Below, in pieces: positions 1 to 64,000 of a stretch of 64,000 nucleotides of DNA. Both the position numbers and the translations under genes were made by a program. The notes under the pieces are model-generated. The model saw only the letters and a list, made by a program, of their open reading frames with translations. It searched no databases and had not been told where the DNA came from. This stretch comes from Opitutia bacterium ISCC 52 (GTDB lineage: Bacteria > Verrucomicrobiota > Verrucomicrobiia > Opitutales > UBA2995). Position 1 is the stretch's first letter. The number at the start of each line of letters is the position of its first letter. The stretch lies in assembly GCA_014529675.2 (NCBI GenBank), contig CP076040.1:1612001-1676000 (forward strand), given 5' to 3'.

Positions 1-213
1 AAGTCCGACTATGGCGCCTCCGATCATCCAGGGCATCATGGCTGCGGTATCTCCAAAGCTGATCACCTTTTTCCAGGACCAGATAAAGGTCATGGTCAGG
101 ACAAGAAGCAGGATGAACGTTTTGTTAACGGTGCCGCCAACCGTCATCGTGTTTGTGCCCGTGTAGTCGACGCGGAAGGCTTTTTCGTTGAGGGTCGGAT
201 TACTTGTTCTCAT
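1..213 (-). CDS. Bax inhibitor-1/YccA family membrane protein (partial, cut by window edge)
   Basis: An open frame runs leftward from an ATG at 213 and leaves the window without a stop. The 71 visible residues begin MRTSNPTLNEKAF, the typical opening of bacterial Bax inhibitor-1/YccA-like proteins. A short polar stretch containing GGTVNKTF follows, then a first hydrophobic segment (FILLLVLTMTFIWSW) and the start of a second (MMPWMIGGAIVG). The family consists of multi-pass inner-membrane proteins. Their proposed roles are calcium leak or protease modulation, and bacterial function is poorly defined. It lies 42 bp downstream of the PP2C gene on the same strand, so co-transcription is likely. 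The family call rests on the N-terminus only. Confidence 0.75.
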   Translation of the reverse strand, partial: MRTSNPTLNEKAFRVDYTGTNTMTVGGTVNKTFILLLVLTMTFIWSWKKVISFGDTAAMMPWMIGGAIVGL

Positions 214-255
214 GGATTGCTCGGTTTGGTTATTAGCTGACTTCGGGGTTCGTAA

Positions 256-1071
256 TTAAGATATTGATACAATGATCGCGGTTAAATTGTCACGTCCGGA
301 TTCTTCCATTGAATCCTTTATCAGACGTTCGGATGGAGGAAGGTCCTGAAAACGGGCAGGGGGATTGCGGACCAACTCCTCGAGACGACGGTCCCAGATT
401 CCATCATTTATACCATCGGAGTTGATAATGAATCGATCGCCTGTTTCATACCCAACCGCTCCTAGCTGAGGTTCAACTTCGTTGGATTTTCCTCCGAGTG
501 ATCTCCAGAGAATTTGTTTTTCAGGGTGAGTTCGGACCTCACGTTCGTTAAGTTTCCCTTTGCGATGTAATTCACCAGGATGTGTGTGATCGTGAGAGAT
601 CTGTTTCAAACCGCCATCTTTAGGTAAGTAATAGATGCGGCTGTCACCTACATGGGCGAAATACATCCATTCAGGAGTAAACCAGCATAGGCTCAGGGTG
701 GCGCCCATATTGCGACACTCTTCGTAGTGAAAGCTCATGCTCGACATCTCCTTGTCCACTTCCTCAAAGAGTTCGGTCATGAAGTCGTGGTAGCCTTCGG
801 AGAGTCCCATGGCTCCGAGTCGATGACTTTGCGGTAGGCGCCGGGTGATATAATCAATGGCGATTCGACTGGCAAATTCTCCCGCGTTGGCTCCTCCCAT
901 CCCATCACTCACGGCAAAGAGAAGATCTCCATCTTTTTCTAAGGAAGCTGACCCTTCTTTACCCAACAGGCGAACTTCCTGGCCCTGGATGTTAATTGCG
1001 AGAAAGGAGTCTTCGTTGTTTTTCCTGAATCTGCCGGGATGGGTCCCACCTGACCAGCTGATCTTATCCAT
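256..1071 (-). CDS. PP2C-family serine/threonine protein phosphatase
   Basis: This 271-residue soluble protein has the PP2C/PrpC/Stp signature in order: N-N-E-D near residues 18-21, SDGMGG with metal-binding Asp56, GATLS near 123, HVGDSRIYYL near 140, NSDGINDG near 218 and GRDNLTAI near the C-terminus. PP2C enzymes remove phosphate from Ser/Thr with two Mn/Mg ions, and the metal-binding aspartates are present. There is no membrane segment or sensor domain, so it is probably cytoplasmic. Its start overlaps by 8 bp the end of the kinase-like gene, and it is followed by the Bax-inhibitor gene, which suggests a three-gene signalling operon. A second PP2C copy at 36682-37442 is broken. Confidence 0.9.
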   Translation of the reverse strand: MDKISWSGGTHPGRFRKNNEDSFLAINIQGQEVRLLGKEGSASLEKDGDLLFAVSDGMGGANAGEFASRIAIDYITRRLPQSHRLGAMGLSEGYHDFMTELFEEVDKEMSSMSFHYEECRNMGATLSLCWFTPEWMYFAHVGDSRIYYLPKDGGLKQISHDHTHPGELHRKGKLNEREVRTHPEKQILWRSLGGKSNEVEPQLGAVGYETGDRFIINSDGINDGIWDRRLEELVRNPPARFQDLPPSERLIKDSMEESGRDNLTAIIVSIS

Positions 1072-1510
1072 GCTTTTCAGCCTCCCGTTGCTGCCTCATA
1101 TGCTCTTCGGCATCCTCGATGGTGAGTCCTTCTCCGGTTTCCAAATTGGTTGAAAACTCGAAATCAATAACGCAAAAACAGCCTTTATGGGAATCGTAGG
1201 TAATGTTCCTGGCAAAGGCGTCTTCATGGTGAACGCCGTATTGTTCCAGGGATTTAAACATCTGTGAGACCTTTTCTTCGCTGATTTTTGGGGCCAGCTG
1301 TCCGCAATTGGTGGTTACGATGTAAAGTCGTTCGGGGTCGGATTCGAGCAATTTGGGCACAAATGTACAGCCTACGGCATCCAGGTATTTCAAAATCCTA
1401 ACTTCGTTCTCGAAACGTTGCTTTGCAAGGGGGCCTTTGTAGCGTTTATGCACGCGTCCATCAAAGCCTATGTGAACTTCAGCTCTTTTCGTATCTTTAA
1501 TTTCCCTCAT
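1064..1510 (-). CDS. Small atypical protein kinase-like protein
   Basis: This 148-residue protein resembles a minimal kinase/aminoglycoside-phosphotransferase fold. There is a candidate beta-3 lysine in VHKRY (K22), a candidate alpha-C glutamate in FENEV (E36), a catalytic-loop-like H94-H-E-D97 with N102, and an IDFE metal-binding motif (D116). A glycine-rich loop is not obvious, and the protein is far shorter than a classical 250-300 residue kinase, closer to Bud32/lipopolysaccharide-kinase-like folds. The gene overlaps the PP2C start, so kinase and phosphatase are probably translated together and may act on the same substrate (inference). It could also be a pseudokinase. Function is not established. 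Confidence 0.6.
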   Translation of the reverse strand: MREIKDTKRAEVHIGFDGRVHKRYKGPLAKQRFENEVRILKYLDAVGCTFVPKLLESDPERLYIVTTNCGQLAPKISEEKVSQMFKSLEQYGVHHEDAFARNITYDSHKGCFCVIDFEFSTNLETGEGLTIEDAEEHMRQQREAEKHG

Positions 1511-1698
1511 CTACGATTCTTCAAACCCCTAATCAAAATTAGTTATTTCCCCCATTTTAGGCTTAGAATTACATTTTATATTGAAAATAGGCATATTATT
1601 TGCTCCCTCTCGTTCGCGTCCCTGAATTGACGATCTCCGTTCCGCGGTAGGCCAGAAGAACCAGGGCACTTTCAACTAAAAAATAAAACGACAAGATA

Positions 1699-2709
1699 AT
1701 GCCGAAATACAAGCTTGAATACCTCTGGCTCGACGGATACCAACCCGTGCCGAACCTCCGTGGAAAAACAAGAATCGCTTCTGAAGCTCCAACTTCTGTG
1801 GAAGATTTACCTTTATGGGGATTCGATGGTAGTTCTACTCAGCAGGCCGATGGCAGCGACTCTGATTGCATGCTGAAGCCAGTAGCCCTATACCCTGACA
1901 GCGGACGGAATAATGCTTTCCTCGTAATGTGTGAGGTTACATTGCCCAATGGCGATCCACACCCAAGTAACAACCGTGCCACCATCCTTGACGATGAGAA
2001 TGCATGGTTCGGACTCGAACAAGAGTACTTCCTTTTCCAAGATGGACGTCCGCTTGGATGGCCGGAAGATGGTTACCCAAGTCCTCAAGGACAATATTAC
2101 ACCGGTGTTGGATATGAAAACGTAGGTGATATTGCCCGCACGATTGTGGATGAGCACCTTGAGCTTTGTCTCGATGCGGGAATCAACCACGAAGGTATCA
2201 ATGCTGAAGTGGCCAAAGGACAATGGGAATTCCAAGTTTTTGCCAAGGGGTCTAGGAAATGTGCAGACGATATGTGGGTAGCACGTTATCTTCTTGATCG
2301 TCTTTGCGAGCAATACCAAATCAGTGTGGAATACCACTGTAAGCCTTTCCAAGGTGATTGGAATGGTTCTGGAATGCACTGTAACTTCTCAACTGAGCAT
2401 CTTCGTGAAGTGGGTGGTAAAGATTACTTCCTCGCACTCATGGATGCCTTTGAAAAGAACAAGGACGAGCACATTGCTGCTTATGGCCCAGACAATCATC
2501 TGCGTCTGACCGGTCTCCACGAAACTCAGTCTATCGACAAGTTCTCATGGGGAGTTGCTGACCGTGGTGCTTCTATCCGTGTGCCTCACGCATTTGTAAA
2601 TGACGATTACAAAGGTTACCTCGAAGATCGACGTCCAAACTCACAAGGAGATCCATACCAGATCTGCTCACGTGTTCTTAAGACGATCGCCGAAGTTCCT
2701 ACTTCGTAG
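1699..2709 (+). CDS. glnII: Glutamine synthetase type II
   Basis: This 336-residue protein matches the short eukaryote-type glutamine synthetase (GSII), not the roughly 470-residue GSI. Recognisable blocks are LWGFDGSST near residue 40, the catalytic FGLEQEYFLF, AEVAKGQWEFQVF, NGSGMHCNFST, NHLRLTGLHET, GVADRGASIRVP and the C-terminal YLEDRRPNSQGDPY. It catalyses ATP-dependent condensation of glutamate and ammonia to glutamine in the cytoplasm. It lacks the GSI adenylylation-loop context, so control should differ from the GlnE system. It appears monocistronic: a 188-bp gap separates it from the divergent kinase operon and a strong terminator follows it. No PII or amt gene is nearby. Confidence 0.95.
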   Translation: MPKYKLEYLWLDGYQPVPNLRGKTRIASEAPTSVEDLPLWGFDGSSTQQADGSDSDCMLKPVALYPDSGRNNAFLVMCEVTLPNGDPHPSNNRATILDDENAWFGLEQEYFLFQDGRPLGWPEDGYPSPQGQYYTGVGYENVGDIARTIVDEHLELCLDAGINHEGINAEVAKGQWEFQVFAKGSRKCADDMWVARYLLDRLCEQYQISVEYHCKPFQGDWNGSGMHCNFSTEHLREVGGKDYFLALMDAFEKNKDEHIAAYGPDNHLRLTGLHETQSIDKFSWGVADRGASIRVPHAFVNDDYKGYLEDRRPNSQGDPYQICSRVLKTIAEVPTS

Positions 2710-2726
2710 TATTTACGATCGCTTTC

Positions 2727-2758
2727 AAAAGGCGTCCCATTGGGGCGCCTTTTTTTTG
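2727..2758 (+). terminator. Rho-independent terminator of glnII
   Basis: An 8-bp stem (GGCGTCCC paired with GGGGCGCC, one G-U pair) with a 3-nt loop spans 2731-2749. It is preceded by AAAA and followed by eight T residues. It lies 18 bp after the glutamine synthetase stop codon. Confidence 0.9.
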
Positions 2759-2838
2759 TGCACAGGTGAGCGACACTGTTTCTGAAAATTGCGTTGCCTT
2801 CCATAGGGGGAGCAAATTTCGTTCGCTTGAAATTGAAC

Positions 2839-4158
2839 ATGACTGAATCTGATTCCAGCCAACCGCTCACAAAATCGTTTCCGTTTTTTTGGATTCTGGT
2901 GGGAGCGTTTCCGGCCTTTCTGCCCTTGGTCCAATACTGGGGGGACTTCTCCAAATACTTCTATATGGGAGACGAATGGGCGCAGCTTCATCAGATAGAT
3001 GCGTGGGGCTATTGGACCTGGGTGTTCAGTTTCTTTGGCGAGAATTTTATGCCAGTCTTTAAACTGGTTTGGTCAGCGATCCTCCTTCTGGGCGATGGGA
3101 GCTATTTCCTATTTGTCATTGTCCTGTTTCTTATGCACTGGTTGGTCGTATTTCTAGTGGGATACTTGTTGAGGCAATGGGGATTGAATGGGTTCGTCGT
3201 TCTTTTCTCTCAATGGGTAATGGCACTGAGTCATACTCACATCGAGATTATGATGCAGAGCGTACAGATGTCTAATTTGCTCTCCTACTCATTCTTGTTG
3301 TTACTTGCGATTTATGTGTCTGATCGTGTTCTGAATAAAAAAGAATTCACGAACTCTTCCTGTCTCGTGATTGCTATATTATCCTTGTTGGGAGCTTTAA
3401 GTTTTTCCAGAGGATTACTAAATGGGAGCGCCGTGTTTGCTACCTTTGCTTTATTTCGTCTGTTTAAGAAGCCGATCACTGAGCGGTGGCTGGCTCCCGC
3501 ATTTGCAGCCTTGGTTCCATGTTTGGCTGTGGCTCTTTTGACTGCATTTGCAGTATTTGGGAAAACAGGGAGTAGTTTAAATGGACTGCAGATCTCTGAA
3601 GTAGGAAAGCACTTCTATTACCACCTCTCTTTGAATCCATTATTTCAGCAGTTAGGAGGCTTGGAAATCAGTCTTGGATTATCGGTGAAACTTCTGATTG
3701 CCAATCTTGTGATTTTGGCAATGGGCCTTCTGTATGCCCGTTCCAGGCTAAAGGGATTCGTTGTCTTTTTTGTGTTCTTTTTTGTGGGGAATGGACTTCT
3801 CTTGTCATCGGGACGAAGCCACACCTCGATTGATACCGTTGCAAGTTGGCGTTATCAGTACGGGGTCCTGCTCTGTTTTGCGCCGATTGTAGCCATCATA
3901 CTTGACCGTTTACTTGGTTTGATTCGAATTTCAACCGTACGCCTAGCTCTACAGATTGTTATCATTTTGTGGATTTCAGGTCGAGTTTATGATCAATGGG
4001 AGTATCATTCACCAGTTTGGTCAGAATCCCGTGGCACTGAAATTCGTGAAGCTGCAGCTGCTGAGCATATTGATCCGGAAGCGATCTCCATTTCGTGCTT
4101 TCAAGGAGTTAATGACGAACGAGCCATAGAGCTCATTGAGAAATACGATCTTCATTGA
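2839..4158 (+). CDS. Multi-pass membrane protein, possible GT-C-like
   Basis: Starting at the ATG at 2839 (MTESDSSQ) gives 439 residues. An in-frame TTG at 2794 would add 15 residues but has no better translation signal. About ten hydrophobic segments are spread along the protein. After the first segment, the loop YMGDEWAQLHQIDAWGYW carries acidic and aromatic residues, as in the first periplasmic loop of GT-C glycosyltransferases, where an acidic residue is catalytic. A soluble tail of about 50 residues follows the last membrane segment. No family motif was certain, so the glycosyltransferase suggestion is only topological. It stands between glnII and the surface-protein remnant without operon partners. 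Confidence 0.55.
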   Translation: MTESDSSQPLTKSFPFFWILVGAFPAFLPLVQYWGDFSKYFYMGDEWAQLHQIDAWGYWTWVFSFFGENFMPVFKLVWSAILLLGDGSYFLFVIVLFLMHWLVVFLVGYLLRQWGLNGFVVLFSQWVMALSHTHIEIMMQSVQMSNLLSYSFLLLLAIYVSDRVLNKKEFTNSSCLVIAILSLLGALSFSRGLLNGSAVFATFALFRLFKKPITERWLAPAFAALVPCLAVALLTAFAVFGKTGSSLNGLQISEVGKHFYYHLSLNPLFQQLGGLEISLGLSVKLLIANLVILAMGLLYARSRLKGFVVFFVFFFVGNGLLLSSGRSHTSIDTVASWRYQYGVLLCFAPIVAIILDRLLGLIRISTVRLALQIVIILWISGRVYDQWEYHSPVWSESRGTEIREAAAAEHIDPEAISISCFQGVNDERAIELIEKYDLH

Positions 4159-4228
4159 GTCGCCCTGGTTTCTTTGATCAGTAAACCTCGAGATAGGGAT
4201 TTTTCTTTAGCCAGATTTCTCATAGGCT

Positions 4229-4642
4229 GTGAGCCACCTTTACTCCGTTACCCTGGATCCTGCAATTACCGGTGATGACAGTGATGCTGACCGGAATGAT
4301 CTGGTCTTGGTTCTTGAGCACACCTTCGGCGTGACACCTAACAGCAACGAATACAAAAACGTTCCTGTATCAGTAGTATTGGTACATCCTGGAACGAGCC
4401 AAGAGCATGCTGGGTTGATTTACTTGCGCCCAACCGATGCGTTGGATCTGGAGTTCTCCATCGAAGTTACAGACGATCTAGGGAACTGGTTGGCTGGCGA
4501 CGACCATGTCGAGGTTGTTTCAGTTCTGGATAATGGGGATGGGACGGAGACAGTTACGGTAAGAGATAAAACATCATTGGCATCCGTGGGACGCTTCCTC
4601 AGGCTATCAGTGAATCGTATCACTGAAAAGTTACTATACCCC
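4229..4642 (+). pseudogene. C-terminal remnant of a secreted/surface protein, in frame with the next gene
   Basis: About 138 codons remain open after a TAG at 4223. They read like the tail of large secreted Verrucomicrobiota proteins: an acidic DSDADRNDLV linker (a degenerate calcium-binding type-III-like repeat), then a small beta domain with VEVVSVLDNGDGTETVTVRD and a closing GRFLRLSVN. That pattern normally ends a protein of many hundred residues, but the upstream part is absent here. The frame continues without a stop into the Tat-exported enzyme that starts at 4643, so a fused 509-residue product is theoretically possible from a GTG at 4229. A remnant left by deletion is more likely. Confidence 0.6.
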
Positions 4643-5758
4643 ATGAATAACAAGTTATCCCGCAGAAATATCCTTAAAGCAGCCGGTGTTGCTGCTGTTG
4701 CTCCCATCTTTCCAGCCATCGTTGGTTGTAATAAAACCGAGAACGTCTCAAAGCCCTGGCCTATCTTGGAAAGAGATGATACCCCTAAATTGTGCATGGG
4801 CGCATCTCGCATTGCTGATATTGCAAGCATGCGAAGAATCAAACAATTGGGTGTGGACCACGTATTAATGGGAGGTCCCGCGCAACCATGGACGGAGGCT
4901 TCGTTAACTGAGATTATGGATCGCTTTTCGGCTCTGGGGCTGTCGGTCATCAATATGATGATTGGGGGATTTCCTAATGTCATCTATGGCCGCGAGGGAA
5001 GGGATGAAGAAATCGAAAAACTGCAAGCGTCTATCGTTGCTGCCGGGAATGTAGGCCTTCCGGTTATCGAGTACAACTTTTACGCTCACCGTTTAACTGA
5101 AGGTTACTTCGAGGTCGAAGGTCGGGGTGGGGCTGGATATACTGGTTATCGTTATGATGATGTGAAAGACCTACCGCCAATCCCCGAAAAGGGAGAACAT
5201 GATGCGGAATCCTTATGGGCGAACTTAACTTACTTGTTGGAGGCGATCATTCCGATAGCAGAGAAGGCCGGAGTCCGGATGGCGCTACACCCTAACGATC
5301 CGCCGGTGCCTGTAAGTCGGGGCAATGATCAAATCGTAAAGAGTTTCGAAGATTGGAAACGACTGCTTGCTATTGTGGATAGTCCTTCCAATGGCATGAC
5401 CTATCACAGCGGTGTGACCAGTGAGATCGACGTCGATCCAGTCGAGGTGTGTAAATACATGGGAGAGCGGGACCGCATAAATCACGTGCATTATCGCAAT
5501 GTTGTGGTGCATAAGAAAGCGGTCGATTACGTGGAAGTGTTTCCCGACGAGGGAAAGACCGACATGTTTGCGGTGATGAATGAACTAGTGAATCAGGGCT
5601 ATAATCTTGGTATCTATCCCGAGCATCCGCGATTGTTGGATTACGACTGGGGTAATCCGCTTACGACCAATTCATATCCAGGCGGAGGCGGATACGCTGG
5701 ATTCGCTTACAACATCGCCTACGCTCGGGCTATGCTTCAGGCCGCACTCGGTCAGTGA
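4643..5758 (+). CDS. Tat-exported mannonate dehydratase-like TIM-barrel enzyme
   Basis: From the ATG at 4643 the 371-residue protein begins with a twin-arginine signal (S-R-R-N-I-L-K, R7-R8), a hydrophobic stretch and Cys29, which could be a lipobox cysteine. The body is a xylose-isomerase-like TIM barrel resembling mannonate dehydratase: MALHPNDPP near residue 215, DSPSNGMTYHSG, HVHYRNV, TDMFAVMNEL and IYPEHPRLLDYD. UxuA-type enzymes dehydrate D-mannonate to 2-keto-3-deoxygluconate. An exported version is unusual, and a related aldonate or sugar acid may be the substrate. The sulfatase starting 69 bp later suggests a role in breaking down sulfated or uronic polysaccharide (inference). Confidence 0.7.
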   Translation: MNNKLSRRNILKAAGVAAVAPIFPAIVGCNKTENVSKPWPILERDDTPKLCMGASRIADIASMRRIKQLGVDHVLMGGPAQPWTEASLTEIMDRFSALGLSVINMMIGGFPNVIYGREGRDEEIEKLQASIVAAGNVGLPVIEYNFYAHRLTEGYFEVEGRGGAGYTGYRYDDVKDLPPIPEKGEHDAESLWANLTYLLEAIIPIAEKAGVRMALHPNDPPVPVSRGNDQIVKSFEDWKRLLAIVDSPSNGMTYHSGVTSEIDVDPVEVCKYMGERDRINHVHYRNVVVHKKAVDYVEVFPDEGKTDMFAVMNELVNQGYNLGIYPEHPRLLDYDWGNPLTTNSYPGGGGYAGFAYNIAYARAMLQAALGQ

Positions 5759-5827
5759 GAATAAATCATTGATACCGTCCTCGTTTTTACGGCAGTTTAA
5801 GTGATTCTCGATTTGCCACTTCTAACC

Positions 5828-7282
5828 ATGAATCTATTCCGTTTTCGCTTCTTCTTTGTATTCACGCTTGGTCTCACGCTCCTTTGTTGTGGACTAACCG
5901 GTGCAAACCACGGAGGAAAATCATCCAAGCCCAATATCATTGTCGTATTTATCGACGACATGGGGTGGGGCGACTTTTCCAGCTTTGGGAATACGGAAGC
6001 TGAGACTCCCCATATAGATCGCCTTGCTTCAGAGGGAATTGCCTTTGAGCAGTTTTATGTGAACTCACCCATCTGTTCGCCATCGCGGGTGGCTATATCG
6101 ACCGGGACTTATCCGGCCAGATGGGGGATCACATCTTACCTCGCGCACCGAAAGTTGAATGCGGATCGAGGTATTAGAAACTGGTTGGATCTCGATGCTC
6201 CATTTTTGGCTCGTTTCTTAAAAGACGCTGGGTATGCGACTGGTCATTTTGGAAAGTGGCATATGGGCGGGCAGCGCGACGTTCATGAAGCTCCGCTCAT
6301 CACGGACTATGGATTTGATGAATCCATCACAAACTTCGAAGGATTGGGTGCTCGAGTTTTGCCCCTGAAGTACTCTCCTGGAAACAAACCACCTGTCCAG
6401 CATAACCTGGGTTCGCACGAGCTTGGCCATGGTCCTATCATCTGGCACGATCGAGCCTACGTAACTGAGAAGTTTGCGGAGGCCGCTGTGAGTTTTGCCA
6501 AATTTTCAGCCTCACAGGATCAACCCTTTTACCTTAATCTCTGGCCGGATGATGTGCACACGCCGATGCATCCACCTTTGGAGGAATGGGGAGATGGAAG
6601 TGACAGGCATCTTTATCTCAAAGTGCTGGAGGCCATGGACGAGCAATTTACCCCTTTGTTTAACTTGATCCACGAAGACAAGAAACTGCGTGAAAATACC
6701 ATCATCGTAGTTTGTTCAGATAATGGCCCTGAAGTCGGCTTTGGTTCTGCCGGTCATCTGCGTGGACACAAAGCTACACTGTTTGAGGGAGGGATTCGGT
6801 CCTCTTTGATTGTGTGGGCGCCTGGATTCATGGAAAGCGCAGTGCATGGCACCCGGAACGATTCCTCTGTCTTTTCGGCTATGGACTTGGTTCCTTCTCT
6901 TTTATCGATAGCTGGAGTAAGTGCAGAAGCCGACTTCGATGGTGAAAACTTGAAAGAAACGCTTCTGGGAAACTCTGATGCATCCCGATCTCAACCCCTC
7001 TTTTTTCGGCGGCCTCCGGATCGTGAAGATTTCAGGCACTACACCGAATTGCCAGACCTGGCTGTAAGGGAAGGGAAGTGGAAATTGTTTTGTGATTACG
7101 ATGGTGGAAGTCCGGAGCTCTATAATCTTCAAGAAGACCCGTCAGAGACCTCCAACGTGATTTCAGAGAATTCCGAGGTCGCGGGCCGTCTCACCCATGC
7201 TGTTTTGCGATGGAACGCCTCTATGCCGAAGGATAAGGGCGAATCCCTTGGTCAATGGGCTAGAAAATCCAGGAAACAATAG
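5828..7282 (+). CDS. Secreted sulfatase (S1 type, CSPSR)
   Basis: This 484-residue sulfatase begins at the ATG at 5828 (an in-frame GTG lies 27 bp upstream). It opens with a hydrophobic signal sequence of about 30 residues that includes two cysteines (LLCCG), so it may be a lipoprotein. The alkaline-phosphatase-fold blocks are present: IVVFIDDMGWGDFSS, then C83-S-P-S-R, whose cysteine would be converted to formylglycine, GKWHMGG, and CSDNGPE for metal binding. Family members release sulfate from polysaccharides or other sulfate esters. It follows the TIM-barrel gene in the same direction and may be co-transcribed. No maturase gene lies in the window. Confidence 0.9.
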   Translation: MNLFRFRFFFVFTLGLTLLCCGLTGANHGGKSSKPNIIVVFIDDMGWGDFSSFGNTEAETPHIDRLASEGIAFEQFYVNSPICSPSRVAISTGTYPARWGITSYLAHRKLNADRGIRNWLDLDAPFLARFLKDAGYATGHFGKWHMGGQRDVHEAPLITDYGFDESITNFEGLGARVLPLKYSPGNKPPVQHNLGSHELGHGPIIWHDRAYVTEKFAEAAVSFAKFSASQDQPFYLNLWPDDVHTPMHPPLEEWGDGSDRHLYLKVLEAMDEQFTPLFNLIHEDKKLRENTIIVVCSDNGPEVGFGSAGHLRGHKATLFEGGIRSSLIVWAPGFMESAVHGTRNDSSVFSAMDLVPSLLSIAGVSAEADFDGENLKETLLGNSDASRSQPLFFRRPPDREDFRHYTELPDLAVREGKWKLFCDYDGGSPELYNLQEDPSETSNVISENSEVAGRLTHAVLRWNASMPKDKGESLGQWARKSRKQ

Positions 7283-7610
7283 CGGAAATCATCCTCTCGG
7301 ATGGAATTTTCACCGAATTCTTGAGTAGTTGTTTGGAGCACATCGAAGTTAATAGAGGTAAATAATCATGCTTATAAATTGGCTGATCAGGCTGATGTCA
7401 GGTCTCGATTCTTTCAGGATTCCCTTTAAAATAGAACGCTCCAGCCGTTTTTTCTTATGAATTTTATTTGTGAGAATTTCTCCTCTGTAGGGTTGAAATT
7501 TCGATTAGGTTGTGTCCCTATTGGAACAGATCCATTTACTACTTGTTCTAAACTCTACTTGGTTAAGGTCATTTATATGACCCCTTGATTACATTTTTAC
7601 TTAACGAAAC
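7283..7610. other. Intergenic region, 328 bp, no gene seen
   Basis: There is no convincing coding frame. The region is AT-rich toward its right end and contains one clear palindrome (7567-7582, listed separately). It should hold the promoter of the desaturase gene, but no unambiguous -35/-10 pair could be assigned. Confidence 0.5.
7567..7582. promoter_or_regulatory. Candidate operator palindrome upstream of the desaturase
   Basis: A perfect inverted repeat, GGTCAT-TTAT-ATGACC, ends 28 bp before the desaturase ATG. Its location fits a repressor site overlapping the promoter or leader. It is too short and has too few Ts after it to be a terminator. The cognate regulator is unknown. Confidence 0.35.
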
Positions 7611-8717
7611 ATGCGTATTAAGCACTGGGACAATTTTGCCTTTATTGCGGGTTATCACCTGCTTTTGCTCCTTTTATTTCCTCTATTCATTAAGCACTTT
7701 GAGTGGTCAGCGCTCGTGCTATGTGGAGTGACCTATATCTTAGGGGGATTGGCGATCACAGCAGGATATCACCGCCTTTTTTCTCATCGGTCTTACAAAG
7801 CGAGTCCTTTTTGGGAGAACTTAAATCTGTTTTGCGCAACCTTGGCCGTAGAGGCTTCTGCCCTCCAATGGTCCAACGATCATCGTATTCACCATACTCA
7901 TGTGGATACAGAGAAGGACCCCTACAATATTCATCGAGGTTTCTTTTATGCGCACGTTGGTTGGCTGTTTGTTCATCATGAGCCTATTCAGGATAAATTG
8001 GTGAAGGATTTGAAGAAGAACCCTCGGGTAATGTTTCAGTTTAACCACATGCTATCCATTTCGTTGATCTCCAATGGACTTGTTTTTGCAATTGGTTGCT
8101 TCTTTATGCACCCAATCGCTGCCTTGGTTGCTGGTGTATTACTACGTGTATTTTTAATCCATCATTGCACTTGGTTTATCAACTCATTGGCTCACATGTG
8201 GGGATCGAAAACCTATGCTAAAGAGCAGACCGCGGTGGATAATGGTATACTTGCACTGCTAACCTTTGGTGAGGGGTATCACAATTACCACCACGCCATG
8301 GCCAATGATTATCGTAATGGTATTAGATGGTATCACTTTGATCCGACCAAATGGCTCATTTGGACTTGCAGCAAAATTGGAATAACTTCGGACCTAAAAC
8401 GTGTTCACAAAGTTCGCCTTCAGAAGCTGCTAGTAAGAAAAGATAAAGACCTGCTTCTCGAGCGTTTCAAAACTGAGATCGACGAGAAAACGATCGAACT
8501 TAAAAAGCGCGCCGAAGAGTTGGCTAAAACATTTGAGGACAAGGCTTCAGAAGTCTTACGCAAAGTCCGTGAGCTCAAAGATGCGACCGATGCCAAGCGC
8601 GCTGAATTGAAGCGTGAGATTCGTGAACTAAAGCGCGAACTTCACATTCACTGGAAAGAATGGATCGAGCTTACCCAGTATGTGGTAAGAAATTATCAGC
8701 TCTCTCACGCCCATTAG
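7611..8717 (+). CDS. Membrane fatty-acid desaturase with C-terminal coiled coil
   Basis: This 368-residue protein has the three histidine boxes of the acyl-CoA/acyl-lipid delta-9 desaturase family: HRLFSH (54-59), HRIHH (91-95) and HNYHH (224-228). Together they bind the di-iron centre. Four or so membrane segments separate the boxes, as expected for an inner-membrane enzyme that inserts a cis double bond into saturated acyl chains. After about residue 280 it carries an extra charged helical tail rich in Lys/Glu heptads (for example LKKRAEELAKTFEDKASEV), predicted by eye to be a coiled coil. Core desaturases usually end soon after the third box, so this tail is an addition. The gene stands alone and almost abuts the convergent methyltransferase. 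Confidence 0.9.
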   Translation: MRIKHWDNFAFIAGYHLLLLLLFPLFIKHFEWSALVLCGVTYILGGLAITAGYHRLFSHRSYKASPFWENLNLFCATLAVEASALQWSNDHRIHHTHVDTEKDPYNIHRGFFYAHVGWLFVHHEPIQDKLVKDLKKNPRVMFQFNHMLSISLISNGLVFAIGCFFMHPIAALVAGVLLRVFLIHHCTWFINSLAHMWGSKTYAKEQTAVDNGILALLTFGEGYHNYHHAMANDYRNGIRWYHFDPTKWLIWTCSKIGITSDLKRVHKVRLQKLLVRKDKDLLLERFKTEIDEKTIELKKRAEELAKTFEDKASEVLRKVRELKDATDAKRAELKREIRELKRELHIHWKEWIELTQYVVRNYQLSHAH

Positions 8718-8718
8718 C

Positions 8719-9537
8719 TTAGGAGTCTCTTCGGAACGCATAAACGTCCTGGTGATTATCCCACCCGGCAGGCTCAAAACCTACGCATGACCAATCGCCG
8801 GCTTCCGCGGCGAGCTTTCTAATGACTGCGTCGCTGGTTAGGGAGATCCCATAGCCCTCTTTGCTTTTATTATATTCAGAGAAAGCAGCACCTGATTCTC
8901 GATAGCCTTGTAGGAGTTTCTCAACGAGATCCGGGGTTAAAGAATAATTGATTTCACCGCGTGTCAGAAGATTTTCAACGCGGATCCCATGACTGGTAAA
9001 AACGCACGTGCCCCCTGGGTTTAGATGCCGAAAGAAGAAGTGGAGCAGAGATGCTATTCCTCCTTTATCCAAATGCGTGATAAGTGAGCCGCACCAAATC
9101 AGGTCATGCCTACAATTGAGTTCTAGCTCGTCAAAATCTGGCCTGGAAGTCATCGTCTTGGCTTTAAAAATGCGGGAGCAGAATCGATTAGCTTTTTTAT
9201 CCAGGTCGGCTCCTTCGATTTGAGCGTGCGGAAAGGCCGCTTTTAAGAAGCGCATCACACGACCATAGCCACATGGAAAGTCTAAGATAGAACTCGGGCT
9301 AGTTAATCCGGAAGAAGCAATCACTTGTTGGATACACTTCATTGCTGACAGGCCTACTTTCAAGTAATGCTCTCCGCCATCCGTAACATATCCGGATTCA
9401 TTCTTATGAACTCGAGGAGATATTTGTCTGAGCCAGGTTATTTCCTCTGAACTATAATTCTCCTTCTCGAGAAGTTTATCTACTGCGTTTTGGAGTGTTG
9501 GCGACTTTAAGGACTTAAGCATGGTCGCAGGATGCAT
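8719..9537 (-). CDS. Class I SAM-dependent methyltransferase
   Basis: This 272-residue cytoplasmic protein has a Rossmann methyltransferase core. Motif I is ILDFPCGYGRV near residue 100. An acidic loop, EGADLD, for SAM ribose binding follows, and then LIWCGSLITHL and LNPGGTCVFTSHG as motifs IV-VI. The N-terminal 90 residues (including EITWLRQISPRV) and the C-terminal segment are not specific enough to name a substrate. It lies 18 bp downstream of the SGNH hydrolase gene on the same strand, which suggests co-transcription. It ends one base from the end of the convergent desaturase gene. Confidence 0.8.
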   Translation of the reverse strand: MHPATMLKSLKSPTLQNAVDKLLEKENYSSEEITWLRQISPRVHKNESGYVTDGGEHYLKVGLSAMKCIQQVIASSGLTSPSSILDFPCGYGRVMRFLKAAFPHAQIEGADLDKKANRFCSRIFKAKTMTSRPDFDELELNCRHDLIWCGSLITHLDKGGIASLLHFFFRHLNPGGTCVFTSHGIRVENLLTRGEINYSLTPDLVEKLLQGYRESGAAFSEYNKSKEGYGISLTSDAVIRKLAAEAGDWSCVGFEPAGWDNHQDVYAFRRDS

Positions 9538-9555
9538 CCACCAAGGTGGGTTTCT

Positions 9556-10233
9556 TTATTTTAGGTGAGGTGTGAGCGCTTCGTTCCACACTTCATATCC
9601 GGCGTCACTCATATGAAGCATGTCGTCAGCGAACAAATCTAAATGGAACTTGCCATCCTCGTCAAAAAACCGATCACAGGCCTCTCTGATATAGCTTATT
9701 CGCTCATCCTTGATGGCTTCCATTTCCAGTAAATAATTGAAAGCAAGTTCGGTTTCGAAAATGGCAGCGCGTTTTGGACTGGGTCGAGATGCCAGAACTA
9801 ATAGTCTTCCGTTTGGGACGCGTTTGAATAGCTGTTGCGTAAACTTCCTGAAATCTTCGATGACCTGCTGTGCGGGTTTTCGAGCCCATAGGTCGTTGCT
9901 TCCGCAATACATCACCGTAATGGCTGGTTCATACTGAAGCACCGTTTCTTCAATGTAGTGATTAAGGTCGGAGATCTGTGAGCCTCCAAATCCGCGGTTG
10001 AGAGCCTTGAGCCCGGGAAAGACTTTTGGAATGTTCAAGCGGCGAATGCTTGAGCTGCCGACAAAGACAATGCCGCCTTTACCATGAAAGTTCTCGGCAT
10101 CATCCACCCCGAATTCAGCGATGGCCTTGGCGTAGCGCTTGGGATCTGGATCTGCAGCCCTTTGTGAGTAAAGAGGCTGCAGAATAAGCAAGGAAGTACA
10201 GAGGGCTAAGAATAGGCGAATCGAGAATTTCAT
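9556..10233 (-). CDS. Exported SGNH/GDSL-family hydrolase
   Basis: This 225-residue protein has an N-terminal signal sequence (about residues 1-23, FSIRLFLALCTSLLILQPLYS). All four SGNH blocks are visible: block I FVGSSSIRRL with the nucleophile Ser, block II NRGFGGSQ with Gly, block III MYCGSNDLW with Asn, and block V DMLHMSDAG with the Asp and His. It probably acts as an esterase or lipase on acylated carbohydrate or lipid in the periplasm. The length is typical. It is the first gene of a leftward pair with the methyltransferase, and its promoter would lie in the AT-rich gap shared with the efflux operon. Confidence 0.85.
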   Translation of the reverse strand: MKFSIRLFLALCTSLLILQPLYSQRAADPDPKRYAKAIAEFGVDDAENFHGKGGIVFVGSSSIRRLNIPKVFPGLKALNRGFGGSQISDLNHYIEETVLQYEPAITVMYCGSNDLWARKPAQQVIEDFRKFTQQLFKRVPNGRLLVLASRPSPKRAAIFETELAFNYLLEMEAIKDERISYIREACDRFFDEDGKFHLDLFADDMLHMSDAGYEVWNEALTPHLK

Positions 10234-10388
10234 AGGCTATTTCTAGCCTGTGATTTCGCAGTTCGTCGTCGAGGCAAAACACGGATTTTACGGTATGATT
10301 GGAACTAATATTAAAATCTTTTCATTTAAATAAATCCTAGGACTATAACACGTTGAAAATAAGATACTTACTTAACTCGTATTCTTAA

Positions 10389-10414
10389 TTACAAATATTA
10401 TTAATTGTTTGTAA
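10389..10414. promoter_or_regulatory. Candidate operator dyad 1 upstream of the RND efflux array
   Basis: Seven-bp arms TTACAAA and TTTGTAA are separated by 12 AT-rich bases in the gap between the divergent SGNH gene and the outer-membrane efflux gene. The symmetry fits a dimeric repressor site, but AT-rich DNA produces such dyads by chance, so confidence is low. Confidence 0.25.
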
Positions 10415-10427
10415 CCTAAGTTTGGAA

Positions 10428-10450
10428 GTCTACGTTTCAGAAACATAGAC
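10428..10450. promoter_or_regulatory. Candidate operator dyad 2 (TetR-like size) upstream of the RND efflux array
   Basis: A 23-bp dyad has arms GTCTA-C-GTTTC and GAAAC-A-TAGAC around one central base, with 10 of 11 positions symmetric. It ends 38 bp before the start of the efflux lipoprotein gene. Size and placement fit a TetR- or MarR-type repressor operator, commonly found in front of RND pumps. No regulator gene is adjacent. Confidence 0.4.
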
Positions 10451-10488
10451 GAAATTGCGTTTAACCCTAGCCATCTCTGATATACCTG

Positions 10489-11967
10489 ATGCCAAAACAT
10501 CATTCTTTGTACCCAGACATTTGTTTGGATAACAGCTCACATGCTGAACGGAGTATAAAACTTGCCCTTACGGTAGCCTTGTCTTCCCTGTTGCTACTCA
10601 GTGGGTGTGTTACGAAATCTCCACCAAACCAGTCCGATAAATTGGATATTACCGCCCCTGCCAGTTTCGTTTCCGATAACGACAGAGCTCCTTTCTGGAA
10701 CGACGGGTGGATGCAGGATATCCAGGACCCCATGCTTCCTAAGATTATTGCTGAAGCATTGGAGCATAACTATAATTTAGTGGCCGCTGAAGGGCGTCTC
10801 GAAGCCGCACGTGCAACGGCTGTGATTCAGGGCTCTGGTAAATACCCCAGCCTGACACTCAATACCTCGGGAAACCGATCGCAGCGTAATAATGCGGGAG
10901 GGGTAGTTATCACGAGTAATCAGAGTAAGAATTTTGGTTTAAACGGAAGGACCAATTGGGAGTTGGATCTCTGGGGACGTGTGAGAGACCAAGCGTCTGC
11001 TGGTCTGGCTGACTATCAGGCTTCGGTTGAAGATTACCGGGATGCTCGTTTCTCAATAGCCGCCAATGTGGCTCGTGCCTGGTATCGGGCTATCTCTTCG
11101 GAGCTACAACTCCAGATATCCATTGAGAGCTTGGAAACCTTTGAGTCCAATTTAGAGATTATTGAGGAAAACTTTAAGCGAGGTATCGCGCGCGCGCTCG
11201 ATCTTCATTTGATGCGGGCGAATGTCGCCAATTCTAAGAGTAGTTATGAGACTCGTCTGAGAGCTTTCGAAGGTGATCGCCGAACGCTTGAAATTCTTCT
11301 CGGGAGATATCCTGCGAATGAGATAGCGATCGCCAAAGAATTGCCGCAGATAAAGAAGTCGATTCCTGTGGGGCTTCCCGATGATCTCCTGAATCGTCGT
11401 CCCGACATCCGTTCTGCTGAACGCCGGTTGGCTGCAGACTCGAAGGGTGTCGATGTCGCGAAGAAAGCGCTGTTACCAGGAATTAATCTTAATGGAAGCT
11501 ATGGAACGAGCACCCGGGAATTTGATCTTCTAACAGATGAACGATTTAAAGTTTGGAGCTATGGTTACAATATAAGTCTTCCGGTGCTCCAAGGTGGACG
11601 AATCAACGCGACCAAGGATCGAACCTATGCTGTCTATAAGCAATCACTGGCCAACTATCATCAATCGGTCTTGAGAGCTTTTGAAGAAGTTGAAACTTCG
11701 CTTTCAGATGAAGACTCTCTTTTCCGTGATGAAGAAGCGCTTCGTGAGACGGTCGTGGAATACAATGCGGCGGTTGATTTAGCCTGGGAACAATACAATC
11801 GAGGCTTGGTTGATATTATCACCGTCCTGGATTCCCAGCGTCGCCTCTTCAATGCCGAACGCTCTCTAATTGTTATCAGCAACCAAAGAATTCAAAGTCG
11901 AATCGGACTCTACCTGGCCTTGGGTGGAGGATTCGTTGACGAGGAAGAGGAACCCGAAACTTATTAA
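10489..11967 (+). CDS. RND-type outer-membrane efflux lipoprotein (TolC/NodT family)
   Basis: This 492-residue protein carries a lipoprotein signal ending LLLLSG-C40, so the mature protein would be anchored by Cys40. The rest has the two repeated helical halves of the outer-membrane efflux factor family: IIAEALEHNYNLVAAEGRLEA, GRTNWELDLWGRVRDQ, and in the second half GLPDDLLNRRPDIRSAERRLA and SLPVLQGGRINATKDR. Trimers form a channel through the outer membrane and a tunnel in the periplasm. It is the first gene of the efflux set, 6 bp ahead of the adaptor gene, and is the only outer-membrane component for five permeases. Confidence 0.93.
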   Translation: MPKHHSLYPDICLDNSSHAERSIKLALTVALSSLLLLSGCVTKSPPNQSDKLDITAPASFVSDNDRAPFWNDGWMQDIQDPMLPKIIAEALEHNYNLVAAEGRLEAARATAVIQGSGKYPSLTLNTSGNRSQRNNAGGVVITSNQSKNFGLNGRTNWELDLWGRVRDQASAGLADYQASVEDYRDARFSIAANVARAWYRAISSELQLQISIESLETFESNLEIIEENFKRGIARALDLHLMRANVANSKSSYETRLRAFEGDRRTLEILLGRYPANEIAIAKELPQIKKSIPVGLPDDLLNRRPDIRSAERRLAADSKGVDVAKKALLPGINLNGSYGTSTREFDLLTDERFKVWSYGYNISLPVLQGGRINATKDRTYAVYKQSLANYHQSVLRAFEEVETSLSDEDSLFRDEEALRETVVEYNAAVDLAWEQYNRGLVDIITVLDSQRRLFNAERSLIVISNQRIQSRIGLYLALGGGFVDEEEEPETY

Positions 11968-11973
11968 TTTCCC

Positions 11974-13422
11974 ATGAAAATACTCAGAATCTTATTACCC
12001 TTAGTTATCCTTGGTGGAGCTGGCTTTCTCGCCTACTGGATCATCTCTACGAAGCCGGAGCCACGGCAAAGAAACTTTACACCGGGTGCCACGCAAGTGG
12101 AGGTGTTCGTTCTTAAGCCGAGTAGCTACCAGGTAGAACTGGAAACGCAGGGCACGGTGCGAGCACGCACTGAAAGTACCCTGATTCCCGAAGTGCGTGG
12201 TCGTATCCTGGAGATCGGAGCTAACTTCCGTGAAGGTGCTTTCTTTGAAGAAGGGGATGTGCTCATGCGAATTGATCCCCGCGATTATCAAACCGAGCTG
12301 GTGGTTGCGGATGCAAACCTGGCTCAAATGCAACTGGCATTGAGTGAAGAAGAGGCTCGTGCGGAACAAGCTTACGAAGACTGGATACGTCTGGGGCTTG
12401 GTGAGGAACCTGGAGAATTGGTGCTTCGTACTCCACAGCTCAAACGAGCCAAAGCGAATGTATCTTCCTCTGAAGCTCGCCTGGAAACAGCCAAGCGCAA
12501 TCTTGAGAAGACTGAAATTAAAGCCCCTTACGCAGGAAGAATTCTTACCAAGAACGTAGATGTGGGGCAGTATGTTTCTCCTGGAAATCAAATGGCTGAA
12601 ATTTATGCCGTCGATTTTGCTGAGGTGCGCTTGCCGCTTACAGAAACTCAACTTACGTTTTTAGACTTACCAGAAATCTATCGCGGAGAGCAGCCTAACT
12701 TCAGAGATGGACCCAATGTGGTTCTTTCTTCGAACGTTGCCGACAAAACGCATGATTGGAATGGACGCATCACGAGAGCAGAAGGTAGTTTCGATACCCG
12801 TACGCGTCAGTTATTTATCATTGCGCAAGTCCGCAATCCGTATGGTCGGACTGATGACGAAAAGCCACCTCTAAAAGTGGGCTCCTTTGTGAAGGCAAAG
12901 ATTCGTGGTGCCGTTCTTGAAAACGTGTTTGTGGTACCACGCCGTTTGCTTCGGGAAAACTCCTTTCTGTTAACGGTAGATGAGAATGATACGCTCCGTC
13001 GCAAAACAGTGGATATTGTTTGGCAGAATGATTCATCGATTATTGTGAATGGTGGATTGGAGCCAGGAGACAGGATTTGTTTAACCGACGTTCCATTTGC
13101 ACTTGAAGCCTTACCAGTAGAAGCTACCGAATTGGACAAGCTTCCCTTTGAAGTTGAAAAGGTGGATGTAGAAGCTGTCGTGGCTCGCCGAGCGGCTGCC
13201 GCACCTCAAGGAGGAGCTGGCGGATTCTTAGGACAATTGATGTCGGCTATACCCGCAGACAAACCGATCCCCGCGGATTTAAAGGCCAAGCTGGAAGCTG
13301 CTTCTTCTGATCGCTCCAAGATGAGACCTGCCATGCAGGAGCTCCGCGCCTGGGCCGAGAAAGAAGGTATTGAACTGCCCGGTGGTGGTGGAGGCGGAGG
13401 TGGCCGAGGAGGTCGAGGCTAA
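11974..13422 (+). CDS. RND periplasmic adaptor (membrane fusion protein)
   Basis: This 482-residue protein has an N-terminal membrane anchor (residues 4-25), a lipoyl-like half motif, an alpha-hairpin of about residues 110-175 rich in Ala/Glu/Lys, the second lipoyl half (IKAPYAGRILTKNVDVGQYV), a beta barrel and a membrane-proximal domain. It would bridge the inner-membrane pump to the outer-membrane channel. The C-terminal 80 residues are unusual: after FEVEKVDVEAVVARR comes an Ala/Pro-rich helical region and a tail of eight consecutive glycines followed by RGGRG. It starts 6 bp after the efflux lipoprotein gene and precedes the five permeases by 96 bp, so it is the only adaptor available locally. 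Confidence 0.93.
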   Translation: MKILRILLPLVILGGAGFLAYWIISTKPEPRQRNFTPGATQVEVFVLKPSSYQVELETQGTVRARTESTLIPEVRGRILEIGANFREGAFFEEGDVLMRIDPRDYQTELVVADANLAQMQLALSEEEARAEQAYEDWIRLGLGEEPGELVLRTPQLKRAKANVSSSEARLETAKRNLEKTEIKAPYAGRILTKNVDVGQYVSPGNQMAEIYAVDFAEVRLPLTETQLTFLDLPEIYRGEQPNFRDGPNVVLSSNVADKTHDWNGRITRAEGSFDTRTRQLFIIAQVRNPYGRTDDEKPPLKVGSFVKAKIRGAVLENVFVVPRRLLRENSFLLTVDENDTLRRKTVDIVWQNDSSIIVNGGLEPGDRICLTDVPFALEALPVEATELDKLPFEVEKVDVEAVVARRAAAAPQGGAGGFLGQLMSAIPADKPIPADLKAKLEAASSDRSKMRPAMQELRAWAEKEGIELPGGGGGGGGRGGRG

Positions 13423-13518
13423 ATTTCCATTCTCCACATCTCATATTTTCAGTAAGTCTCCTATAGAAACAATTATGTCTCAGTCTTCGGATCAGAGTTA
13501 ACCCTTACTTTAAGAACA

Positions 13519-16500
13519 ATGCATGGAATGATCGCATGGTTTGCGCGGAACGGCGTAGCCGCAAATTTGTTAATGTTTGCAATTATAGCTGGAGGGTTTT
13601 GGTCCATAAAAGACAAAATTATTCTTCAAGAGTATCCTGAATTTCCACCGCGCGAAATTCGAGTTTCTGTTTCTTACAGAGGATCTACTCCTGGTGAAAT
13701 TGAACAAGCCATTCTTACCCGGCTTGAGGAGGCTCTTTACGATATTGAAGGTATTGAAGAAATGGAGGGTCGCGCTAGTGGTAGTTCTGGAACTGTTACT
13801 CTGCTCATCGAAGACGGTTATAATTTAAGTGAAAAACTGGATGAAGTAACCAATCGAGTTTCTACGATTCGGACGTTTCCTCCAGAAGCGGAACGCCCTC
13901 AGATCGAATTGAGGTCACGGTCTGAGCGAGTTATCACGATGGTTCTTTCAGGCGAATTAAGTGAAAAGGATCTTACACGACTTGGAGAACAAATCCGCGA
14001 TGAAGTTTCTAATGTCCCGGGTATTACTCTTGCATCCTTAAAGGCAGTTCGTCCCTACGAAATCGCCATCGAAATTTCAGAGTCTACGCTCAAGCAGTAT
14101 GGTCTTACCTTCGATCAAGTTACTCGTGCGATTCGATCGTCGTCGGTTGATTTATCTGCCGGTAGTGTAAAAACGGAGACAGGCCGAATCTTACTCCGCA
14201 CTAATCAACAGGCTTACGATTACGAAGACTACTCAGGAATTACTATTCTTACGCGACCTGACGGAACGAAAATTAAGGTGAGTGATGTCGCCAATGTTAT
14301 TGATGGCTTTGACGAGACTCCGATTGTTGCTCGATATAATGGTGAGCGAGCCATTGCAATAGATGTATTCCGGACCGGGATGCAGAATATAATTGAGATT
14401 GGGGATGACGTTAAAGAATTCATTGCCATAAAACAACAGCAGTTACCCGAAGGCATTACCTTGGGTTACTGGTCCGATGATTCAGAACGAATTAAGGTAC
14501 GCTTAGCTACACTTCAGGATAGTGCCATTTTTGGTTTTATTCTAGTTGTTATTATACTGTCTTTGTTCCTCCGGCCTACCTTGGCTTTTTGGGTCGCATG
14601 GGGTATTCCTATCGCTTTTGCGGGCACCTTCCTTTTGTTACCTTTCCTTGGACTTTCATTGAACGTAATCACCTTGATGGCATTCATCATGACTTTGGGG
14701 ATTGTGGTGGATGATGCCATTGTTACGGGGGAGAATGTCTTTCAACATATGCAGCGTGGTGAAAAACCACTGGCCGCTTCGATCAAAGGTACTAACGAGG
14801 TTGCTATTCCTGTAATATTTGGAGTTATAACTACCATGGTGGCTTTCTTCCCGCTTGTCATGCAAGGAGGCACCGGTGGAAGTATTTATAAGAACATCCC
14901 CATGGTGGTGATTCCGGTACTGTTTTTCTCTTTGGTCGAGTCTAAATTGATTCTGCCGGCTCACCTAAAGCACTGCACTCACCTTGCTGACAAAACAACC
15001 AAACAAAATATATTTACAAAGTTCCAGCGTTTCTTTGCCGATGGTTTGGAATCGTTCGTTCTGAAATATTACCGACCTGCCTTGAATAAGGCTTTAATCA
15101 ATCGGTATGTTTCATTATCCATCTTTATTGGACTGCTCGTGGTGTTCCTGGCTCTGGTTTTTGGTGATCGTATTGGTTACCGTCGCCGAACGAGCACTCC
15201 TCAGGATACCACGACTATCACTTTACTCATGCCTGCGGGCACCAACTTTGAGGTCACTCAGGAAAAGGTGGATATCATTGAAGCAGCTGCTTTGAAATTA
15301 AAGAAGGACGTCAATGAACGCTTTGATACCATTGTCATCCAAAACGTGTTTGCGACAGCTGGAGGACAACCCTTCGGTGATGGACGTCGTCGCGGTGGTG
15401 GGCCCTCGGCGGGCGTTGCTGAAATGGGTGAGATATTAATTGAGCTGACTCCATCTGAGACTCGCAGCGTTCAATACGGAGGTCGTGAGCTGGTATCCGA
15501 ACTTCGGAATCTTGTTCCTCCAATGCCTGAAGCGGAAACTTTAAGTTTTTCATTCGAGCGGGGAGGAGGCCGAGCGGCAATGACCTTCCAAATTATTCAT
15601 CCTGACGTGGATTTACTTAAGGAAGCTTCCGGTGATTTGCAGAGGAAGTTAGCATCCTTCGAGGGACTTTACGATATTTCTGATTCCTACGAACGGGCGA
15701 ATGATGAATTTGAGTTGGATCTGAAGCCCGAGGCTGAGTACTTAGGCGTCACAGCTAGTAATCTTGCGCAGCAAGTTCGCACCGCATTTTTTGGATCCGA
15801 GGCACAACGCATTCAACGGGGTCGCGATGAAATTCGAGTCATGGTTCGTTATCCCGAGAGTGAGCGACGCTCCCTGGGGTCACTGCAAAGTATGATGATT
15901 CGCACCGCGAATGGGACCGAGGTTCCATTTGGGACCGTGGCCGATATTGTTCCCGGTAGAAGCTTACCATCCATTCAACGGATTGACCGAAAGCGGATTA
16001 TTCAAGTTCAGGCTGATGGTGATACTGCAACATTGGATATTGAAGCCATTGAAGCCGAAATCCTGGACTCATACCTGCCTCAGTTGGCAGCAACCAAATA
16101 TCCTGGACTCCAGTATGAAGTGAGCGGGAGGGCTGCTGAGGAGCGTGAGAATCAACGTCGGATGCGTATTGGTATTTACGTGATCTTAGCTGTGATTTAC
16201 GCCCTGTTGGCGATACCATTTAGAAGCTACTTTCAGCCGATAATCGTTATGTCAGCCATTCCTTTTGGGGTGGTCGGTGCCATTTTGGGACACTACTTTA
16301 TGGCCAAGATTTTTGGTTACAACAACGGTCAGCCGATTATTACCCAACAATCGATCTTTGGTATGATGGCTTTGTCTGGAGTTGTAGTGAACGATACTCT
16401 GGTGATGGTTCACTTCATGAATTCAAGAGTGAAGGAAGGTATGCCGCTTGAAGAAGCGGTACGTCTGGCAGGAGTACGACGCTTTCGTCCTATTTTGCTT

Positions 16501-16746
16501 ACTTCCTTAACGACATTTTTCGGGCTTGCTCCACTCATGTTTGAAACAAGTCCACAGGCTGCAGTTCTTGTTCCTATGGCAATATCTTTGGCTTGGGGTA
16601 TCGTCTTTGCGACTGCCATCACATTGATGCTTATTCCTGTGCTCGTGCTGGTGTATAACGATCTGCAAATGGCCTTCTATAAGCTCTACGATATTGATCC
16701 TCATGCTCACGATGATGATGAAGACGAAGCTTTGAGTCCTGCATGA
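13519..16746 (+). CDS. RND inner-membrane permease, copy 1 of 5
   Basis: This 1075-residue AcrB/HAE1-type proton-driven pump has twelve membrane segments and two large periplasmic loops (about residues 35-330 and 560-860). TM4 carries the proton-relay pair D398-D399 in GIVVDDAIVTGEN. TM10 reads SGVVVNDTLVMVHF with N958-D959; the lysine of classical AcrB TM10 is not present. Periplasmic blocks include AVRPYEIAIEIS and AQQVRTAFFG. Its glycine-rich loop reads FGDGRRRGGG. The start follows a 96-bp gap with no obvious ribosome-binding site. It is the only copy with Thr after N-D in TM10. The substrate is unknown. Confidence 0.95.
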   Translation: MHGMIAWFARNGVAANLLMFAIIAGGFWSIKDKIILQEYPEFPPREIRVSVSYRGSTPGEIEQAILTRLEEALYDIEGIEEMEGRASGSSGTVTLLIEDGYNLSEKLDEVTNRVSTIRTFPPEAERPQIELRSRSERVITMVLSGELSEKDLTRLGEQIRDEVSNVPGITLASLKAVRPYEIAIEISESTLKQYGLTFDQVTRAIRSSSVDLSAGSVKTETGRILLRTNQQAYDYEDYSGITILTRPDGTKIKVSDVANVIDGFDETPIVARYNGERAIAIDVFRTGMQNIIEIGDDVKEFIAIKQQQLPEGITLGYWSDDSERIKVRLATLQDSAIFGFILVVIILSLFLRPTLAFWVAWGIPIAFAGTFLLLPFLGLSLNVITLMAFIMTLGIVVDDAIVTGENVFQHMQRGEKPLAASIKGTNEVAIPVIFGVITTMVAFFPLVMQGGTGGSIYKNIPMVVIPVLFFSLVESKLILPAHLKHCTHLADKTTKQNIFTKFQRFFADGLESFVLKYYRPALNKALINRYVSLSIFIGLLVVFLALVFGDRIGYRRRTSTPQDTTTITLLMPAGTNFEVTQEKVDIIEAAALKLKKDVNERFDTIVIQNVFATAGGQPFGDGRRRGGGPSAGVAEMGEILIELTPSETRSVQYGGRELVSELRNLVPPMPEAETLSFSFERGGGRAAMTFQIIHPDVDLLKEASGDLQRKLASFEGLYDISDSYERANDEFELDLKPEAEYLGVTASNLAQQVRTAFFGSEAQRIQRGRDEIRVMVRYPESERRSLGSLQSMMIRTANGTEVPFGTVADIVPGRSLPSIQRIDRKRIIQVQADGDTATLDIEAIEAEILDSYLPQLAATKYPGLQYEVSGRAAEERENQRRMRIGIYVILAVIYALLAIPFRSYFQPIIVMSAIPFGVVGAILGHYFMAKIFGYNNGQPIITQQSIFGMMALSGVVVNDTLVMVHFMNSRVKEGMPLEEAVRLAGVRRFRPILLTSLTTFFGLAPLMFETSPQAAVLVPMAISLAWGIVFATAITLMLIPVLVLVYNDLQMAFYKLYDIDPHAHDDDEDEALSPA

Positions 16747-16789
16747 TGATTTCATGTAGGCCCTTAAATATTTTGATACAACCAATCCT

Positions 16790-19700
16790 ATGCACGGAAT
16801 AATAGCTTGGTTTGCACGCAATGGTGTTGCGGCAAATTTATTAATGATCGCTATCCTGGCGGGTGGCTTTTGGGCTGGATCCAGCAAAATCATCCTTCAG
16901 GATTTTCCAGATATTCCCTTTCGGAATATAACGGTTTCGGTCTCCTACCGTGGATCAACTCCGGGAGAGATCGAGCAGGCTATTGTTACTCGTCTGGAAG
17001 AGAATCTCTACGACATTGAAGGTATTAAAGAGATGGATGCTACGGCGAATTCGAACACTGGTATGGTTAGGCTGGAGATTGAAGAAGGTTACGATATGAG
17101 TGAGAAGCTCGATGAAGTGACCAATCGAGTATCTACCATTCGTACCTTTCCCCCTGAGGCTGAGCGTCCTCAAATCAGTCTGGTCAGTCGATCCGAACGT
17201 GTGATTACTTTGGTGTTATCCGGTGATTTAAGTGAGAAAGATGCAAAATCCCTCGGTGAGCAAATTCGGGATGAAGTTTCCAATCTTCCAGGACTTACCT
17301 TAGTTTCTCTGAAGGCGGTAAGGCCTTATGAAATAGCGATTGAGATTTCTGAACAGACGCTACGCCAGTATGGACTTACCTTCGATCAGGTCGTGCGTGC
17401 CATTCGCACATCATCTGTCGATTTATCCGCCGGAAGTGTGAAAACGGAAACCGGCCGGATTCTTCTACGCACGAATCAACAAGCGTACGATTACGAAGAT
17501 TTTTCCTCCATCACACTCATCACGAGAGAAGATGGAACCAAGATTAAGGTCGGTGATGTAGCTACGGTAAAGGACGGATTTGATGAAACCCCCATCGTTG
17601 CTCGTTACAATGGTGAACGTGCCATTGCCATAGATGTCTTCAGGACGGGTATGCAGAACATCATCGAAATTGGTGAGACGGTTAAGGAATTTGTGGCTCA
17701 GAAACAGCAGCAATTACCTGAAGGGATTTCGTTAACCTATTGGGACGATAGCTCGGAGCGGATCAAGCTCCAGCTGAACACGTTAAGGGATAGTGCCTTA
17801 TTGGGGTTTCTTCTGGTTGTAATCGTACTATCGATGTTTCTGCGGCCGACGTTGGCGTTTTGGGTGGCTTGGGGAATCCCTATCGCATTCTCAGGCACCT
17901 TCTTGTTACTTCCGTTTATGAATGTTTCCATCAACTTGGTAACATTGATGGCCTTTATTACGACGCTCGGTATCGTGGTGGATGATGCCATTGTGACGGG
18001 CGAAAATGTCTTTCAGCAAATGCAACGGGGTGTAAATCCGTTAACGGCTTCCATTAAAGGAACTCAGGAGGTGGCAGTGCCCGTTATATTTGGGGTCATC
18101 ACAACCATGGTGGCTTTCGCTCCTCTGCTTATGCAGTCAGGGACACGGGGTAGTGTATTTAAAAACATCCCTATCGTAGTAATACCCGTTCTGTTTTTCT
18201 CTCTGATTGAGTCCAAACTTATCTTGCCTGCTCACTTGAAGCATTGCACGCATATGGCAGATAAGAATCCCAAGTTGAATATATTTTCACGTTTTCAGCG
18301 GTTCTTCGCCGATGGGTTAGAGACGTTTATTGTAAAAGTATACCGACCTGTTTTGCATAAGGCATTGGATCATCGCTATGTATCTGCTGCTTTGTTTGTA
18401 GGTGTCCTTGTTGTATTTATCGCACTCGTTTTGGGAGATCGTATCGGTTATCGTGGTCGTCCTACTATTCCACAAGATACCACGACCATCACATTACAGA
18501 TGCCTGCCGGTACTTCTTTTTCGGTTACCCAAGAGAAGGTGGATATGATCGAGGCCGTTGCTTTAAAGCTAAAAAAAGATGTCAACGAACGGTTTGATGA
18601 ACAAGTCGTTCGGAACGTATTTGCTACAGCTGGGGGGCAACCCTTTGGCAGCTCCCGTGGACCTCGTCCTGGTGGTCCTGCTGCGGGGGTTGATGAGTTA
18701 GGCGAAATACTCATTGAACTCACCCCTTCAGAAACACGGAAGGCGGCATACAGTAGTCGTGATCTCGTTCTGGATATGCGCACCATGACTCCTCCCATTC
18801 CGGAGGCGGAACAACTCAACTTCTCTTTTGCTCGTGGAGGTTCGGAATCTGCGATGACCTTCGAGCTTATCCATCCGGATATTGACATATTAAAAGCTGC
18901 TTCTGCGGATTTACAGCGGAAGTTGGTAACCTTTGATGGATTATATGACATTGAAGATACTTACGAGCGTGCGAGTGATGAATATGAGTTGGATCTCAAA
19001 CCCGAAGCTGAATATTTGGGTGTAACTGCCGTCAACCTTGCTCAGCAGGTGCGCACCGCATTTTTTGGGTCCGAAGCTCAGAGGATTCAGCGGGGGCGTG
19101 ACGAAGTTCGAGTCATGGTTCGTTACCCGGAAAAAGAGCGTAAATCCATTGGCGCTCTGCAAAACATGATGATTCGAACCCCGAATGGAACGGAGGTGCC
19201 TTTTGAGACGGTGGCAACCATCGTGCCTGGAAAAAGCTTACCTAGTATCCAGAGGGTGGACCGCCAGCGTATCATTCATGTTATGGCAGATGGAGATGCC
19301 GAGGAACTGGACATCGAATCCATGGAAACTGAGATTCTGGAACAATACCTTCCTGAATTGATTGCTACTAAATATCCGGGCATGCAATTCGGCGTTCGAG
19401 GGTTTGCTCAATCCGCTAGAGAGAATACCGAGGAAATGATTCTGGGGATCTATATCATTCTGGGGGTGATTTATGCATTACTTGCCATTCCGTTCAGAAG
19501 TTATTTTCAACCTATCATTGTTATGTCGGCCATTCCATTTGGAGTAGTGGGTGCTATTTTTGGACACTATTTCATGGCTGTGCTCTTTGGTTGGAACGAT
19601 GGAGATCCGATTATCACCCAACCATCCATCTTTGGAATGATGGCATTGTCGGGGGTTGTAGTGAACGATAGCCTTGTGATGGTTCACTTTATGAATCGAA

Positions 19701-20023
19701 AGGTGAAGGAAGGCATGTCTCTCAATGAGGCCGTGCGAATAGCGGGAGTCAGACGTTTTCGTCCCATCCTTCTTACTTCTTTAACTACGTTCTTCGGCTT
19801 AGCGCCTCTGATGTTTGAGACGAGCCCGCAAGCGGCCTTCCTGGTCCCTATGGCCATTTCCCTTGCTTGGGGTATCGTTTTTGCCACCTCAATAACGCTC
19901 GTCCTGATTCCGGTGTTAGTGCTCGTTTATAATGACATTCAGCAAGCCTTTTATAAGCTCTATAACATCGATCCTCATACCCATGACGAAGAGGAGGATG
20001 AAGAAATTTTAAGTCCGGCTTAA
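16790..20023 (+). CDS. RND inner-membrane permease, copy 2 of 5
   Basis: This 1077-residue paralogue of copy 1 begins 43 bp after it. Proton-relay residues D398-D399 are conserved and TM10 has N959-D960 followed by Ser. Differences from copy 1 concentrate in the first periplasmic strand (FPDIPFRNITVS in place of YPEFPPREIRVS), the TM3-TM4 region (PFMNVSINLVTLMAFITT) and the glycine-rich loop FGSSRGPRPGGPAAG. The cytoplasmic C-terminus is acidic (HDEEEDEE). The start codon again has no clear Shine-Dalgarno sequence. A hairpin resembling a terminator lies 25 bp past its stop, so expression of later copies may be reduced or separately controlled. Confidence 0.95.
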   Translation: MHGIIAWFARNGVAANLLMIAILAGGFWAGSSKIILQDFPDIPFRNITVSVSYRGSTPGEIEQAIVTRLEENLYDIEGIKEMDATANSNTGMVRLEIEEGYDMSEKLDEVTNRVSTIRTFPPEAERPQISLVSRSERVITLVLSGDLSEKDAKSLGEQIRDEVSNLPGLTLVSLKAVRPYEIAIEISEQTLRQYGLTFDQVVRAIRTSSVDLSAGSVKTETGRILLRTNQQAYDYEDFSSITLITREDGTKIKVGDVATVKDGFDETPIVARYNGERAIAIDVFRTGMQNIIEIGETVKEFVAQKQQQLPEGISLTYWDDSSERIKLQLNTLRDSALLGFLLVVIVLSMFLRPTLAFWVAWGIPIAFSGTFLLLPFMNVSINLVTLMAFITTLGIVVDDAIVTGENVFQQMQRGVNPLTASIKGTQEVAVPVIFGVITTMVAFAPLLMQSGTRGSVFKNIPIVVIPVLFFSLIESKLILPAHLKHCTHMADKNPKLNIFSRFQRFFADGLETFIVKVYRPVLHKALDHRYVSAALFVGVLVVFIALVLGDRIGYRGRPTIPQDTTTITLQMPAGTSFSVTQEKVDMIEAVALKLKKDVNERFDEQVVRNVFATAGGQPFGSSRGPRPGGPAAGVDELGEILIELTPSETRKAAYSSRDLVLDMRTMTPPIPEAEQLNFSFARGGSESAMTFELIHPDIDILKAASADLQRKLVTFDGLYDIEDTYERASDEYELDLKPEAEYLGVTAVNLAQQVRTAFFGSEAQRIQRGRDEVRVMVRYPEKERKSIGALQNMMIRTPNGTEVPFETVATIVPGKSLPSIQRVDRQRIIHVMADGDAEELDIESMETEILEQYLPELIATKYPGMQFGVRGFAQSARENTEEMILGIYIILGVIYALLAIPFRSYFQPIIVMSAIPFGVVGAIFGHYFMAVLFGWNDGDPIITQPSIFGMMALSGVVVNDSLVMVHFMNRKVKEGMSLNEAVRIAGVRRFRPILLTSLTTFFGLAPLMFETSPQAAFLVPMAISLAWGIVFATSITLVLIPVLVLVYNDIQQAFYKLYNIDPHTHDEEEDEEILSPA

Positions 20024-20047
20024 TACATTATGAAAGTGGCAATTTCT

Positions 20048-20078
20048 CATACTCTACGGCTTTTTTGGAGTATGTTTT
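20048..20078 (+). terminator. Possible terminator or attenuator between permease copies 2 and 3
   Basis: CATACTC and GAGTATG can pair as a 7-bp perfect stem, extendable to about nine pairs (one G-U), with a loop containing T residues and TTTT after the stem. The stem is AT-rich and the T tract is short, so termination would be partial. It lies in the first of two unusually long (about 130 bp) gaps of the array. Confidence 0.35.
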
Positions 20079-20157
20079 GTCATTGTGTAATAAAGTGGAT
20101 GCGCCTACCTTTTTCAGGTTTTTCAATGATTGTGCTAACCCCTAATCCCCAAGAAAT

Positions 20158-23100
20158 ATGCACGGAATAATAGCCTGGTTCGCTCGTAATGGAGTGGCCG
20201 CAAATCTGCTGATGATAGCCATTCTGGCCGGAGGAATCTGGGCTGGTTCCAGCAGAGTAATTTTACAAGAGTACCCGGATAGGACATATCCCTACATATC
20301 CGTTTCTGTTTCATACCGTGGAGCTACACCTGGAGAAATTGAACAAGCTATTGTTACGCGTCTTGAGGAAGCCCTCTACGATATTGAAGGTGTAAAAGAA
20401 ATGACCGGTAGGGCGAGGTCCGGCTCCGGTTCAATTCAACTGGAAATTGAAGAGGGTTATAACTTGAGTGAAAAGCTGGATGAAGTGACCAATCGTGTTT
20501 CTACCATCCGCACGTTCCCGCCCGAAGCAGAACGCCCGCAGATCAGTCTCTATACCCGGACGGAGCGTGTTATAACCATGGTGTTATCCGGTGAGCTGAG
20601 TGAAAAAGAACTCACCAAACTAGGAGAACAGATTCGAGATGAAGTATCCAATGTGCCTGGGATCACGCTGGCGTCACTTAAAGCGGTTCGGCCTTACGAG
20701 ATTGCTATCGAAATTTCTGAAGGAACTCTCAGACAGTATGGGCTTTCGTTTGATGATGTCACTCGAGCTATACGTACGTCTTCGGTTGATTTATCAGCTG
20801 GTAGTGTGAAGACGGATACGGGACGCATCTTATTGCGTACCAATCAACAGGCCTATAATTTCGAGGACTATTCCTCTATTACCATACTTACTCGCCCTGA
20901 TGGTACTAAAATTCAATTAGGTGATATTGCTACGGTTATTGATGGCTTTGACGAAACGCCAATCATTTCCAAATACAACGGGGAACGTGCGATTGCTATC
21001 GATGTGTTTCGAACGGGCATGCAAAACATCATTGAGATCGGAGATGATGTTAAGGAGTTCCTGGCTGTGAAGCAGACGCAATTGCCAGAGGGAATCAAGT
21101 TGAGTTACTGGGGTGATGATTCGGAGAAAATTAAGATCCGTTTGGCGACGCTTCAGGACAGCGCAATCATGGGGTTCCTATTGGTCGTTGTTATTCTATC
21201 TCTCTTTTTGCGACCGACACTTGCGTTCTGGGTAGCCTGGGGTATCCCCATCGCATTTGCGGGGACATTTTTGATACTCCCATTCCTGGGGTTGTCACTC
21301 AACGTCATTACCCTTATGGCCTTTATCATGACCTTGGGAATTGTGGTCGACGACGCCATTGTGACGGGCGAAAACGTCTTTCAGCATATGCAGCGGGGTG
21401 AAAAGCCTGAGAGTGCAGCAATCAAGGGAACACAAGAAGTGGCAATCCCGGTTTTCTTTGGTGTGATTACTACGATGGTGGCATTCTTTCCGATCATGAT
21501 GCAATCAGGCACCCTGGGTTCTATTTATTCGAACATCCCCAAAGTGGTCATCCCGGTTTTGTTTTTTTCATTAATCGAGTCCAAGTTGATTCTCCCGGCT
21601 CATTTGAAGCATTTTAAGCATCTAGCCGACAAACAACCGAAGCAAAATTTCTTTACGAAATTTCAGCGTTTTTTCGCGGATGGATTGGAACGTTCGATCT
21701 TAAAGTATTATCGACCGGTGTTGAATTGGGCGCTGATCAATCGCTACATTTCAACTTCCATTTTTGTCGGTTTTCTCTTCATCTTTGTGGCGCTTGTTTT
21801 AGGTGAGCGAATTGGTTATAAACGGCGGGCAGTTACGCCGGTGGATACGACGACCATTTCCTTGAGAATGCCAGCGGGAACAGTTTTTGAGGTGACTCAG
21901 GAAAAAGTAAATTTGATCGAAGCGGTAGCTCTCCGCTTGAAAGATGATGTGAATGAGCGCTTTGATACCACGGTGATTCAAAACGTCTTTGCCACCGCGG
22001 GCGGTTCGCCTTTTGGAGATGGGTTTGGCAGGAGGGGCAGTACTGGCCAGGCAGAAGTCGGAGAAGTTATTATTGAGCTGACCCCATCCGAGACGCGGGA
22101 TGCTGATTATGGAAGCCGTGAACTTGTACTTGAAATGCGTAATCTCGTTCCTCCCATTCCGGAAGCTGAACAGCTGAGTTTTTCATTTTCCCGATTCAGT
22201 TCTGGAGGAGCCATATCCTTAGAGCTTAATCATCCGGATGTTGAGATACTTAAAGAAGCCTCCGCCGACCTACAAAGAAAACTTGGAACCTTTGAAGGTT
22301 TATTCGATATCACGGATTCTTTTGAAAGAGCCAATGACGAGTACGAGTTGGATTTGAAACCAGAAGCTGAGTATTTGGGGGTAACGGCTACACAGCTTGC
22401 CCAACAAGTGCGCACAGCGTTTTTTGGATCGGAGGCACAGCGGATTCAACGTGGTCGCGACGAAATTCGAGTGATGGTTCGTTATCCGGAAAGCGAACGT
22501 CGTTCTATTGGCTCCTTACAGAACATGATGATTCGAACTGCCAATGGCACGGAAGTTCCCTTTGAGACCGTTGCCGAAATTATTCCTGGCAAGAGTATGC
22601 CTTCTATCGAACGGATAGATCGTAAGCGTGTCATCCAAGTCAGTGCTGATGGCGATACCCAGGAGTTGGATATCGAATCGATGGAGACAGAAATACTCGA
22701 AGAGTATTTACCGGAACTGTCGGCGACCAAGTATCCTGGATTGGAATTTGGAGTGCGGGGGTATTCAGCCATGGCTCGCGACAATCAGCGTGAAATGATT
22801 GTTGGAATCTATATCATTCTGGGTGTAATTTATGCTCTGTTAGCCATTCCTTTTCGCAGTTATTTTCAGCCCATCATCGTGATGTCTGCGATTCCATTTG
22901 GAGTGGTAGGAGCTATTTTGGGTCACTACTTTATGGCCAAGATCTTCGGTTGGAATAATGGTATTCCTATTATTACCCAGCGATCTATCTTCGGCATGAT
23001 GGCTCTTTCCGGAGTTGTTGTTAATGATAGTTTGGTAATGGTTCACTTTATGAATTCCAAAGTAAAGAAGGGGATGCCCCTCAATGAAGCGGTTCGGCTT

Positions 23101-23379
23101 GCCGGTGTTAAACGTTTTCGACCCATTCTGCTGACTTCATTAACTACGTTCTTTGGCTTGGCGCCGCTGATGTTTGAGACGAGCCCACAGGCCGCCGACC
23201 TTGTTCCTATGGTGATCTCCCTGGCATGGGGGATCGTGTTTGCCACGAGCATTACCTTGGTGCTGATCCCTGTGTTGGTTCTTGTTTACAACGACATTCA
23301 GCAAGCCTTTTATAAACTCTATAATATTAATCCTCACGTTGATGAAGATGAGGAGGAAGAGATGATGAACCCTGCATAA
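20158..23379 (+). CDS. RND inner-membrane permease, copy 3 of 5
   Basis: This 1073-residue AcrB-like pump has D398-D399 in TM4 and the N-D-S motif in TM10. By eye it is close to copy 1: shared blocks include LFLRPTLAFWVAWGIPIAFAG and LGLSLNVITLMAFIMTLG. The beta domain reads YPDRTYPYISVS and the glycine-rich loop is shortened to FGDGFGRRGSTGQ. The periplasmic strand SFSRFSSGGAISLELNHP also differs from the RGG(G)xAMTF version of copies 1, 2 and 4. It starts after a 134-bp gap that contains the terminator-like hairpin, so it could have its own promoter. The C-terminal tail is strongly acidic. Confidence 0.95.
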   Translation: MHGIIAWFARNGVAANLLMIAILAGGIWAGSSRVILQEYPDRTYPYISVSVSYRGATPGEIEQAIVTRLEEALYDIEGVKEMTGRARSGSGSIQLEIEEGYNLSEKLDEVTNRVSTIRTFPPEAERPQISLYTRTERVITMVLSGELSEKELTKLGEQIRDEVSNVPGITLASLKAVRPYEIAIEISEGTLRQYGLSFDDVTRAIRTSSVDLSAGSVKTDTGRILLRTNQQAYNFEDYSSITILTRPDGTKIQLGDIATVIDGFDETPIISKYNGERAIAIDVFRTGMQNIIEIGDDVKEFLAVKQTQLPEGIKLSYWGDDSEKIKIRLATLQDSAIMGFLLVVVILSLFLRPTLAFWVAWGIPIAFAGTFLILPFLGLSLNVITLMAFIMTLGIVVDDAIVTGENVFQHMQRGEKPESAAIKGTQEVAIPVFFGVITTMVAFFPIMMQSGTLGSIYSNIPKVVIPVLFFSLIESKLILPAHLKHFKHLADKQPKQNFFTKFQRFFADGLERSILKYYRPVLNWALINRYISTSIFVGFLFIFVALVLGERIGYKRRAVTPVDTTTISLRMPAGTVFEVTQEKVNLIEAVALRLKDDVNERFDTTVIQNVFATAGGSPFGDGFGRRGSTGQAEVGEVIIELTPSETRDADYGSRELVLEMRNLVPPIPEAEQLSFSFSRFSSGGAISLELNHPDVEILKEASADLQRKLGTFEGLFDITDSFERANDEYELDLKPEAEYLGVTATQLAQQVRTAFFGSEAQRIQRGRDEIRVMVRYPESERRSIGSLQNMMIRTANGTEVPFETVAEIIPGKSMPSIERIDRKRVIQVSADGDTQELDIESMETEILEEYLPELSATKYPGLEFGVRGYSAMARDNQREMIVGIYIILGVIYALLAIPFRSYFQPIIVMSAIPFGVVGAILGHYFMAKIFGWNNGIPIITQRSIFGMMALSGVVVNDSLVMVHFMNSKVKKGMPLNEAVRLAGVKRFRPILLTSLTTFFGLAPLMFETSPQAADLVPMVISLAWGIVFATSITLVLIPVLVLVYNDIQQAFYKLYNINPHVDEDEEEEMMNPA

Positions 23380-23429
23380 TCTATCGAATTGAAAAAAGAA
23401 TAATACATTAACTTCTTAAGTTTAATTTT

Positions 23430-26400
23430 ATGCATGGAATTATAGCCTGGTTCACTCGAAACGGAGTGGCGGCCAATTTATTAATGATTTCTATCCTGGC
23501 GGGTGGTGCTTGGTCGTTAATGAGTCGAGTCATTCTTCAAGATTTCCCAGATATACCTGATAGAGGAATTTCTGTTACGGTAGAGTACCGTGGTTCCACA
23601 CCCGGTGAAGTTGAGCAGTCGATTATTACAAGATTGGAGGAAGCCCTCTACGATATCGAAGGTGTTAAGGAGATGGACGCCACCGCTTCTTCCAATTCAG
23701 GCACCCTTCGTTTGGAAATCGAGGAAGGTTATAGCATGAGCGAAAAACTGGATGAGGTGACTAATCGAATTTCTACCATTCGTACCTTTCCACCGGAAGC
23801 AGAGCGGCCTCAAGTCAGTTTAGCAAGTCGATCAGAAAAAGTAATCACTATGGTCATTTCAGGCGATCTAAGTGAAAAGGAACTCAAGATCCTGGCTGAG
23901 CAAATCAGAGATGAAGTTTCGAACATTGCCGGGATCACGATGGCTGCTGTTAAAGCTGTTAGACCCTATGAGATTGCCATTGAAATATCGGAAGAGACAT
24001 TGCGTCAGTATGGATTATCATTCGATCAAGTTACGCGTGCTATACGTACTTCATCGGTTGATCTTTCTGCGGGATCGGTGAAAACAGAAACCGGGCGAAT
24101 TCTTCTGCGGACCAATCAACAGGCATACACCTATGAAGATTACTCGGCTATCACTATTCTGACCCGTGGAGATGGCACTAAAATTACCTTGAGTGATATA
24201 GCGACCGTTATCGATGGCTTTGATGAGACGCCTATCGTGGCTCGTTACAATGGTGACCGAGCAGTGGCTGTAGATGTTTTCCGAACAGGAATGCAGAACA
24301 TCTTGGAAATTGGCGATGCGGTGAAAGGATATATTGAGGTCAAGCAGGAGCAATTACCCGAAGGAATTACCTTAACCTATTGGGGGGATAGTGCCGAACG
24401 CATCAAAGTCCGATTATCGATGTTGGTGGACAGTGCTATTATGGGATTCTTCCTGGTGGTCGTCGTCCTGTCATTATTCTTACGACCCACCTTGGCATTT
24501 TGGGTAGCACTCGGGATTCCCATTTCATTTGCAGGTTCTTTTCTGTTACTACCTTACTTGGGTATTACGATCAATTTGCCTGTCATCTTGGCTTACATCA
24601 CGACCCTGGGGATTGTGGTGGATGATGCGATTGTTACGGGGGAGAATGTGTACCAGCACATGCAGCGTGGAGATAAGCCCTTGAAGGCTTCAATCGTTGG
24701 AACTCAGGAAGTAGCCGTCCCCGTATTTTTTGGAGTAATCACAACCATGGTTGCCTTTTATCCGTTGATGTTAATGTCCGGAAGGAATGGCGCATTTTTC
24801 GGTCAAATAACGTTGGTGGTTATCCCCGTTCTGTTTTTCTCGTTAGTTGAATCAAAGCTCATTCTGCCGGCTCACCTGAAGCACTGCAGGCACTTGGGAG
24901 AAAAAGATAAAAGCAAGAATCCTTTCATGCGATTCCAGCGCTTATTTTCCGGAGGACTTGAGGTGTTTGTCGTTAAAATCTACAAACCCGTGCTCAATAA
25001 AGCTTTGGTGCATCGGTATACCTCTTTTTCCATTTTTGTAGGACTTCTCGCTATCTTTTTAGCCATGATTGTCGGGGAGAGAATTGGATATCGTGAACGA
25101 CCTTCATCCGTTTCCGATACTACAACCATTACGCTTCGAATGCCTTCCGGGACTACCTTTGAAAGGACCCTGGAAAAAATTACTATGATCGAAGAGCAGG
25201 CATTGCTACTTAAACAGCAGGTTAATGATCGATATGATGCGAGTGTGGTTAAAAATATTTTTGCGACAGCCGGGGGCCAACCGTTTGGTAGGTCTCGTCC
25301 TGGTACTGCGGGTAATGCTGCCGCAGGTGTTGATGAAATCGGCGAAGTAATTGTTGAGTTAGCTGAATCTGGTGCCACGGCCATCTCCTATGGTACCCGA
25401 GAGTTTGTAACTGAATTGCGCGAAATGGTTCCTCCTATTCCGGAGGCCGAGGAACTCACCTTTTCCTTCGAACGAGGTGGAGGAGGCGGTGCCATGACCT
25501 TTGAGCTTATTCATCCGGATATTGATGTGTTGAAAGCTGCTTCTGCTGAGTTACAACTGAAATTGGAATCCTTTGAAGGCTTGTATGATATTAGTGACTC
25601 CTATGAACGAGCTAATGATGAGTTTGAATTGGATCTAAAGCCGGAAGCGGAATACCTGGGAGTTACCGCTTCGAATTTGGCACAACAAGTTAGAACCGCA
25701 TTCTTTGGTGCAGAAGCTCAACGTATTCAAAGAGGACGTGATGAAATTCGTGTGATGGTCCGCTACCCTGAGGCAGATAGGAAATCTCTGGGATCCCTTT
25801 CCAGGATGATGATACGAACAGCCAATGGTACAGAGGTCCCCTTTGATACGGTTGCCCAAGTCATTCCCGGCAAGAGTATGCCCACGATTCGCCGGGTTGA
25901 TAGGAAAAGAATCATCCAAGTGAATGCCGATGGTGATACAGAGAAATTAGATATTACCGGAATGGAAACCGAAGTCTTGGAACAGTTCCTGCCAGAACTC
26001 GCTGCGACTAAATACACGGGATTGGAATTCGATGTGCGTGGACGTGCAGCTGAAGCACGGGATAACAATCGCGAAATGATTATGGGGATTTATCTCGTTT
26101 TGGGAGTTATCTATGCGCTTTTGGCCATTCCTTTTAGAAGTTATTTTCAACCATTGATTGTCATGTCAGCAATTCCCTTTGGCATGGTCGGTGCCGTATT
26201 GGGGCATCTTATTATGGCGAAGATATTTGGTTGGAATGACGGTGATCCCAGATTGTACCAATCCTCTATTTTCGGAATGATGGCTTTATCCGGAGTTGTC
26301 GTAAACGACAGTCTCGTGATGGTGCATTTTATGAATTCTCAAGTGAAAAAGGGTATGACTTTGGGCGAGGCAGTTCGCACAGCCGGAATTAGACGATTCC

Positions 26401-26663
26401 GTCCTATCTTGCTGACGTCCTTGACCACCTTCTTCGGATTGGCTCCTCTTATGTTCGAGGGGCATTCTACCGCTTCATTTCTCATTCCCATGGCTATCTC
26501 ATTAGGGTGGGGGATCATTTTTGCGACCACCGTTACCTTGATTCTTATACCGGTTCTGGTATTAATAGCTGACGATTGCAGGCAGGCATTCTTCAAGCTC
26601 TATGATATCGAGCCAGAGGTGCATGATTCAGAGGAAAAAGAAAAGCTAATGACGCCAGCTTAA
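23430..26663 (+). CDS. RND inner-membrane permease, copy 4 of 5 (divergent)
   Basis: This 1077-residue paralogue starts 50 bp after copy 3. TM4 D398-D399 and TM10 N-D-S are conserved. It differs in membrane and loop segments that are constant elsewhere: VALGIPISFAGSFLLLPYLGITINLPVILAYITT in the TM3-TM4 region (read across 24509-24605), MSGRNGAFFGQIT where others have a GS or GN followed by NIP, ELAESGAT in place of ELTPSE, and MFEGHSTASF in place of MFETSPQA. These point to altered substrate or partner specificity. Its glycine-rich loop is FGRSRPGTAGNAAAG. It is followed by a 132-bp gap before copy 5. Confidence 0.95.
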   Translation: MHGIIAWFTRNGVAANLLMISILAGGAWSLMSRVILQDFPDIPDRGISVTVEYRGSTPGEVEQSIITRLEEALYDIEGVKEMDATASSNSGTLRLEIEEGYSMSEKLDEVTNRISTIRTFPPEAERPQVSLASRSEKVITMVISGDLSEKELKILAEQIRDEVSNIAGITMAAVKAVRPYEIAIEISEETLRQYGLSFDQVTRAIRTSSVDLSAGSVKTETGRILLRTNQQAYTYEDYSAITILTRGDGTKITLSDIATVIDGFDETPIVARYNGDRAVAVDVFRTGMQNILEIGDAVKGYIEVKQEQLPEGITLTYWGDSAERIKVRLSMLVDSAIMGFFLVVVVLSLFLRPTLAFWVALGIPISFAGSFLLLPYLGITINLPVILAYITTLGIVVDDAIVTGENVYQHMQRGDKPLKASIVGTQEVAVPVFFGVITTMVAFYPLMLMSGRNGAFFGQITLVVIPVLFFSLVESKLILPAHLKHCRHLGEKDKSKNPFMRFQRLFSGGLEVFVVKIYKPVLNKALVHRYTSFSIFVGLLAIFLAMIVGERIGYRERPSSVSDTTTITLRMPSGTTFERTLEKITMIEEQALLLKQQVNDRYDASVVKNIFATAGGQPFGRSRPGTAGNAAAGVDEIGEVIVELAESGATAISYGTREFVTELREMVPPIPEAEELTFSFERGGGGGAMTFELIHPDIDVLKAASAELQLKLESFEGLYDISDSYERANDEFELDLKPEAEYLGVTASNLAQQVRTAFFGAEAQRIQRGRDEIRVMVRYPEADRKSLGSLSRMMIRTANGTEVPFDTVAQVIPGKSMPTIRRVDRKRIIQVNADGDTEKLDITGMETEVLEQFLPELAATKYTGLEFDVRGRAAEARDNNREMIMGIYLVLGVIYALLAIPFRSYFQPLIVMSAIPFGMVGAVLGHLIMAKIFGWNDGDPRLYQSSIFGMMALSGVVVNDSLVMVHFMNSQVKKGMTLGEAVRTAGIRRFRPILLTSLTTFFGLAPLMFEGHSTASFLIPMAISLGWGIIFATTVTLILIPVLVLIADDCRQAFFKLYDIEPEVHDSEEKEKLMTPA

Positions 26664-26795
26664 GTGTTCGATTGTACTTCCGGTATTCTCGAAGATGAAA
26701 GCATTTTAATAGGAATAGCATTGTCGAGTAGATGCTCTTATTCAGAATGCCCAGAATCCTAGCCTAAGAACCTCTTTTATAAATATCCTTAAAAT

Positions 26796-29700
26796 ATGCA
26801 CGGAATCATAGCCTGGTTTGCGCGTAATGGAGTAGCTGCTAATTTACTGATGATTGCCATTCTGGCGGGTGGAGTATGGTCAGGTACCAATCAGGTCATA
26901 TTGCAGCAGTACCCAGAAATGCCGCAAAAGATGATCACAACTACAGTGATTTATCCCGGTTCCACACCTGGAGAAGTTGAAGAAGCTATTTTAACGCGTC
27001 TCGAAGAAAGTCTTTACGACATCGAAGGAATTAAAGAGATGACGGCAACTGCCAGATCAAGCTCTGGAACCGTTATGTTGGAAATTGAGGATGGTTACAA
27101 TATGAGTGAGAAGCTCGATGAAGTGACCAACCGGATTTCTACGATTCGTACCTTTCCTCCTGAAGCAGAGCGCCCTCAGATCAGTCAATTTTCCTTCGCA
27201 GAACGAGTGATTACGATTGTCGTATCCGGCGACCTGAGTGAACGTGAATTAAAGACTCTGGGTGAGCAGCTCCGAGATGAGGTCTCTAATATCCCGGGAA
27301 TTACTTTGGCTTCATTGAAAGCAGTGCGGCCTTATGAAATCGCGATTGAAGTGTCAGAGCCCACCCTTCGTCAGTATGGTCTAAGCTTCGATCAAATTAC
27401 TCGAGCGATTCGTACATCCTCTGTCGATTTGTCAGCTGGCAGTGTAAAAACGGAGACAGGCCGTATTCTGCTCCGGACCAATCAACAAGCCTACACCTAT
27501 GAAGATTTCGCGGCTATTACTATTCTCACTCGTTCTGATGGTACCAAATTAAAGTTGGGCGATTTGGCCGATGTGAAGGATGGGTTTGATGAGAACCCGA
27601 TCGTTTCCAATTACAATGGAAAGCGGGCCATCGCGATTGATATCTTCCGAACGGGAATGCAAAACGCCATCGAGATTGGTGATAGTATTAAAGAGTTTAT
27701 CGAAGTTAAGGAGGATCAACTGCCGGAAGGTATTCATTTGAGCTACTGGGATGATGATACCGTACGTATCAAAGTTCGTATTCAAACCCTCATGGATAGT
27801 GCCACCATTGGTTTTATCTTAGTGGTGCTCATACTCTCCTTATTTCTAAGACCAACTCTGGCGTTCTGGGTAGCCTGGGGTATCCCGATTGCCTTTTCGG
27901 GTACGTTTTTGATGATGCCCTTTCTTGGGCTGACGATCAATATCGTTACCCTCATGGCCTTCATCACCACGCTGGGGATTGTGGTCGATGACGCGATTGT
28001 TACGGGGGAAAATGTGTTTCAACACATGCAGCGCGGAGAGAAGCCTTTAGCGGCTTCCATTAAAGGAACGAACGAAGTGGCAATTCCAGTAATGTTTGGG
28101 GTGATTACCACGATGGTCTCATTCTTTCCTCTGATGATGATGTCTGGGTTTATGGGGAATTTCTTCAGGAATATCCCTCTCATCGTAATACCAGTACTTT
28201 TCTTCTCTTTGATCGAATCCAAGTTGATCCTTCCGGCACACCTGAAGCATTGTTCGCACTTGGGGGACAAGGTTGAAAAGAAGTCCAATATCTTTATCCG
28301 CTTTCAGCGTAGTTTTGCGGATGGCTTAGAACGGTTTATTCTAAAAATATACCGACCATTTTTAAATGTGGCCTTAAACAATCGCTATGTATCCGTATCG
28401 ATCTTTATTGGCTTTCTTTTCGTCTTTCTCGCGTTGGTTATTGGCGATAGAGTAGGGTTTAGGCGTTTTCTTTCCGTCCCGGATGATACCACCAAAATCT
28501 ACTTGGAAATGCCAGCGGGAACTACCTTTGAACAAACGCACTCAAAGGTGAAAATCATAGAGAAAATCGCCTTGGAATTAAAGGAAGAGGTCAATGAGCG
28601 ATTCAATGAAGTCGTCATCCAAAACGTGTTTGCAACCGCAGGTGGTCAACCGTTTTCATCACGTGGAGGTTTTCGAGGAGGGATTGCTGGAGTACCTGAA
28701 CAAGGTGAAGTTGTCCTCGAGCTGACTCCATCAGAATCTCGAAAAGCTAATTATGGAAGTATGGAGCTTGCCACGGATATGCGTAACCGTGTTCCACCTA
28801 TTCCAGAAGCGGAGACCTTGAGTTTTAACTTTGCTCGTTTTGATTCTGGGCAGGCGATTGGCTTTCAACTCATTCATCCAAATATGGAAATGCTGAAGGC
28901 TGCTTCAGCAGAGCTGCAGCGGCATTATGGAACCTACGATGGCTTATACGATATCAAAGACTCCTATGAACGGGCCAGTGATGAGTATGAGTTGGAGTTG
29001 AAACCTGAGGCGGAGTATCTAGGGATTAATACTGTTAACCTTGCCCAACAAGTTAGAACGGCATTCTTTGGCGCTGAAGCTCAACGCATTCAAAGAGGAA
29101 GAGACGAAATAAAAGTAATGGTGCGTTATCCAGAAGAGGCTCGTCGTTCCTTAGGTTCCCTTCAGGCCATGATGATTCGAACAGCCAATGGAACTGAGGT
29201 TCCATTTGATACCGTGGCGAGAATTATCCCAGGTAAGAGCCTTCCTACCATTACCCGAATTGATAGGAAACGCATTATCTCTGTGATGGCCGATGCGGAT
29301 ACGTTGACCACGGATACAGAAGCAATCGAAATAGAAATAGAGCAGGAATTTTTACCGAAATTAGCCGCAACAAAATACCCAGGTTTGGAATTTCAAGTGA
29401 TGGGCTTTTCAGCAGATAGTCGGGAAGAACAAGCCGAGATGGTACAGGGCATTTTCTTTATTCTCGCTGTGATTTACGCGCTTCTGGCCATTCCGTTTCG
29501 AAGTTATATGCAGCCGATCATTGTAATGTCGGCGATACCCTTTGGTGTCGTGGGTGCCATAATTGGTCATTGGATCATGGCCACGGTATTTGGTTGGAAC
29601 GGAGGGACTCCCATTTTGACCCTCCAATCAATTTTCGGGATGATGGCTCTGTCGGGTGTAGTCGTAAACGATAGCCTGGTTATGGTTCACTTTATGAACC

Positions 29701-30020
29701 GTAAAGTGAAAGAAGGCATGCCAATTAATGAGGCCGTTCGCATGGCGGGCGTTCGACGTTTCCGTCCGATCTTGCTTACATCAATGACCACCTTCTTTGG
29801 TCTGGGACCTCTGATGTTTGAAGACAGTCCGCAGGCGGCGTTTCTTGTGCCCATGGCCATCTCCCTGGCCTGGGGTATCGCATTTGCTACTGTGATCACC
29901 CTGGTCTTGGTCCCCGTGCTCGTTTTAATCTACAACGACATTAAGCGAGTATTCTGTGCCATATATGGTATCACTCCTCATTCTCACGAAGTGAAAGAGG
30001 AAACCTTGTCACCGGCCTAG
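26796..30020 (+). CDS. RND inner-membrane permease, copy 5 of 5 (divergent)
   Basis: The last, 1074-residue member of the array keeps D398-D399 in TM4 and N-D-S in TM10. It has several private features: the beta strand QKMITTTVIYPGSTPGEVEEA, DENPIVSNYNGKRAIAID in place of DETPIVARYNGERAIAID, MMSGFMGNFFRNIP in the TM5-TM6 region, and FRRFLSVPDDTTKIYLEMP before the second periplasmic loop. The second-half membrane start reads MVQGIFFILAVIYALLAIPF. The glycine-rich loop is FSSRGGFRGGIAG. The gap before it (26664-26795) contains an imperfect hairpin near 26712-26746 with no clear T tract. The repeat structure at 30033-30410 follows its stop. Confidence 0.95.
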   Translation: MHGIIAWFARNGVAANLLMIAILAGGVWSGTNQVILQQYPEMPQKMITTTVIYPGSTPGEVEEAILTRLEESLYDIEGIKEMTATARSSSGTVMLEIEDGYNMSEKLDEVTNRISTIRTFPPEAERPQISQFSFAERVITIVVSGDLSERELKTLGEQLRDEVSNIPGITLASLKAVRPYEIAIEVSEPTLRQYGLSFDQITRAIRTSSVDLSAGSVKTETGRILLRTNQQAYTYEDFAAITILTRSDGTKLKLGDLADVKDGFDENPIVSNYNGKRAIAIDIFRTGMQNAIEIGDSIKEFIEVKEDQLPEGIHLSYWDDDTVRIKVRIQTLMDSATIGFILVVLILSLFLRPTLAFWVAWGIPIAFSGTFLMMPFLGLTINIVTLMAFITTLGIVVDDAIVTGENVFQHMQRGEKPLAASIKGTNEVAIPVMFGVITTMVSFFPLMMMSGFMGNFFRNIPLIVIPVLFFSLIESKLILPAHLKHCSHLGDKVEKKSNIFIRFQRSFADGLERFILKIYRPFLNVALNNRYVSVSIFIGFLFVFLALVIGDRVGFRRFLSVPDDTTKIYLEMPAGTTFEQTHSKVKIIEKIALELKEEVNERFNEVVIQNVFATAGGQPFSSRGGFRGGIAGVPEQGEVVLELTPSESRKANYGSMELATDMRNRVPPIPEAETLSFNFARFDSGQAIGFQLIHPNMEMLKAASAELQRHYGTYDGLYDIKDSYERASDEYELELKPEAEYLGINTVNLAQQVRTAFFGAEAQRIQRGRDEIKVMVRYPEEARRSLGSLQAMMIRTANGTEVPFDTVARIIPGKSLPTITRIDRKRIISVMADADTLTTDTEAIEIEIEQEFLPKLAATKYPGLEFQVMGFSADSREEQAEMVQGIFFILAVIYALLAIPFRSYMQPIIVMSAIPFGVVGAIIGHWIMATVFGWNGGTPILTLQSIFGMMALSGVVVNDSLVMVHFMNRKVKEGMPINEAVRMAGVRRFRPILLTSMTTFFGLGPLMFEDSPQAAFLVPMAISLAWGIAFATVITLVLVPVLVLIYNDIKRVFCAIYGITPHSHEVKEETLSPA

Positions 30021-30032
30021 CTCCAAGCTTGG

Positions 30033-30179
30033 GGAGCGCATTTCGGTGCGTGACTGTAGCCGTGAAGAATGAACACTCGACATGTTGGCCCTGAGGGTGG
30101 ACTCAAAACATCTACCAGAAAATCGAATTTGAAAAAGACTTGTGGGCTTCTAAAACAGTGGACCTCTTTGAATCCACCC
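30033..30179. repeat. Repeat unit copy 1 (inverted-repeat element after the RND array)
   Basis: This unit opens with GGGGAGCGCA and GGTGCGTGACTG. Later it has GGGTGGACTCAAA at 30095-30107, paired with TTTGAATCCACCC at 30167-30179, an inverted repeat of 13 bp with one mismatch. The same order of blocks recurs in the next unit. No protein is supported here, although open frames cross it. Confidence 0.7.
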
Positions 30180-30193
30180 GCGACGTACGAATG

Positions 30194-30410
30194 GATCAGG
30201 AGGGCTGACGGAATCGAGTTGTTTGCTTTGACGATCGATAGGGGATGGAGCGCACATTGGTGCGTGACTGAGCCAGGAGTGAGGATAACAAGCAAGTCGG
30301 CCCGAGGGTGGACTCAAAATGCATTCCGTAGACAAGGTTTACGAAGAAGACTTTTGGACTTCACAAAACAATTAAGTCTCTTTGAGTCCACCCGCTCAGC
30401 CCTCCTGATC
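30194..30410. repeat. Repeat unit copy 2 with nested perfect inverted repeats
   Basis: The outer arms GATCAGGAGGGCTGA (30194-30208) and TCAGCCCTCCTGATC (30396-30410) are a perfect 15-bp inverted repeat. The inner arms GGGTGGACTCAAA (30305-30317) and TTTGAGTCCACCC (30381-30393) are a perfect 13-bp inverted repeat. The block GGAGCGCA/GGTGCGTGACTG at 30247-30270 matches copy 1. The structure could fold as a long RNA or cruciform and could be a non-autonomous mobile repeat, a structured terminator or a small RNA. It ends next to the DUF4266 stop codon. Confidence 0.75.
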
Positions 30411-30630
30411 AGTTGCAGCCGCAACCACCACCCCCGACTCCAGCCCCGCCGTGCGCGGCTTCCCGAGTGTAGAACACATGGTCTGCCATAGAAGCTTCAA
30501 GAGGATCTCTGTCCGGAAGCATCGTGTATTGAGCGAGCGCTCCTTTTTCCCACGGTTCAACGGTATCGCAACCCCAGAGTAAACATGCGAGTGCAGTAAG
30601 GATGGTGGCTTTTAATAAGTGTTTTTTCAT
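30409..30630 (-). CDS. DUF4266-type small lipoprotein
   Basis: This 73-residue protein has a lipoprotein signal ending LLWG-C (Cys near residue 21), then the conserved-looking core PWEKGALAQYTML, DPLEASMADHVFYTREAA and a glycine/cysteine C-terminus GGAGVGGGGCGCN. This pattern is what I recognise as DUF4266, a family usually found next to DUF3570, ApbE-like and thioredoxin-like genes, as here. The function of the family is unknown. The closely spaced C-terminal cysteines could bind a metal or be a substrate of the neighbouring thioredoxin-like protein (inference). The gene follows the TlpA-like gene by 2 bp. Its stop codon abuts the repeat element. Confidence 0.8.
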   Translation of the reverse strand: MKKHLLKATILTALACLLWGCDTVEPWEKGALAQYTMLPDRDPLEASMADHVFYTREAAHGGAGVGGGGCGCN

Positions 30631-30632
30631 AC

Positions 30633-31148
30633 TTACTCAGCTAAAAGGGTTTCGATTTCTTCACGGTAGTTGGCGATTGTTTTCTTACCTTGGTAACCTT
30701 TGTGGATGGAGCGAATCACTCCTTTTTTATCGATCAGAAAGGAAGTGGGCATGGCTTCAATTTCAGCTGTGCTGACGAGCTTCTTAGCCTGATCATGGAC
30801 CAGCGGAAAACTGACGCCTGATTTATCAGCAAAACTCCGGTAGGCTTTTTCAGTGCTGTCGACACTGACGGCGAGAATGACGAGCCCACGATCTTTATAA
30901 TCGGCGTAGATTTCATCCATAGCAGGGAAGGAGGCTTTGCAAGGTGGACACCAGCTTGCCCAGAAATCGAGAAGAATTACTTTTCCCTCCAAGTCGGGGA
31001 GCTCCCCAGTCATCTCGAAGGTAGACAGGTCAGGGAGTACATCTGACTCGTTCAATTTTGCCTGGACTTGACCTGCAAGGAAGCAGGTTAAAGCCAGGAT
31101 AAAAAGGCTAATCTTAGATGCCCGAAACCATGTATTGATGTATTGCAT
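30633..31148 (-). CDS. TlpA-like thiol-disulfide oxidoreductase
   Basis: This 171-residue protein has an N-terminal signal or anchor (residues about 10-30, ISLFILALTCFLAG) and a thioredoxin fold of the TlpA/ResA subgroup. Visible parts are the active site FWASWCPPCKASFP, the segment ILAVSVDSTEKAYRSF, and the cis-proline region AMPTSFLIDKKGVI. It would reduce or isomerise disulfides in the periplasm, typically for cytochrome or metal-site assembly. Its first 35 bp overlap the 3' end of the ApbE gene, and the DUF4266 lipoprotein follows at once. The likely local client is that cysteine-ended lipoprotein (inference). Confidence 0.88.
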   Translation of the reverse strand: MQYINTWFRASKISLFILALTCFLAGQVQAKLNESDVLPDLSTFEMTGELPDLEGKVILLDFWASWCPPCKASFPAMDEIYADYKDRGLVILAVSVDSTEKAYRSFADKSGVSFPLVHDQAKKLVSTAEIEAMPTSFLIDKKGVIRSIHKGYQGKKTIANYREEIETLLAE

Positions 31149-32106
31149 ATGAATCTAGACGTTTGAATTCGGTGTGTATGCAGCCTTCGGCTCCAAAAAA
31201 GGTATTAATTCGTTCCATGCCGGCCTCTTCGCCCAATAAACAGCAGGCAGTGGCCAGGATCCCTGCTTCGGTGCAGGTACGTGCCACAATCGTTGTGTGC
31301 TTCACTTTGTTCGCTATGGGATAGCCTTTTCGATGGTCGATCATATGACCGTAGCGCTTGCCATCGATTTCAAAAAAGCGCCGGTAGTCCCCGGAACTAG
31401 CCACGCAAAGATCTGTTAAAGCGAGACTTCCCCAACAGGTTCCTGGCTTACCAGGATCTTCGATGCCCACATGCCAATGAGTATATACCGGCGGTTTACC
31501 TAATGCGGCAATATCTCCTCCAAAATTGATTAGCACGTCAGTGAGTCCAAATTCTTTGGCGATGAGTGAAACGCGATCGACTGCGTATTCTTTTCCAATC
31601 CCACCAAGATCGAGCCCCATTCCGGAAACACTTAATTTGATGCGACCGGGCTCACGGTGAACCTTGTCCCATCCCACCAGTGCTTTTGCAGTTTCTATCT
31701 CATCCTGACTGGGTATGCGTGGTTCTTTCGCTTTGTAGTCCCAGAGTTTGATGACAGGTAAACTGGTGGGATCAAACAAACCCTCCGTTATAAAATGAAA
31801 CTGATCACACAGGTCGAAAAGAGCCTCAGCCTCAACGTCGATTTCCACCCAATCCTTCCCTGCGGCCTGATTGATTTTGCTGAGTAGACTATCCTCTCTA
31901 AAACGGGTGTATGTGTTTTCAAAATTCCTAACCCACCGAATTGCCTTATCCTTAAATTGATTGGCCAGATTAGAATCAGTCGAACGAAACTGAATCTCGC
32001 ATGGACAGCCCATGGCGGGGAAACTGACTTTAAACAGTCCCTTTTGAATATCTCCGGTGCTTAAGCTTTCTATCCGGAGATTGTCGTTTTGCTGCCTTAG
32101 AACCAC
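31114..32106 (-). CDS. ApbE-family FAD:protein FMN transferase-like protein
   Basis: This 330-residue protein has ApbE features: AMGCPCEIQF near the N-terminus, the flavin-binding DLGGIGKEYAVD, NFGGDIAALG, and GHMIDHRKGYPI. ApbE transfers FMN from FAD to Thr/Ser of target proteins using Mg. In the C-terminal metal motif, usually A-D-A/G-L-A/S-T, this protein reads TEAGILAT, so the aspartate seems replaced by glycine, which may alter activity. No signal peptide is visible. The start is a GTG overlapping by 10 bp the end of the DUF3570 gene; the next gene overlaps its end by 35 bp. These overlaps indicate a tightly coupled operon. Confidence 0.85.
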   Translation of the reverse strand: MVLRQQNDNLRIESLSTGDIQKGLFKVSFPAMGCPCEIQFRSTDSNLANQFKDKAIRWVRNFENTYTRFREDSLLSKINQAAGKDWVEIDVEAEALFDLCDQFHFITEGLFDPTSLPVIKLWDYKAKEPRIPSQDEIETAKALVGWDKVHREPGRIKLSVSGMGLDLGGIGKEYAVDRVSLIAKEFGLTDVLINFGGDIAALGKPPVYTHWHVGIEDPGKPGTCWGSLALTDLCVASSGDYRRFFEIDGKRYGHMIDHRKGYPIANKVKHTTIVARTCTEAGILATACCLLGEEAGMERINTFFGAEGCIHTEFKRLDSYAIHQYMVSGI

Positions 32107-33254
32107 CAGCGTCCCCCTGCGGTTAAAATGTTCGCATCGCTATAGGCACTGAAATGGGTAATCCCATCGAGGCCTTTCATTTCGTAGCGATTGTATTTGA
32201 TGTTGAATTCCAAGTTCTCGTTCACGAACCAGATTAGCTTGGCGCCATAGGTGTGCGTCTCCATTTTGGACAAACGATGGTCTGAGGAATAGAAGGCGGA
32301 ATTCTCGGGATTTATAAAATCAAAATCTGCGTTGGCGGAATCGAGGTCGTAGTAATAGTAATTAGCCGCTGATTGTTTATAGTAGCGATAATTTGGGCGA
32401 AGTACAACGTGTTCACTCAACTTCTGAAACCATTCCACGGATAAGGTGTGTGCGTCTATGCCCGCGTCGTCTGTGAAAAAGCGATAGGAAGTTTGAAGGC
32501 TACCTTTTGCTTTTTCGAAATCACGCAACAGCTCCGTGTAGAAAATCCACTTGTGACGTTCATCAGGACGATTCTCCCGGAAAGTAATAGGCAAGAAGAA
32601 GTCGGGAAGTATCTCTACGGTCTTTTGCACGCTCTTGTATGGATCACCTAGAAATCCATACTCTTTTCCATAGCTAATGTTGGTCGTCAACACGGTCGCC
32701 GGATCGATCACCTGCGACACTCCAATGAACAGGTCGTGAGAGGTCTTTTCATCAGGTTCGGGTAGGACAGGGGCGGTTAAGTCGTCCTTTAGCATGGAGT
32801 AGCCACCTTGCAGAGTTGTGTTGTTTTTATTCAACTCTCGCTTGTAAACCATGGATCCTCCTTTGGATTCATAGTCACTTTCATTACTGTAACTCAGCTC
32901 GAAGGTAAAGGCATGGTCACCCGTTTTGTGGTCCAAGGTGGTAATGATTGACTTTCGACGGTCCTCCAAACTCTCCAAAGGGACTTGGTTAGGATCACCG
33001 TCCGGTTGAATAGGCTCACCTGTCGGAGTCGAACCCGTAATGGTGTCAATCAATCCTACGACACTGAGGTTTGTATTAACACTGAGCTGCTTTTCAGCTC
33101 TAATATAGTGGGCTTCCACCCGTATCCTATCGTTATCCTCCTGATAATCCTCGTATTTGTAGGTGAGAGAATCTTCCGCCCGAATAGGCTTAGGACTGCT
33201 TGAAAAAAGATAAAGTGCCAAGAGCAGGCAATGGATCCGGGATTTCAACGGCAT
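32097..33254 (-). CDS. DUF3570 outer-membrane beta-barrel-like protein
   Basis: This 385-residue protein begins with a signal peptide (CLLLALYLFSSSPKPIRA) and continues as alternating-hydrophobicity beta strands (for example RIRVEAHYIRAEKQLS, HAFTFELSYSNESDYESKG, VVLRPNYRYYKQSAANYYYY) ending in GGRWWF, a C-terminal aromatic as in outer-membrane barrels. The opening YKYEDYQEDNDRIRV and the VGLIDTITGSTPTGEP motif fit DUF3570. It is the first gene of the leftward set with ApbE, TlpA and DUF4266. Its role is unknown; the context suggests it is the outer-membrane part of a periplasmic redox or metal system. Confidence 0.85.
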   Translation of the reverse strand: MPLKSRIHCLLLALYLFSSSPKPIRAEDSLTYKYEDYQEDNDRIRVEAHYIRAEKQLSVNTNLSVVGLIDTITGSTPTGEPIQPDGDPNQVPLESLEDRRKSIITTLDHKTGDHAFTFELSYSNESDYESKGGSMVYKRELNKNNTTLQGGYSMLKDDLTAPVLPEPDEKTSHDLFIGVSQVIDPATVLTTNISYGKEYGFLGDPYKSVQKTVEILPDFFLPITFRENRPDERHKWIFYTELLRDFEKAKGSLQTSYRFFTDDAGIDAHTLSVEWFQKLSEHVVLRPNYRYYKQSAANYYYYDLDSANADFDFINPENSAFYSSDHRLSKMETHTYGAKLIWFVNENLEFNIKYNRYEMKGLDGITHFSAYSDANILTAGGRWWF

Positions 33255-33471
33255 GTAACAGGTGGTAGTCAGAATGAGAGAAAATGAACTTAAGTTAAGA
33301 GCAGTCCTGATACAAATGATTATTCTTTAAGAAGTAAACGCGATCCTTCTTCTATTGGATGCGCGAATGTGGCATTTGTTCAGATTTTCTTTCATCAATT
33401 AAATTAATTCTGCCAATTAAGCCTTTTCTTCTTGGATATACCCGACAGATTTGCGTTTTTACTCAGTTTTT

Positions 33472-34638
33472 ATGCCGGATCAACCGATATTGGTGACTTG
33501 CCCAAAGAGAAGCACACCCTACCTGGAAGCAGAACTGGAAGCCCTCGGATTTCCAATTAAGGATACGGTTGAAACAGGCGTATTCACCGCAGGGTCGCTG
33601 GAAGATTGTTGGCAGCTCAACCTGCAAAGTCGCACCGGGTTACGAGTGCTCTTTCAATTTGCGGAGTTTCGGGCTGCCGATGCCGAGACCCTTTATCAAA
33701 AGGCAGGAAAGCTGCCGTGGCATGAGTGGATATCGAACGATGGTTATGTGTGCATCATCAGTTCTGTGTTAACAGAGTGTATCGATAATACGCAGTTTGC
33801 CCGTATGAAGCTCAAAGATGCCGTTGTTGATCAAATTCGTGATAAAACGGGCCAACGACCTGATTCAGGCCCCGATCAGAATGCGACCGTGGTTTTTCTT
33901 TATTGGAGGGATGATCGGGTGATGCTCTATTTTGATACTTCAGGCCGGCCTCTGAGCAACCGAGGCTATCGAGTCCACCCATGGAAAGCTCCAGTACGAG
34001 AGACGCTCGCAGCATCTATGATCGCAGCAACCCGTTGGGACAAGGAATCTCATTTTATCAACCCTATGTGCGGAAGTGGGACCCTAGCCATAGAAGCCGC
34101 CCTCATGGCCCTTGGGAGACCGCCAGGCTTTCTCAGGGAAAATTTTGGATTCATGCATGTGCTGTCCTTCGATACAGAGAGGTTCAAAGAGTTCCGATCT
34201 TCGATTCCTAAAGCTACCAGGAAACAATTGCCGTTTACCATTCAGGCCTCTGACATCAATTCCGAAGCTATTGATGCAGCAAAGTACAACGCAAAGTTGG
34301 CGGGGGTAGAGCATCTGATTGATTTTCAAGTAGGAGACTTCAGAGACCTGGATTTACCAGAGGAGCCGGGAGTGATTGTCATGAACCCAGAATACGGCGC
34401 ACGCTTAGGTGAGGAAAAGAAACTCGAAGGTTTGTATCGACAAATTGGAGACTTCTTTAAGCAAAAGGCGGCCGGATATTGGGCTTATGTTTTTACTGGT
34501 AATATGAAGCTCAGTAAACGTATTGGTCTGCGGGCATCCAGGCGTATTGAGTTTTATAATGGGCCGATCGATTGTCGGCTTTTGGAATACGAATTGTACT
34601 CTGGTACTAAGCGGATATCGTTTCGCAAAGATCGCTGA
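33472..34638 (+). CDS. THUMP-domain class I RNA methyltransferase (RlmL/YpsC-like)
   Basis: From the ATG at 33472 (an in-frame TTG is 21 bp upstream) the protein has 388 residues. The N-terminal part is THUMP-like (LVTCPKRSTPYLEAELEALGF to about residue 150). It is followed by the linker LSNRGYRVHPWKAPVRETLAA and a Rossmann methyltransferase core with FINPMCGSGTLAIEAALMA as motif I and VIVMNPEYGARLG as motif IV. This architecture matches the N-terminal methylase of RlmL and YpsC proteins, which methylate guanine N2 in 23S rRNA. Motif IV is normally N-P-P-Y; here it is N-P-E-Y. It is probably single-gene, divergent from the DUF3570 operon. Confidence 0.85.
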   Translation: MPDQPILVTCPKRSTPYLEAELEALGFPIKDTVETGVFTAGSLEDCWQLNLQSRTGLRVLFQFAEFRAADAETLYQKAGKLPWHEWISNDGYVCIISSVLTECIDNTQFARMKLKDAVVDQIRDKTGQRPDSGPDQNATVVFLYWRDDRVMLYFDTSGRPLSNRGYRVHPWKAPVRETLAASMIAATRWDKESHFINPMCGSGTLAIEAALMALGRPPGFLRENFGFMHVLSFDTERFKEFRSSIPKATRKQLPFTIQASDINSEAIDAAKYNAKLAGVEHLIDFQVGDFRDLDLPEEPGVIVMNPEYGARLGEEKKLEGLYRQIGDFFKQKAAGYWAYVFTGNMKLSKRIGLRASRRIEFYNGPIDCRLLEYELYSGTKRISFRKDR

Positions 34639-34729
34639 CACTATACCAACTGGATTCACAATTCGGTACAGTATTTTGGTTTCTTGCTGGACCTGAAGTG
34701 ATCAAGTGGGAAAGCTTTGTTTCTGATTT

Positions 34730-35611
34730 ATGAGTGATTTAACCTTGGTTATCTTAGCTGCCGGATTGGGCAGTCGTTACGGTGGAGTTAAACAAATGGA
34801 AGGGCTTGGGCCTTCCAACGAGGTGCTTCTCGATTACTCGGTCTACGATGCGGTGAGAAGTGGATTCAATAAGGTCGTCATCGTGATTCGGGAGGAAATG
34901 GAGGAAGGCTTCCATGATCGCATCACTCAGAGGTTTGAGCAGCGTGTAAAAGTAGAGTTCGCATTTCAAGGACTTGATCGAGCTCCAGAAGGGCGCACCA
35001 AACCATTGGGAACAGGCCACGCCTTGCTCTCTGCTGTCGGGCATATTGAGGGACCCTTTGCTGTGATAAATGCCGATGACTTCTATGGGCCATCCTCCTT
35101 TCGCCTTCTTGCTCAGAACCTGTCTGGAATTCCGAAGCGTTCGGGAGTGCTTGTTGGTTTCGAACTGGCCAATACGCTTTCTCCGAATGGCAGTGTTACT
35201 CGTGCGGTGTGTGAAGCCTCTACGGATAGAATTCTAACCCGTATTGAAGAGACCTTCGACATCGCTTCTCGTGAGAATGGTATTAGCGGTTTTGTTGACG
35301 GGCATGAAAGAAGCCTACGATTAGATACCATTGTATCATTAAATCTGTGGGGATTCTCCCCGGACTTTCTCGATTTTCTAGAAGTCGAATTTGTGTCCTT
35401 TTTGGAAAATATTAAAGATCCGATGAAAGAAGAGTTCTTTCTCCCTGCGGCCGTCTTTAACTGGATACAATCGAAGGGAGCTGCCGTGGAGTTACTACTC
35501 TCTAAAGAGCAATGGCTTGGACTGACGAATCCTGAAGATAAATTAGATGCGGTCGCCAAGCTGATGGATCAGATCGCCATAGGGGTTTATCCAGCCAAGC
35601 TCTGGGATTAA
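34730..35611 (+). CDS. Sugar nucleotidyltransferase (NTP-transferase family)
   Basis: This 293-residue cytoplasmic protein opens with the nucleotide-binding motif LAAGLGSRYGGVKQ, used by sugar-1-phosphate nucleotidyltransferases to bind NTP. It also has PLGTGHALLSA and the metal-binding FAVINADDFYG. The second half (LNLWGFSPDFLDFLE, EEFFLPAAVFNWI) fits uncharacterised bacterial members of this family that act on UDP-glucose-like or related substrates. The exact sugar cannot be read from the sequence. It lies 91 bp after the RNA methyltransferase gene and ends close to the decayed nitroreductase gene on the opposite strand. Confidence 0.8.
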   Translation: MSDLTLVILAAGLGSRYGGVKQMEGLGPSNEVLLDYSVYDAVRSGFNKVVIVIREEMEEGFHDRITQRFEQRVKVEFAFQGLDRAPEGRTKPLGTGHALLSAVGHIEGPFAVINADDFYGPSSFRLLAQNLSGIPKRSGVLVGFELANTLSPNGSVTRAVCEASTDRILTRIEETFDIASRENGISGFVDGHERSLRLDTIVSLNLWGFSPDFLDFLEVEFVSFLENIKDPMKEEFFLPAAVFNWIQSKGAAVELLLSKEQWLGLTNPEDKLDAVAKLMDQIAIGVYPAKLWD

Positions 35612-35617
35612 CTCCGC

Positions 35618-36280
35618 CTATGCGTAGCTTACAAATTCGCTCAATGGTTTCTTACGAATGGTTGGAACCATGGCATTGGGAGCTGGCTTCCCAACTACCA
35701 GGAGGAGGAAAGGCTTTTCATGTTTTGGGCGATCAAGAATTCAATTCAGGCAACCCATAGGGCTAGGGGTGTGAGTGAGAGTTGAGAGGCCTGCATGATG
35801 GAGTGCGGTTATGAGCATGCCTGTAGCGATTCCGACCGATTCTGACACGTAGTAGTTTTCCGCAAAACCATCTTCAGTGGGGGATTTGGATTCCGAAAAT
35901 ATGGCTATCAGGTAGGCAGCTATTTCAAGAAAGGGCTTATGCTCGTCCGTTCCAAGGTTAGCCAATGCATCTAGCCAATCCTGTGGAGCACGTTGTTCGT
36001 AAAAGGATTTCTCCTCTTCCTCGGCAGCCTCGCGTATTTCGCGTTTAATGGTAGGGTTAGTGATTACGTAAAAGTGCCAGGGCTGTCGATTGGCTCCACT
36101 GGGAGCGCTCCCAGCTGCCATCAAGCAATTTTCTATGACTTCAAGAGGTATGGGAGCATCTGAGAATTCTCGGATCGTTCTGCGTTGTTTTAGCTCAGCC
36201 AAAAACGATTCCGACCGGGTTAACATTTCATCGTCAGAATAAGAGCTCTTGTTTGGGTATGGAATGGGCGTAAATGGCAT
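35618..36280 (-). pseudogene. Nitroreductase-family gene with in-frame TGA
   Basis: From the ATG at 36280 a nitroreductase reads [27 protein letters not shown] and [11 protein letters not shown], then meets a TGA at 35741-35743. The same frame continues as ILDRPKHEKPFLLLVVGKPAPNA to a TAG at 35618, completing the normal 220-residue FMN-dependent fold. The last part, which helps hold FMN and forms the dimer, would be lost without readthrough. A CGA to TGA change (LN-R-IL) is a plausible origin. It lies 38 bp downstream of the TPR gene in a leftward operon. Confidence 0.8.
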
Positions 36281-36318
36281 CCCTCCATCCAACAAGTCGT
36301 ATGCGACTGAATCAAGGA

Positions 36319-36624
36319 TTAGCGCAAGTCTTCCAAGAGGGCCGTGACCTCAGCCTCCGGATCTTCATGATGTTGCTCCTTGGCCAACGCGAGGGCTGTT
36401 TCTAAATGAAGCACTGCTTCAGGCCTTCGGTTTAAGGCGATGAGAGCCTTGCCAAGAAGGATATGTGGGATCATCCAGTCGTTTTTCTGGGCGACGCAAA
36501 ATTCGAGGTGTTCAATACACGCTTCAAATTTGTCCTCGGTAAACAATGCTTCGCCGTAACTGAAGCGGAACATTTCGTTATCAGGATTCGATTGGATAAG
36601 AGGGGCGAATTTTTCGGAACTCAT
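36319..36624 (-). CDS. Small tetratricopeptide-repeat protein
   Basis: This 101-residue protein consists of roughly two and a half TPR-like helix pairs: [27 protein letters not shown] and [30 protein letters not shown]. The small/large residue spacing is typical for TPRs (G/A at position 8, A at 20). It has no signal peptide. It lies between a frameshifted PP2C gene (57 bp upstream) and the broken nitroreductase (38 bp downstream) on the same strand. TPRs bind proteins, so it could be an adaptor for the former phosphatase (inference). Confidence 0.75.
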
Positions 36625-36681
36625 TTTATTGATAGGTTGGTAAGAGGGAATCTATCAGAACTGGGCAGGAGCACAATTCGA

Positions 36682-37442
36682 TTATTCGGCAAATACAACG
36701 ATGCCGGTGACATTGTCGGGTGCACCATTATCGAGCGTTTTCTGCACCAGTTGCTCCACAGTAGCTTCGGGAGTATTTCGAGCGGTTAGGATGCGTAGGA
36801 TTTCTTCCTCTGGGACCGGGCCGCTTATACCATCAGAACAGAATAAGAGTCGATCTCCACTGAGGATTCGGTGTTCTGTGAAATCTGGCTTTATGAGCTC
36901 ACGTTGTCCCAAGCAGTGTGTAAGGGTATGTTTGTAGTGCTCCGGGACTTCCTGGCTATCTGGGATTTGCTTTTGTTCTCGCGCAAATGTTTCCAAAGTG
37001 TGGTCGGTAGTGATTTGCTCGATTTTGCCGTACCGAACAAGGTAGATCCGTGAGTCGCCTATATGGGAAACCTCGAGGTTATTGTTGCGGATCATCCCCA
37101 TCGAAAGGGTCGTGCCGATGCCTAACCCATGAGCCGATATCTGCCGGTTTGAATCACTTGATGATTCACCTCTTTCATTAAGGTAGGCCAATAAATGCCT
37201 TCCCAGTCCTCATTTTTTCGGGCATTCGTCCACAATTCCAGATACTGAACGACGGCTTTACTCGCAAGGTCGCCAAAAGTAAGGCCGCCCAGTCCATCTG
37301 CCACTGCATATATATAGTTCTCCGTGTCGCAAAAGAAACTGTCTTCGTTCTTTTTGCGAACCATCACCACGTGGGTCATGCCGGCAGCTGTGAAATTCAT
37401 AAACGGTTGTAAGTGAGTAGTCGGAATATTAAAGTCAATCAT
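36682..37442 (-). pseudogene. PP2C phosphatase disrupted by a frameshift
   Basis: The first part (ATG at 37442) encodes NEDSFFCDTENYIYAVADGLGG, the PP2C metal-binding N-terminus, up to EVNHQVIQ. The second part, in another frame, encodes GLGIGTTLS, HIGDSRIYLV, LLFCSDGISG and PDNVTGIVVF, the rest of the same fold. The frames meet near 37140, so a single 1-2 nt indel has split one gene of about 253 codons. No slippery heptamer is apparent at the junction, so programmed frameshifting is unlikely. A sequencing error would also explain it. It leads the leftward TPR and nitroreductase genes. Confidence 0.8.
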
Positions 37443-37524
37443 CCCATCATCGGAAAGATTGATCGCCAGCCAGCCTCTGAAGCGAGTGATCTGCAGTCTT
37501 TTTTGACTCTTTTACAAATAGAGT

Positions 37525-37968
37525 TTAGGCTTCGTTTGGAGGTTTTTGTGGGCCTCCCGGCCTGGCTGCGGGTCCCTGAACCGCCTGCAAGGGTATGCTG
37601 GCTAGCACTTCCTCGTTCCAATAAACATCGAATGAATATTGTCCCGGTGCAGGAATCGGTAGACCTTGCATATTCAAGGTTAGGTTTCTTGATATAAAAT
37701 ACTGCTCGTCCGGAATGGCGCCAATCTGAATACCGAATTTGAGCGGACCTTTGGGGAGCAGTTCTTTGCCATCCGCATCTACAAAGATTACCTTAAATTG
37801 ATGCTTCCCGAGGTCTGTTTGATTAAACAAGAACCTTAGCGCCAGCGTGCAATGCGGGTGTTGGTTCGGGTATTTGCTGCTCCAGATAGTGTCAAAGGCA
37901 CCGAGGATACAGAGCTTGCCATTGTAATCAGAGGCGGAATCGCAAATGACTGATGTGAGTAATTCCAT
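37525..37968 (-). CDS. DUF6941-like protein of unknown function
   Basis: This 147-residue soluble protein begins MELLTSVICDSASDYNGKL and continues with LGAFDTI, a pattern I associate with DUF6941-like proteins. The central region alternates short beta strands (HQFKVIFVDADGKEL, YFISRNLTLNMQGLPI, GQYSFDVYWNEE). The tail is Pro/Gly rich (GPAARPGGPQKPPNEA) and probably disordered. No catalytic residues are obvious. It starts 4 bp after the broken GNAT gene on the same strand, so they probably formed an operon. The family assignment is tentative and no function can be given. Confidence 0.55.
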   Translation of the reverse strand: MELLTSVICDSASDYNGKLCILGAFDTIWSSKYPNQHPHCTLALRFLFNQTDLGKHQFKVIFVDADGKELLPKGPLKFGIQIGAIPDEQYFISRNLTLNMQGLPIPAPGQYSFDVYWNEEVLASIPLQAVQGPAARPGGPQKPPNEA

Positions 37969-37972
37969 GGAG

Positions 37973-38569
37973 CTAGCTTTTCAGGAAAGAGTCTGGCTGC
38001 AATGCTTCAGTGCGCATTTTGTCAGCGGGTCTTGGCATAACAATGGAGATCACGAGTTCGTCACCGATGTTTGGGTGGATGCCATATCGTTTGAAGGTTC
38101 CCTCGAGAGACAAACCTGCTTTTTCCATGACTCGCCCGGATGCTGGGTTATCGATATCGCATAATGCACTTATTCGGTAGATTTCTGGCTGGTTTAGAGC
38201 CCAGTCAGTCCAGTGTTGAAGTACCTCGGTTATGAGACCTTGTCCCCAGTAGGGGCGTGCTATCAAGTAGCCCACCTCAGCTTTGAATTGATCAACGCCT
38301 ATGGAGAAGGATCCAATAAGCTCTTACGGCTTGTCGTGCTTGAAAAGCAGATACGCGATGCCGGGTTTGCTGTCCCATTCTTTAATGATATAGCTGAGCC
38401 AGGACTGGAGGTCTTCTAGCTTCTCGTAAGGCTTGAAGACCAGGTAACGGGTTACCTCGGGGTCCGTTGCGTAGACATCGAACATTGCTTGTGCATCGCC
38501 CATGACTGGCTTTCGGCCCATAACACGATTGGTCTGGAAAGAATCAGGTGGAATAGAAGCTGTGTTCAT
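37973..38569 (-). pseudogene. GNAT N-acetyltransferase gene with in-frame TAA
   Basis: From the ATG at 38569 a GNAT-like sequence reads DVYATDPEVTRYLVF and YLLFKHDKP, then a TAA at 38324-38326. The same frame goes on as ELIGSFSIGVDQFKAEVGYLIA, RPYWGQGLITEVLQ (acetyl-CoA pyrophosphate-binding loop) and NPASGRVMEKAGLSLEG, to a normal end at 37973. Length without the stop would be about 198 codons, typical for RimJ/RimL-type acetyltransferases. The stop removes the whole cofactor-binding half, so the gene is inactive unless read through. Confidence 0.82.
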
Positions 38570-38719
38570 TACTTGTAGTAGAGAAATGTTGAAGTTCAGA
38601 AGCTGAGAAACCAAGCTAATTGTAGGTCTTATGAACGGAGGGTTTGCCAATTGTTAGAAAAACCGAAACGGCTATAGACAAAACAAATACCTGAATCCGT
38701 TATAGAGATAGTCGGCACC

Positions 38720-39637
38720 ATGATATCCATTTAAAATCTTACCAAAAGGTATGGCAGCATAACCGCTCTCGATGGGGTTAGCCTAACGGTTAAAAAAGGT
38801 GAATTCTTTGGCCTTGTGGGTCCCAATGGGGCCGGCAAGAGCACACTGATGAATATTTTGTCGGGCTACACATTCGCTGACGAAGGCGTTCTTCAGCTAA
38901 ACGACAAGACTTTGCAGGAAGACGATCCGGAAGGGCGTCGTATTTTGGGACTCGTACCTCAGAGCCTTGCTCTTTATGAGGAATTCTCAGCCTTCGATAA
39001 CCTGGAAGTGTTTGGGAGTATCTATGAGATTCCAAAGAAAGAGCTGAAAGAGAAAATTCACTTTTGGCTTAATAAGGTTCAGTTGTGGGATCGGAGAAAG
39101 GATAAAGTCAAAGGCTTCTCCGGGGGTATGAAACGTCGCCTCAATATTGTCGCAAGCTTACTACACGATCCAGAGATACTGCTTTGCGATGAACCAACGG
39201 TTGGAATAGATCCACAATCGCGAAATGCCATCTTCGACTTTCTCGAAGAGCAAAATCAAAAAGACCTTACGGTAGTCTATACCACGCACTACATGGAAGA
39301 GGTGGAACGGATGTGCAAGCGCATCGCGATTATCGACTCCGGAAACATAATTACTGAAGGATCACGGAACTGACTGGTCAGCCAATTGCCTTATGATACT
39401 TCCATTTCGTTTGAAGTGGATCGAGTTGAATCGGAGATCCGAGAGGCTCTTTCTGAATTCGGTGAGCTTAGCATAGAGGGAAATATTGGGACTCTGAATC
39501 CGGGAGATGATTTTAAACTCTCTCAGTTTTTTCAGCTTCTGGAGAGTAAAGCAGTGCCTTATCACCGTTTTCAGATTCGGCAACCGTCCTTGGAAACCCT
39601 CTTTCTGCACTTAACAGGGAAGGAACTAAGAGAATGA
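38720..39637 (+). pseudogene. ABC-2-type transporter ATPase gene with two in-frame stops
   Basis: The frame starts ATG-ATA-TCC-ATT at 38720, followed directly by TAA (38732-38734) where related proteins have Glu (MISI-E-NLTKRYG). It continues with the complete ATPase: Walker A GPNGAGKS, Q-loop LVPQSLALY, signature FSGGMKRRL, Walker [11 protein letters not shown] and H-loop YTTHYMEEVE. A second in-frame stop, TGA at 39371-39373, interrupts the C-terminal domain (EGSRN-stop-LVSQLPYD), which continues to 39637. It overlaps the permease start by an ATGA, showing the old operon. Two independent stops make true decay likely. Confidence 0.85.
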
Positions 39638-40292
39638 AAATAGTTTTCGCATTATTGGCTAAAGACTGGAAGGCCTTCTGGGGAGACAAGGTAGCCGTAC
39701 TGCTTACCTTCTTGGTTCCATTTTTCATCATCTACTTGATGGGAAATATATTTGGGATCTCTCCGAGTAAAGAGAACTTCGGCATGGGTGGCCCTGCGGG
39801 GATTCGCTTAGGTGTCGTTGACCAGACTGAACCGAAAATCGTTCAAGCGATGATTGACGCTATCGATGAAGATGAAGCTTTCCGAACAATTCAAACACGT
39901 ACGACCAATACCGGTGAGGAAATTCCTCTAACGGAGTCCGAAGTAAGAGCGGGTATAGAGGGTAATCAATACCGCTATGCATTGGTATTTCCCGTGGATG
40001 CTTTTGGGAATGGATTCGGATTTAAAGTAAAACTCCTTCAGAATCCGCGGAATCAAATAGAGACTCAGACGACCGAGGGCTTGATTCAAAAGAACCTAAT
40101 GATGGCTTACTTCGAAAACATTTGGGACCTCCCCATATTGAAGGCCGATCCTGAGGTGGTTGAAGCTTTTGTGGGTCCTATAGCGGATTTAGTTGAAGAA
40201 TTGTTTGATGTGCCAGAAGAGAAGTTTCGTTCTGTTTTCAAGGAAGATAGTTTTGTCCCAGATTTTAGGAAGATTATGGCGGATAATACCGA
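39634..40292 (+). pseudogene. Truncated ABC-2-type permease
   Basis: The start overlaps the ATPase stop. The first 25 residues and the first membrane segment (VAVLLTFLVPFFIIYLMG) are normal for an ABC-2 permease, followed by the large extracytoplasmic loop to about PDFRKIMADN. The remaining membrane segments are missing. The frame runs on to 40428 only by reading the opposite strand of an NRPS condensation-domain remnant. The junction is near 40290. A deletion or rearrangement joined the two genes tail to tail. The product could not form a transport channel. Confidence 0.8.
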
Positions 40293-41300
40293 GGGGGAGG
40301 GGTGTGTTTTCGTGATCTCTCAATTGGACCCAATTCTGTTGGATCCTTCTTGTAAATTCATCAACTGTTTCGGAGGAGTCGACTTTGACGATGACTGGGA
40401 CCGTGTTTACAAAGAGTCCGACTGTTGATTCGGCGTCCAAGATATTGGATTTTCGGCAAGCCCTGGGAGCTCCAAACATCACCGTATCCTGTCCAGTGCT
40501 CAGATGTAGAAACATTCCCCAGGCCGCTTGTCCAAGTATATTGAGTGAGGTTTCTGACTTTCTGACCAGTTTGATAAGCGCGTCGACAGCTTGCTGCTTA
40601 GGAATCGAGATTTGAGAGACTGCTGATTCCCTGAAGGTTTACCTCCTTTGAACCCCATTCCAAAATTGAGTGCGGTAGTCTCTTTAAGATCTTCGAGTTG
40701 TTTATTCCAAAAGGCGCTGGAGCTCTTCCATGATTGTTTTTCCGTCCATTTGAGATACTCCTCGTAGGACGGACATTTCTTGAGGCGAACCGACCTACCT
40801 ACTTTCAGCGCTTTGTAGACCTCAATGAATTCCTGAATCAGCTTCAATCTGGCTCGACCGTCAAACAATGCATGGTGTGTCGTCCAAACAAGCTCGGAGC
40901 GTCTGGAGTGAATGCGGATCAGTTACAGTCTGCTTAAATTGCCTTTTAAAGGATCGAAGCCACGGGACAGGTCTTGGTTTAAATAGGAAGTCAGTTGATT
41001 GTGTCTTTTAGTCCGTGGCAAATGGCTCCAGTCCAGGAATTTAAATTCGACCTGTAGTTTTCCGCTCTTTTGAATACGTAGACGATCGCCCTTTCCAAAC
41101 TCAAAGGTGTGGTAGAAGGTGTCGTGGCGCTTCAACACGCGCTTCCAGGCTCTTTCTAGGAGGTCCTGATTAACGGTTTCTAAAAACGTCCATCGGAATT
41201 GCTGTACATACGGCTGCGATTCATGGCCAAGTAGACTAGGCAGGAGCATACTAGTCTGCATGGGCGATGCAAACAATCCGCATTTGTTTGAACGATTCAT
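40290..41300 (-). pseudogene. Decayed NRPS condensation-domain gene
   Basis: Three pieces read as one condensation domain. The first (ATG at 41300) has an opening such as SPMQTSMLLPSLLG and AWKRVLKRHDTF. After a TAA (40923-40925) the same frame continues LIRIHSRRSELVWTT-HHALFDG, which holds the catalytic HHxxxDG histidines. A frameshift near 40620 leads to SQISIPKQQAVDALIKLV, GQDTVMFGAPR and STVGLFVNTVPV. The end is lost at the ABC permease junction near 40290. Such domains form peptide bonds in non-ribosomal peptide synthesis. No adenylation or carrier domain remains. The ABC pair may once have exported the product (inference). Confidence 0.8.
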
Positions 41301-41802
41301 GGATGAGAAGCAGGGATTTCAAAGGCAATGACAATTCCTTAGGCTTCAAGCTTCAATTGAGCCGCTGAACAATGGCAGGAATTTACACCTTGATTACATC
41401 GTTTTGAGGCTTTAAATTAAGACTGAGGATGGATCCTGCCTCTTCTATTGAGCTTTGAGGATCGTTCTTTTGCCAATATTAAGAGTAGACGTTTTTTGTA
41501 AGTAGTTGAATGAGAAAGAGAAAAAGATTCCTTGGAAATTAATAAATACCCTCGAAGGACAGAGTTGAGTGCGAAAGTGCTCAAATTTCTGAATCCTGTC
41601 CTATTGAGGTTTTTCCTGTAACGCTGATGTAAATTCCATTTTTAAATTCATTTCGCTTAATCAGTAATTTGCAGGAAAAATTTCCTCTCGCGATTGCCAG
41701 TCGAATCAGACACAAAATTTTGAAATTCAATTATCCCAACGTTACGGGTGCAAAAGACAAAGCCCATTCCTGCTAAACAATGAATGATAAAGTTTCCACA
41801 TT
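41301..41802. other. Intergenic region, 502 bp, no gene seen
   Basis: There is no credible coding frame or structured repeat. The right half is AT-rich and should contain the promoter of the nitroreductase at 41803. It may be residual DNA of the decayed biosynthetic locus. Confidence 0.5.
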
Positions 41803-42453
41803 ATGCCTACATTCACAAACGAAGAACTATTGCAGCAACTGAATTGGCGTTACGCCACTAAGCTATTTGATCCGGGTCGAAAAATTAATGCCGAAACGAT
41901 TACGGCCATCGAAGATTCCATGGTCCTTTCGCCTTCGTCTTTCGGTCTGCAACCCTGGAAATTCATCTTTGTGGAGGATCAGGCAACCAAGGATCAATTA
42001 CTCCCGTTGTCCTGGAACCAACCCCAGACACGCGATTGTTCCCATTTTGTCGTACTTTGCTACGATGACTCCTTCGAGCTTTCTGAGGTCGATCGATACA
42101 TCGACGCAACCTTAGAGGCAAGGGGAGGGCAGGCTTCCGATCACGATGCTCTTAAAGGACAGATGGTTAGCTTTGTTCAACGGTCCATCGATGGAGCTAC
42201 TATTGACGATTGGTGTAAGAATCAAATTTACATCGCCTTAGGTCAATTGATGGCGAGTGCTGCTTTTCTTGGAATCGATACGTGTCCCATGGAGGGTATT
42301 CAGCCTTCTGAATTCGACAAAGTGCTCAAATTGGAGAATAGTGGCTTTAAAACCATGGTTGCTTGTGCATTGGGGTATCGCTCCGAAGACGATAAATATG
42401 CCACCCTTCCAAAAGTGCGTTACCCGAAAGATCAGATTATCGAGCGGATTTGA
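41803..42453 (+). CDS. NAD(P)H-dependent nitroreductase-family oxidoreductase (NfsB-like)
   Basis: This 216-residue protein matches the NfsB-like branch of FMN nitroreductases: WRYATKLFDPGRKI near residue 15 in place of the R-x-S/T-x-R motif, LSPSSFGLQPWKFIFVE for FMN binding, and IALGQLMASAAFLGIDTCPMEG in the dimer/FMN region near 145. Such enzymes reduce nitro compounds, quinones or enones with NAD(P)H and act in the cytoplasm as homodimers. Here it is intact, in contrast to the broken nitroreductase at 35.6-36.3 kb, which belongs to another subgroup. It stands alone, 95 bp ahead of the azurin gene. Confidence 0.9.
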   Translation: MPTFTNEELLQQLNWRYATKLFDPGRKINAETITAIEDSMVLSPSSFGLQPWKFIFVEDQATKDQLLPLSWNQPQTRDCSHFVVLCYDDSFELSEVDRYIDATLEARGGQASDHDALKGQMVSFVQRSIDGATIDDWCKNQIYIALGQLMASAAFLGIDTCPMEGIQPSEFDKVLKLENSGFKTMVACALGYRSEDDKYATLPKVRYPKDQIIERI

Positions 42454-42548
42454 ATAGCCATTTTTAAATAATTAAGGAACCTCGGCTTGCTTTTTTAATC
42501 AAATCAGTAAATTCCAACATTAATACTAATTTAACCGGCATTACATTT

Positions 42549-42998
42549 ATGAAATCAAAACTCACTACCATTCTCTTGGTTTTAGGCATTTCCGCATTGT
42601 TTTCTTCCGCCGTGAACGGAGCTACCATTGAGATTGCCGCTAACGATACCATGCAGTTCAACTCCAAGGCTTTTGAAGTGCCTGCAGGTGAAGAAGTCAC
42701 CCTGGTTTTCAAAAACCTTGGAAAACTTCCAAAGGCGGCCATGGGGCACAATGTAGTTATTCTTAAGCCAGGCTCAGATGTGCCTAAGTTTGGAATGGGT
42801 GCTGTTGCTGCGGCTGCGACCGAGTATGTGCCGCAAGACGATGCGACGAAGGCGCTGATTGTTGCGCATACAAAACTGCTTGGTCCCGGTGAAGAAGAAA
42901 CTATTACATTTACCCTTCCTGAGGCTGGTGCGTATCCTTTTGTATGCTCCTTTCCAGGTCACTTTGCATTGATGCAAGGAATCATCACCGCGAAGTAA
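42549..42998 (+). CDS. Azurin (type 1 blue copper protein)
   Basis: This 149-residue protein has a signal peptide (about 24 residues ending VNGA) and a mature azurin sequence of the usual 125 residues. The type 1 copper ligands are visible: His in MGHNVVIL, and Cys, His and Met in the C-terminal CSFPGHFALMQG. The conserved opening IEIAANDTMQF is also present. It carries electrons in the periplasm, typically between cytochromes and oxidases or reductases. Possible partners in the window are the PQQ dehydrogenase with its cytochrome domain just downstream and the Ior-type molybdenum enzyme (inference). A terminator follows. Confidence 0.95.
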   Translation: MKSKLTTILLVLGISALFSSAVNGATIEIAANDTMQFNSKAFEVPAGEEVTLVFKNLGKLPKAAMGHNVVILKPGSDVPKFGMGAVAAAATEYVPQDDATKALIVAHTKLLGPGEEETITFTLPEAGAYPFVCSFPGHFALMQGIITAK

Positions 42999-43019
42999 AC
43001 GATCTTAATTAATCTTTCG

Positions 43020-43058
43020 AAGGCTGCATGCTCCGGTGTGCAGCCTTTTTGTTTTTTA
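43020..43058 (+). terminator. Rho-independent terminator of the azurin gene
   Basis: AAGGCTGCA (43020-43028) pairs with TGCAGCCTT (43039-43047), a 9-bp perfect stem with a 10-nt loop, followed by TTTTTGTTTTTT. It lies about 20 bp after the azurin stop codon. Confidence 0.9.
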
Positions 43059-43128
43059 TTTAGCTGCGGTGGTGACACCACAGAAAGTATCGAGGGTACG
43101 CCAGGCAACAGCTCGGCAAATCATATTT

Positions 43129-43154
43129 GTAGCCATAGTGGATACACTGTGGAT
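43129..43154. repeat. Degenerate member of the CCACGGT hairpin family
   Basis: GTAGCCATAGTG-GATA-CACTGTGGAT has arms of 8 bp with one mismatch. The flanking GTAG and the GGAT after the stem match the clearer copies at 46925, 47055, 47192 and 50294. The region 43059-43305 holds no gene. Confidence 0.5.
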
Positions 43155-43305
43155 CGGCTTTGACTTCAAAATACCTATTCCGGAGCAAGCTTCAAAGCAA
43201 ATCAGTATCGGTATCCAAATGTAGGAGGGTAGCTTGCTGCCGATCTCACGTCATCTAACATTGTAACTGCAGCCTACAGTCGACTGCATTCCTCCGCAGC
43301 CCGAC

Positions 43306-46092
43306 TCAATTCAACGGCGCAATCCGAATGTTCCGCCACTTCATCACGAATTGGCGTTCGCCTTGAATCCCATGAACCTGGAGCCCTATGAATCCCTTGG
43401 GGTGGGTTTTATATACGTCTTCCCGAACCAGGTCCTCAATCAAATGTCCATTGACCCAGGTACGCATGCGAGGTCCCTCAGCGATGATGCGAACTTGATT
43501 CCATCCTTCTGAACGGAAGTGGTCGTGACCTTTCTCCTGCTTTTCTTTGGAGGACAGCCATCCGGTTCCCAAGGCTTCGCCATATAGAATGCCACTGGTA
43601 AATTTGCCTTCTCCAAAATTGCGACGTACTTCCATTTGCGGCCCCCACACACGTCCTGCACGCCAGCTATGATGATCTTTTTCCGTTACGGGCCTGACTG
43701 ATGAGCGGAACTGAATGCCTTGATTCGTGACGTCATCCACCATGGTTTCCAAATCCAATTGAAAATCTCCAAATTCTTCCGTGGTGCACAGGAATGAGTT
43801 TCTACTTCCGGGCTTTGTTCGTCCTACTATAGCGCCATCCTCCACAGAGTAGCTGTGATATCCATTCATCTGGACCCAGCCATCCAGGGTCTCCCCATCG
43901 AACAGATCAATCCAACCATCCTTATCTGTTATAGAAGTAAGTGTAGAGCTTGCGGTTTTTTCTTCGGGTAGCGCAAAGGCAATGATCGATTTTCCAGATG
44001 GGGTTCTATTCTTTCCTCCTCCTCCTGCTACGATCACCAGATACTGTTTGCCATCGTTTAGGTAAACACTGGGAGTCGCATAACCTCCAGCGGGAAGTTT
44101 ATACTCCCAGAGTAGTTTGCCGCGGCTCTTTTCGAACGCTCGTATCTTTTCGTCGGCAGTAGCTGCAATGAATACAATACCACCAGCAGTCGCTACTGCA
44201 CCGCCGAAATTGGGCGTACCGGTGTTGCGGATACCGCGCTTAACCAGTTCGGGGAATTCTCCCAATGGTACACGCCAGACATAATCTCCGGTGGAGAGGT
44301 CGATGGCATTGAGCGTACCCCATGGAGGATTGATAATTGGATAACCGTCCTGGTCATTGAGAAAACCGTAACCTTCGTAGAGATAACGGACTTTCCCGCC
44401 TTCCATGGAGTCCGCTGCAGGATCCACTTTATCCGAAGACATGTATTTTGAAACGTCCTCAACTTCCTTTTTGGTTAGGTGAGGAAAGCCAGGCATTATG
44501 TTACCTCCCGTACGAATCCATTGGGCAATCTCTTCTTCGCTCTTATCAAGTTTCAACACGCTTGGGTAAATCGGGGGAATACCTTTTCTGTCCGGTCCAT
44601 GGCAACTGGTGCAGTTGCGTTCGTAGACAACCCGCCCTCGTTGCTCAGCCGAGAGCTTGGTGCTATCGGCAGGCTCAAAACTCTTTTTAAGTTTAAGCAA
44701 TCCTGGTGCATCATTGGTGTTTACATAGATGATATTGTTATAGGGATCGTAAGAACTTCCATGCCACTCTACACCACCCAACGTTCCGGGTTGGGCGATC
44801 ACACCTTGCTCAGAGGGCGGCGCATAAAAGGTGGCTGGTTCGTAGCGTTCGAACAGTCGTTTGGCATACTGGTAACTCTCCGGACTGATCCGTGTAAGAT
44901 CCGCCTCGGTGATTGAGGTTCGCGTGAGCGGCTTCGGCTTAAGGGGAAAAGGTTGGGTAGGCCAGGCTTCCTCTCCCTCCACCGTAGATGGAGGCACGGG
45001 CATTTCGATCACCGGAAAAATCGGTTCACCGGTGTCACGATCCAGGACAAAGGTGAACCCCATCTTGGTAAACTGAACCACAGCATCCTGTTCGTTTCCG
45101 TCCTTTTGTATGGTAACCAGATTGGGCGGTGGGGGATTGTCGTAATCCCAGATATCGTGGTGAACGGTTTGGTAGTGCCATTGTCGTTTCCCCGTTGTCG
45201 CGTCCAGGGCCAGCACGCAGTTCGCAAACAGATTCTGTCCTTTGCGGTATCCGCCATAGAAGTCGTTGGCGGCAGATCCAGTGGAGGCAAAGACCCAGCC
45301 ACGATCTTCATCTACCGTTAGGCCTCCCCATGAATTGGCGCCTCCGTATTTTTCTCCTTCCACCCATTCCCAGGTGTCGTAGCCAAATTCACCTTCTTGA
45401 GGTATCGTATGAAAGATCCATTTGAATTCACCGGTGATCGTGTCGAAGGCCCGAATGTGGCCAGGTGTTGAATCGTAGCCTTCGGGCACTCGCGAAACTA
45501 CCATGAGGTAGTTTTTGTAGACGGCTCCCGGGTTGGTGACTTCGACCGATGCTCTTTCAGGATCTACTCCCAGGTGATGCCGTAGGTCGATGTGACCGCC
45601 ATGGCCGAAGGAGGTAATTAATTCACCGGTCTTTGCATTGAGGGCATACATGCGATCCTTGACTGCGTGAAATATGCGTCTATCAGATCGATCTTCCGAT
45701 TCCCAGTAAACAAGCCCACGGTTGCGTCCTCGGAACACTTGCTTTTCCGGATGATGTTCTTCTGAAATGAACTTCCAAACTTCTTCTCCCGATCCCGCAT
45801 CAATCGCGACCGCCCTTAACGAGGAGGTGGTAAAATACATTAATCCATCAATGATGATAGGATTACTATGCATGTTGGAACGCTCCGTGGCGTCGTCGAC
45901 CTGATATTCCCAGGCAGGTTCCAGTCGGTGAACGTTAGCCGCATGAATATAGGCAAGCTCGGAGTATTGATTGCTTTTCTGATCACCCTTGTGGATGCCC
46001 CAATCCGTGTAGTTGTCCAGTCGGTTGGCACTGGAATGGGAAGTATAAACAAGAACGAGGAATGCTGATAGGGTAACTCTTAGGGGCGTCAT
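43306..46092 (-). CDS. PQQ-dependent dehydrogenase with inserted cytochrome c and C-terminal DUF1080
   Basis: The ATG at 46092 gives 928 residues with a signal peptide (LSAFLVLVYTSHSSA). Order: PQQ beta-propeller blades from about residue 20, including TDWGIHKGDQKSNQYSEL, HDIWDYDNPPPPNL and GGVEWHGSSYDP; an inserted cytochrome c domain with C494-T-S-C-H498 and methionine in NIMPGFPHL; return to the propeller with NFGGAVATAGGIVFIA; then a DUF1080/3-keto-disaccharide hydrolase-like jelly roll from DLFDGETLDGWVQ to the end. The first part oxidises alcohols or sugars in the periplasm and passes electrons to the haem. The fused DUF1080 may bind carbohydrate and point to a sugar substrate (inference). 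It diverges from the gene at 46192. Confidence 0.88.
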   Translation of the reverse strand: MTPLRVTLSAFLVLVYTSHSSANRLDNYTDWGIHKGDQKSNQYSELAYIHAANVHRLEPAWEYQVDDATERSNMHSNPIIIDGLMYFTTSSLRAVAIDAGSGEEVWKFISEEHHPEKQVFRGRNRGLVYWESEDRSDRRIFHAVKDRMYALNAKTGELITSFGHGGHIDLRHHLGVDPERASVEVTNPGAVYKNYLMVVSRVPEGYDSTPGHIRAFDTITGEFKWIFHTIPQEGEFGYDTWEWVEGEKYGGANSWGGLTVDEDRGWVFASTGSAANDFYGGYRKGQNLFANCVLALDATTGKRQWHYQTVHHDIWDYDNPPPPNLVTIQKDGNEQDAVVQFTKMGFTFVLDRDTGEPIFPVIEMPVPPSTVEGEEAWPTQPFPLKPKPLTRTSITEADLTRISPESYQYAKRLFERYEPATFYAPPSEQGVIAQPGTLGGVEWHGSSYDPYNNIIYVNTNDAPGLLKLKKSFEPADSTKLSAEQRGRVVYERNCTSCHGPDRKGIPPIYPSVLKLDKSEEEIAQWIRTGGNIMPGFPHLTKKEVEDVSKYMSSDKVDPAADSMEGGKVRYLYEGYGFLNDQDGYPIINPPWGTLNAIDLSTGDYVWRVPLGEFPELVKRGIRNTGTPNFGGAVATAGGIVFIAATADEKIRAFEKSRGKLLWEYKLPAGGYATPSVYLNDGKQYLVIVAGGGGKNRTPSGKSIIAFALPEEKTASSTLTSITDKDGWIDLFDGETLDGWVQMNGYHSYSVEDGAIVGRTKPGSRNSFLCTTEEFGDFQLDLETMVDDVTNQGIQFRSSVRPVTEKDHHSWRAGRVWGPQMEVRRNFGEGKFTSGILYGEALGTGWLSSKEKQEKGHDHFRSEGWNQVRIIAEGPRMRTWVNGHLIEDLVREDVYKTHPKGFIGLQVHGIQGERQFVMKWRNIRIAPLN

Positions 46093-46191
46093 GTCTGCTG
46101 AATGTTTTATTAAGCGTTCAGCTCCTTCAAGGGCAAAGAATCTATTATTGTTTATTGTAGAGTGTGGGGAGTCCTGACACAGTCCTGGAAA

Positions 46192-46914
46192 ATGATTCCC
46201 AGCCTGGAAATACTTGATGCTCAAACAACCCATCTCGGAGACTTGGTGCTTCGGAGGCGAACGATGCCTTCTTTAGATGGGCAGGAAATTTACGAAGTGA
46301 AACTCGGTGAAGAGTTTCTAATGTCCAGTTTGTTTCCTGAGGCAGAGAAAAAACTGGCTCACTTAGGACTAGCCAAGTTGGCGGGTGAAGAGTGGGACAT
46401 TGTGGTCGGTGGTCTGGGGCTTGGTTACACCGCCGCTGCTGCATTGGAGTCTTCCTCTGTTAGGTCTATGGTCGTGGTGGAGCTGTTTCCTCAAGTGATT
46501 GAGTGGCACCAAAGAGGGTTGGTGCCTTTAGGTGCTCAACTGGCGGGGGATCATCGCTGTCGATTGGTGGCGCAGGACTTTTTTGCTGCAGCAGTGAATG
46601 CTGAGAAGGGGCTCGATCCTAACTATCACGGTAAAAAGTTTCACGCGGTTTTACTCGATATCGACCATACTCCGAGTCATCAACTTGATGATGAAAATCA
46701 AGGCTTTTACTCCGTCGCTGGCCTCACCGCTTTATCGGAGCAACTTCATCCAGGCGGGGTATTTGGACTTTGGTCTGATGATCCTCCGGACGCCCACTTT
46801 ACCGAGCTTCTGAAAACGGTATTCGATGAAGCCGAAGCGGTGGTCGTTCCTTTCTATAATCCGATTCAAGACAAGGAATCCACGAACACGGTCTACCTGG
46901 CGCAGAAAGCATAG
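46192..46914 (+). CDS. Spermidine synthase-like Rossmann-fold protein
   Basis: From the ATG at 46192 (an in-frame GTG lies 30 bp upstream) the protein has 240 residues. It has the polyamine-synthase/methyltransferase fold: WDIVVGGLGLGYTAAAALE as the glycine-rich nucleoside-binding loop, VVVELFPQVIEWH for the ribose-binding acidic residue, and FHAVLLDIDHTPSHQL near the active site, followed by LSEQLHPGGVFGLWSDD. Whether it makes spermidine, or belongs to the SAM-dependent spermidine-synthase-like proteins of unknown substrate, cannot be told. It diverges from the PQQ dehydrogenase gene with a gap of 99 bp, so the two may share a control region. Confidence 0.75.
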   Translation: MIPSLEILDAQTTHLGDLVLRRRTMPSLDGQEIYEVKLGEEFLMSSLFPEAEKKLAHLGLAKLAGEEWDIVVGGLGLGYTAAAALESSSVRSMVVVELFPQVIEWHQRGLVPLGAQLAGDHRCRLVAQDFFAAAVNAEKGLDPNYHGKKFHAVLLDIDHTPSHQLDDENQGFYSVAGLTALSEQLHPGGVFGLWSDDPPDAHFTELLKTVFDEAEAVVVPFYNPIQDKESTNTVYLAQKA

Positions 46915-46924
46915 AAATCGAATT

Positions 46925-46945
46925 CCACGGTGTCGCCCACCGTGG
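46925..46945. repeat. Hairpin repeat family member
   Basis: CCACGGTG-TCGCC-CACCGTGG forms an 8-bp perfect stem. GGGCGCC-type sequence follows at 46975-46981. It is the first of three hairpins in the 318-bp gap between the spermidine-synthase-like and CPXCG genes. Confidence 0.65.
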
Positions 46946-47054
46946 ATATATCAGGGTAGGGCGACCTCGCCGTAGGGCGCCGCCTGCATACGTTTCACTG
47001 CTTAGAGCTGTCCGCGGATAGCATTGTTTTGTCTAATGGAATGCTGTAGGGATT

Positions 47055-47074
47055 CCACGGTGTCACTACCGTGG
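47055..47074. repeat. Hairpin repeat family member
   Basis: CCACGGT-GTCACT-ACCGTGG forms a 7-bp perfect stem followed by CTACA, the complement of the TGTAG that precedes other copies. Confidence 0.65.
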
Positions 47075-47191
47075 CTACATCTTCATCTTGTCGCGATGGT
47101 CGTTCACGACCGAAGGAAGTACCGAGGGTTTTTCTGACAGCGAAGCGAACAACAGGCCTGACAACTGCGTCGATCTTTCGAATAGCAAATC

Positions 47192-47211
47192 CCACAGTCT
47201 TACGACTGTGG
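47192..47211. repeat. Hairpin repeat family member
   Basis: CCACAGT-CTTACG-ACTGTGG forms a 7-bp perfect stem followed by CTACA and then GGGCGCCGT (47220-47228). The arm has a compensated change (A-T for G-C), which keeps pairing. Confidence 0.65.
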
Positions 47212-47232
47212 CTACACAAGGGCGCCGTCTCC

Positions 47233-47409
47233 TTACGATTCAGCTCTCACGTCTAACCAGGGAGCTTGGTCTTCATCCGTCCAAGAAGCAGTGATCGCGA
47301 TCGGCCTACAACAAACTTCGCAATCAAGCACGAGCTCGACTGTCTCCTCTGCGTAGGGAATGTCTTCGATATCGATATGCTCCCAGCAATAGGGGCAAGT
47401 GATATCCAT
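47233..47409 (-). CDS. CPXCG-motif small zinc-ribbon protein
   Basis: Starting at the ATG at 47409, the 58-residue protein reads MDITCPYCWEHIDIED and VLDCEVCCRPI, so it has two C-x-x-C knuckles of a small zinc ribbon, as in CPXCG motif-containing cysteine-rich proteins. An upstream ATG would add a shifted reading of the preceding gene's end and is rejected as the start. It begins 2 bp after the stop of the molybdenum hydroxylase large subunit and is probably translationally coupled to it. The family has no known function. The first knuckle is C-P-Y-C-W, with Trp where Gly is typical. Confidence 0.75.
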   Translation of the reverse strand: MDITCPYCWEHIDIEDIPYAEETVELVLDCEVCCRPIAITASWTDEDQAPWLDVRAES

Positions 47410-47411
47410 TT

Positions 47412-49706
47412 CTAAGCCAATTGATTTCCGATAGGCAGTGAACGAATCCGTTTTCCCGTCGCCGCAAAAACCGCATTGCATAGGGCTGGAGCAACCGGTG
47501 GCACTCCTGGCTCGCCGACCCCGCCAAGCGAATCGACTCCCTCTGGTTCCACGATGTGAATCGATATTAATTTGGGAGCCAGTGGCATGCGTGCGACTTG
47601 GAAGTCATGGAAGTTGCTTTGAACTGCCGAGCCATTCTTGAAGCTGACTTCACTGGTGGCTGCAATGCTCAGACCCATAATACACGATCCTTCCATTTGG
47701 GAACGCACACGGTCTGGATTGATCGCTTTACCGCAATCGATGGCCATAGTTGCATTGTGGACGACGATCCCACCGCCGCTTTCAACTTCGACATCGAGAA
47801 CCACTGCCACATAAGAAACGAAACTGTAATGAACGGCTAGTCCCATGCCGCGGCCTTTGGGCAATTTATTGCCCCAACCAGCTTCTTTTGTGGCCTTCTT
47901 AATGGTGTTCTTTAATCGACCCGTATCCACGGTATAGATCTCAGGGTCTTCGCCATGATTCCAGGTATCGCCTTGGTCGAGTGGATTGATCTCCCGGTCT
48001 GGACCCAGAAGATCGAGATAAAACTCGAGGTGATCTTTCCCCGCTTTATCCGCTAGTTCAGCAATGAAACTTTGTGTTGCAAATGCATGAGGAATGTTGG
48101 AAACGGAGCGGAACCATCCGATACGTGTGTGAGCATCGACACCTGGGTTTTCCATACGCATGTTTGGCACATCGAAGGGAGTGTTGATGACTCCCATGCC
48201 GATTTCGAACGCTGCCTGGTGGCGTTGAGCGGGTGCAAAAATGGAGGTGATGGTTGGCGCTACCGAACGGTGCAACCAACCGGTTGTTTTTCCGTTTTTG
48301 TCCAAACTTGCTTCCAAATGTTCTCCAGAAACGGTGTGCAGATAATCGTGGGCGATATCATCTTCGCGGGTCCACTGAACGCGCACGGCACGTCCAGGAA
48401 ATGTTTTGGCCAATTCGGCCGCTTCAACTACGAAGTCTCCTTTTGACTTTCTACCAAATCCGCCACCTAGCAAAGTGACGTTGAGGGTCGTGTCATCGAA
48501 AGAAACGCCAGCTCGTTCAGCCGCTTTTGCGCGAGCACTCGCAGGGTTTTGAGAAGGAGCCCAGGCTTCGAGCTTCCCATCTTTCAAAAGGGCAATTGCC
48601 GCCGGTGGCTCCATGGGAGCATGAGCGTGGTGTGGAAGGTAGTAATCAGCTGAATGGGTTTTAGCTGCAGAAGAAAATGCGGCCTCAATGTTGCCGACAT
48701 TCCTTAATTCCTTACCTGGATTCTGAGATGCTTCACGCATTTGATCCCGGTAGTTGTCAGAGTCGTAACTGTCGTTTGGACTGCTGCTCCAGCTCACTTT
48801 AAGTGCCTTGCGGCCTTGGATGGCTGCCCAGGTATTTTCGGCTACTACTGCGAGGCCGCCGAGTGGATTAAATTCAGATGGGGCGGTTGCACCTTCAATG
48901 GAGAGGACTTTGACCACGCCTGGCACTTTCAACGCTCCTGCATCGTCGTAAGATTCCATCTTGCTTCCGAAAACCGGTGGACGGGCAACAACCGCGTAGA
49001 GCATGTCGTCAAAACGAATGTCAGCTCCGTATACACCTTTACCGGAAACCATGTTGGTGGCATCGACGCTGCGGGTCTGGTTTTTGCCGATGAAACGAAA
49101 ATCGTTTGAGCTTTTGAGTTGGATGGAGTCTGAGTCCGGGATCTCTTGATCGCTCAACGTTTCCGCAAGTTTTCCATAGCTTGCTTCGCGTCCACTCTTG
49201 GCATGGACCATTTTGTGACGATAAGGAATGACCTCGTCAGCAGAAACACCCCAAAGTTCGCCGGCTGCGTTTTGTAACATCGTTCGGACGGTAGCCGCAC
49301 ATCGTCGCATGGGCATGTACCAATGGCGCATGCTGCGTGAACCGTCGGTGTTTTGATTGCCGTAACGGTTTTGGTCTCCCGTCGCCTGTTCGACCTGCAT
49401 CATATCCCAGTCAGCGTCGAGCTCATCGGCTACCACCAGAGCGAGGCTACTTCGGATGCCTTGTCCCATTTCTGAGCGCGCAATAACTACGACTACAGAT
49501 CCATCCGTATTGACCCGAAGATAAACTTTTGGGTCTTCAACGATACCACCGGGCATCCCATAGCCACCGAATTTCTGCTCTTCTTCTTGTGACCAGCTCC
49601 AATTGGCTGTGAAGAAGAGTGCGCCAGTAGCACCGATACCTTTCAAGAAATCGCGACGATCCAAGACTTTCTTTGCGACCGAAAATTGTGTGTATGACGA
49701 TTTCAT
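47412..49706 (-). CDS. Molybdopterin-binding large subunit, isoquinoline 1-oxidoreductase (IorB)-like
   Basis: From the ATG at 49706 (overlapping the small-subunit stop as ATGA) the protein has 764 residues. It begins with a Tat signal, D-R-R-D-F-L-K-G followed by a hydrophobic stretch, so the folded enzyme is exported. Xanthine-dehydrogenase-family blocks include IARSEMGQGIRSSLALVVADEL, HHAHAPMEPPAAIA, LGGGFGRKSKGDF and the C-terminal GGVGEPGVPPVAPALCNAVFAATGKR with the catalytic Glu. Ior-type enzymes hydroxylate N-heterocycles or oxidise aldehydes with a Mo cytosine dinucleotide cofactor. The length and Tat signal fit IorB, not classical cytoplasmic xanthine dehydrogenase. No cytochrome subunit gene is adjacent. 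Confidence 0.9.
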   Translation of the reverse strand: MKSSYTQFSVAKKVLDRRDFLKGIGATGALFFTANWSWSQEEEQKFGGYGMPGGIVEDPKVYLRVNTDGSVVVVIARSEMGQGIRSSLALVVADELDADWDMMQVEQATGDQNRYGNQNTDGSRSMRHWYMPMRRCAATVRTMLQNAAGELWGVSADEVIPYRHKMVHAKSGREASYGKLAETLSDQEIPDSDSIQLKSSNDFRFIGKNQTRSVDATNMVSGKGVYGADIRFDDMLYAVVARPPVFGSKMESYDDAGALKVPGVVKVLSIEGATAPSEFNPLGGLAVVAENTWAAIQGRKALKVSWSSSPNDSYDSDNYRDQMREASQNPGKELRNVGNIEAAFSSAAKTHSADYYLPHHAHAPMEPPAAIALLKDGKLEAWAPSQNPASARAKAAERAGVSFDDTTLNVTLLGGGFGRKSKGDFVVEAAELAKTFPGRAVRVQWTREDDIAHDYLHTVSGEHLEASLDKNGKTTGWLHRSVAPTITSIFAPAQRHQAAFEIGMGVINTPFDVPNMRMENPGVDAHTRIGWFRSVSNIPHAFATQSFIAELADKAGKDHLEFYLDLLGPDREINPLDQGDTWNHGEDPEIYTVDTGRLKNTIKKATKEAGWGNKLPKGRGMGLAVHYSFVSYVAVVLDVEVESGGGIVVHNATMAIDCGKAINPDRVRSQMEGSCIMGLSIAATSEVSFKNGSAVQSNFHDFQVARMPLAPKLISIHIVEPEGVDSLGGVGEPGVPPVAPALCNAVFAATGKRIRSLPIGNQLA

Positions 49707-50173
49707 TTGGAGCCCTCCTTGATTTTGGATGACGCACTGTGAATCGCGGTTTTGATCCGATTGTAAGTTCCACAGCGGCAAATGTTACCCGTCATGGCGC
49801 CTTCAATCGCTTCATCACTGGGGTTGGGATTACTTTGGAGTAGGGCGGTGGCCGACATAACCTGGCCGCTCTGGCAGTAACCACATTGGGGAACACCTTC
49901 TTCCACCCAGGCTTCCTGGACTTTCTTTCCTGTAGAATCGTCCCCGATTCCTTCAATGGTTGTGATTTGTTTCCCTTTGGCGTCTGTGATGGGTGTTATG
50001 CAGGAGCGAATCGGTTCTCCATCCAAGTGCATGGTGCAAGCACCACATTGACCGAGGCCGCAGCCAAATTTTGTTCCTGAAAAACCAAGGACGTCACGGA
50101 TGGCCCAGAGTAGGGGCATGTCGTCTGGGACGTCTAGCTGGTATGTTTTACCATTAAGTGAGATCGAGTGCAT
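49703..50173 (-). CDS. (2Fe-2S) small subunit, isoquinoline 1-oxidoreductase (IorA)-like
   Basis: This 156-residue protein has the two-domain arrangement of molybdenum hydroxylase small subunits. An N-terminal plant-type ferredoxin has cluster ligands in GTKFGCGLGQCGACTMHLDG with another Cys in RSCITP. A C-terminal helical domain has CGYCQSGQVM and NICRCGTYNRI. It passes electrons from the Mo site of the large subunit. It has no signal peptide and is probably carried out by the Tat signal of its partner. The ATGA overlap with the large subunit gene shows translational coupling. Confidence 0.93.
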   Translation of the reverse strand: MHSISLNGKTYQLDVPDDMPLLWAIRDVLGFSGTKFGCGLGQCGACTMHLDGEPIRSCITPITDAKGKQITTIEGIGDDSTGKKVQEAWVEEGVPQCGYCQSGQVMSATALLQSNPNPSDEAIEGAMTGNICRCGTYNRIKTAIHSASSKIKEGSK

Positions 50174-50293
50174 AAGATGACCGATGTAGATTGAAGATGG
50201 GTAAGAACGGACAACGAAGTCCCATTCAAGACGCTAGTGAGCATGGATTCCGCGAAGGCAGCAGGCAATTTATAAATGTAGCTTAAAAAGTAG

Positions 50294-50313
50294 CCACGGT
50301 CGTAAGACCGTGG
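50294..50313. repeat. Hairpin repeat family member
   Basis: CCACGGT-CGTAAG-ACCGTGG forms a 7-bp perfect stem, preceded by GTAG and followed by ATGATC; GGGCGCCGT occurs at 50350-50358. The copy at 47192 shares this block order in mirror orientation. It lies between the small-subunit start and the end of the sulfatase gene. Confidence 0.7.
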
Positions 50314-50379
50314 ATGATCATGCCCAATAAGTTGAACCGTCCACGCCGAGGGCGCCGTTTTGAAGGATCAGGTTAATCT

Positions 50380-51906
50380 CTAACCGCTCTTCGGCTTCGC
50401 CGCCGGGTCTTTCCACCAACCAGTGGCTTTCGTCGTGCTGGTTACAAACCATTCGTGAAGCGCTTTTCTCAGTTTAGCTTTTTCTTCGGCGAAATCCGGA
50501 TCAATCCAGCGGTCTTTCACCTCCTCGGGATCATTTTCGACGTCGAACAATTGTCCTGAGTCTTTCCCGATGTATTCGATCAGTTTGAAACGCTTACTTC
50601 GAATCATGAGCGAATGTTCGAGGTCCTGCAGCATCAGATCTTGAGCATGCTCGGAAAAGACGTATTCACGCTCCTCGGCATTCGGATCGCCCTCGAGGAA
50701 AGGAATTAAGGATTCTGCTTCCATTTTGGCGGGTGGTTCCAGACCAGCTAACTCCAAAATCGTAGGACCTATATCAAACCACTGGGTCAACGATTCGACG
50801 GTCCGGCCACCTTTGTAACGATCGGGACTCCACACGACGAGAGGGACGCGAACGGAGGAATCGTACATCGTCCATTTTTCGACCAGACCGTGATCCCCGA
50901 GGCAGTCACCATGATCGGAGGAGAATATGACCACCGAGTTATCGAGAACTCCGGTTTCTTCCAGGCGGTTAAGGATCTTGCCGATGCTTTCATCAATCAT
51001 CGTCACATTGGCCAGATAGTAAGCGCGCTGGAGTTTTCGCGCTTCGTCCGATGCGTTAGGATCGAAATCAATCGAATCAGCAAATCGTTGCGTGAGCCGT
51101 TTGCGGAAGGAATCCAAAGTCTCGGGTTGAGCATCCATCTCTTCCTGTGTGACCGGTTGGATGGGCAGATCCTTCTCCATGTATTCTTCTGCATAACTCT
51201 CCACCGGATCAAAGGGTGGGTGAGGTCCGGGGAATCCTATTTCTAAGAATAGTGGTTCATCGCCCAGCTTGGGTTGCTTGTCCTTATCGATCCATTGCAT
51301 CAGCTTGGAATGGTCGGTGGCGTATGCGGATTTATCGATCCAACGTACAGCCATATCTCCGACAAAAGTGTCAGGGTGTAGGTCATCGGGGAGTTTCCAT
51401 TCGTAGGCGCCTTGGCGCTCCTTGGTATCGGGCCAGTCGCGATAAAAGGGTTTTTCGGGTCGGTCAAAGCCACGGAGATCCAGGGCTTTGTCCCATTCAT
51501 CTTCAAAGATGTGAGGATCGCCCTTCCACATGAGTTCGGACTCACGACGTTGTTTATTTTCAACCACGAAACGTTCATGGAAGCCATGAAGTTCATTGTA
51601 GGGATCGGCATGCATCTTACCGATGTTTACGCAGTGGTAACCGTTATCTTTCAGATCCTGCACCCAAGTGCGTGGCCACTTGTCATTGTTTTTCAGTGCA
51701 CCGCTGTTATGTGGATAGTAGCCAGTGAACAGGCTGGCTCGAGAAGGTCCGCAAGAGGGCGCCGTGACATGACATTGGGAGAAGGCTACTCCTTCATTCA
51801 CCAACTTATCGAGGTGTGGAGTATTGACGTGGGGAAAACCTAAAGCAGCAATCGTCTCATAGCGTTGCTGGTCTGTGATAATGAGTATGATATTGGGCCG
51901 TTTCAT
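50380..51906 (-). CDS. Sulfatase without signal peptide (CGPSR)
   Basis: This 508-residue member of the S1 sulfatase family opens directly with KRPNIILIITDQQRYETIA, so the metal-binding DD/DQ motif is only 10 residues from the start and there is no export signal. The formylglycine motif is C52-G-P-S-R in TAPSCGPSRASLFTG. GKMHADPY and FSSDHGDCLGDHGLVEKW supply other active-site residues. A cytoplasmic location suggests action on short imported sulfated sugars (inference). It lies 38 bp downstream of the Dabb lipoprotein gene on the same strand and is likely in one operon with it. Confidence 0.9.
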   Translation of the reverse strand: MKRPNIILIITDQQRYETIAALGFPHVNTPHLDKLVNEGVAFSQCHVTAPSCGPSRASLFTGYYPHNSGALKNNDKWPRTWVQDLKDNGYHCVNIGKMHADPYNELHGFHERFVVENKQRRESELMWKGDPHIFEDEWDKALDLRGFDRPEKPFYRDWPDTKERQGAYEWKLPDDLHPDTFVGDMAVRWIDKSAYATDHSKLMQWIDKDKQPKLGDEPLFLEIGFPGPHPPFDPVESYAEEYMEKDLPIQPVTQEEMDAQPETLDSFRKRLTQRFADSIDFDPNASDEARKLQRAYYLANVTMIDESIGKILNRLEETGVLDNSVVIFSSDHGDCLGDHGLVEKWTMYDSSVRVPLVVWSPDRYKGGRTVESLTQWFDIGPTILELAGLEPPAKMEAESLIPFLEGDPNAEEREYVFSEHAQDLMLQDLEHSLMIRSKRFKLIEYIGKDSGQLFDVENDPEEVKDRWIDPDFAEEKAKLRKALHEWFVTSTTKATGWWKDPAAKPKSG

Positions 51907-51944
51907 AATGGAAAGTGAGATAGAGCTATGGGGGAAGTGATGTT

Positions 51945-52670
51945 TTACTTACCATTGTAGAAATCGAAGACTAGAACCTTCTCCACGTTGGGTCTTACGA
52001 TTCCGCCAAACTCCTTATGCGATGGGTGGGGGATGTAAACGCCTCGTCCCGCCTCGTCGTTGAAGCTGACCAGAAAGCAATGACTGTAACCGTCGTCCAA
52101 TCCTTCGGGACTGTTGTTCGTCCCCCATTCATAGGCTGCAATTTCAGGAATGTCGCCAGGGAGTGAGGTGAATTTGGTTTGGATCGCGTTGAGGGACTCT
52201 TCAGTAGTGCCATCTTTGAAATCGAAGAGTACTACGTGGCGGAGCTTACCACCGGTGTTGGATGCACCTTGCGGATCGGTCGACCAAAAATCAACCACGG
52301 TTACTTTGTCTAGTGAAGGAAGTAGTAATTCTACAAACGCCTTATGAGCTGGGTGGGGTAGATAGACATCTCGTCCAGCTTCGCTAGCAAATGAGACCAA
52401 AAAGCAATGCGTAAACCCATTCGCTTTGCCTTCAATACTTACGTCAGATCCCCATTGATACGCGACAATTTCTGGGATCTTCGAAGGCAATTCACCAAAT
52501 GCTTTCACAATGGCATCTACGTCGGCATCGCTCGCACTATCTTTAAATTTAAACAGGACTACATGCCGAAGCAGTGGTTTGTCTGCCGAAGCGGAATCTG
52601 AATCGGTGGATGAAGAACAGCCAAAGGTCATAGCAAGAATAGTAATGAGAGCGGTTAGTCGAGTGAGCAT
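51945..52670 (-). CDS. Lipoprotein with two Dabb (stress-responsive A/B barrel) domains
   Basis: From the ATG at 52670 the 241-residue protein has a lipoprotein signal (LITILAMTFG-C). It is followed by a Ser/Asp/Ala-rich linker and two similar domains, each starting LRHVVLFKFKD or LRHVVLFDFKD, each with a Tyr-Gln/Glu-Trp-Gly segment, HCFLVSF and a closing HPAHKAF or HPSHKEF. Dabb domains are ferredoxin-like barrels found in plant stress proteins and polyketide cyclases. A fused tandem could form the normal dimer within one chain. Its function is unknown. The sulfatase gene follows on the same strand. Confidence 0.85.
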   Translation of the reverse strand: MLTRLTALITILAMTFGCSSSTDSDSASADKPLLRHVVLFKFKDSASDADVDAIVKAFGELPSKIPEIVAYQWGSDVSIEGKANGFTHCFLVSFASEAGRDVYLPHPAHKAFVELLLPSLDKVTVVDFWSTDPQGASNTGGKLRHVVLFDFKDGTTEESLNAIQTKFTSLPGDIPEIAAYEWGTNNSPEGLDDGYSHCFLVSFNDEAGRGVYIPHPSHKEFGGIVRPNVEKVLVFDFYNGK

Positions 52671-53057
52671 CACAATGGTGGGTAGGTTAACTGAAAAGGT
52701 TCGAAACCACTCAGAGTGGTTATCAACGCAGGATGCGACAAGTATGAAGTGTATTTATCACGATATCTCAGTAATCTCCTGTTCAAATCTTTCTTTATCA
52801 GAAGCGAGGAAAAGAAGTTAACCACGAATGGACATCAATGGACACGAATTCCAAATACATTGTTCTCACGTTCGCGGAGATTGGTGTCCTTTGTCAGGTC
52901 GTCTCTATTCATTTGTAAATAGATTAACTTGTTTTCCTCGCTCCGTGTTACGCTTGAAAAACTAACTACTGATCACTCTGATGAAAACTGACAACTTTCC
53001 GCAACGCGCTTCTATGAAATATTCGTGTTCATCAGGGTCCATTCGTGGTTAACTTAT
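52671..53057. other. Intergenic region of 387 bp dominated by a MITE-like element
   Basis: The left 144 bp contain no gene and should include the promoter of the Dabb/sulfatase pair, reading leftward. The remainder is the inverted-repeat element at 52815-53055. Confidence 0.5.
52815..53055. mobile_element. MITE-like element with 19-bp perfect terminal inverted repeats
   Basis: AAGTTAACCACGAATGGAC (52815-52833) is mirrored by GTCCATTCGTGGTTAACTT (53037-53055) without mismatch. Inner sequences GACACGAAT (52841-52849) and ATTCGTGTTC (53021-53030) extend the symmetry imperfectly. The 241-bp element has no gene. It ends two bases from the stop codon of the DJ-1 gene. No target-site duplication was obvious. 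A transposase that could move it was not found nearby. Confidence 0.7.
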
Positions 53058-53681
53058 TCAGGATCTAAGATATCCAGGTGCTTGCTCGTTTTCTTTCGAC
53101 ATACCGTAAATAGTTCCTTGAGGATAATACTCCCTATAAAACTGGATCTTGCTGGCAACCTCCTCGCCAAAGGTTTCGTTGATGAAAGCAAGTGCCATGT
53201 CCATGCCTGCCGATACCCCGGCTGAGCACCAGACGTTTCCATCGTGGGTGTAGCGCTCTTCGATCACTTCGATACCGCCAAAATCACGTAGGCGCTGTAG
53301 TGATCCCCAATGAGTGGTAGCGCGTTTACCCTCAAGAAGTCCAATTTCTGCCAGAAGAAAGGAGCCTGTGCAGACAGAGAGCACGGCCTTGCAGTTAGCG
53401 GATTTGGTTTTGAGAAAATCAAGTAATACAGGATTCTTTGCCTCAGCTCGTGTGCCCCAGCCGCCCGGGACTAGGATGTATTCGAAATTCGGGCACGTGT
53501 CGAATGAGTAGTGCGGTTCGATTTTGAGTCCTTTGGCGCAAGTGATGGTTTGGTCAGTCTCGGCAACGATAAATGCCTCATTGATGATCCCCTCCGTTTT
53601 AAGGCCACCACCAAGGAGTTCCCATGGACCCATCAGATCCAGTTCTTCAAGATCGTTAAAAGCGAGGAAGGCGAAATTCAT
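53058..53681 (-). CDS. DJ-1/PfpI-family protein
   Basis: This 207-residue cytoplasmic protein has the flavodoxin-like DJ-1/PfpI fold, with an acidic residue near the N-terminus (NDLEELDLMGPWELLG) and the nucleophile elbow AVLSVCTGSFLLAEIGLL containing the reactive Cys. The layout (DLMGPWELLGG, VPGGWGTR, ATTHWGSLQRLRDFGG, GVSAGMDMALAFI) is closest to isonitrile hydratase/AraC-N-terminal-like DJ-1 proteins, which lack protease activity. The substrate is unknown. The MITE-like element begins 2 bp beyond its stop codon. The C-terminus (QAPGYLRS) could have been altered by that insertion. Confidence 0.85.
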   Translation of the reverse strand: MNFAFLAFNDLEELDLMGPWELLGGGLKTEGIINEAFIVAETDQTITCAKGLKIEPHYSFDTCPNFEYILVPGGWGTRAEAKNPVLLDFLKTKSANCKAVLSVCTGSFLLAEIGLLEGKRATTHWGSLQRLRDFGGIEVIEERYTHDGNVWCSAGVSAGMDMALAFINETFGEEVASKIQFYREYYPQGTIYGMSKENEQAPGYLRS

Positions 53682-53842
53682 TGGCTCAAGGAAACAGAAA
53701 GGCTTGAGTAGTGAAAGAGTAGATTGAGAGAAATTCCTCCCTGATGATTCTGTTGGCAGGGCTCGATCGCCGTTACGAACGAAACGACACCAGCACCGTC
53801 CGTAGTCTAATTAGTTGAAATAACACAGTTTCATTACTTTAT

Positions 53843-55219
53843 TTATGCGACCATGTACTGTCTACCATCCTCATCACCGGACTGTTTTACCCAGTCTTTT
53901 AGATATGCGCGGTGATGATCGAGGGCAGCTTGATAGCGCTTATTTAAAGCCAGGTTATTCATTTCACCTGGATCCTTCTCCAGATCGACCAGTGATTCTC
54001 GAATGTCGCCGTCTTTGTAGACACAATATTTATAGCGGCTGCTTCGAATCATACGGGACCACAAATTTTCAGAGGCCACATAAGGGCGAGATTTGCTCAA
54101 ACCAGTGATATTGTTTCCGAGCATATGATTGGGTGCGGGAATACCGGCGTAGTGACAGAAGGTGGGCAGGATATCCAAAGTGATGTTTACCAAGCTGGAA
54201 TTGACGTGACCTTCTCTGACGGATTTTGGATAACGAATGATCAGTGGGACGTTAACCGATTCTTCGTACATGACTCCTTTGGATGCCAGTCCGTGGCTCG
54301 CGTCCATATCGCCGTGATCGCTTACAAAAAGAACCAAGGTGTTATCTTCCTGGCCGGACTCTTTTAGTCCTTGGAGGATTTGTCCAATATGGCCATCGAC
54401 TTCTTCGGTGAGTCGACAATAGATCCAACGATACATCCGCCATTCGCGCTCGTCGTAATCCTGTCGCATGAGTCGGCTGGGTGTCACTGCGGTGATTTTT
54501 CCGTTGGCTTGAATGGCGTCCGGTTCTTCCTCAGGGATCTTAAAATTGTCAGGGAGAGGAGGGAGCTTTTCAGTAGGAATCTTGGATGCCTCTTTATAGA
54601 GCTCATTTACATTCTTCATCATCTTCTCCCGCTTTTTGTATGCATTGTAAGCAAAGCAGATGTCGTGTGGGTTTATGAAGGAAGCGACGGCGAAGAAGGG
54701 CTTGTTGCGTTTCCGTTTAATGAAATCCACGGTCGCTCCTGGAAGTTTTGCTCGCTGGTCATTGTTAAACTCATCGTAGCCGGCTCTCTCAGGGACCAGA
54801 TCGGGGGTCATGTGGACCTTGCCTCCATAAAAAGTATCGTAGCCAGCCTCTTTCATCAACTGTCCCATGGACCCGTTTTTACCCGTCACCGACCTCGTAC
54901 TGGTCCCTTTGGAGGTCGCATTATCCAGAATGCCAAAGCGGCCTGCCATCATACCTGTTGCCATCCCGATGCGGCTGGGGCAGCACACCGGATTTCCAGC
55001 ATAAGCTTTCTCATGACGAGTGCCTCCAACTGCCAATTCGTCCAGGGCTGGTGTATTCAGCCAAGGGTTGCCCGTGCAGCTGAGCATGCGCGCATGCTGT
55101 TGATCGGTGATGATGAAAAGGATGTTGGGCTTATCTGAAGTCTGGGCAGGCAAGCTTCCTGTTACGGCGCTGCCTGCAACGGCTGCTCCGGTTGTTTTGA
55201 TAAAGGTGCGACGATTCAT
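53843..55219 (-). CDS. Tat-exported sulfatase (CCPSR)
   Basis: The ATG at 55219 (M-N-R-R-T-F-I-K) gives 458 residues with a twin-arginine signal; a longer frame to 55285 adds residues with no export signal and is rejected. S1 sulfatase blocks: NILFIITDQQHARMLSCTG, formylglycine motif C79-C-P-S-R, GKVHMTPD, and FVSDHGDMDASHG. The order fits iduronate/choline-sulfatase-like enzymes. Export through Tat would need cofactor modification before transport, which suits formylglycine made in the cytoplasm. It is the third sulfatase in the window, each with a different signal type. No operon partner is close. Confidence 0.9.
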   Translation of the reverse strand: MNRRTFIKTTGAAVAGSAVTGSLPAQTSDKPNILFIITDQQHARMLSCTGNPWLNTPALDELAVGGTRHEKAYAGNPVCCPSRIGMATGMMAGRFGILDNATSKGTSTRSVTGKNGSMGQLMKEAGYDTFYGGKVHMTPDLVPERAGYDEFNNDQRAKLPGATVDFIKRKRNKPFFAVASFINPHDICFAYNAYKKREKMMKNVNELYKEASKIPTEKLPPLPDNFKIPEEEPDAIQANGKITAVTPSRLMRQDYDEREWRMYRWIYCRLTEEVDGHIGQILQGLKESGQEDNTLVLFVSDHGDMDASHGLASKGVMYEESVNVPLIIRYPKSVREGHVNSSLVNITLDILPTFCHYAGIPAPNHMLGNNITGLSKSRPYVASENLWSRMIRSSRYKYCVYKDGDIRESLVDLEKDPGEMNNLALNKRYQAALDHHRAYLKDWVKQSGDEDGRQYMVA

Positions 55220-55683
55220 GGGGTAATTTTCTTTTGTATTCAATTCACACGCCAAGGTGGATTCAATCGATTCTCTCCAGCGCAATACAGTTTGATCTTA
55301 TTGCTAGTGCTAGTTTAGAAATTTAATAACCCACCGATCATTTCAAGGTGAAACATAAAAACATAAATGAAAATTTGTTTAAATTCTGACAAGAGAAATG
55401 AATCGTCGCCTTGTCAATGATCCAGAAATCACTTTCCGCCTTCATTAATCTCGAATTTACAACTCCGCCTTTAGGCAACCTTACACACGTCATGCTTCCT
55501 TCTTTATTTCACGACGGTGAGAGAAGTTCGTCTTTGCTATGCACGACAAGATGTGGAACGGAGAATCTATTACGCTTTGGGGTGTAGATCCCTGGAGCGG
55601 ATTTGAGCCATTGTAGCTCAAGTCCGATAGTTACCCTCTTGTGATCCCTTGACATCTCGGCATTGAAGCGAGCAAATACTCCT
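55220..55683. other. Intergenic region of 464 bp, no gene supported
   Basis: The left part is AT-rich and should hold the promoter of the leftward sulfatase. A frame of about 25 codons from an ATG at 55540 was seen but has no support. A palindrome near its right end is listed separately. Confidence 0.5.
55599..55625. promoter_or_regulatory. Candidate operator dyad upstream of the aldo/keto reductase operon
   Basis: GGATTTGAGC (55599-55608) and GCTCAAGTCC (55616-55625) are 10-bp arms with one G-U/mismatch, separated by 7 bases, 58 bp before the reductase ATG. The absence of a T tract argues against a terminator. The regulator is unknown. Confidence 0.35.
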
Positions 55684-56655
55684 ATGAGTAGTGATCTATC
55701 AAAACTTACACTCGGTTGTTGGGCTCTTGTTGGGGGAACGGAATGGGGGGATCAGGACGAAACGCTTTCGATCGATACCATCCATGCGGCCATCGATCAT
55801 GGAATTACTTCCCTGGATACGGCACCCATGTATGGAGGAGGAGCTTCTGAGCGGATTCTAGGTAAAGCTCTCAAAGGCAAGAGAGATCAGGTGTTTATCG
55901 CAGACAAGATATCCCCCGGTGTATCTAAAATAGCAGATGTGCAAAAAGCCTGTGACGAAAGCCTGGCATTGCTCCAGACCGATGTGATTAACCTCATGCA
56001 GGTTCATTGGCCGGACCATGATGTCCCGTTTGAGGAAACGATCGCTGCTCTCAAAGCTCTCCAGGAAGCAGGTAAAATCAAGCATGTTGGCGTATGTAAC
56101 TTTAGTGCGATTGATTTAAGAAAATGGATCTCCCTGGGAGGAGAAGTTTATTCGAATCAATTGCCATATTCACTCCTCAGTCGCGCTATTGAATTTGATA
56201 TCATTCCTCAGTGTTTGGAAAGCAAGGTGGGTGTTCTGGCCTACAGTCCCATTATGCAAGGTTTGCTTACAGGTAAGTTCAAGACGGCCGATGACGTTCC
56301 GGATGGCCGTGCTCGCTCACGTCACTTCAACACTGATCGTGCATTAGCACGGCACGGGGGTCCTGGTTGTGAGGAGGATACGTTTGTAGCCATTGCCGAA
56401 GTCGGCCGTATCGCTGAGGAAGTGGGTGCGTCGATGACGGAAGTTGCGATTGCCTGGGTAAGCCAACAAACTGGACTTGCTTCCACGATTATAGGCGCAC
56501 GTAATCCGGACCAAGTAAAAGAAAACGTAGGAGCGATGGAGCTTCACTTGAGCGAAGACATTTTAACAAGCCTTGCTGAGGTCACGGACACAGTTAAAAC
56601 ATTTTTAGGCCCCAATCCCGACCTTTGGTCACCTGAATCCCGATATGCTTTATGA
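55684..56655 (+). CDS. Aldo/keto reductase
   Basis: From the ATG at 55684 (a TTG at 55663 also opens the frame) the protein has 323 residues. It is an (alpha/beta)8 AKR with the catalytic tetrad visible: Asp and Tyr in SLDTAPMYGGGASE, Lys in FIADKIS and His in LMQVHWPD. Coenzyme-binding parts are VLAYSPIMQGLLTGKF and STIIGARNPDQVKEN. Such enzymes reduce or oxidise sugars and aldehydes with NADP(H), probably in the cytoplasm. It overlaps the alcohol dehydrogenase start by ATGA, so both act in the same pathway, perhaps sugar or polyol oxidation. The substrate is not known. Confidence 0.9.
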   Translation: MSSDLSKLTLGCWALVGGTEWGDQDETLSIDTIHAAIDHGITSLDTAPMYGGGASERILGKALKGKRDQVFIADKISPGVSKIADVQKACDESLALLQTDVINLMQVHWPDHDVPFEETIAALKALQEAGKIKHVGVCNFSAIDLRKWISLGGEVYSNQLPYSLLSRAIEFDIIPQCLESKVGVLAYSPIMQGLLTGKFKTADDVPDGRARSRHFNTDRALARHGGPGCEEDTFVAIAEVGRIAEEVGASMTEVAIAWVSQQTGLASTIIGARNPDQVKENVGAMELHLSEDILTSLAEVTDTVKTFLGPNPDLWSPESRYAL

Positions 56656-57671
56656 AAACGGTTATACTAAAACAACCTGGTGAATTTGTATTTGAGGAAA
56701 CTCCCGAAACGCCTCTGCCAGGTCCTGGCGAAGTGCGCGTGCGGGTGAAGCATGTCGGTATTTGTGGTACCGATATCCACGCCTATCATGGCAGGCAGCC
56801 GTTCTTTGATTATCCACGAATCACAGGTCATGAACTTGGAGTGATCACAGAGGCTCTGGGTGAAGGAGTTGAAGGCTTGGAAATTGGGCAGCGTTGTTCA
56901 ATTGAAGCGTATTTGGCTCAACCGGGAGACCTTGCATTCTCCAGAGGAAAAACCAATTGCACTTCGACCACTCAATGTATGGGCGTCCACGTGGATGGTG
57001 GCATGCGAGAACTGTTTATTGTTCCGGCCAACAAAATACATACCTCCTCTCTCAGTACGGAGCACCTGGCATTAGTTGAGATGCTCTGTATTGGAAATCA
57101 TGCGGTTGAACGAGCAACGCTCTTGGGTGATGAAACGATCGCTGTTATCGGAGCAGGACCTATCGGACTCGGCGCCATTCAGTTTGCGCGTCAGTCCGGA
57201 ACCAAGGTAGTCGCGGTGGATATTTCGGAAGAACGCTTGGCGAAATGTAAGGCGTCCTTTCCCGATGTCGAAACCTTGCAACTGACTCCTGGAGGTGAAT
57301 CTCTTTTGGAAGCGTACGTTAACCAGTTTAATGGGCGCCCGGAAGTCGTCATCGAATGTACCGGAAACAATCACTCTATGGAAGCGGCCATTCTACTGCC
57401 CGACTTTGGTGGCAGGTTGGTTTTTGTGGGCATCTATGATGGAGACATCAACTTCAATGATCCCGAGTTTCATAAACGCGAGTTGAGTTTGATCGGCTCG
57501 CGCAATGCTACCGCTAAGAATTTCAAAGATGTAATTGCCCAGCTAGAGGATGGTAGTGTGAATCCGGATACGTGGATTACGCATCATTGCACGGCAGAAG
57601 AATTCCCAGGGTTGATTGAAGAGTGGCTAAAGCCGGAGTCGGGCCTCGTGAAGGGGATTGTCTCCTTCTAG
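56652..57671 (+). CDS. Zinc-type medium-chain alcohol dehydrogenase, structural zinc site degraded
   Basis: This 339-residue MDR protein has the catalytic zinc ligands C38 (GICGTDIHAYHG) and H60-E61 (GHELGV), and the NAD(P)-binding fold VIGAGPIGLGAIQFARQSG with VVAVDISEERL. The loop that normally holds four cysteines for structural zinc reads CSIEAYLAQPGDLAFSRGKT and then NCTSTTQCMG, so the four-Cys pattern is lost. Some MDR enzymes naturally lack it. The gene resembles polyol/threonine-type dehydrogenases. The 4-bp overlap with the reductase gene shows an operon; a shared sugar or polyol pathway is likely. Confidence 0.88.
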   Translation: MKTVILKQPGEFVFEETPETPLPGPGEVRVRVKHVGICGTDIHAYHGRQPFFDYPRITGHELGVITEALGEGVEGLEIGQRCSIEAYLAQPGDLAFSRGKTNCTSTTQCMGVHVDGGMRELFIVPANKIHTSSLSTEHLALVEMLCIGNHAVERATLLGDETIAVIGAGPIGLGAIQFARQSGTKVVAVDISEERLAKCKASFPDVETLQLTPGGESLLEAYVNQFNGRPEVVIECTGNNHSMEAAILLPDFGGRLVFVGIYDGDINFNDPEFHKRELSLIGSRNATAKNFKDVIAQLEDGSVNPDTWITHHCTAEEFPGLIEEWLKPESGLVKGIVSF

Positions 57672-57700
57672 TGTGCCAATGGGATGGCACCGGCGTTAGC

Positions 57701-58270
57701 TTAGCTGCTGCTTGCTTCGAAAAAACGATTGAAGGCTGAATTTGAAGCCGACTCAATCCAGGACTTGTCGCCTGTCAACGCAGCGGCAGTCATGGCACCT
57801 TGAAGTGAGCAATAAATCCATCGTGCACTCTCTTTAAGCTCTTCTTCGGATTTTAGATGGTCAGGAACTGAAAGAGCTTTTGTAAGCCAATCAATATTGG
57901 CTCCAACGAAATCGATAACTGCGTTTTTTACCTTCTCAGGCATGACTTCCACGTCTTTTGAAAGCACTCCACAGAGGCAGGCTTGACCGGAATCTTCAAA
58001 GGCTTTTTGAAATACCTTACAGTAGAGACGTAGCTGATCTTTGGGAGTACTTTCGGAGGGTGAAGGTTCACCCAATGCAGTTAAAAAATTAAACGTGTAA
58101 CGGATGGCTACTGCTAGAGCCAGGTCTCCCTTCATCGGAAAGTGTTCGTGAATCTGTGGTAGTTCCAAGTTGAGTTCCTACGCGACTTCTCCCAAACTAA
58201 ACCCATTGTAGCCACCATCACGAATCATGGATTCAGCAGCGTCTACGATCTGGGTCCGGACCTGCTTCAT
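57701..58270 (-). pseudogene. TetR-family regulator gene with in-frame TAG
   Basis: From an ATG at 58270 the frame reads MKQVRTQIVDAAESMIRDGG and GFSLGEVA, then TAG (58178-58180), then ELNLELPQIHEHFPMKGDL. Together this is the DNA-binding HTH of a TetR/AcrR regulator, in which related proteins have Lys or Arg at the stop position. The remaining 155 residues form the ligand-binding helices. The product starting after the stop would lack the HTH. AAG to TAG is a possible single change. It is convergent with the alcohol dehydrogenase gene. Confidence 0.82.
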
Positions 58271-58336
58271 AGATGTATTCCTTAAGTTGACATTACACAA
58301 GCGGTTTCGAGTTACTTTTTAGGTAATTTGCGAGTG

Positions 58337-58462
58337 CTATTGTCCAAGATTGATCCAACCAATTGTTTTCTCTTCGGGAATGTGTTGTCGGTAACTATCC
58401 AGAAGATCCTCAAGCTCCCTAGCTTTCTTGGGAAAGTCATTATGCACGTTTGTACGTAACAT
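58337..58462 (-). pseudogene. Possible sulfatase C-terminal remnant cut by the RAYT element
   Basis: Forty-odd codons run leftward out of the RAYT element's left end: NDFPKKARELEDLLDSYRQ and then HIPEEKTIGWINLGQ before a stop. This resembles the last helix of S1 sulfatases, where the D-P-x-E region is followed by an amphipathic helix and a short tail. No other part of such a gene is present nearby. The assignment is tentative. Confidence 0.35.
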
Positions 58463-58464
58463 AT

Positions 58465-59512
58465 GGGGTCATACCTTCATTCTTAACAAAAATCACTTAA
58501 GCATCTTTCTTTATCTGGGTGGCACGGAAGCTGAGAGTAGAGTACCCTGGAGCGTGTTATCACGTTATCAACCGGGGTAATTTCCAATCCAACATCTTTT
58601 TATCCAAGGGTGCAGCAGAGGCGTTTGAAAGAACCTTGTTTCAAGCCTGCGAACGCTTTGGTTGGAAACTAAGTGCTTTTGTAATCATGAGCAACCACTT
58701 CCACTTAGCAGTGGAAACTCCGGAGCCGAATCTGAGCCTCGGTATGAAATGGCTGCAGGGTACTTGGGTGATGCGCAACAACCGGTTTCGGCGTCGGACC
58801 GGACGACCGTTTCAAGGCCGTTTTAAAGGGATCCTCCTCGAACCAGAAGCCCTTGCGCCTGTGACAAGCTATATTCATCTCAATCCTCAAAGAGCCGGTA
58901 TTGAATCGGTTGAGCAGATGGGGGAATACCGATGGAGCAGTTTGTGCTGGTATCTTAAAAAGCCTCGGCCGGGATTTCTGAATATGGATGCCGTGTTGTC
59001 TGCCATTGGTGGTATCAAGGATAGCAAGTATGCTCATAAAAAATACCTCAATTACCTGAAGTTTCTGGCCGAAAACGAACCTGAGAGGAAGGCCTTGGCC
59101 TTTGATGAATTGAGTAAGGGGTGGTGTTACGGATCTAAAGAGTTTAAGAAAGAGGCAATTTTGCAAATCAAGGAAAAGGGTGCCGATCTGGACCAATCTG
59201 GATTGTTGGGAATAGACTCAGGGAACATTCAGGAAGCTAAAGAGCTGCAGTGGGAATTGATGCTAAAGAAATTGGCGAGGGAGGCTGGAATCGAAATCCC
59301 CAAGTTGCCTGATAAGAAGTCTGCTCCCGACAAAGTGATTTTGGCTAGTTTGATGAAGGCGCGGAGTTCAGTCAGCAATGGTTGGCTAGCCGATCGATTA
59401 GAGATGGGGCGACCGGCATCAGTGAGTCAGTATGTTGGACGGTTGGAGTTGATAAAAGGCAAGGCGTGTAAGAAAAAGGAAAGAATTCTGTCAAGAATGA
59501 AGATATGACCCC
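58465..59512 (+). mobile_element. RAYT/IS200-like element with 24-bp terminal inverted repeats
   Basis: The left end GGGGTCATACCTTCATTCTT (58465-58484, continuing ACA after one base) is mirrored at 59489-59512, which ends GAATGAAGATATGACCCC; 22 of 24 positions match. The element is 1048 bp and holds a single transposase gene whose stop codon lies inside the right repeat. Its flanks are gene remnants on both sides, in keeping with insertion and later deletion. Confidence 0.75.
58519..59508 (+). CDS. REP-associated tyrosine transposase (RAYT, Y1 HUH family)
   Basis: This 329-residue protein begins at a GTG (M-A-R-K-L-R-V-E-Y-P-G) and has the Y1 transposase/RAYT core: YHVINRGNFQSNIF, the metal-binding HUH motif in MSNHFHLAVETP, and SYIHLNPQRAGI containing the probable catalytic Tyr. 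After about residue 180 there is an extra C-terminal domain with a predicted helix-turn-helix (MKARSSVSNGWLADRLEMG, ASVSQYVGRL) present in longer family members. Y1 enzymes cut and join single DNA strands at hairpins; RAYTs are linked to REP sequences. It could mobilise the hairpin repeats in this genome, but that is only an inference. Confidence 0.9.
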   Translation: MARKLRVEYPGACYHVINRGNFQSNIFLSKGAAEAFERTLFQACERFGWKLSAFVIMSNHFHLAVETPEPNLSLGMKWLQGTWVMRNNRFRRRTGRPFQGRFKGILLEPEALAPVTSYIHLNPQRAGIESVEQMGEYRWSSLCWYLKKPRPGFLNMDAVLSAIGGIKDSKYAHKKYLNYLKFLAENEPERKALAFDELSKGWCYGSKEFKKEAILQIKEKGADLDQSGLLGIDSGNIQEAKELQWELMLKKLAREAGIEIPKLPDKKSAPDKVILASLMKARSSVSNGWLADRLEMGRPASVSQYVGRLELIKGKACKKKERILSRMKI

Positions 59513-59542
59513 TGGAGGGCAAGATGACCCCTTGAGGGCAAG
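59505..59542. repeat. Two tandem 19-bp direct repeats at the RAYT right end
   Basis: ATGACCCCTGGAGGGCAAG (59505-59523) and ATGACCCCTTGAGGGCAAG (59524-59542) differ at one base. The first overlaps the right terminal repeat of the element, the second lies in the amidohydrolase remnant. They may mark the junction or duplicated target. Confidence 0.65.
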
Positions 59543-60035
59543 CAGACGAACTGCGTTTTTCCCTAGTATCTTTGCCTGTTCGGCTGCGGAGAGATAGGCG
59601 ATGTAGCCGCGAGCTCTTTTAAAGGCAGCACGGTAGGAATTGCCGGTGGCATCGGCGTTGAAACCGCCTCCGTAGATCATGCGATCGGGGCTATATTCAG
59701 CTACCAATCTTTTGATCACCGGAGTGATGTCTCGGTGGGGGAACTTATCCTGTGGTGGAATAGAGGAGAGTTTAATAATCGTGTTCGGTAATTGTCCCCA
59801 GCGCATAACCGTTTCATGTTCCTCCGGAGTTCACTGGAAGGGGCGACCCAGATGGTCGATGATCACCCTTGTCTCCTTGAACTCTTTGATAAGCGGCTCA
59901 AATCCAGGAGCATACCTTGGTTCCATGTGAATCTGGACTGCCAGTCCATGATCACTGGCCATTTGCCAGAGTTTGCGCAGTTCTGGTTTATCAAATGTCG
60001 TGTCCTGATAACTTCGTGCCTTCGTTAAAGCCTTC
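59524..60035 (-). pseudogene. Amidohydrolase-2 family remnant with in-frame TGA
   Basis: One frame encodes DKPELRKLWQMASDHGLAVQ, IHMEPRYAPGFE and VIIDHLGRPFQ, then TGA (59831-59833), then TPEEHETVMRWGQLPNTIIK, LVAEYSPDRMIYGGGFN and AEQAKILGKNAVRLL. This is the second half of a metal-dependent TIM-barrel hydrolase. The N-terminal half is absent: the frame overlaps the end of the PVC-cytochrome gene, so a deletion joined them. The C-terminus runs into the RAYT element. An in-frame stop, N-terminal loss and the element all mark it as dead. Confidence 0.85.
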
Positions 60036-63000
60036 CTCCGGGGAGAGGAACCTGCTCCGGGCTGGCCAAGTATTTGATCAGGTCGCTGACATCTTCAAGC
60101 GGTAGGGCATCAAAGAGGCCTGCTGGCATGAGGGACTGATTCAATTGTTGTCTTTCTACGATGTCCTTCGGCGAAATCTGAACGTAAGTGCCTCCGGGCA
60201 TGGCGACCGATATGCGTTCGGGAGTCTCTTCCTGAATCATGCCGCTGATTACGCGGCCATCCTTTAAGTTGAAGGTGTTGATCAGGTAGTCTTTGGAAAC
60301 CACGGCATTGGGTGCCAATACGTTTTCGAGGATGTAGTCCAGGTTCGCACGATTGGAACCGGTAAGATTGGGGCCAATATCTATGCCGCCTGCGAAGAGT
60401 TTGTGGCAAGTGCCGCAGGTGTTTTGGAATACTCTGCGGCCGCGTGAAGCATCTCCGTCAAAGAGGATTCCACGCGTTAGCTTTTCTTCCTTCCACATGT
60501 GAATGGCTGCTTCTAAATTCTCGACGTCTTTCACGTTATTGCGACTCCAATTGGATGAGATGAGTGATTGGATCTCCTCGTCTTCATAACGCTCCATTTG
60601 GTCCAGCAGTACGGGAGAGATGAGAGAGTCATCCACATCACCGCGATCTACCGCCTGCAACAATGCCAGGGTCATCTCCGGAGAAGAGGCGAGTGTATTG
60701 ATTGTTTGGTTACGCAATACTGGGAAGAGCTTTTTGACTTTCATGATAAGAGCCTCAGCTGTTTCCTTGCTTGGGAAAAACGCAAGGGTGACAATCGCAG
60801 CGTCCTGCATTTCCTTTTCGTTGATGAGTTTTCGCGAAATATTGGCCAGTTCTTCATCACCTCCTGCGAGGAGTAGTTCCATGGCGTTTACACGGTCCAT
60901 GTAGTCAGCCTTTTTGTCTGTAGCGATCTTGCGCCAGGTTGAGAATGTTTTCTTATCTCCAAAGCGGGTGCTGAGCTGGAAGATGTCGTCCTCGAGGATC
61001 TCGGCTTTCTTGGCGAGCGTTTCACCACGCTTTCGTGCTGCTTCCCAGCCTTCGGGGCGGTCAACTGGTGGCAGTTCTTTCAGGGCCAGGATTAACTGCT
61101 CAGCTCGTGTTTTGTAGCTTTGTGCGTTGGGAGCGTCTTTCAGTGTGGATACCAGAATATCGCGGCCTGCTTCCTTTACGGCGGCACGCCGGAAGATAAA
61201 GTTTTTCAACTTTGTCCAGCGAGTGTTCTCAGCCAAAGCCATAGCGCGTACCGGATATTCACCTACGAGCGGTTCCATGCCATACCAAAGCAGGTAGGGT
61301 AGGTTGACGTCATGCGAGTAACCATCGGGTTGTTTGAGTAAAGCTGCTGCGATGTTCCAACGTTGGTCAAGGGGCAAGCGTTGTAATAAGCTAGCCAGGT
61401 AACGAAGGGTTACCAGTTCGGTTTCCTCTTTGGCCAGGTCTTCAACGACGGATAGAGCTGAGGCGCTAAGTGCTTGTTTATCCTCTCCTAGGAATTGGAG
61501 CGCCCAGGCGCGGACGTATGGATCTTTATCCTGCAGCTGTGTCAGTAAATCGACCTCATCAACTAGCCCGCACACCCAGAGAGACCAGATGGCTTTGAGA
61601 CGGATGGCTTGGGGTTCTTCTTCTGAGGCCAAGGCTTGTAAGCCTACTTCCACAGTAGCTGTGTCCAGAATTCCGGCGTGTGCCCGTTCTTGCAGAATGC
61701 GTTGAGCTTGGCGGGCGTTAAAGGCGTTTACGTCAGTGAGTGTTTCGAGCAGTTCTGAGTCACTGAGCTTTGCAATATCTACACTGACTGGTTTCACATC
61801 ACCATACCGCACACGAAAGATACGGCCGTTGGTGCGATCCCAGATCTCTACGTTGCGGTGGTGGCAAGTTTGGGCATCGTGCCAGTCGGAGAAATAAAGG
61901 GCTCCATCGGGACCGAGCATCACGCCGACACCGATAAAATCGTGATCATTCGTAAACGTAAATCCGGGACGATGCTGAGCGGTATAGCCTGAGCCATTGG
62001 GGTTCATTGCTTCGCGAATAATCCGGTGGCCATGGAGATTATGGAAGTAGGCTTCGCCACGATAGTTCTCTGGGAAGGTATCAGCCAGATAGAGCGCCAG
62101 GCCAGCGTGAGCGTGACCTCCGCCCATTGCAGAGGTATCAGCTGGGGCAGGGGGGCGAAGGGCTTTATTTTCACGCCAGAATGCGTGCTCCGTGATCTCA
62201 CCGGCATAGTGCCTGTGATCGGCGATGGTATCAATGCTCTCAAAAATGTAGGGATTGAAATGCGAAGCTGAACCCTGCCGAATGTAGCGTCCACCTTGTA
62301 CCATATTGTAGAAGTGGGGGATCACACAGGCACTGATAAAGAAGTCGCCCTGTTCATTGAAATCCACGCCCCACGGATTACTGGTGCCGTAGGCAAATAC
62401 TTCGAACTCGTCCTTGGTCGGGTGATAGCGCCAAACACCGGCATTGAGCTTCGTGCGTTCGTCGTCAGTAGTTCCTGGTTTGCCCACATTGGAATGGGTG
62501 AAAACTCCGTGGGTTCCGTAGAGCCAGCCATCTGGGCCCCAGGTAAAACTATTCAATGTTTCGTGGGTGTCCTGTAGTCCCCAGCCGTCTAAGAGAATCT
62601 GAGGTTCGCTGTCAGGCACATCATCGCCGTCGGCATCAGGATAAAACAGGAAGTAAGGAGCGGCTCCTACGAACACTCCTCCAAAGCCTACTTCTAGACC
62701 ACTGGCTAAGTTGATGTTGTCGGCAAATACCTTGCGTGAGTCGAAGGTGCCATCGGCATTGGTGTCTTCAAAAATAAGAATACGGTCGGTACCCTGACCC
62801 TCAGGGGCACGACGAGGATAGGTGGTTCCTTCAATGACCCAGATACGACCTCTGGCATCGAAACACATTGCAATCGGTTGTACAAGATCCGGTTCCGCGG
62901 TGATGAGGTCTACCTCAAATCCTTCAGGGGCTTCCATGATCGATACTGACTCTTCAGGCGTTAAATCGATTCTGTACTTATCTTGGGATCGTCCCCCGGC

Positions 63001-64000
63001 AATTTTCCAGGCTTCAGTCTCAATCATAAATGTATCCGGATCCTGGATATGAATGGTCAATCCGTGTTTGCTGGAACTTACGATGTCAGGACTGCCATCG
63101 TTGTTTAAATCGTCGACAAGCACTTCAACGCCAACTCCCGAGTTGTCGTCCACAAAGTGGGGGACAAACGCTACGCCATCTAAACCACGTTTCAGGCGAA
63201 ACCAATAAACGACAGGATCCTGCAATCCTCCTTCGTCTTTGCCATGGTGGGCATACCAGCGTTTACCCGTGACGACATCTTTTACGCCATCGCCATCCAT
63301 GTCTTCCAGAGCCAGCGCATGCAGTTGCGAGAAGCTAATGCCTTGAGGGTTGTCGGTGGAACTATTTCCCATGATGAGATGCTCCACGTAATCACCGGAG
63401 GAAGTCTTTTCATACCAGGCCAGACCATAACCGTGAGCGTGAAGACTGGTGATCAGGTCGCCATCGCCATCTCCGTCGATATCGTAGCCTAGAATCTGAG
63501 CTCCGCCACGCGAGGGGCCTTCGTGCCAGGTGTGTTGAGTCCATTCTGTATCGGCAACCGTGGTGGAACTTCTAACTCTGCGACGGTTTGTTGCCCGACC
63601 TGAACCGGAAGAGACTTTTTTAACTTCGCCAGATGGCTGTTTGAACCAATGTTGTTTTCCCACTACATCCAATCGCCCATCGCCATCCATGTCGATCACG
63701 CCTAGACCGTGGTCGAATTTTCGCGACATGCCATCATCTGAAACCGCCGTCCAATTCCAGCGTGCGGTTGGATCATCACCGGCTTCATAGTATCCATAAG
63801 CCGTTCCTCTTACAGAAACCATTTCTGGCAGGCCACCCGGAATGAGATCAATAAAATGTGGCGACTCATTACTGATGTCATCAGCCAGGATCTTCATCGC
63901 CCAGCGATTGACTGACCCTGCATTTCCGGGATTGATATAGAGACGAGCTTCCTTGGCTGGAAAGCCATAGACGAGAATGTCGTTTAAACCATCGCCATTG
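60025..64000 (-). CDS. Giant PVC-type haem protein: FG-GAP repeats, dehydrogenase-like domain, HEAT repeats, cytochrome c (partial at window edge)
   Basis: The frame is open to the right edge (upstream of the methionine at 63897 it continues as NGDGLNDILVYGF), so the 5' end is outside the window; 1324 residues are visible. Order: FG-GAP/VCBS calcium-binding repeats (GVIDMDGDGRLDVVG, GYDIDGDGDGDLITS, DLNNDGSPDIVS); a PVC-type propeller domain with EAPEGFEVDLITAEPDLVQP and NSFTWGPDGWLYGTHG; HEAT-like helices; and a C-terminal cytochrome c with CGTCH at 60403-60417 and the tail LPLEDVSDLIKYLASP. Such proteins are numerous in Planctomycetes and Verrucomicrobia and probably oxidise carbohydrate outside the cytoplasm. 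The substrate is unknown. Confidence 0.88.
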   Translation of the reverse strand, partial: NGDGLNDILVYGFPAKEARLYINPGNAGSVNRWAMKILADDISNESPHFIDLIPGGLPEMVSVRGTAYGYYEAGDDPTARWNWTAVSDDGMSRKFDHGLGVIDMDGDGRLDVVGKQHWFKQPSGEVKKVSSGSGRATNRRRVRSSTTVADTEWTQHTWHEGPSRGGAQILGYDIDGDGDGDLITSLHAHGYGLAWYEKTSSGDYVEHLIMGNSSTDNPQGISFSQLHALALEDMDGDGVKDVVTGKRWYAHHGKDEGGLQDPVVYWFRLKRGLDGVAFVPHFVDDNSGVGVEVLVDDLNNDGSPDIVSSSKHGLTIHIQDPDTFMIETEAWKIAGGRSQDKYRIDLTPEESVSIMEAPEGFEVDLITAEPDLVQPIAMCFDARGRIWVIEGTTYPRRAPEGQGTDRILIFEDTNADGTFDSRKVFADNINLASGLEVGFGGVFVGAAPYFLFYPDADGDDVPDSEPQILLDGWGLQDTHETLNSFTWGPDGWLYGTHGVFTHSNVGKPGTTDDERTKLNAGVWRYHPTKDEFEVFAYGTSNPWGVDFNEQGDFFISACVIPHFYNMVQGGRYIRQGSASHFNPYIFESIDTIADHRHYAGEITEHAFWRENKALRPPAPADTSAMGGGHAHAGLALYLADTFPENYRGEAYFHNLHGHRIIREAMNPNGSGYTAQHRPGFTFTNDHDFIGVGVMLGPDGALYFSDWHDAQTCHHRNVEIWDRTNGRIFRVRYGDVKPVSVDIAKLSDSELLETLTDVNAFNARQAQRILQERAHAGILDTATVEVGLQALASEEEPQAIRLKAIWSLWVCGLVDEVDLLTQLQDKDPYVRAWALQFLGEDKQALSASALSVVEDLAKEETELVTLRYLASLLQRLPLDQRWNIAAALLKQPDGYSHDVNLPYLLWYGMEPLVGEYPVRAMALAENTRWTKLKNFIFRRAAVKEAGRDILVSTLKDAPNAQSYKTRAEQLILALKELPPVDRPEGWEAARKRGETLAKKAEILEDDIFQLSTRFGDKKTFSTWRKIATDKKADYMDRVNAMELLLAGGDEELANISRKLINEKEMQDAAIVTLAFFPSKETAEALIMKVKKLFPVLRNQTINTLASSPEMTLALLQAVDRGDVDDSLISPVLLDQMERYEDEEIQSLISSNWSRNNVKDVENLEAAIHMWKEEKLTRGILFDGDASRGRRVFQNTCGTCHKLFAGGIDIGPNLTGSNRANLDYILENVLAPNAVVSKDYLINTFNLKDGRVISGMIQEETPERISVAMPGGTYVQISPKDIVERQQLNQSLMPAGLFDALPLEDVSDLIKYLASPEQVPLPGGRL

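Follow-up and report, generated by a model that had tools for sequence, protein, structure and literature searches.

How might five full-length RND permeases, set in a row behind one outer-membrane factor (OMF) and one periplasmic adaptor (MFP), share a single exit duct, and to what end? The question is raised by a locus of Opitutia bacterium ISCC 52 that was analysed within a window of 64,000 nucleotides, which covers bases 1612001-1676000 of a 4.8 Mb genome assembled as one contig. The original prediction, made from the letters of the window, had described one OMF, one MFP and five tandem permeases, and the open reading frames were indeed found in this arrangement, all on the + strand, with gaps of 43, 134, 50 and 132 bp between successive permeases. 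The TM4 Asp pair, predicted to occupy identical positions, was located at residues 398/399 in 5/5 permeases.

The first gene of the array (10489..11967, +) encodes an outer-membrane efflux lipoprotein of the NodT/OprM type (PF02321 (OEP), 1.5e-41; TIGR01845 (outer_NodT), 307 bits against a cut-off of 210) with a lipobox-like LLLSGC sequence. The adaptor gene follows (11974..13422, +; PF13437, 1e-14; TIGR01730 (RND_mfp), 143.5 bits against a cut-off of 94.9; Pfam matches HlyD_3/HlyD_D23). Its product ends in a C-terminal extension of about 100 residues (window 13120-13422) with a Gly-rich stretch and a IPADKPIPADLKAKL-like motif; the 6 further array MFPs in the comparison have such an extension too, as does L020, a relative with a single permease. 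The permeases, AcrB-type proteins of 1073-1077 aa, span 13519-30020 on the + strand: R1 at 13519..16746 (PF00873, 544.9 bits), R2 at 16790..20023 (540.8 bits), R3 at 20158..23379 (541.2 bits), R4 at 23430..26663 (490 bits) and R5 at 26796..30020 (528.4 bits). A weak sigma-70-like candidate promoter upstream of the OMF (10372..10401, +) was the only + strand site of the promoter scan inside an intergenic gap, and the scan returned 22 sites on both strands against 29.3 expected by chance. No terminator-like sites were found on the + strand in the gaps between R1 and R5, and no Shine-Dalgarno sequence was obvious in the 25 bases before any of the seven array gene starts (window 10464-26795). The seven genes are likely to be co-transcribed; gaps between array genes reach 365 bp in relatives, so internal promoters are also possible. 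An ORF of 140 aa directly after R5 (window 30069-30491) had no Pfam match and is probably not a gene, because only short pieces of it match in G005, a genome of the same genus. Further along the window, an IS200-like (Y1) transposase domain was found in a gene at 58519-59508.

All five permeases belong to the RND family, with PF00873 (ACR_tran) matches of 490-545 bits that cover the profile to position 1018 of 1021, and the MFP (TIGR01730) and OMF (TIGR01845) that adjoin them, both above cut-off, mark a tripartite pump. The whole genome yielded 18 ACR_tran matches, some of which are pieces of one gene. Models for MdtB/MuxB and for MdtC scored 244-292 bits on R1-R5, far under their cut-offs of 1584 and 1774, and membership in either family was rejected. 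The relay positions D407, D408, R971 and T978 (AcrB numbering) are kept in all five permeases. In TM10, Lys940 of AcrB is replaced by Asn and Asn941 by Asp in the five permeases and in nine relatives compared, so ion coupling may differ from that of AcrB. R1, the sole copy modelled, has an AcrB-like fold in its AlphaFold model, which matches AcrB, AcrD and AdeJ and reached TM-scores over the query of 0.73-0.79 among the 50 best PDB matches. Mean pLDDT of this model was 80.5; the arm (residues 210-231) was the longest stretch below 50, and five shorter stretches also fell below that value.

We searched for relatives of the array in 27 genomes, eight of which belong to the family of the window genome (Opitutales). 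The window genome (G000) and G001-G005 represent its genus; G006 and G007 represent a second genus. Tandem permease copies were present on one contig in 7/8 family genomes, and a row with three or more copies is common to most of the close relatives. G006 carries a complete OMF-MFP-A-B-C series on one contig, A, B and C being the permease types described below. The array of G005 reads A-A-B-C across two contigs, with OMF-MFP on a third (L023) and room for more copies in the break. One contig of G001 reads OMF-MFP-A and breaks off just inside one more gene, and another carries the 3' part of an A-like gene and then B-A-C; this amounts to four complete copies, or five if the two part-genes are one gene, and the R3-type gene stands after B, not before it. 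In both G004 and G007, two contigs carry A-B and B-C. The A-A-B array of G003 lies on two contigs that overlap by 96 identical bases, its second gene is interrupted by 301 bases of N, and type C is missing, because the last 9.7 kb of the contig contain no permease. In G002, one type A gene adjoins OMF-MFP, and another, different A-like part-gene was found on a separate contig. Type C was the last gene in all five arrays with a sequenced type-C 3' end (G000, G001, G005, G006 and G007). The upstream flank is conserved as well. A fatty-acid desaturase gene (window 7611..8717, +; PF00487, 1.5e-17) lies upstream of OMF-MFP in 7/7 family genomes with that flank sequenced (G000, G001, G002, G003, G005, G006 and G007), and a divergent GDSL esterase/lipase gene (window 9556..10233, -; PF13472, 2e-11) is found in 6/7 of them, being absent in G003. 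From these two neighbours one might guess at lipid-like compounds as substrates.

The types were defined by trees. The careful tree was built from 38 hand-chosen rows of the 47 in a wider tree; permeases below 600 aa or 56% identity, and hence the type B part-gene of G007, were left out, as were the duplicate contigs L024-L028, L073 and L080, and one earlier tree kept seven distant outgroups. In the 38-row tree, R4 forms a clade (type B, 100/100) with its counterparts in G001, G003, G004, G005 and G006 and four singletons, and R5 forms another (type C, 100/99) with the genes closing the arrays of G001, G005, G006 and G007 and with one G004 gene. Each clade spans both genera. Shared clades across related genomes, which the original prediction had proposed to look for, therefore exist for types B and C. 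R1 and R3 were placed in type A, R3 pairing with a G001 gene at 100/100, and R2 is of type A by position, with its place in the tree not settled; monophyly of type A (the first-position genes, R1-R3) was neither supported nor rejected (p-AU 0.425). A lineage-specific burst, in which the five window copies would form one clade, was rejected (p-AU 0.000165). The family ancestor probably had an OMF-MFP-A-B-C array, as still complete in G006, and the simplest history would be that type A was then multiplied, to three copies in the window genome, and that genes were gained, lost and reordered.

A stand-alone paralogue of the array permeases within the genus (G000:C1:108016-111204, 68% identical to R1) is close to the array genes, with its forks left open in three trees. 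On the - strand of its locus (L001, G000:C1:98001-115000; genes at 1359-16980), genes for an ECF sigma factor and a FecR-domain protein precede it, those for a sulfatase, an adaptor and a second RND permease follow, and PSD-domain and HXXSHH genes are outermost. G004 and G005 share the permease-sulfatase-adaptor-permease order.

Pairwise protein identity among R1-R5 is 68.5-81.0%. Their fourfold-site identity was 0.293 (3779 site pairs), compared to 0.275 expected at saturation from codon usage, and none of the pairs had more than 31 nt of uninterrupted DNA identity. With silent sites this near saturation and no longer shared run, the five permeases are old, separately maintained copies, and no recent gene conversion among them was seen. 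The dN/dS ratio was approximately 0.03 for R3, R4 and R5 compared to their orthologues (dS was saturated for R1, and R2 was without a clear orthologue), and these three genes are under purifying selection.

We consider it rather probable that the locus encodes a shared-duct, multi-permease tripartite efflux system whose permeases act mainly as homotrimers with diversified porter domains. One OMF trimer and one MFP ring would serve a set of permeases derived from old tandem duplication. Each permease would most likely form mainly its own homotrimer, docking on the same adaptor and channel, and would bring a different porter domain, so that a wider range of compounds could be exported with no duplication of the duct.

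The evidence for this reading lies in where the copies differ. The borders of the regions, and the roles of the arm, pore helix and docking domains, are those which we take to hold for AcrB, mapped by alignment. The arm was set at AcrB 209-241 for the region identities of the five copies, the invariant-column test and the window-pair and tandem-pair comparisons, at 205-245 for the pooled comparison of types with orthologues, and at 210-240 for the residue and silent-site comparisons. Among R1-R5, identity was 97% in the arm, which extends into the adjacent subunit, and 84% in the pore helix; DC stood at 85%, the PN parts at 67-77% and PC1/PC2 at 62-66%. Between types of the same genome (24 pairs), the arm, pore helix, DN and DC were 89, 84, 81 and 83% identical; the corresponding values for orthologues were 89, 84, 85 and 84% for type B and 91, 83, 82 and 84% for type C. 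The porter PC was 62% identical between types versus 71 and 69% in orthologues, and the TM regions 76 versus 84%. In these pooled data, types differ from one another in the docking and trimer-contact parts by about as much as orthologues do, and in the porter and TM parts by more. Such shared surfaces, together with the divergence of the porter, support one exit duct with diversified permeases, and the shared duct of the original prediction thus receives indirect backing from the docking domains. For the second genus, identity between types (4 pairs) was 72.9% in the arm and 71.8% in DN, versus 83.5 and 75.7% in orthologues of the two genera. Full sharing of the contact surfaces is therefore confined to the window's genus. 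Eight positions separated the types cleanly, seven in TM regions and one between TM6 and PC1; none was in the porter, and fixed pocket residues therefore give no sign of type-specific substrates.

By analogy with better-known loci, the homotrimers of this reading are plausible, since single permeases of two-permease loci can apparently work alone. In the available text of PMC4229105, strain KJ needs only one of the two tandem permeases of SmeIJK (SmeJ or SmeK), and MdtAC remains functional when MdtB is missing, though its substrate range is narrower. MuxB and MuxC of P. aeruginosa are both described there as essential, so two-permease pumps can also be obligate. One point against a shared duct is that other adaptors in the window genome, such as that of L001, could be usable too.

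The first rival, which we regard as unlikely, is a combinatorial pump in which mixed trimers on the shared duct would give many pump compositions. Common interfaces would permit such mixing, and a precedent exists in the known heterotrimer MdtBC, described as MdtB2C1 and derived from one ancient duplication in the available part of PMC7015380; heterotrimers of this kind are called rare in that of PMC8277102. The arm is 93-100% identical in 10/10 window pairs, above whole-protein identity in every one, and the strongest enrichment for array-only invariant columns was that of the pore helix (12/38, OR 3.16, p 0.0025 before correction for 15 regions). However, homotrimers conserve their arms too, and the enrichment of the arm itself for such columns was not significant (5/27, p 0.39). 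Interface similarity showed no within-genome excess: the arm was 89.3% identical within the same genome and 87.6% between different genomes, and the values for the window's genus alone were 92.6 and 91.7%. Nor was the arm raised in the G006 array (70-81% versus 70-76% overall). Tandem pairs of MdtBC and similar systems had the opposite pattern to that of the window, with arm identity below overall identity in 6/8 pairs, equal in 1/8 and slightly above in 1/8 (two of the eight, L088 and L090, are plasmid pairs). None of the eight type-separating positions was a type-specific interface residue as in an obligate heteromer. The mixed trimers put forward in the original prediction are thus permitted by an arm and pore helix common to all five copies but so far not supported, given the missing within-genome excess and an arm pattern unlike that of MdtBC-like pairs.

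In the window's genus, the silent sites of permease genes have a history of their own, decoupled from that of most flanks. A more far-reaching and quite doubtful possibility is that the locus keeps its adaptor, channel and flanks while permease genes are exchanged into it between lineages, as a cassette, and that their conserved interfaces would let any of the residents co-assemble as mixed trimers on one duct. Between the window genome and G005, fourfold-site identity was 0.65-0.71 for the OMF, MFP, methyltransferase, AhpC, ApbE and DUF3570 genes and the two that follow; the desaturase and GDSL genes reached 0.59-0.61 and the stand-alone paralogue 0.68. The values for R4, R5 and R1 were 0.46, 0.45 and 0.31, although the proteins are 93-94% identical (L014/L016). 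Compared to the more distant G001, R4 stood at 0.444, with the OMF at 0.305, the MFP at 0.299, GDSL at 0.286, the desaturase at 0.379 and the stand-alone permease at 0.322. R4 is thus less alike to the near genome, and more alike to the far one, than its own flanks are, which suggests, on a plain reading of the sequences, that permease genes of the window's genus have been exchanged between lineages. For R1 and R5, hidden older paralogues are an alternative. At the locus of the stand-alone paralogue, the other genes ranged from 0.45 to 0.78 between the window genome and G005, the low ones being a PSD-domain gene (0.45), a short ORF (0.46, 24 sites) and the sulfatase (0.51), so low silent-site values are not unique to the array. 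In the second genus, permeases (0.72-0.74) and flanks (0.73-0.79) of G006 and G007 were in agreement.

A pure dosage effect, with interchangeable copies retained to supply more protein, is very improbable. High protein identity and conserved catalytic residues would fit it; however, the copies are old, types B and C have been held apart across two genera, and R1-R5 differ by 34-38% in PC1 and PC2, whereas dosage arrays are usually near-identical. An artefact of assembly or recent duplication, a concern of the original prediction in favour of which nothing was found, can be dismissed with near certainty, and mostly silent copies seem very improbable, given saturated silent sites between copies, tandem copies on contigs of 6 other genomes and purifying selection on R3, R4 and R5.

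Adjacent RND permeases have been described before as pairs. In the available text of PMC10872679, 203 tandem repeats among 6205 RND proteins are reported exclusively from Clade B (MdtBC, MuxBC, SmeJK), as pairs from one ancestral duplication. Beside HAE-1, the same text proposes another large group of pumps for organic compounds, HAE-4 (Clade H), and states that VexEF, one of its members, needs Na+, which is why the group was considered here as a comparison. The window array resembles MdtABC, MuxABC and SmeIJK in having adjacent permeases, one adaptor and an old tandem duplication that has long been kept. In contrast, those systems have two permeases of HAE-1 Clade B (E. coli MdtB and MdtC are 50% identical) with Lys-Asn in TM10 and, in 6/8 MdtBC-like pairs, an arm less conserved than the whole protein, whereas the window has five permeases, 68-81% identical, with Asn-Asp in TM10 and a more conserved arm. 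A conserved array of three to five permeases in another phylum, with permeases outside the MdtBC family, points to an independent origin. AcrB, AcrD and MdtF share AcrA or TolC, and several RND permeases thereby use common duct parts for a wider substrate range; their genes, however, are at separate loci, whereas the window permeases form a conserved array. The author of the original prediction knew of no described locus with five permeases, and none with three or more in tandem was announced in the titles or abstract openings of the open-licence literature searched; in the corresponding parts of PMC3826837, PMC10998469 and PMC3637150, the words searched for are used in other senses.

Relatives of the adaptor were found at 49 loci in named genomes, the closest from Opitutales and other Verrucomicrobiota and mostly in metagenome assemblies. 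Six loci of other Opitutales (L030, L032, L033, L037, L040 and L041) have the same OMF-MFP-permease order as the window, with permeases 59-61% and MFPs 50-58% identical, but with one permease only instead of five. Another Opitutales family has single B-type permeases (L031, L035, L072, L074 and L075), which in L031 and L035 come with an adaptor of their own. In an order sample of 53 genomes, 31 had a match at E up to 1e-150, and 0/27 outside the family had a pair of matches no more than 1 kb apart; of 59 genomes sampled from the phylum, 16 had a match, with such a pair in 0/15 outside the family. These two samples overlap and were judged by eye from the best 13-14 candidates per genome at most, with some matches near contig ends. 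Among the loci analysed with at least 1.5 kb downstream, a further permease within 1 kb was found for 0/45 full-length permeases from outside the family, a count that leaves aside the family loci and two E. coli K-12 loci (with the MdtBC pair) and takes two contigs twice (L031/L073 and L033/L080). Outside the family, only single copies of the array-type permease were seen in the samples. An order survey of 273 genomes covered the best two candidates per genome only and thus cannot show arrays.

Related OMF-MFP pairs form a natural series with one, three, and four or five permeases, which lets one ask whether RND permeases diversify by substrate, by subunit mixing or by both. In a PF00873 survey of 39 genomes of the phylum, which is uninformative for this clade since even the window's array was absent among the matches listed (E to approximately 1e-197), those matches included, by eye, three adjacent pairs of other RND types and no triple. 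The three pairs, all from Verrucomicrobiota, are at G283:C14, G305:C1 and G279:C6 (L092, L093 and L094). TM10 is MdtBC-like in L092 and L093, and less so in L094.
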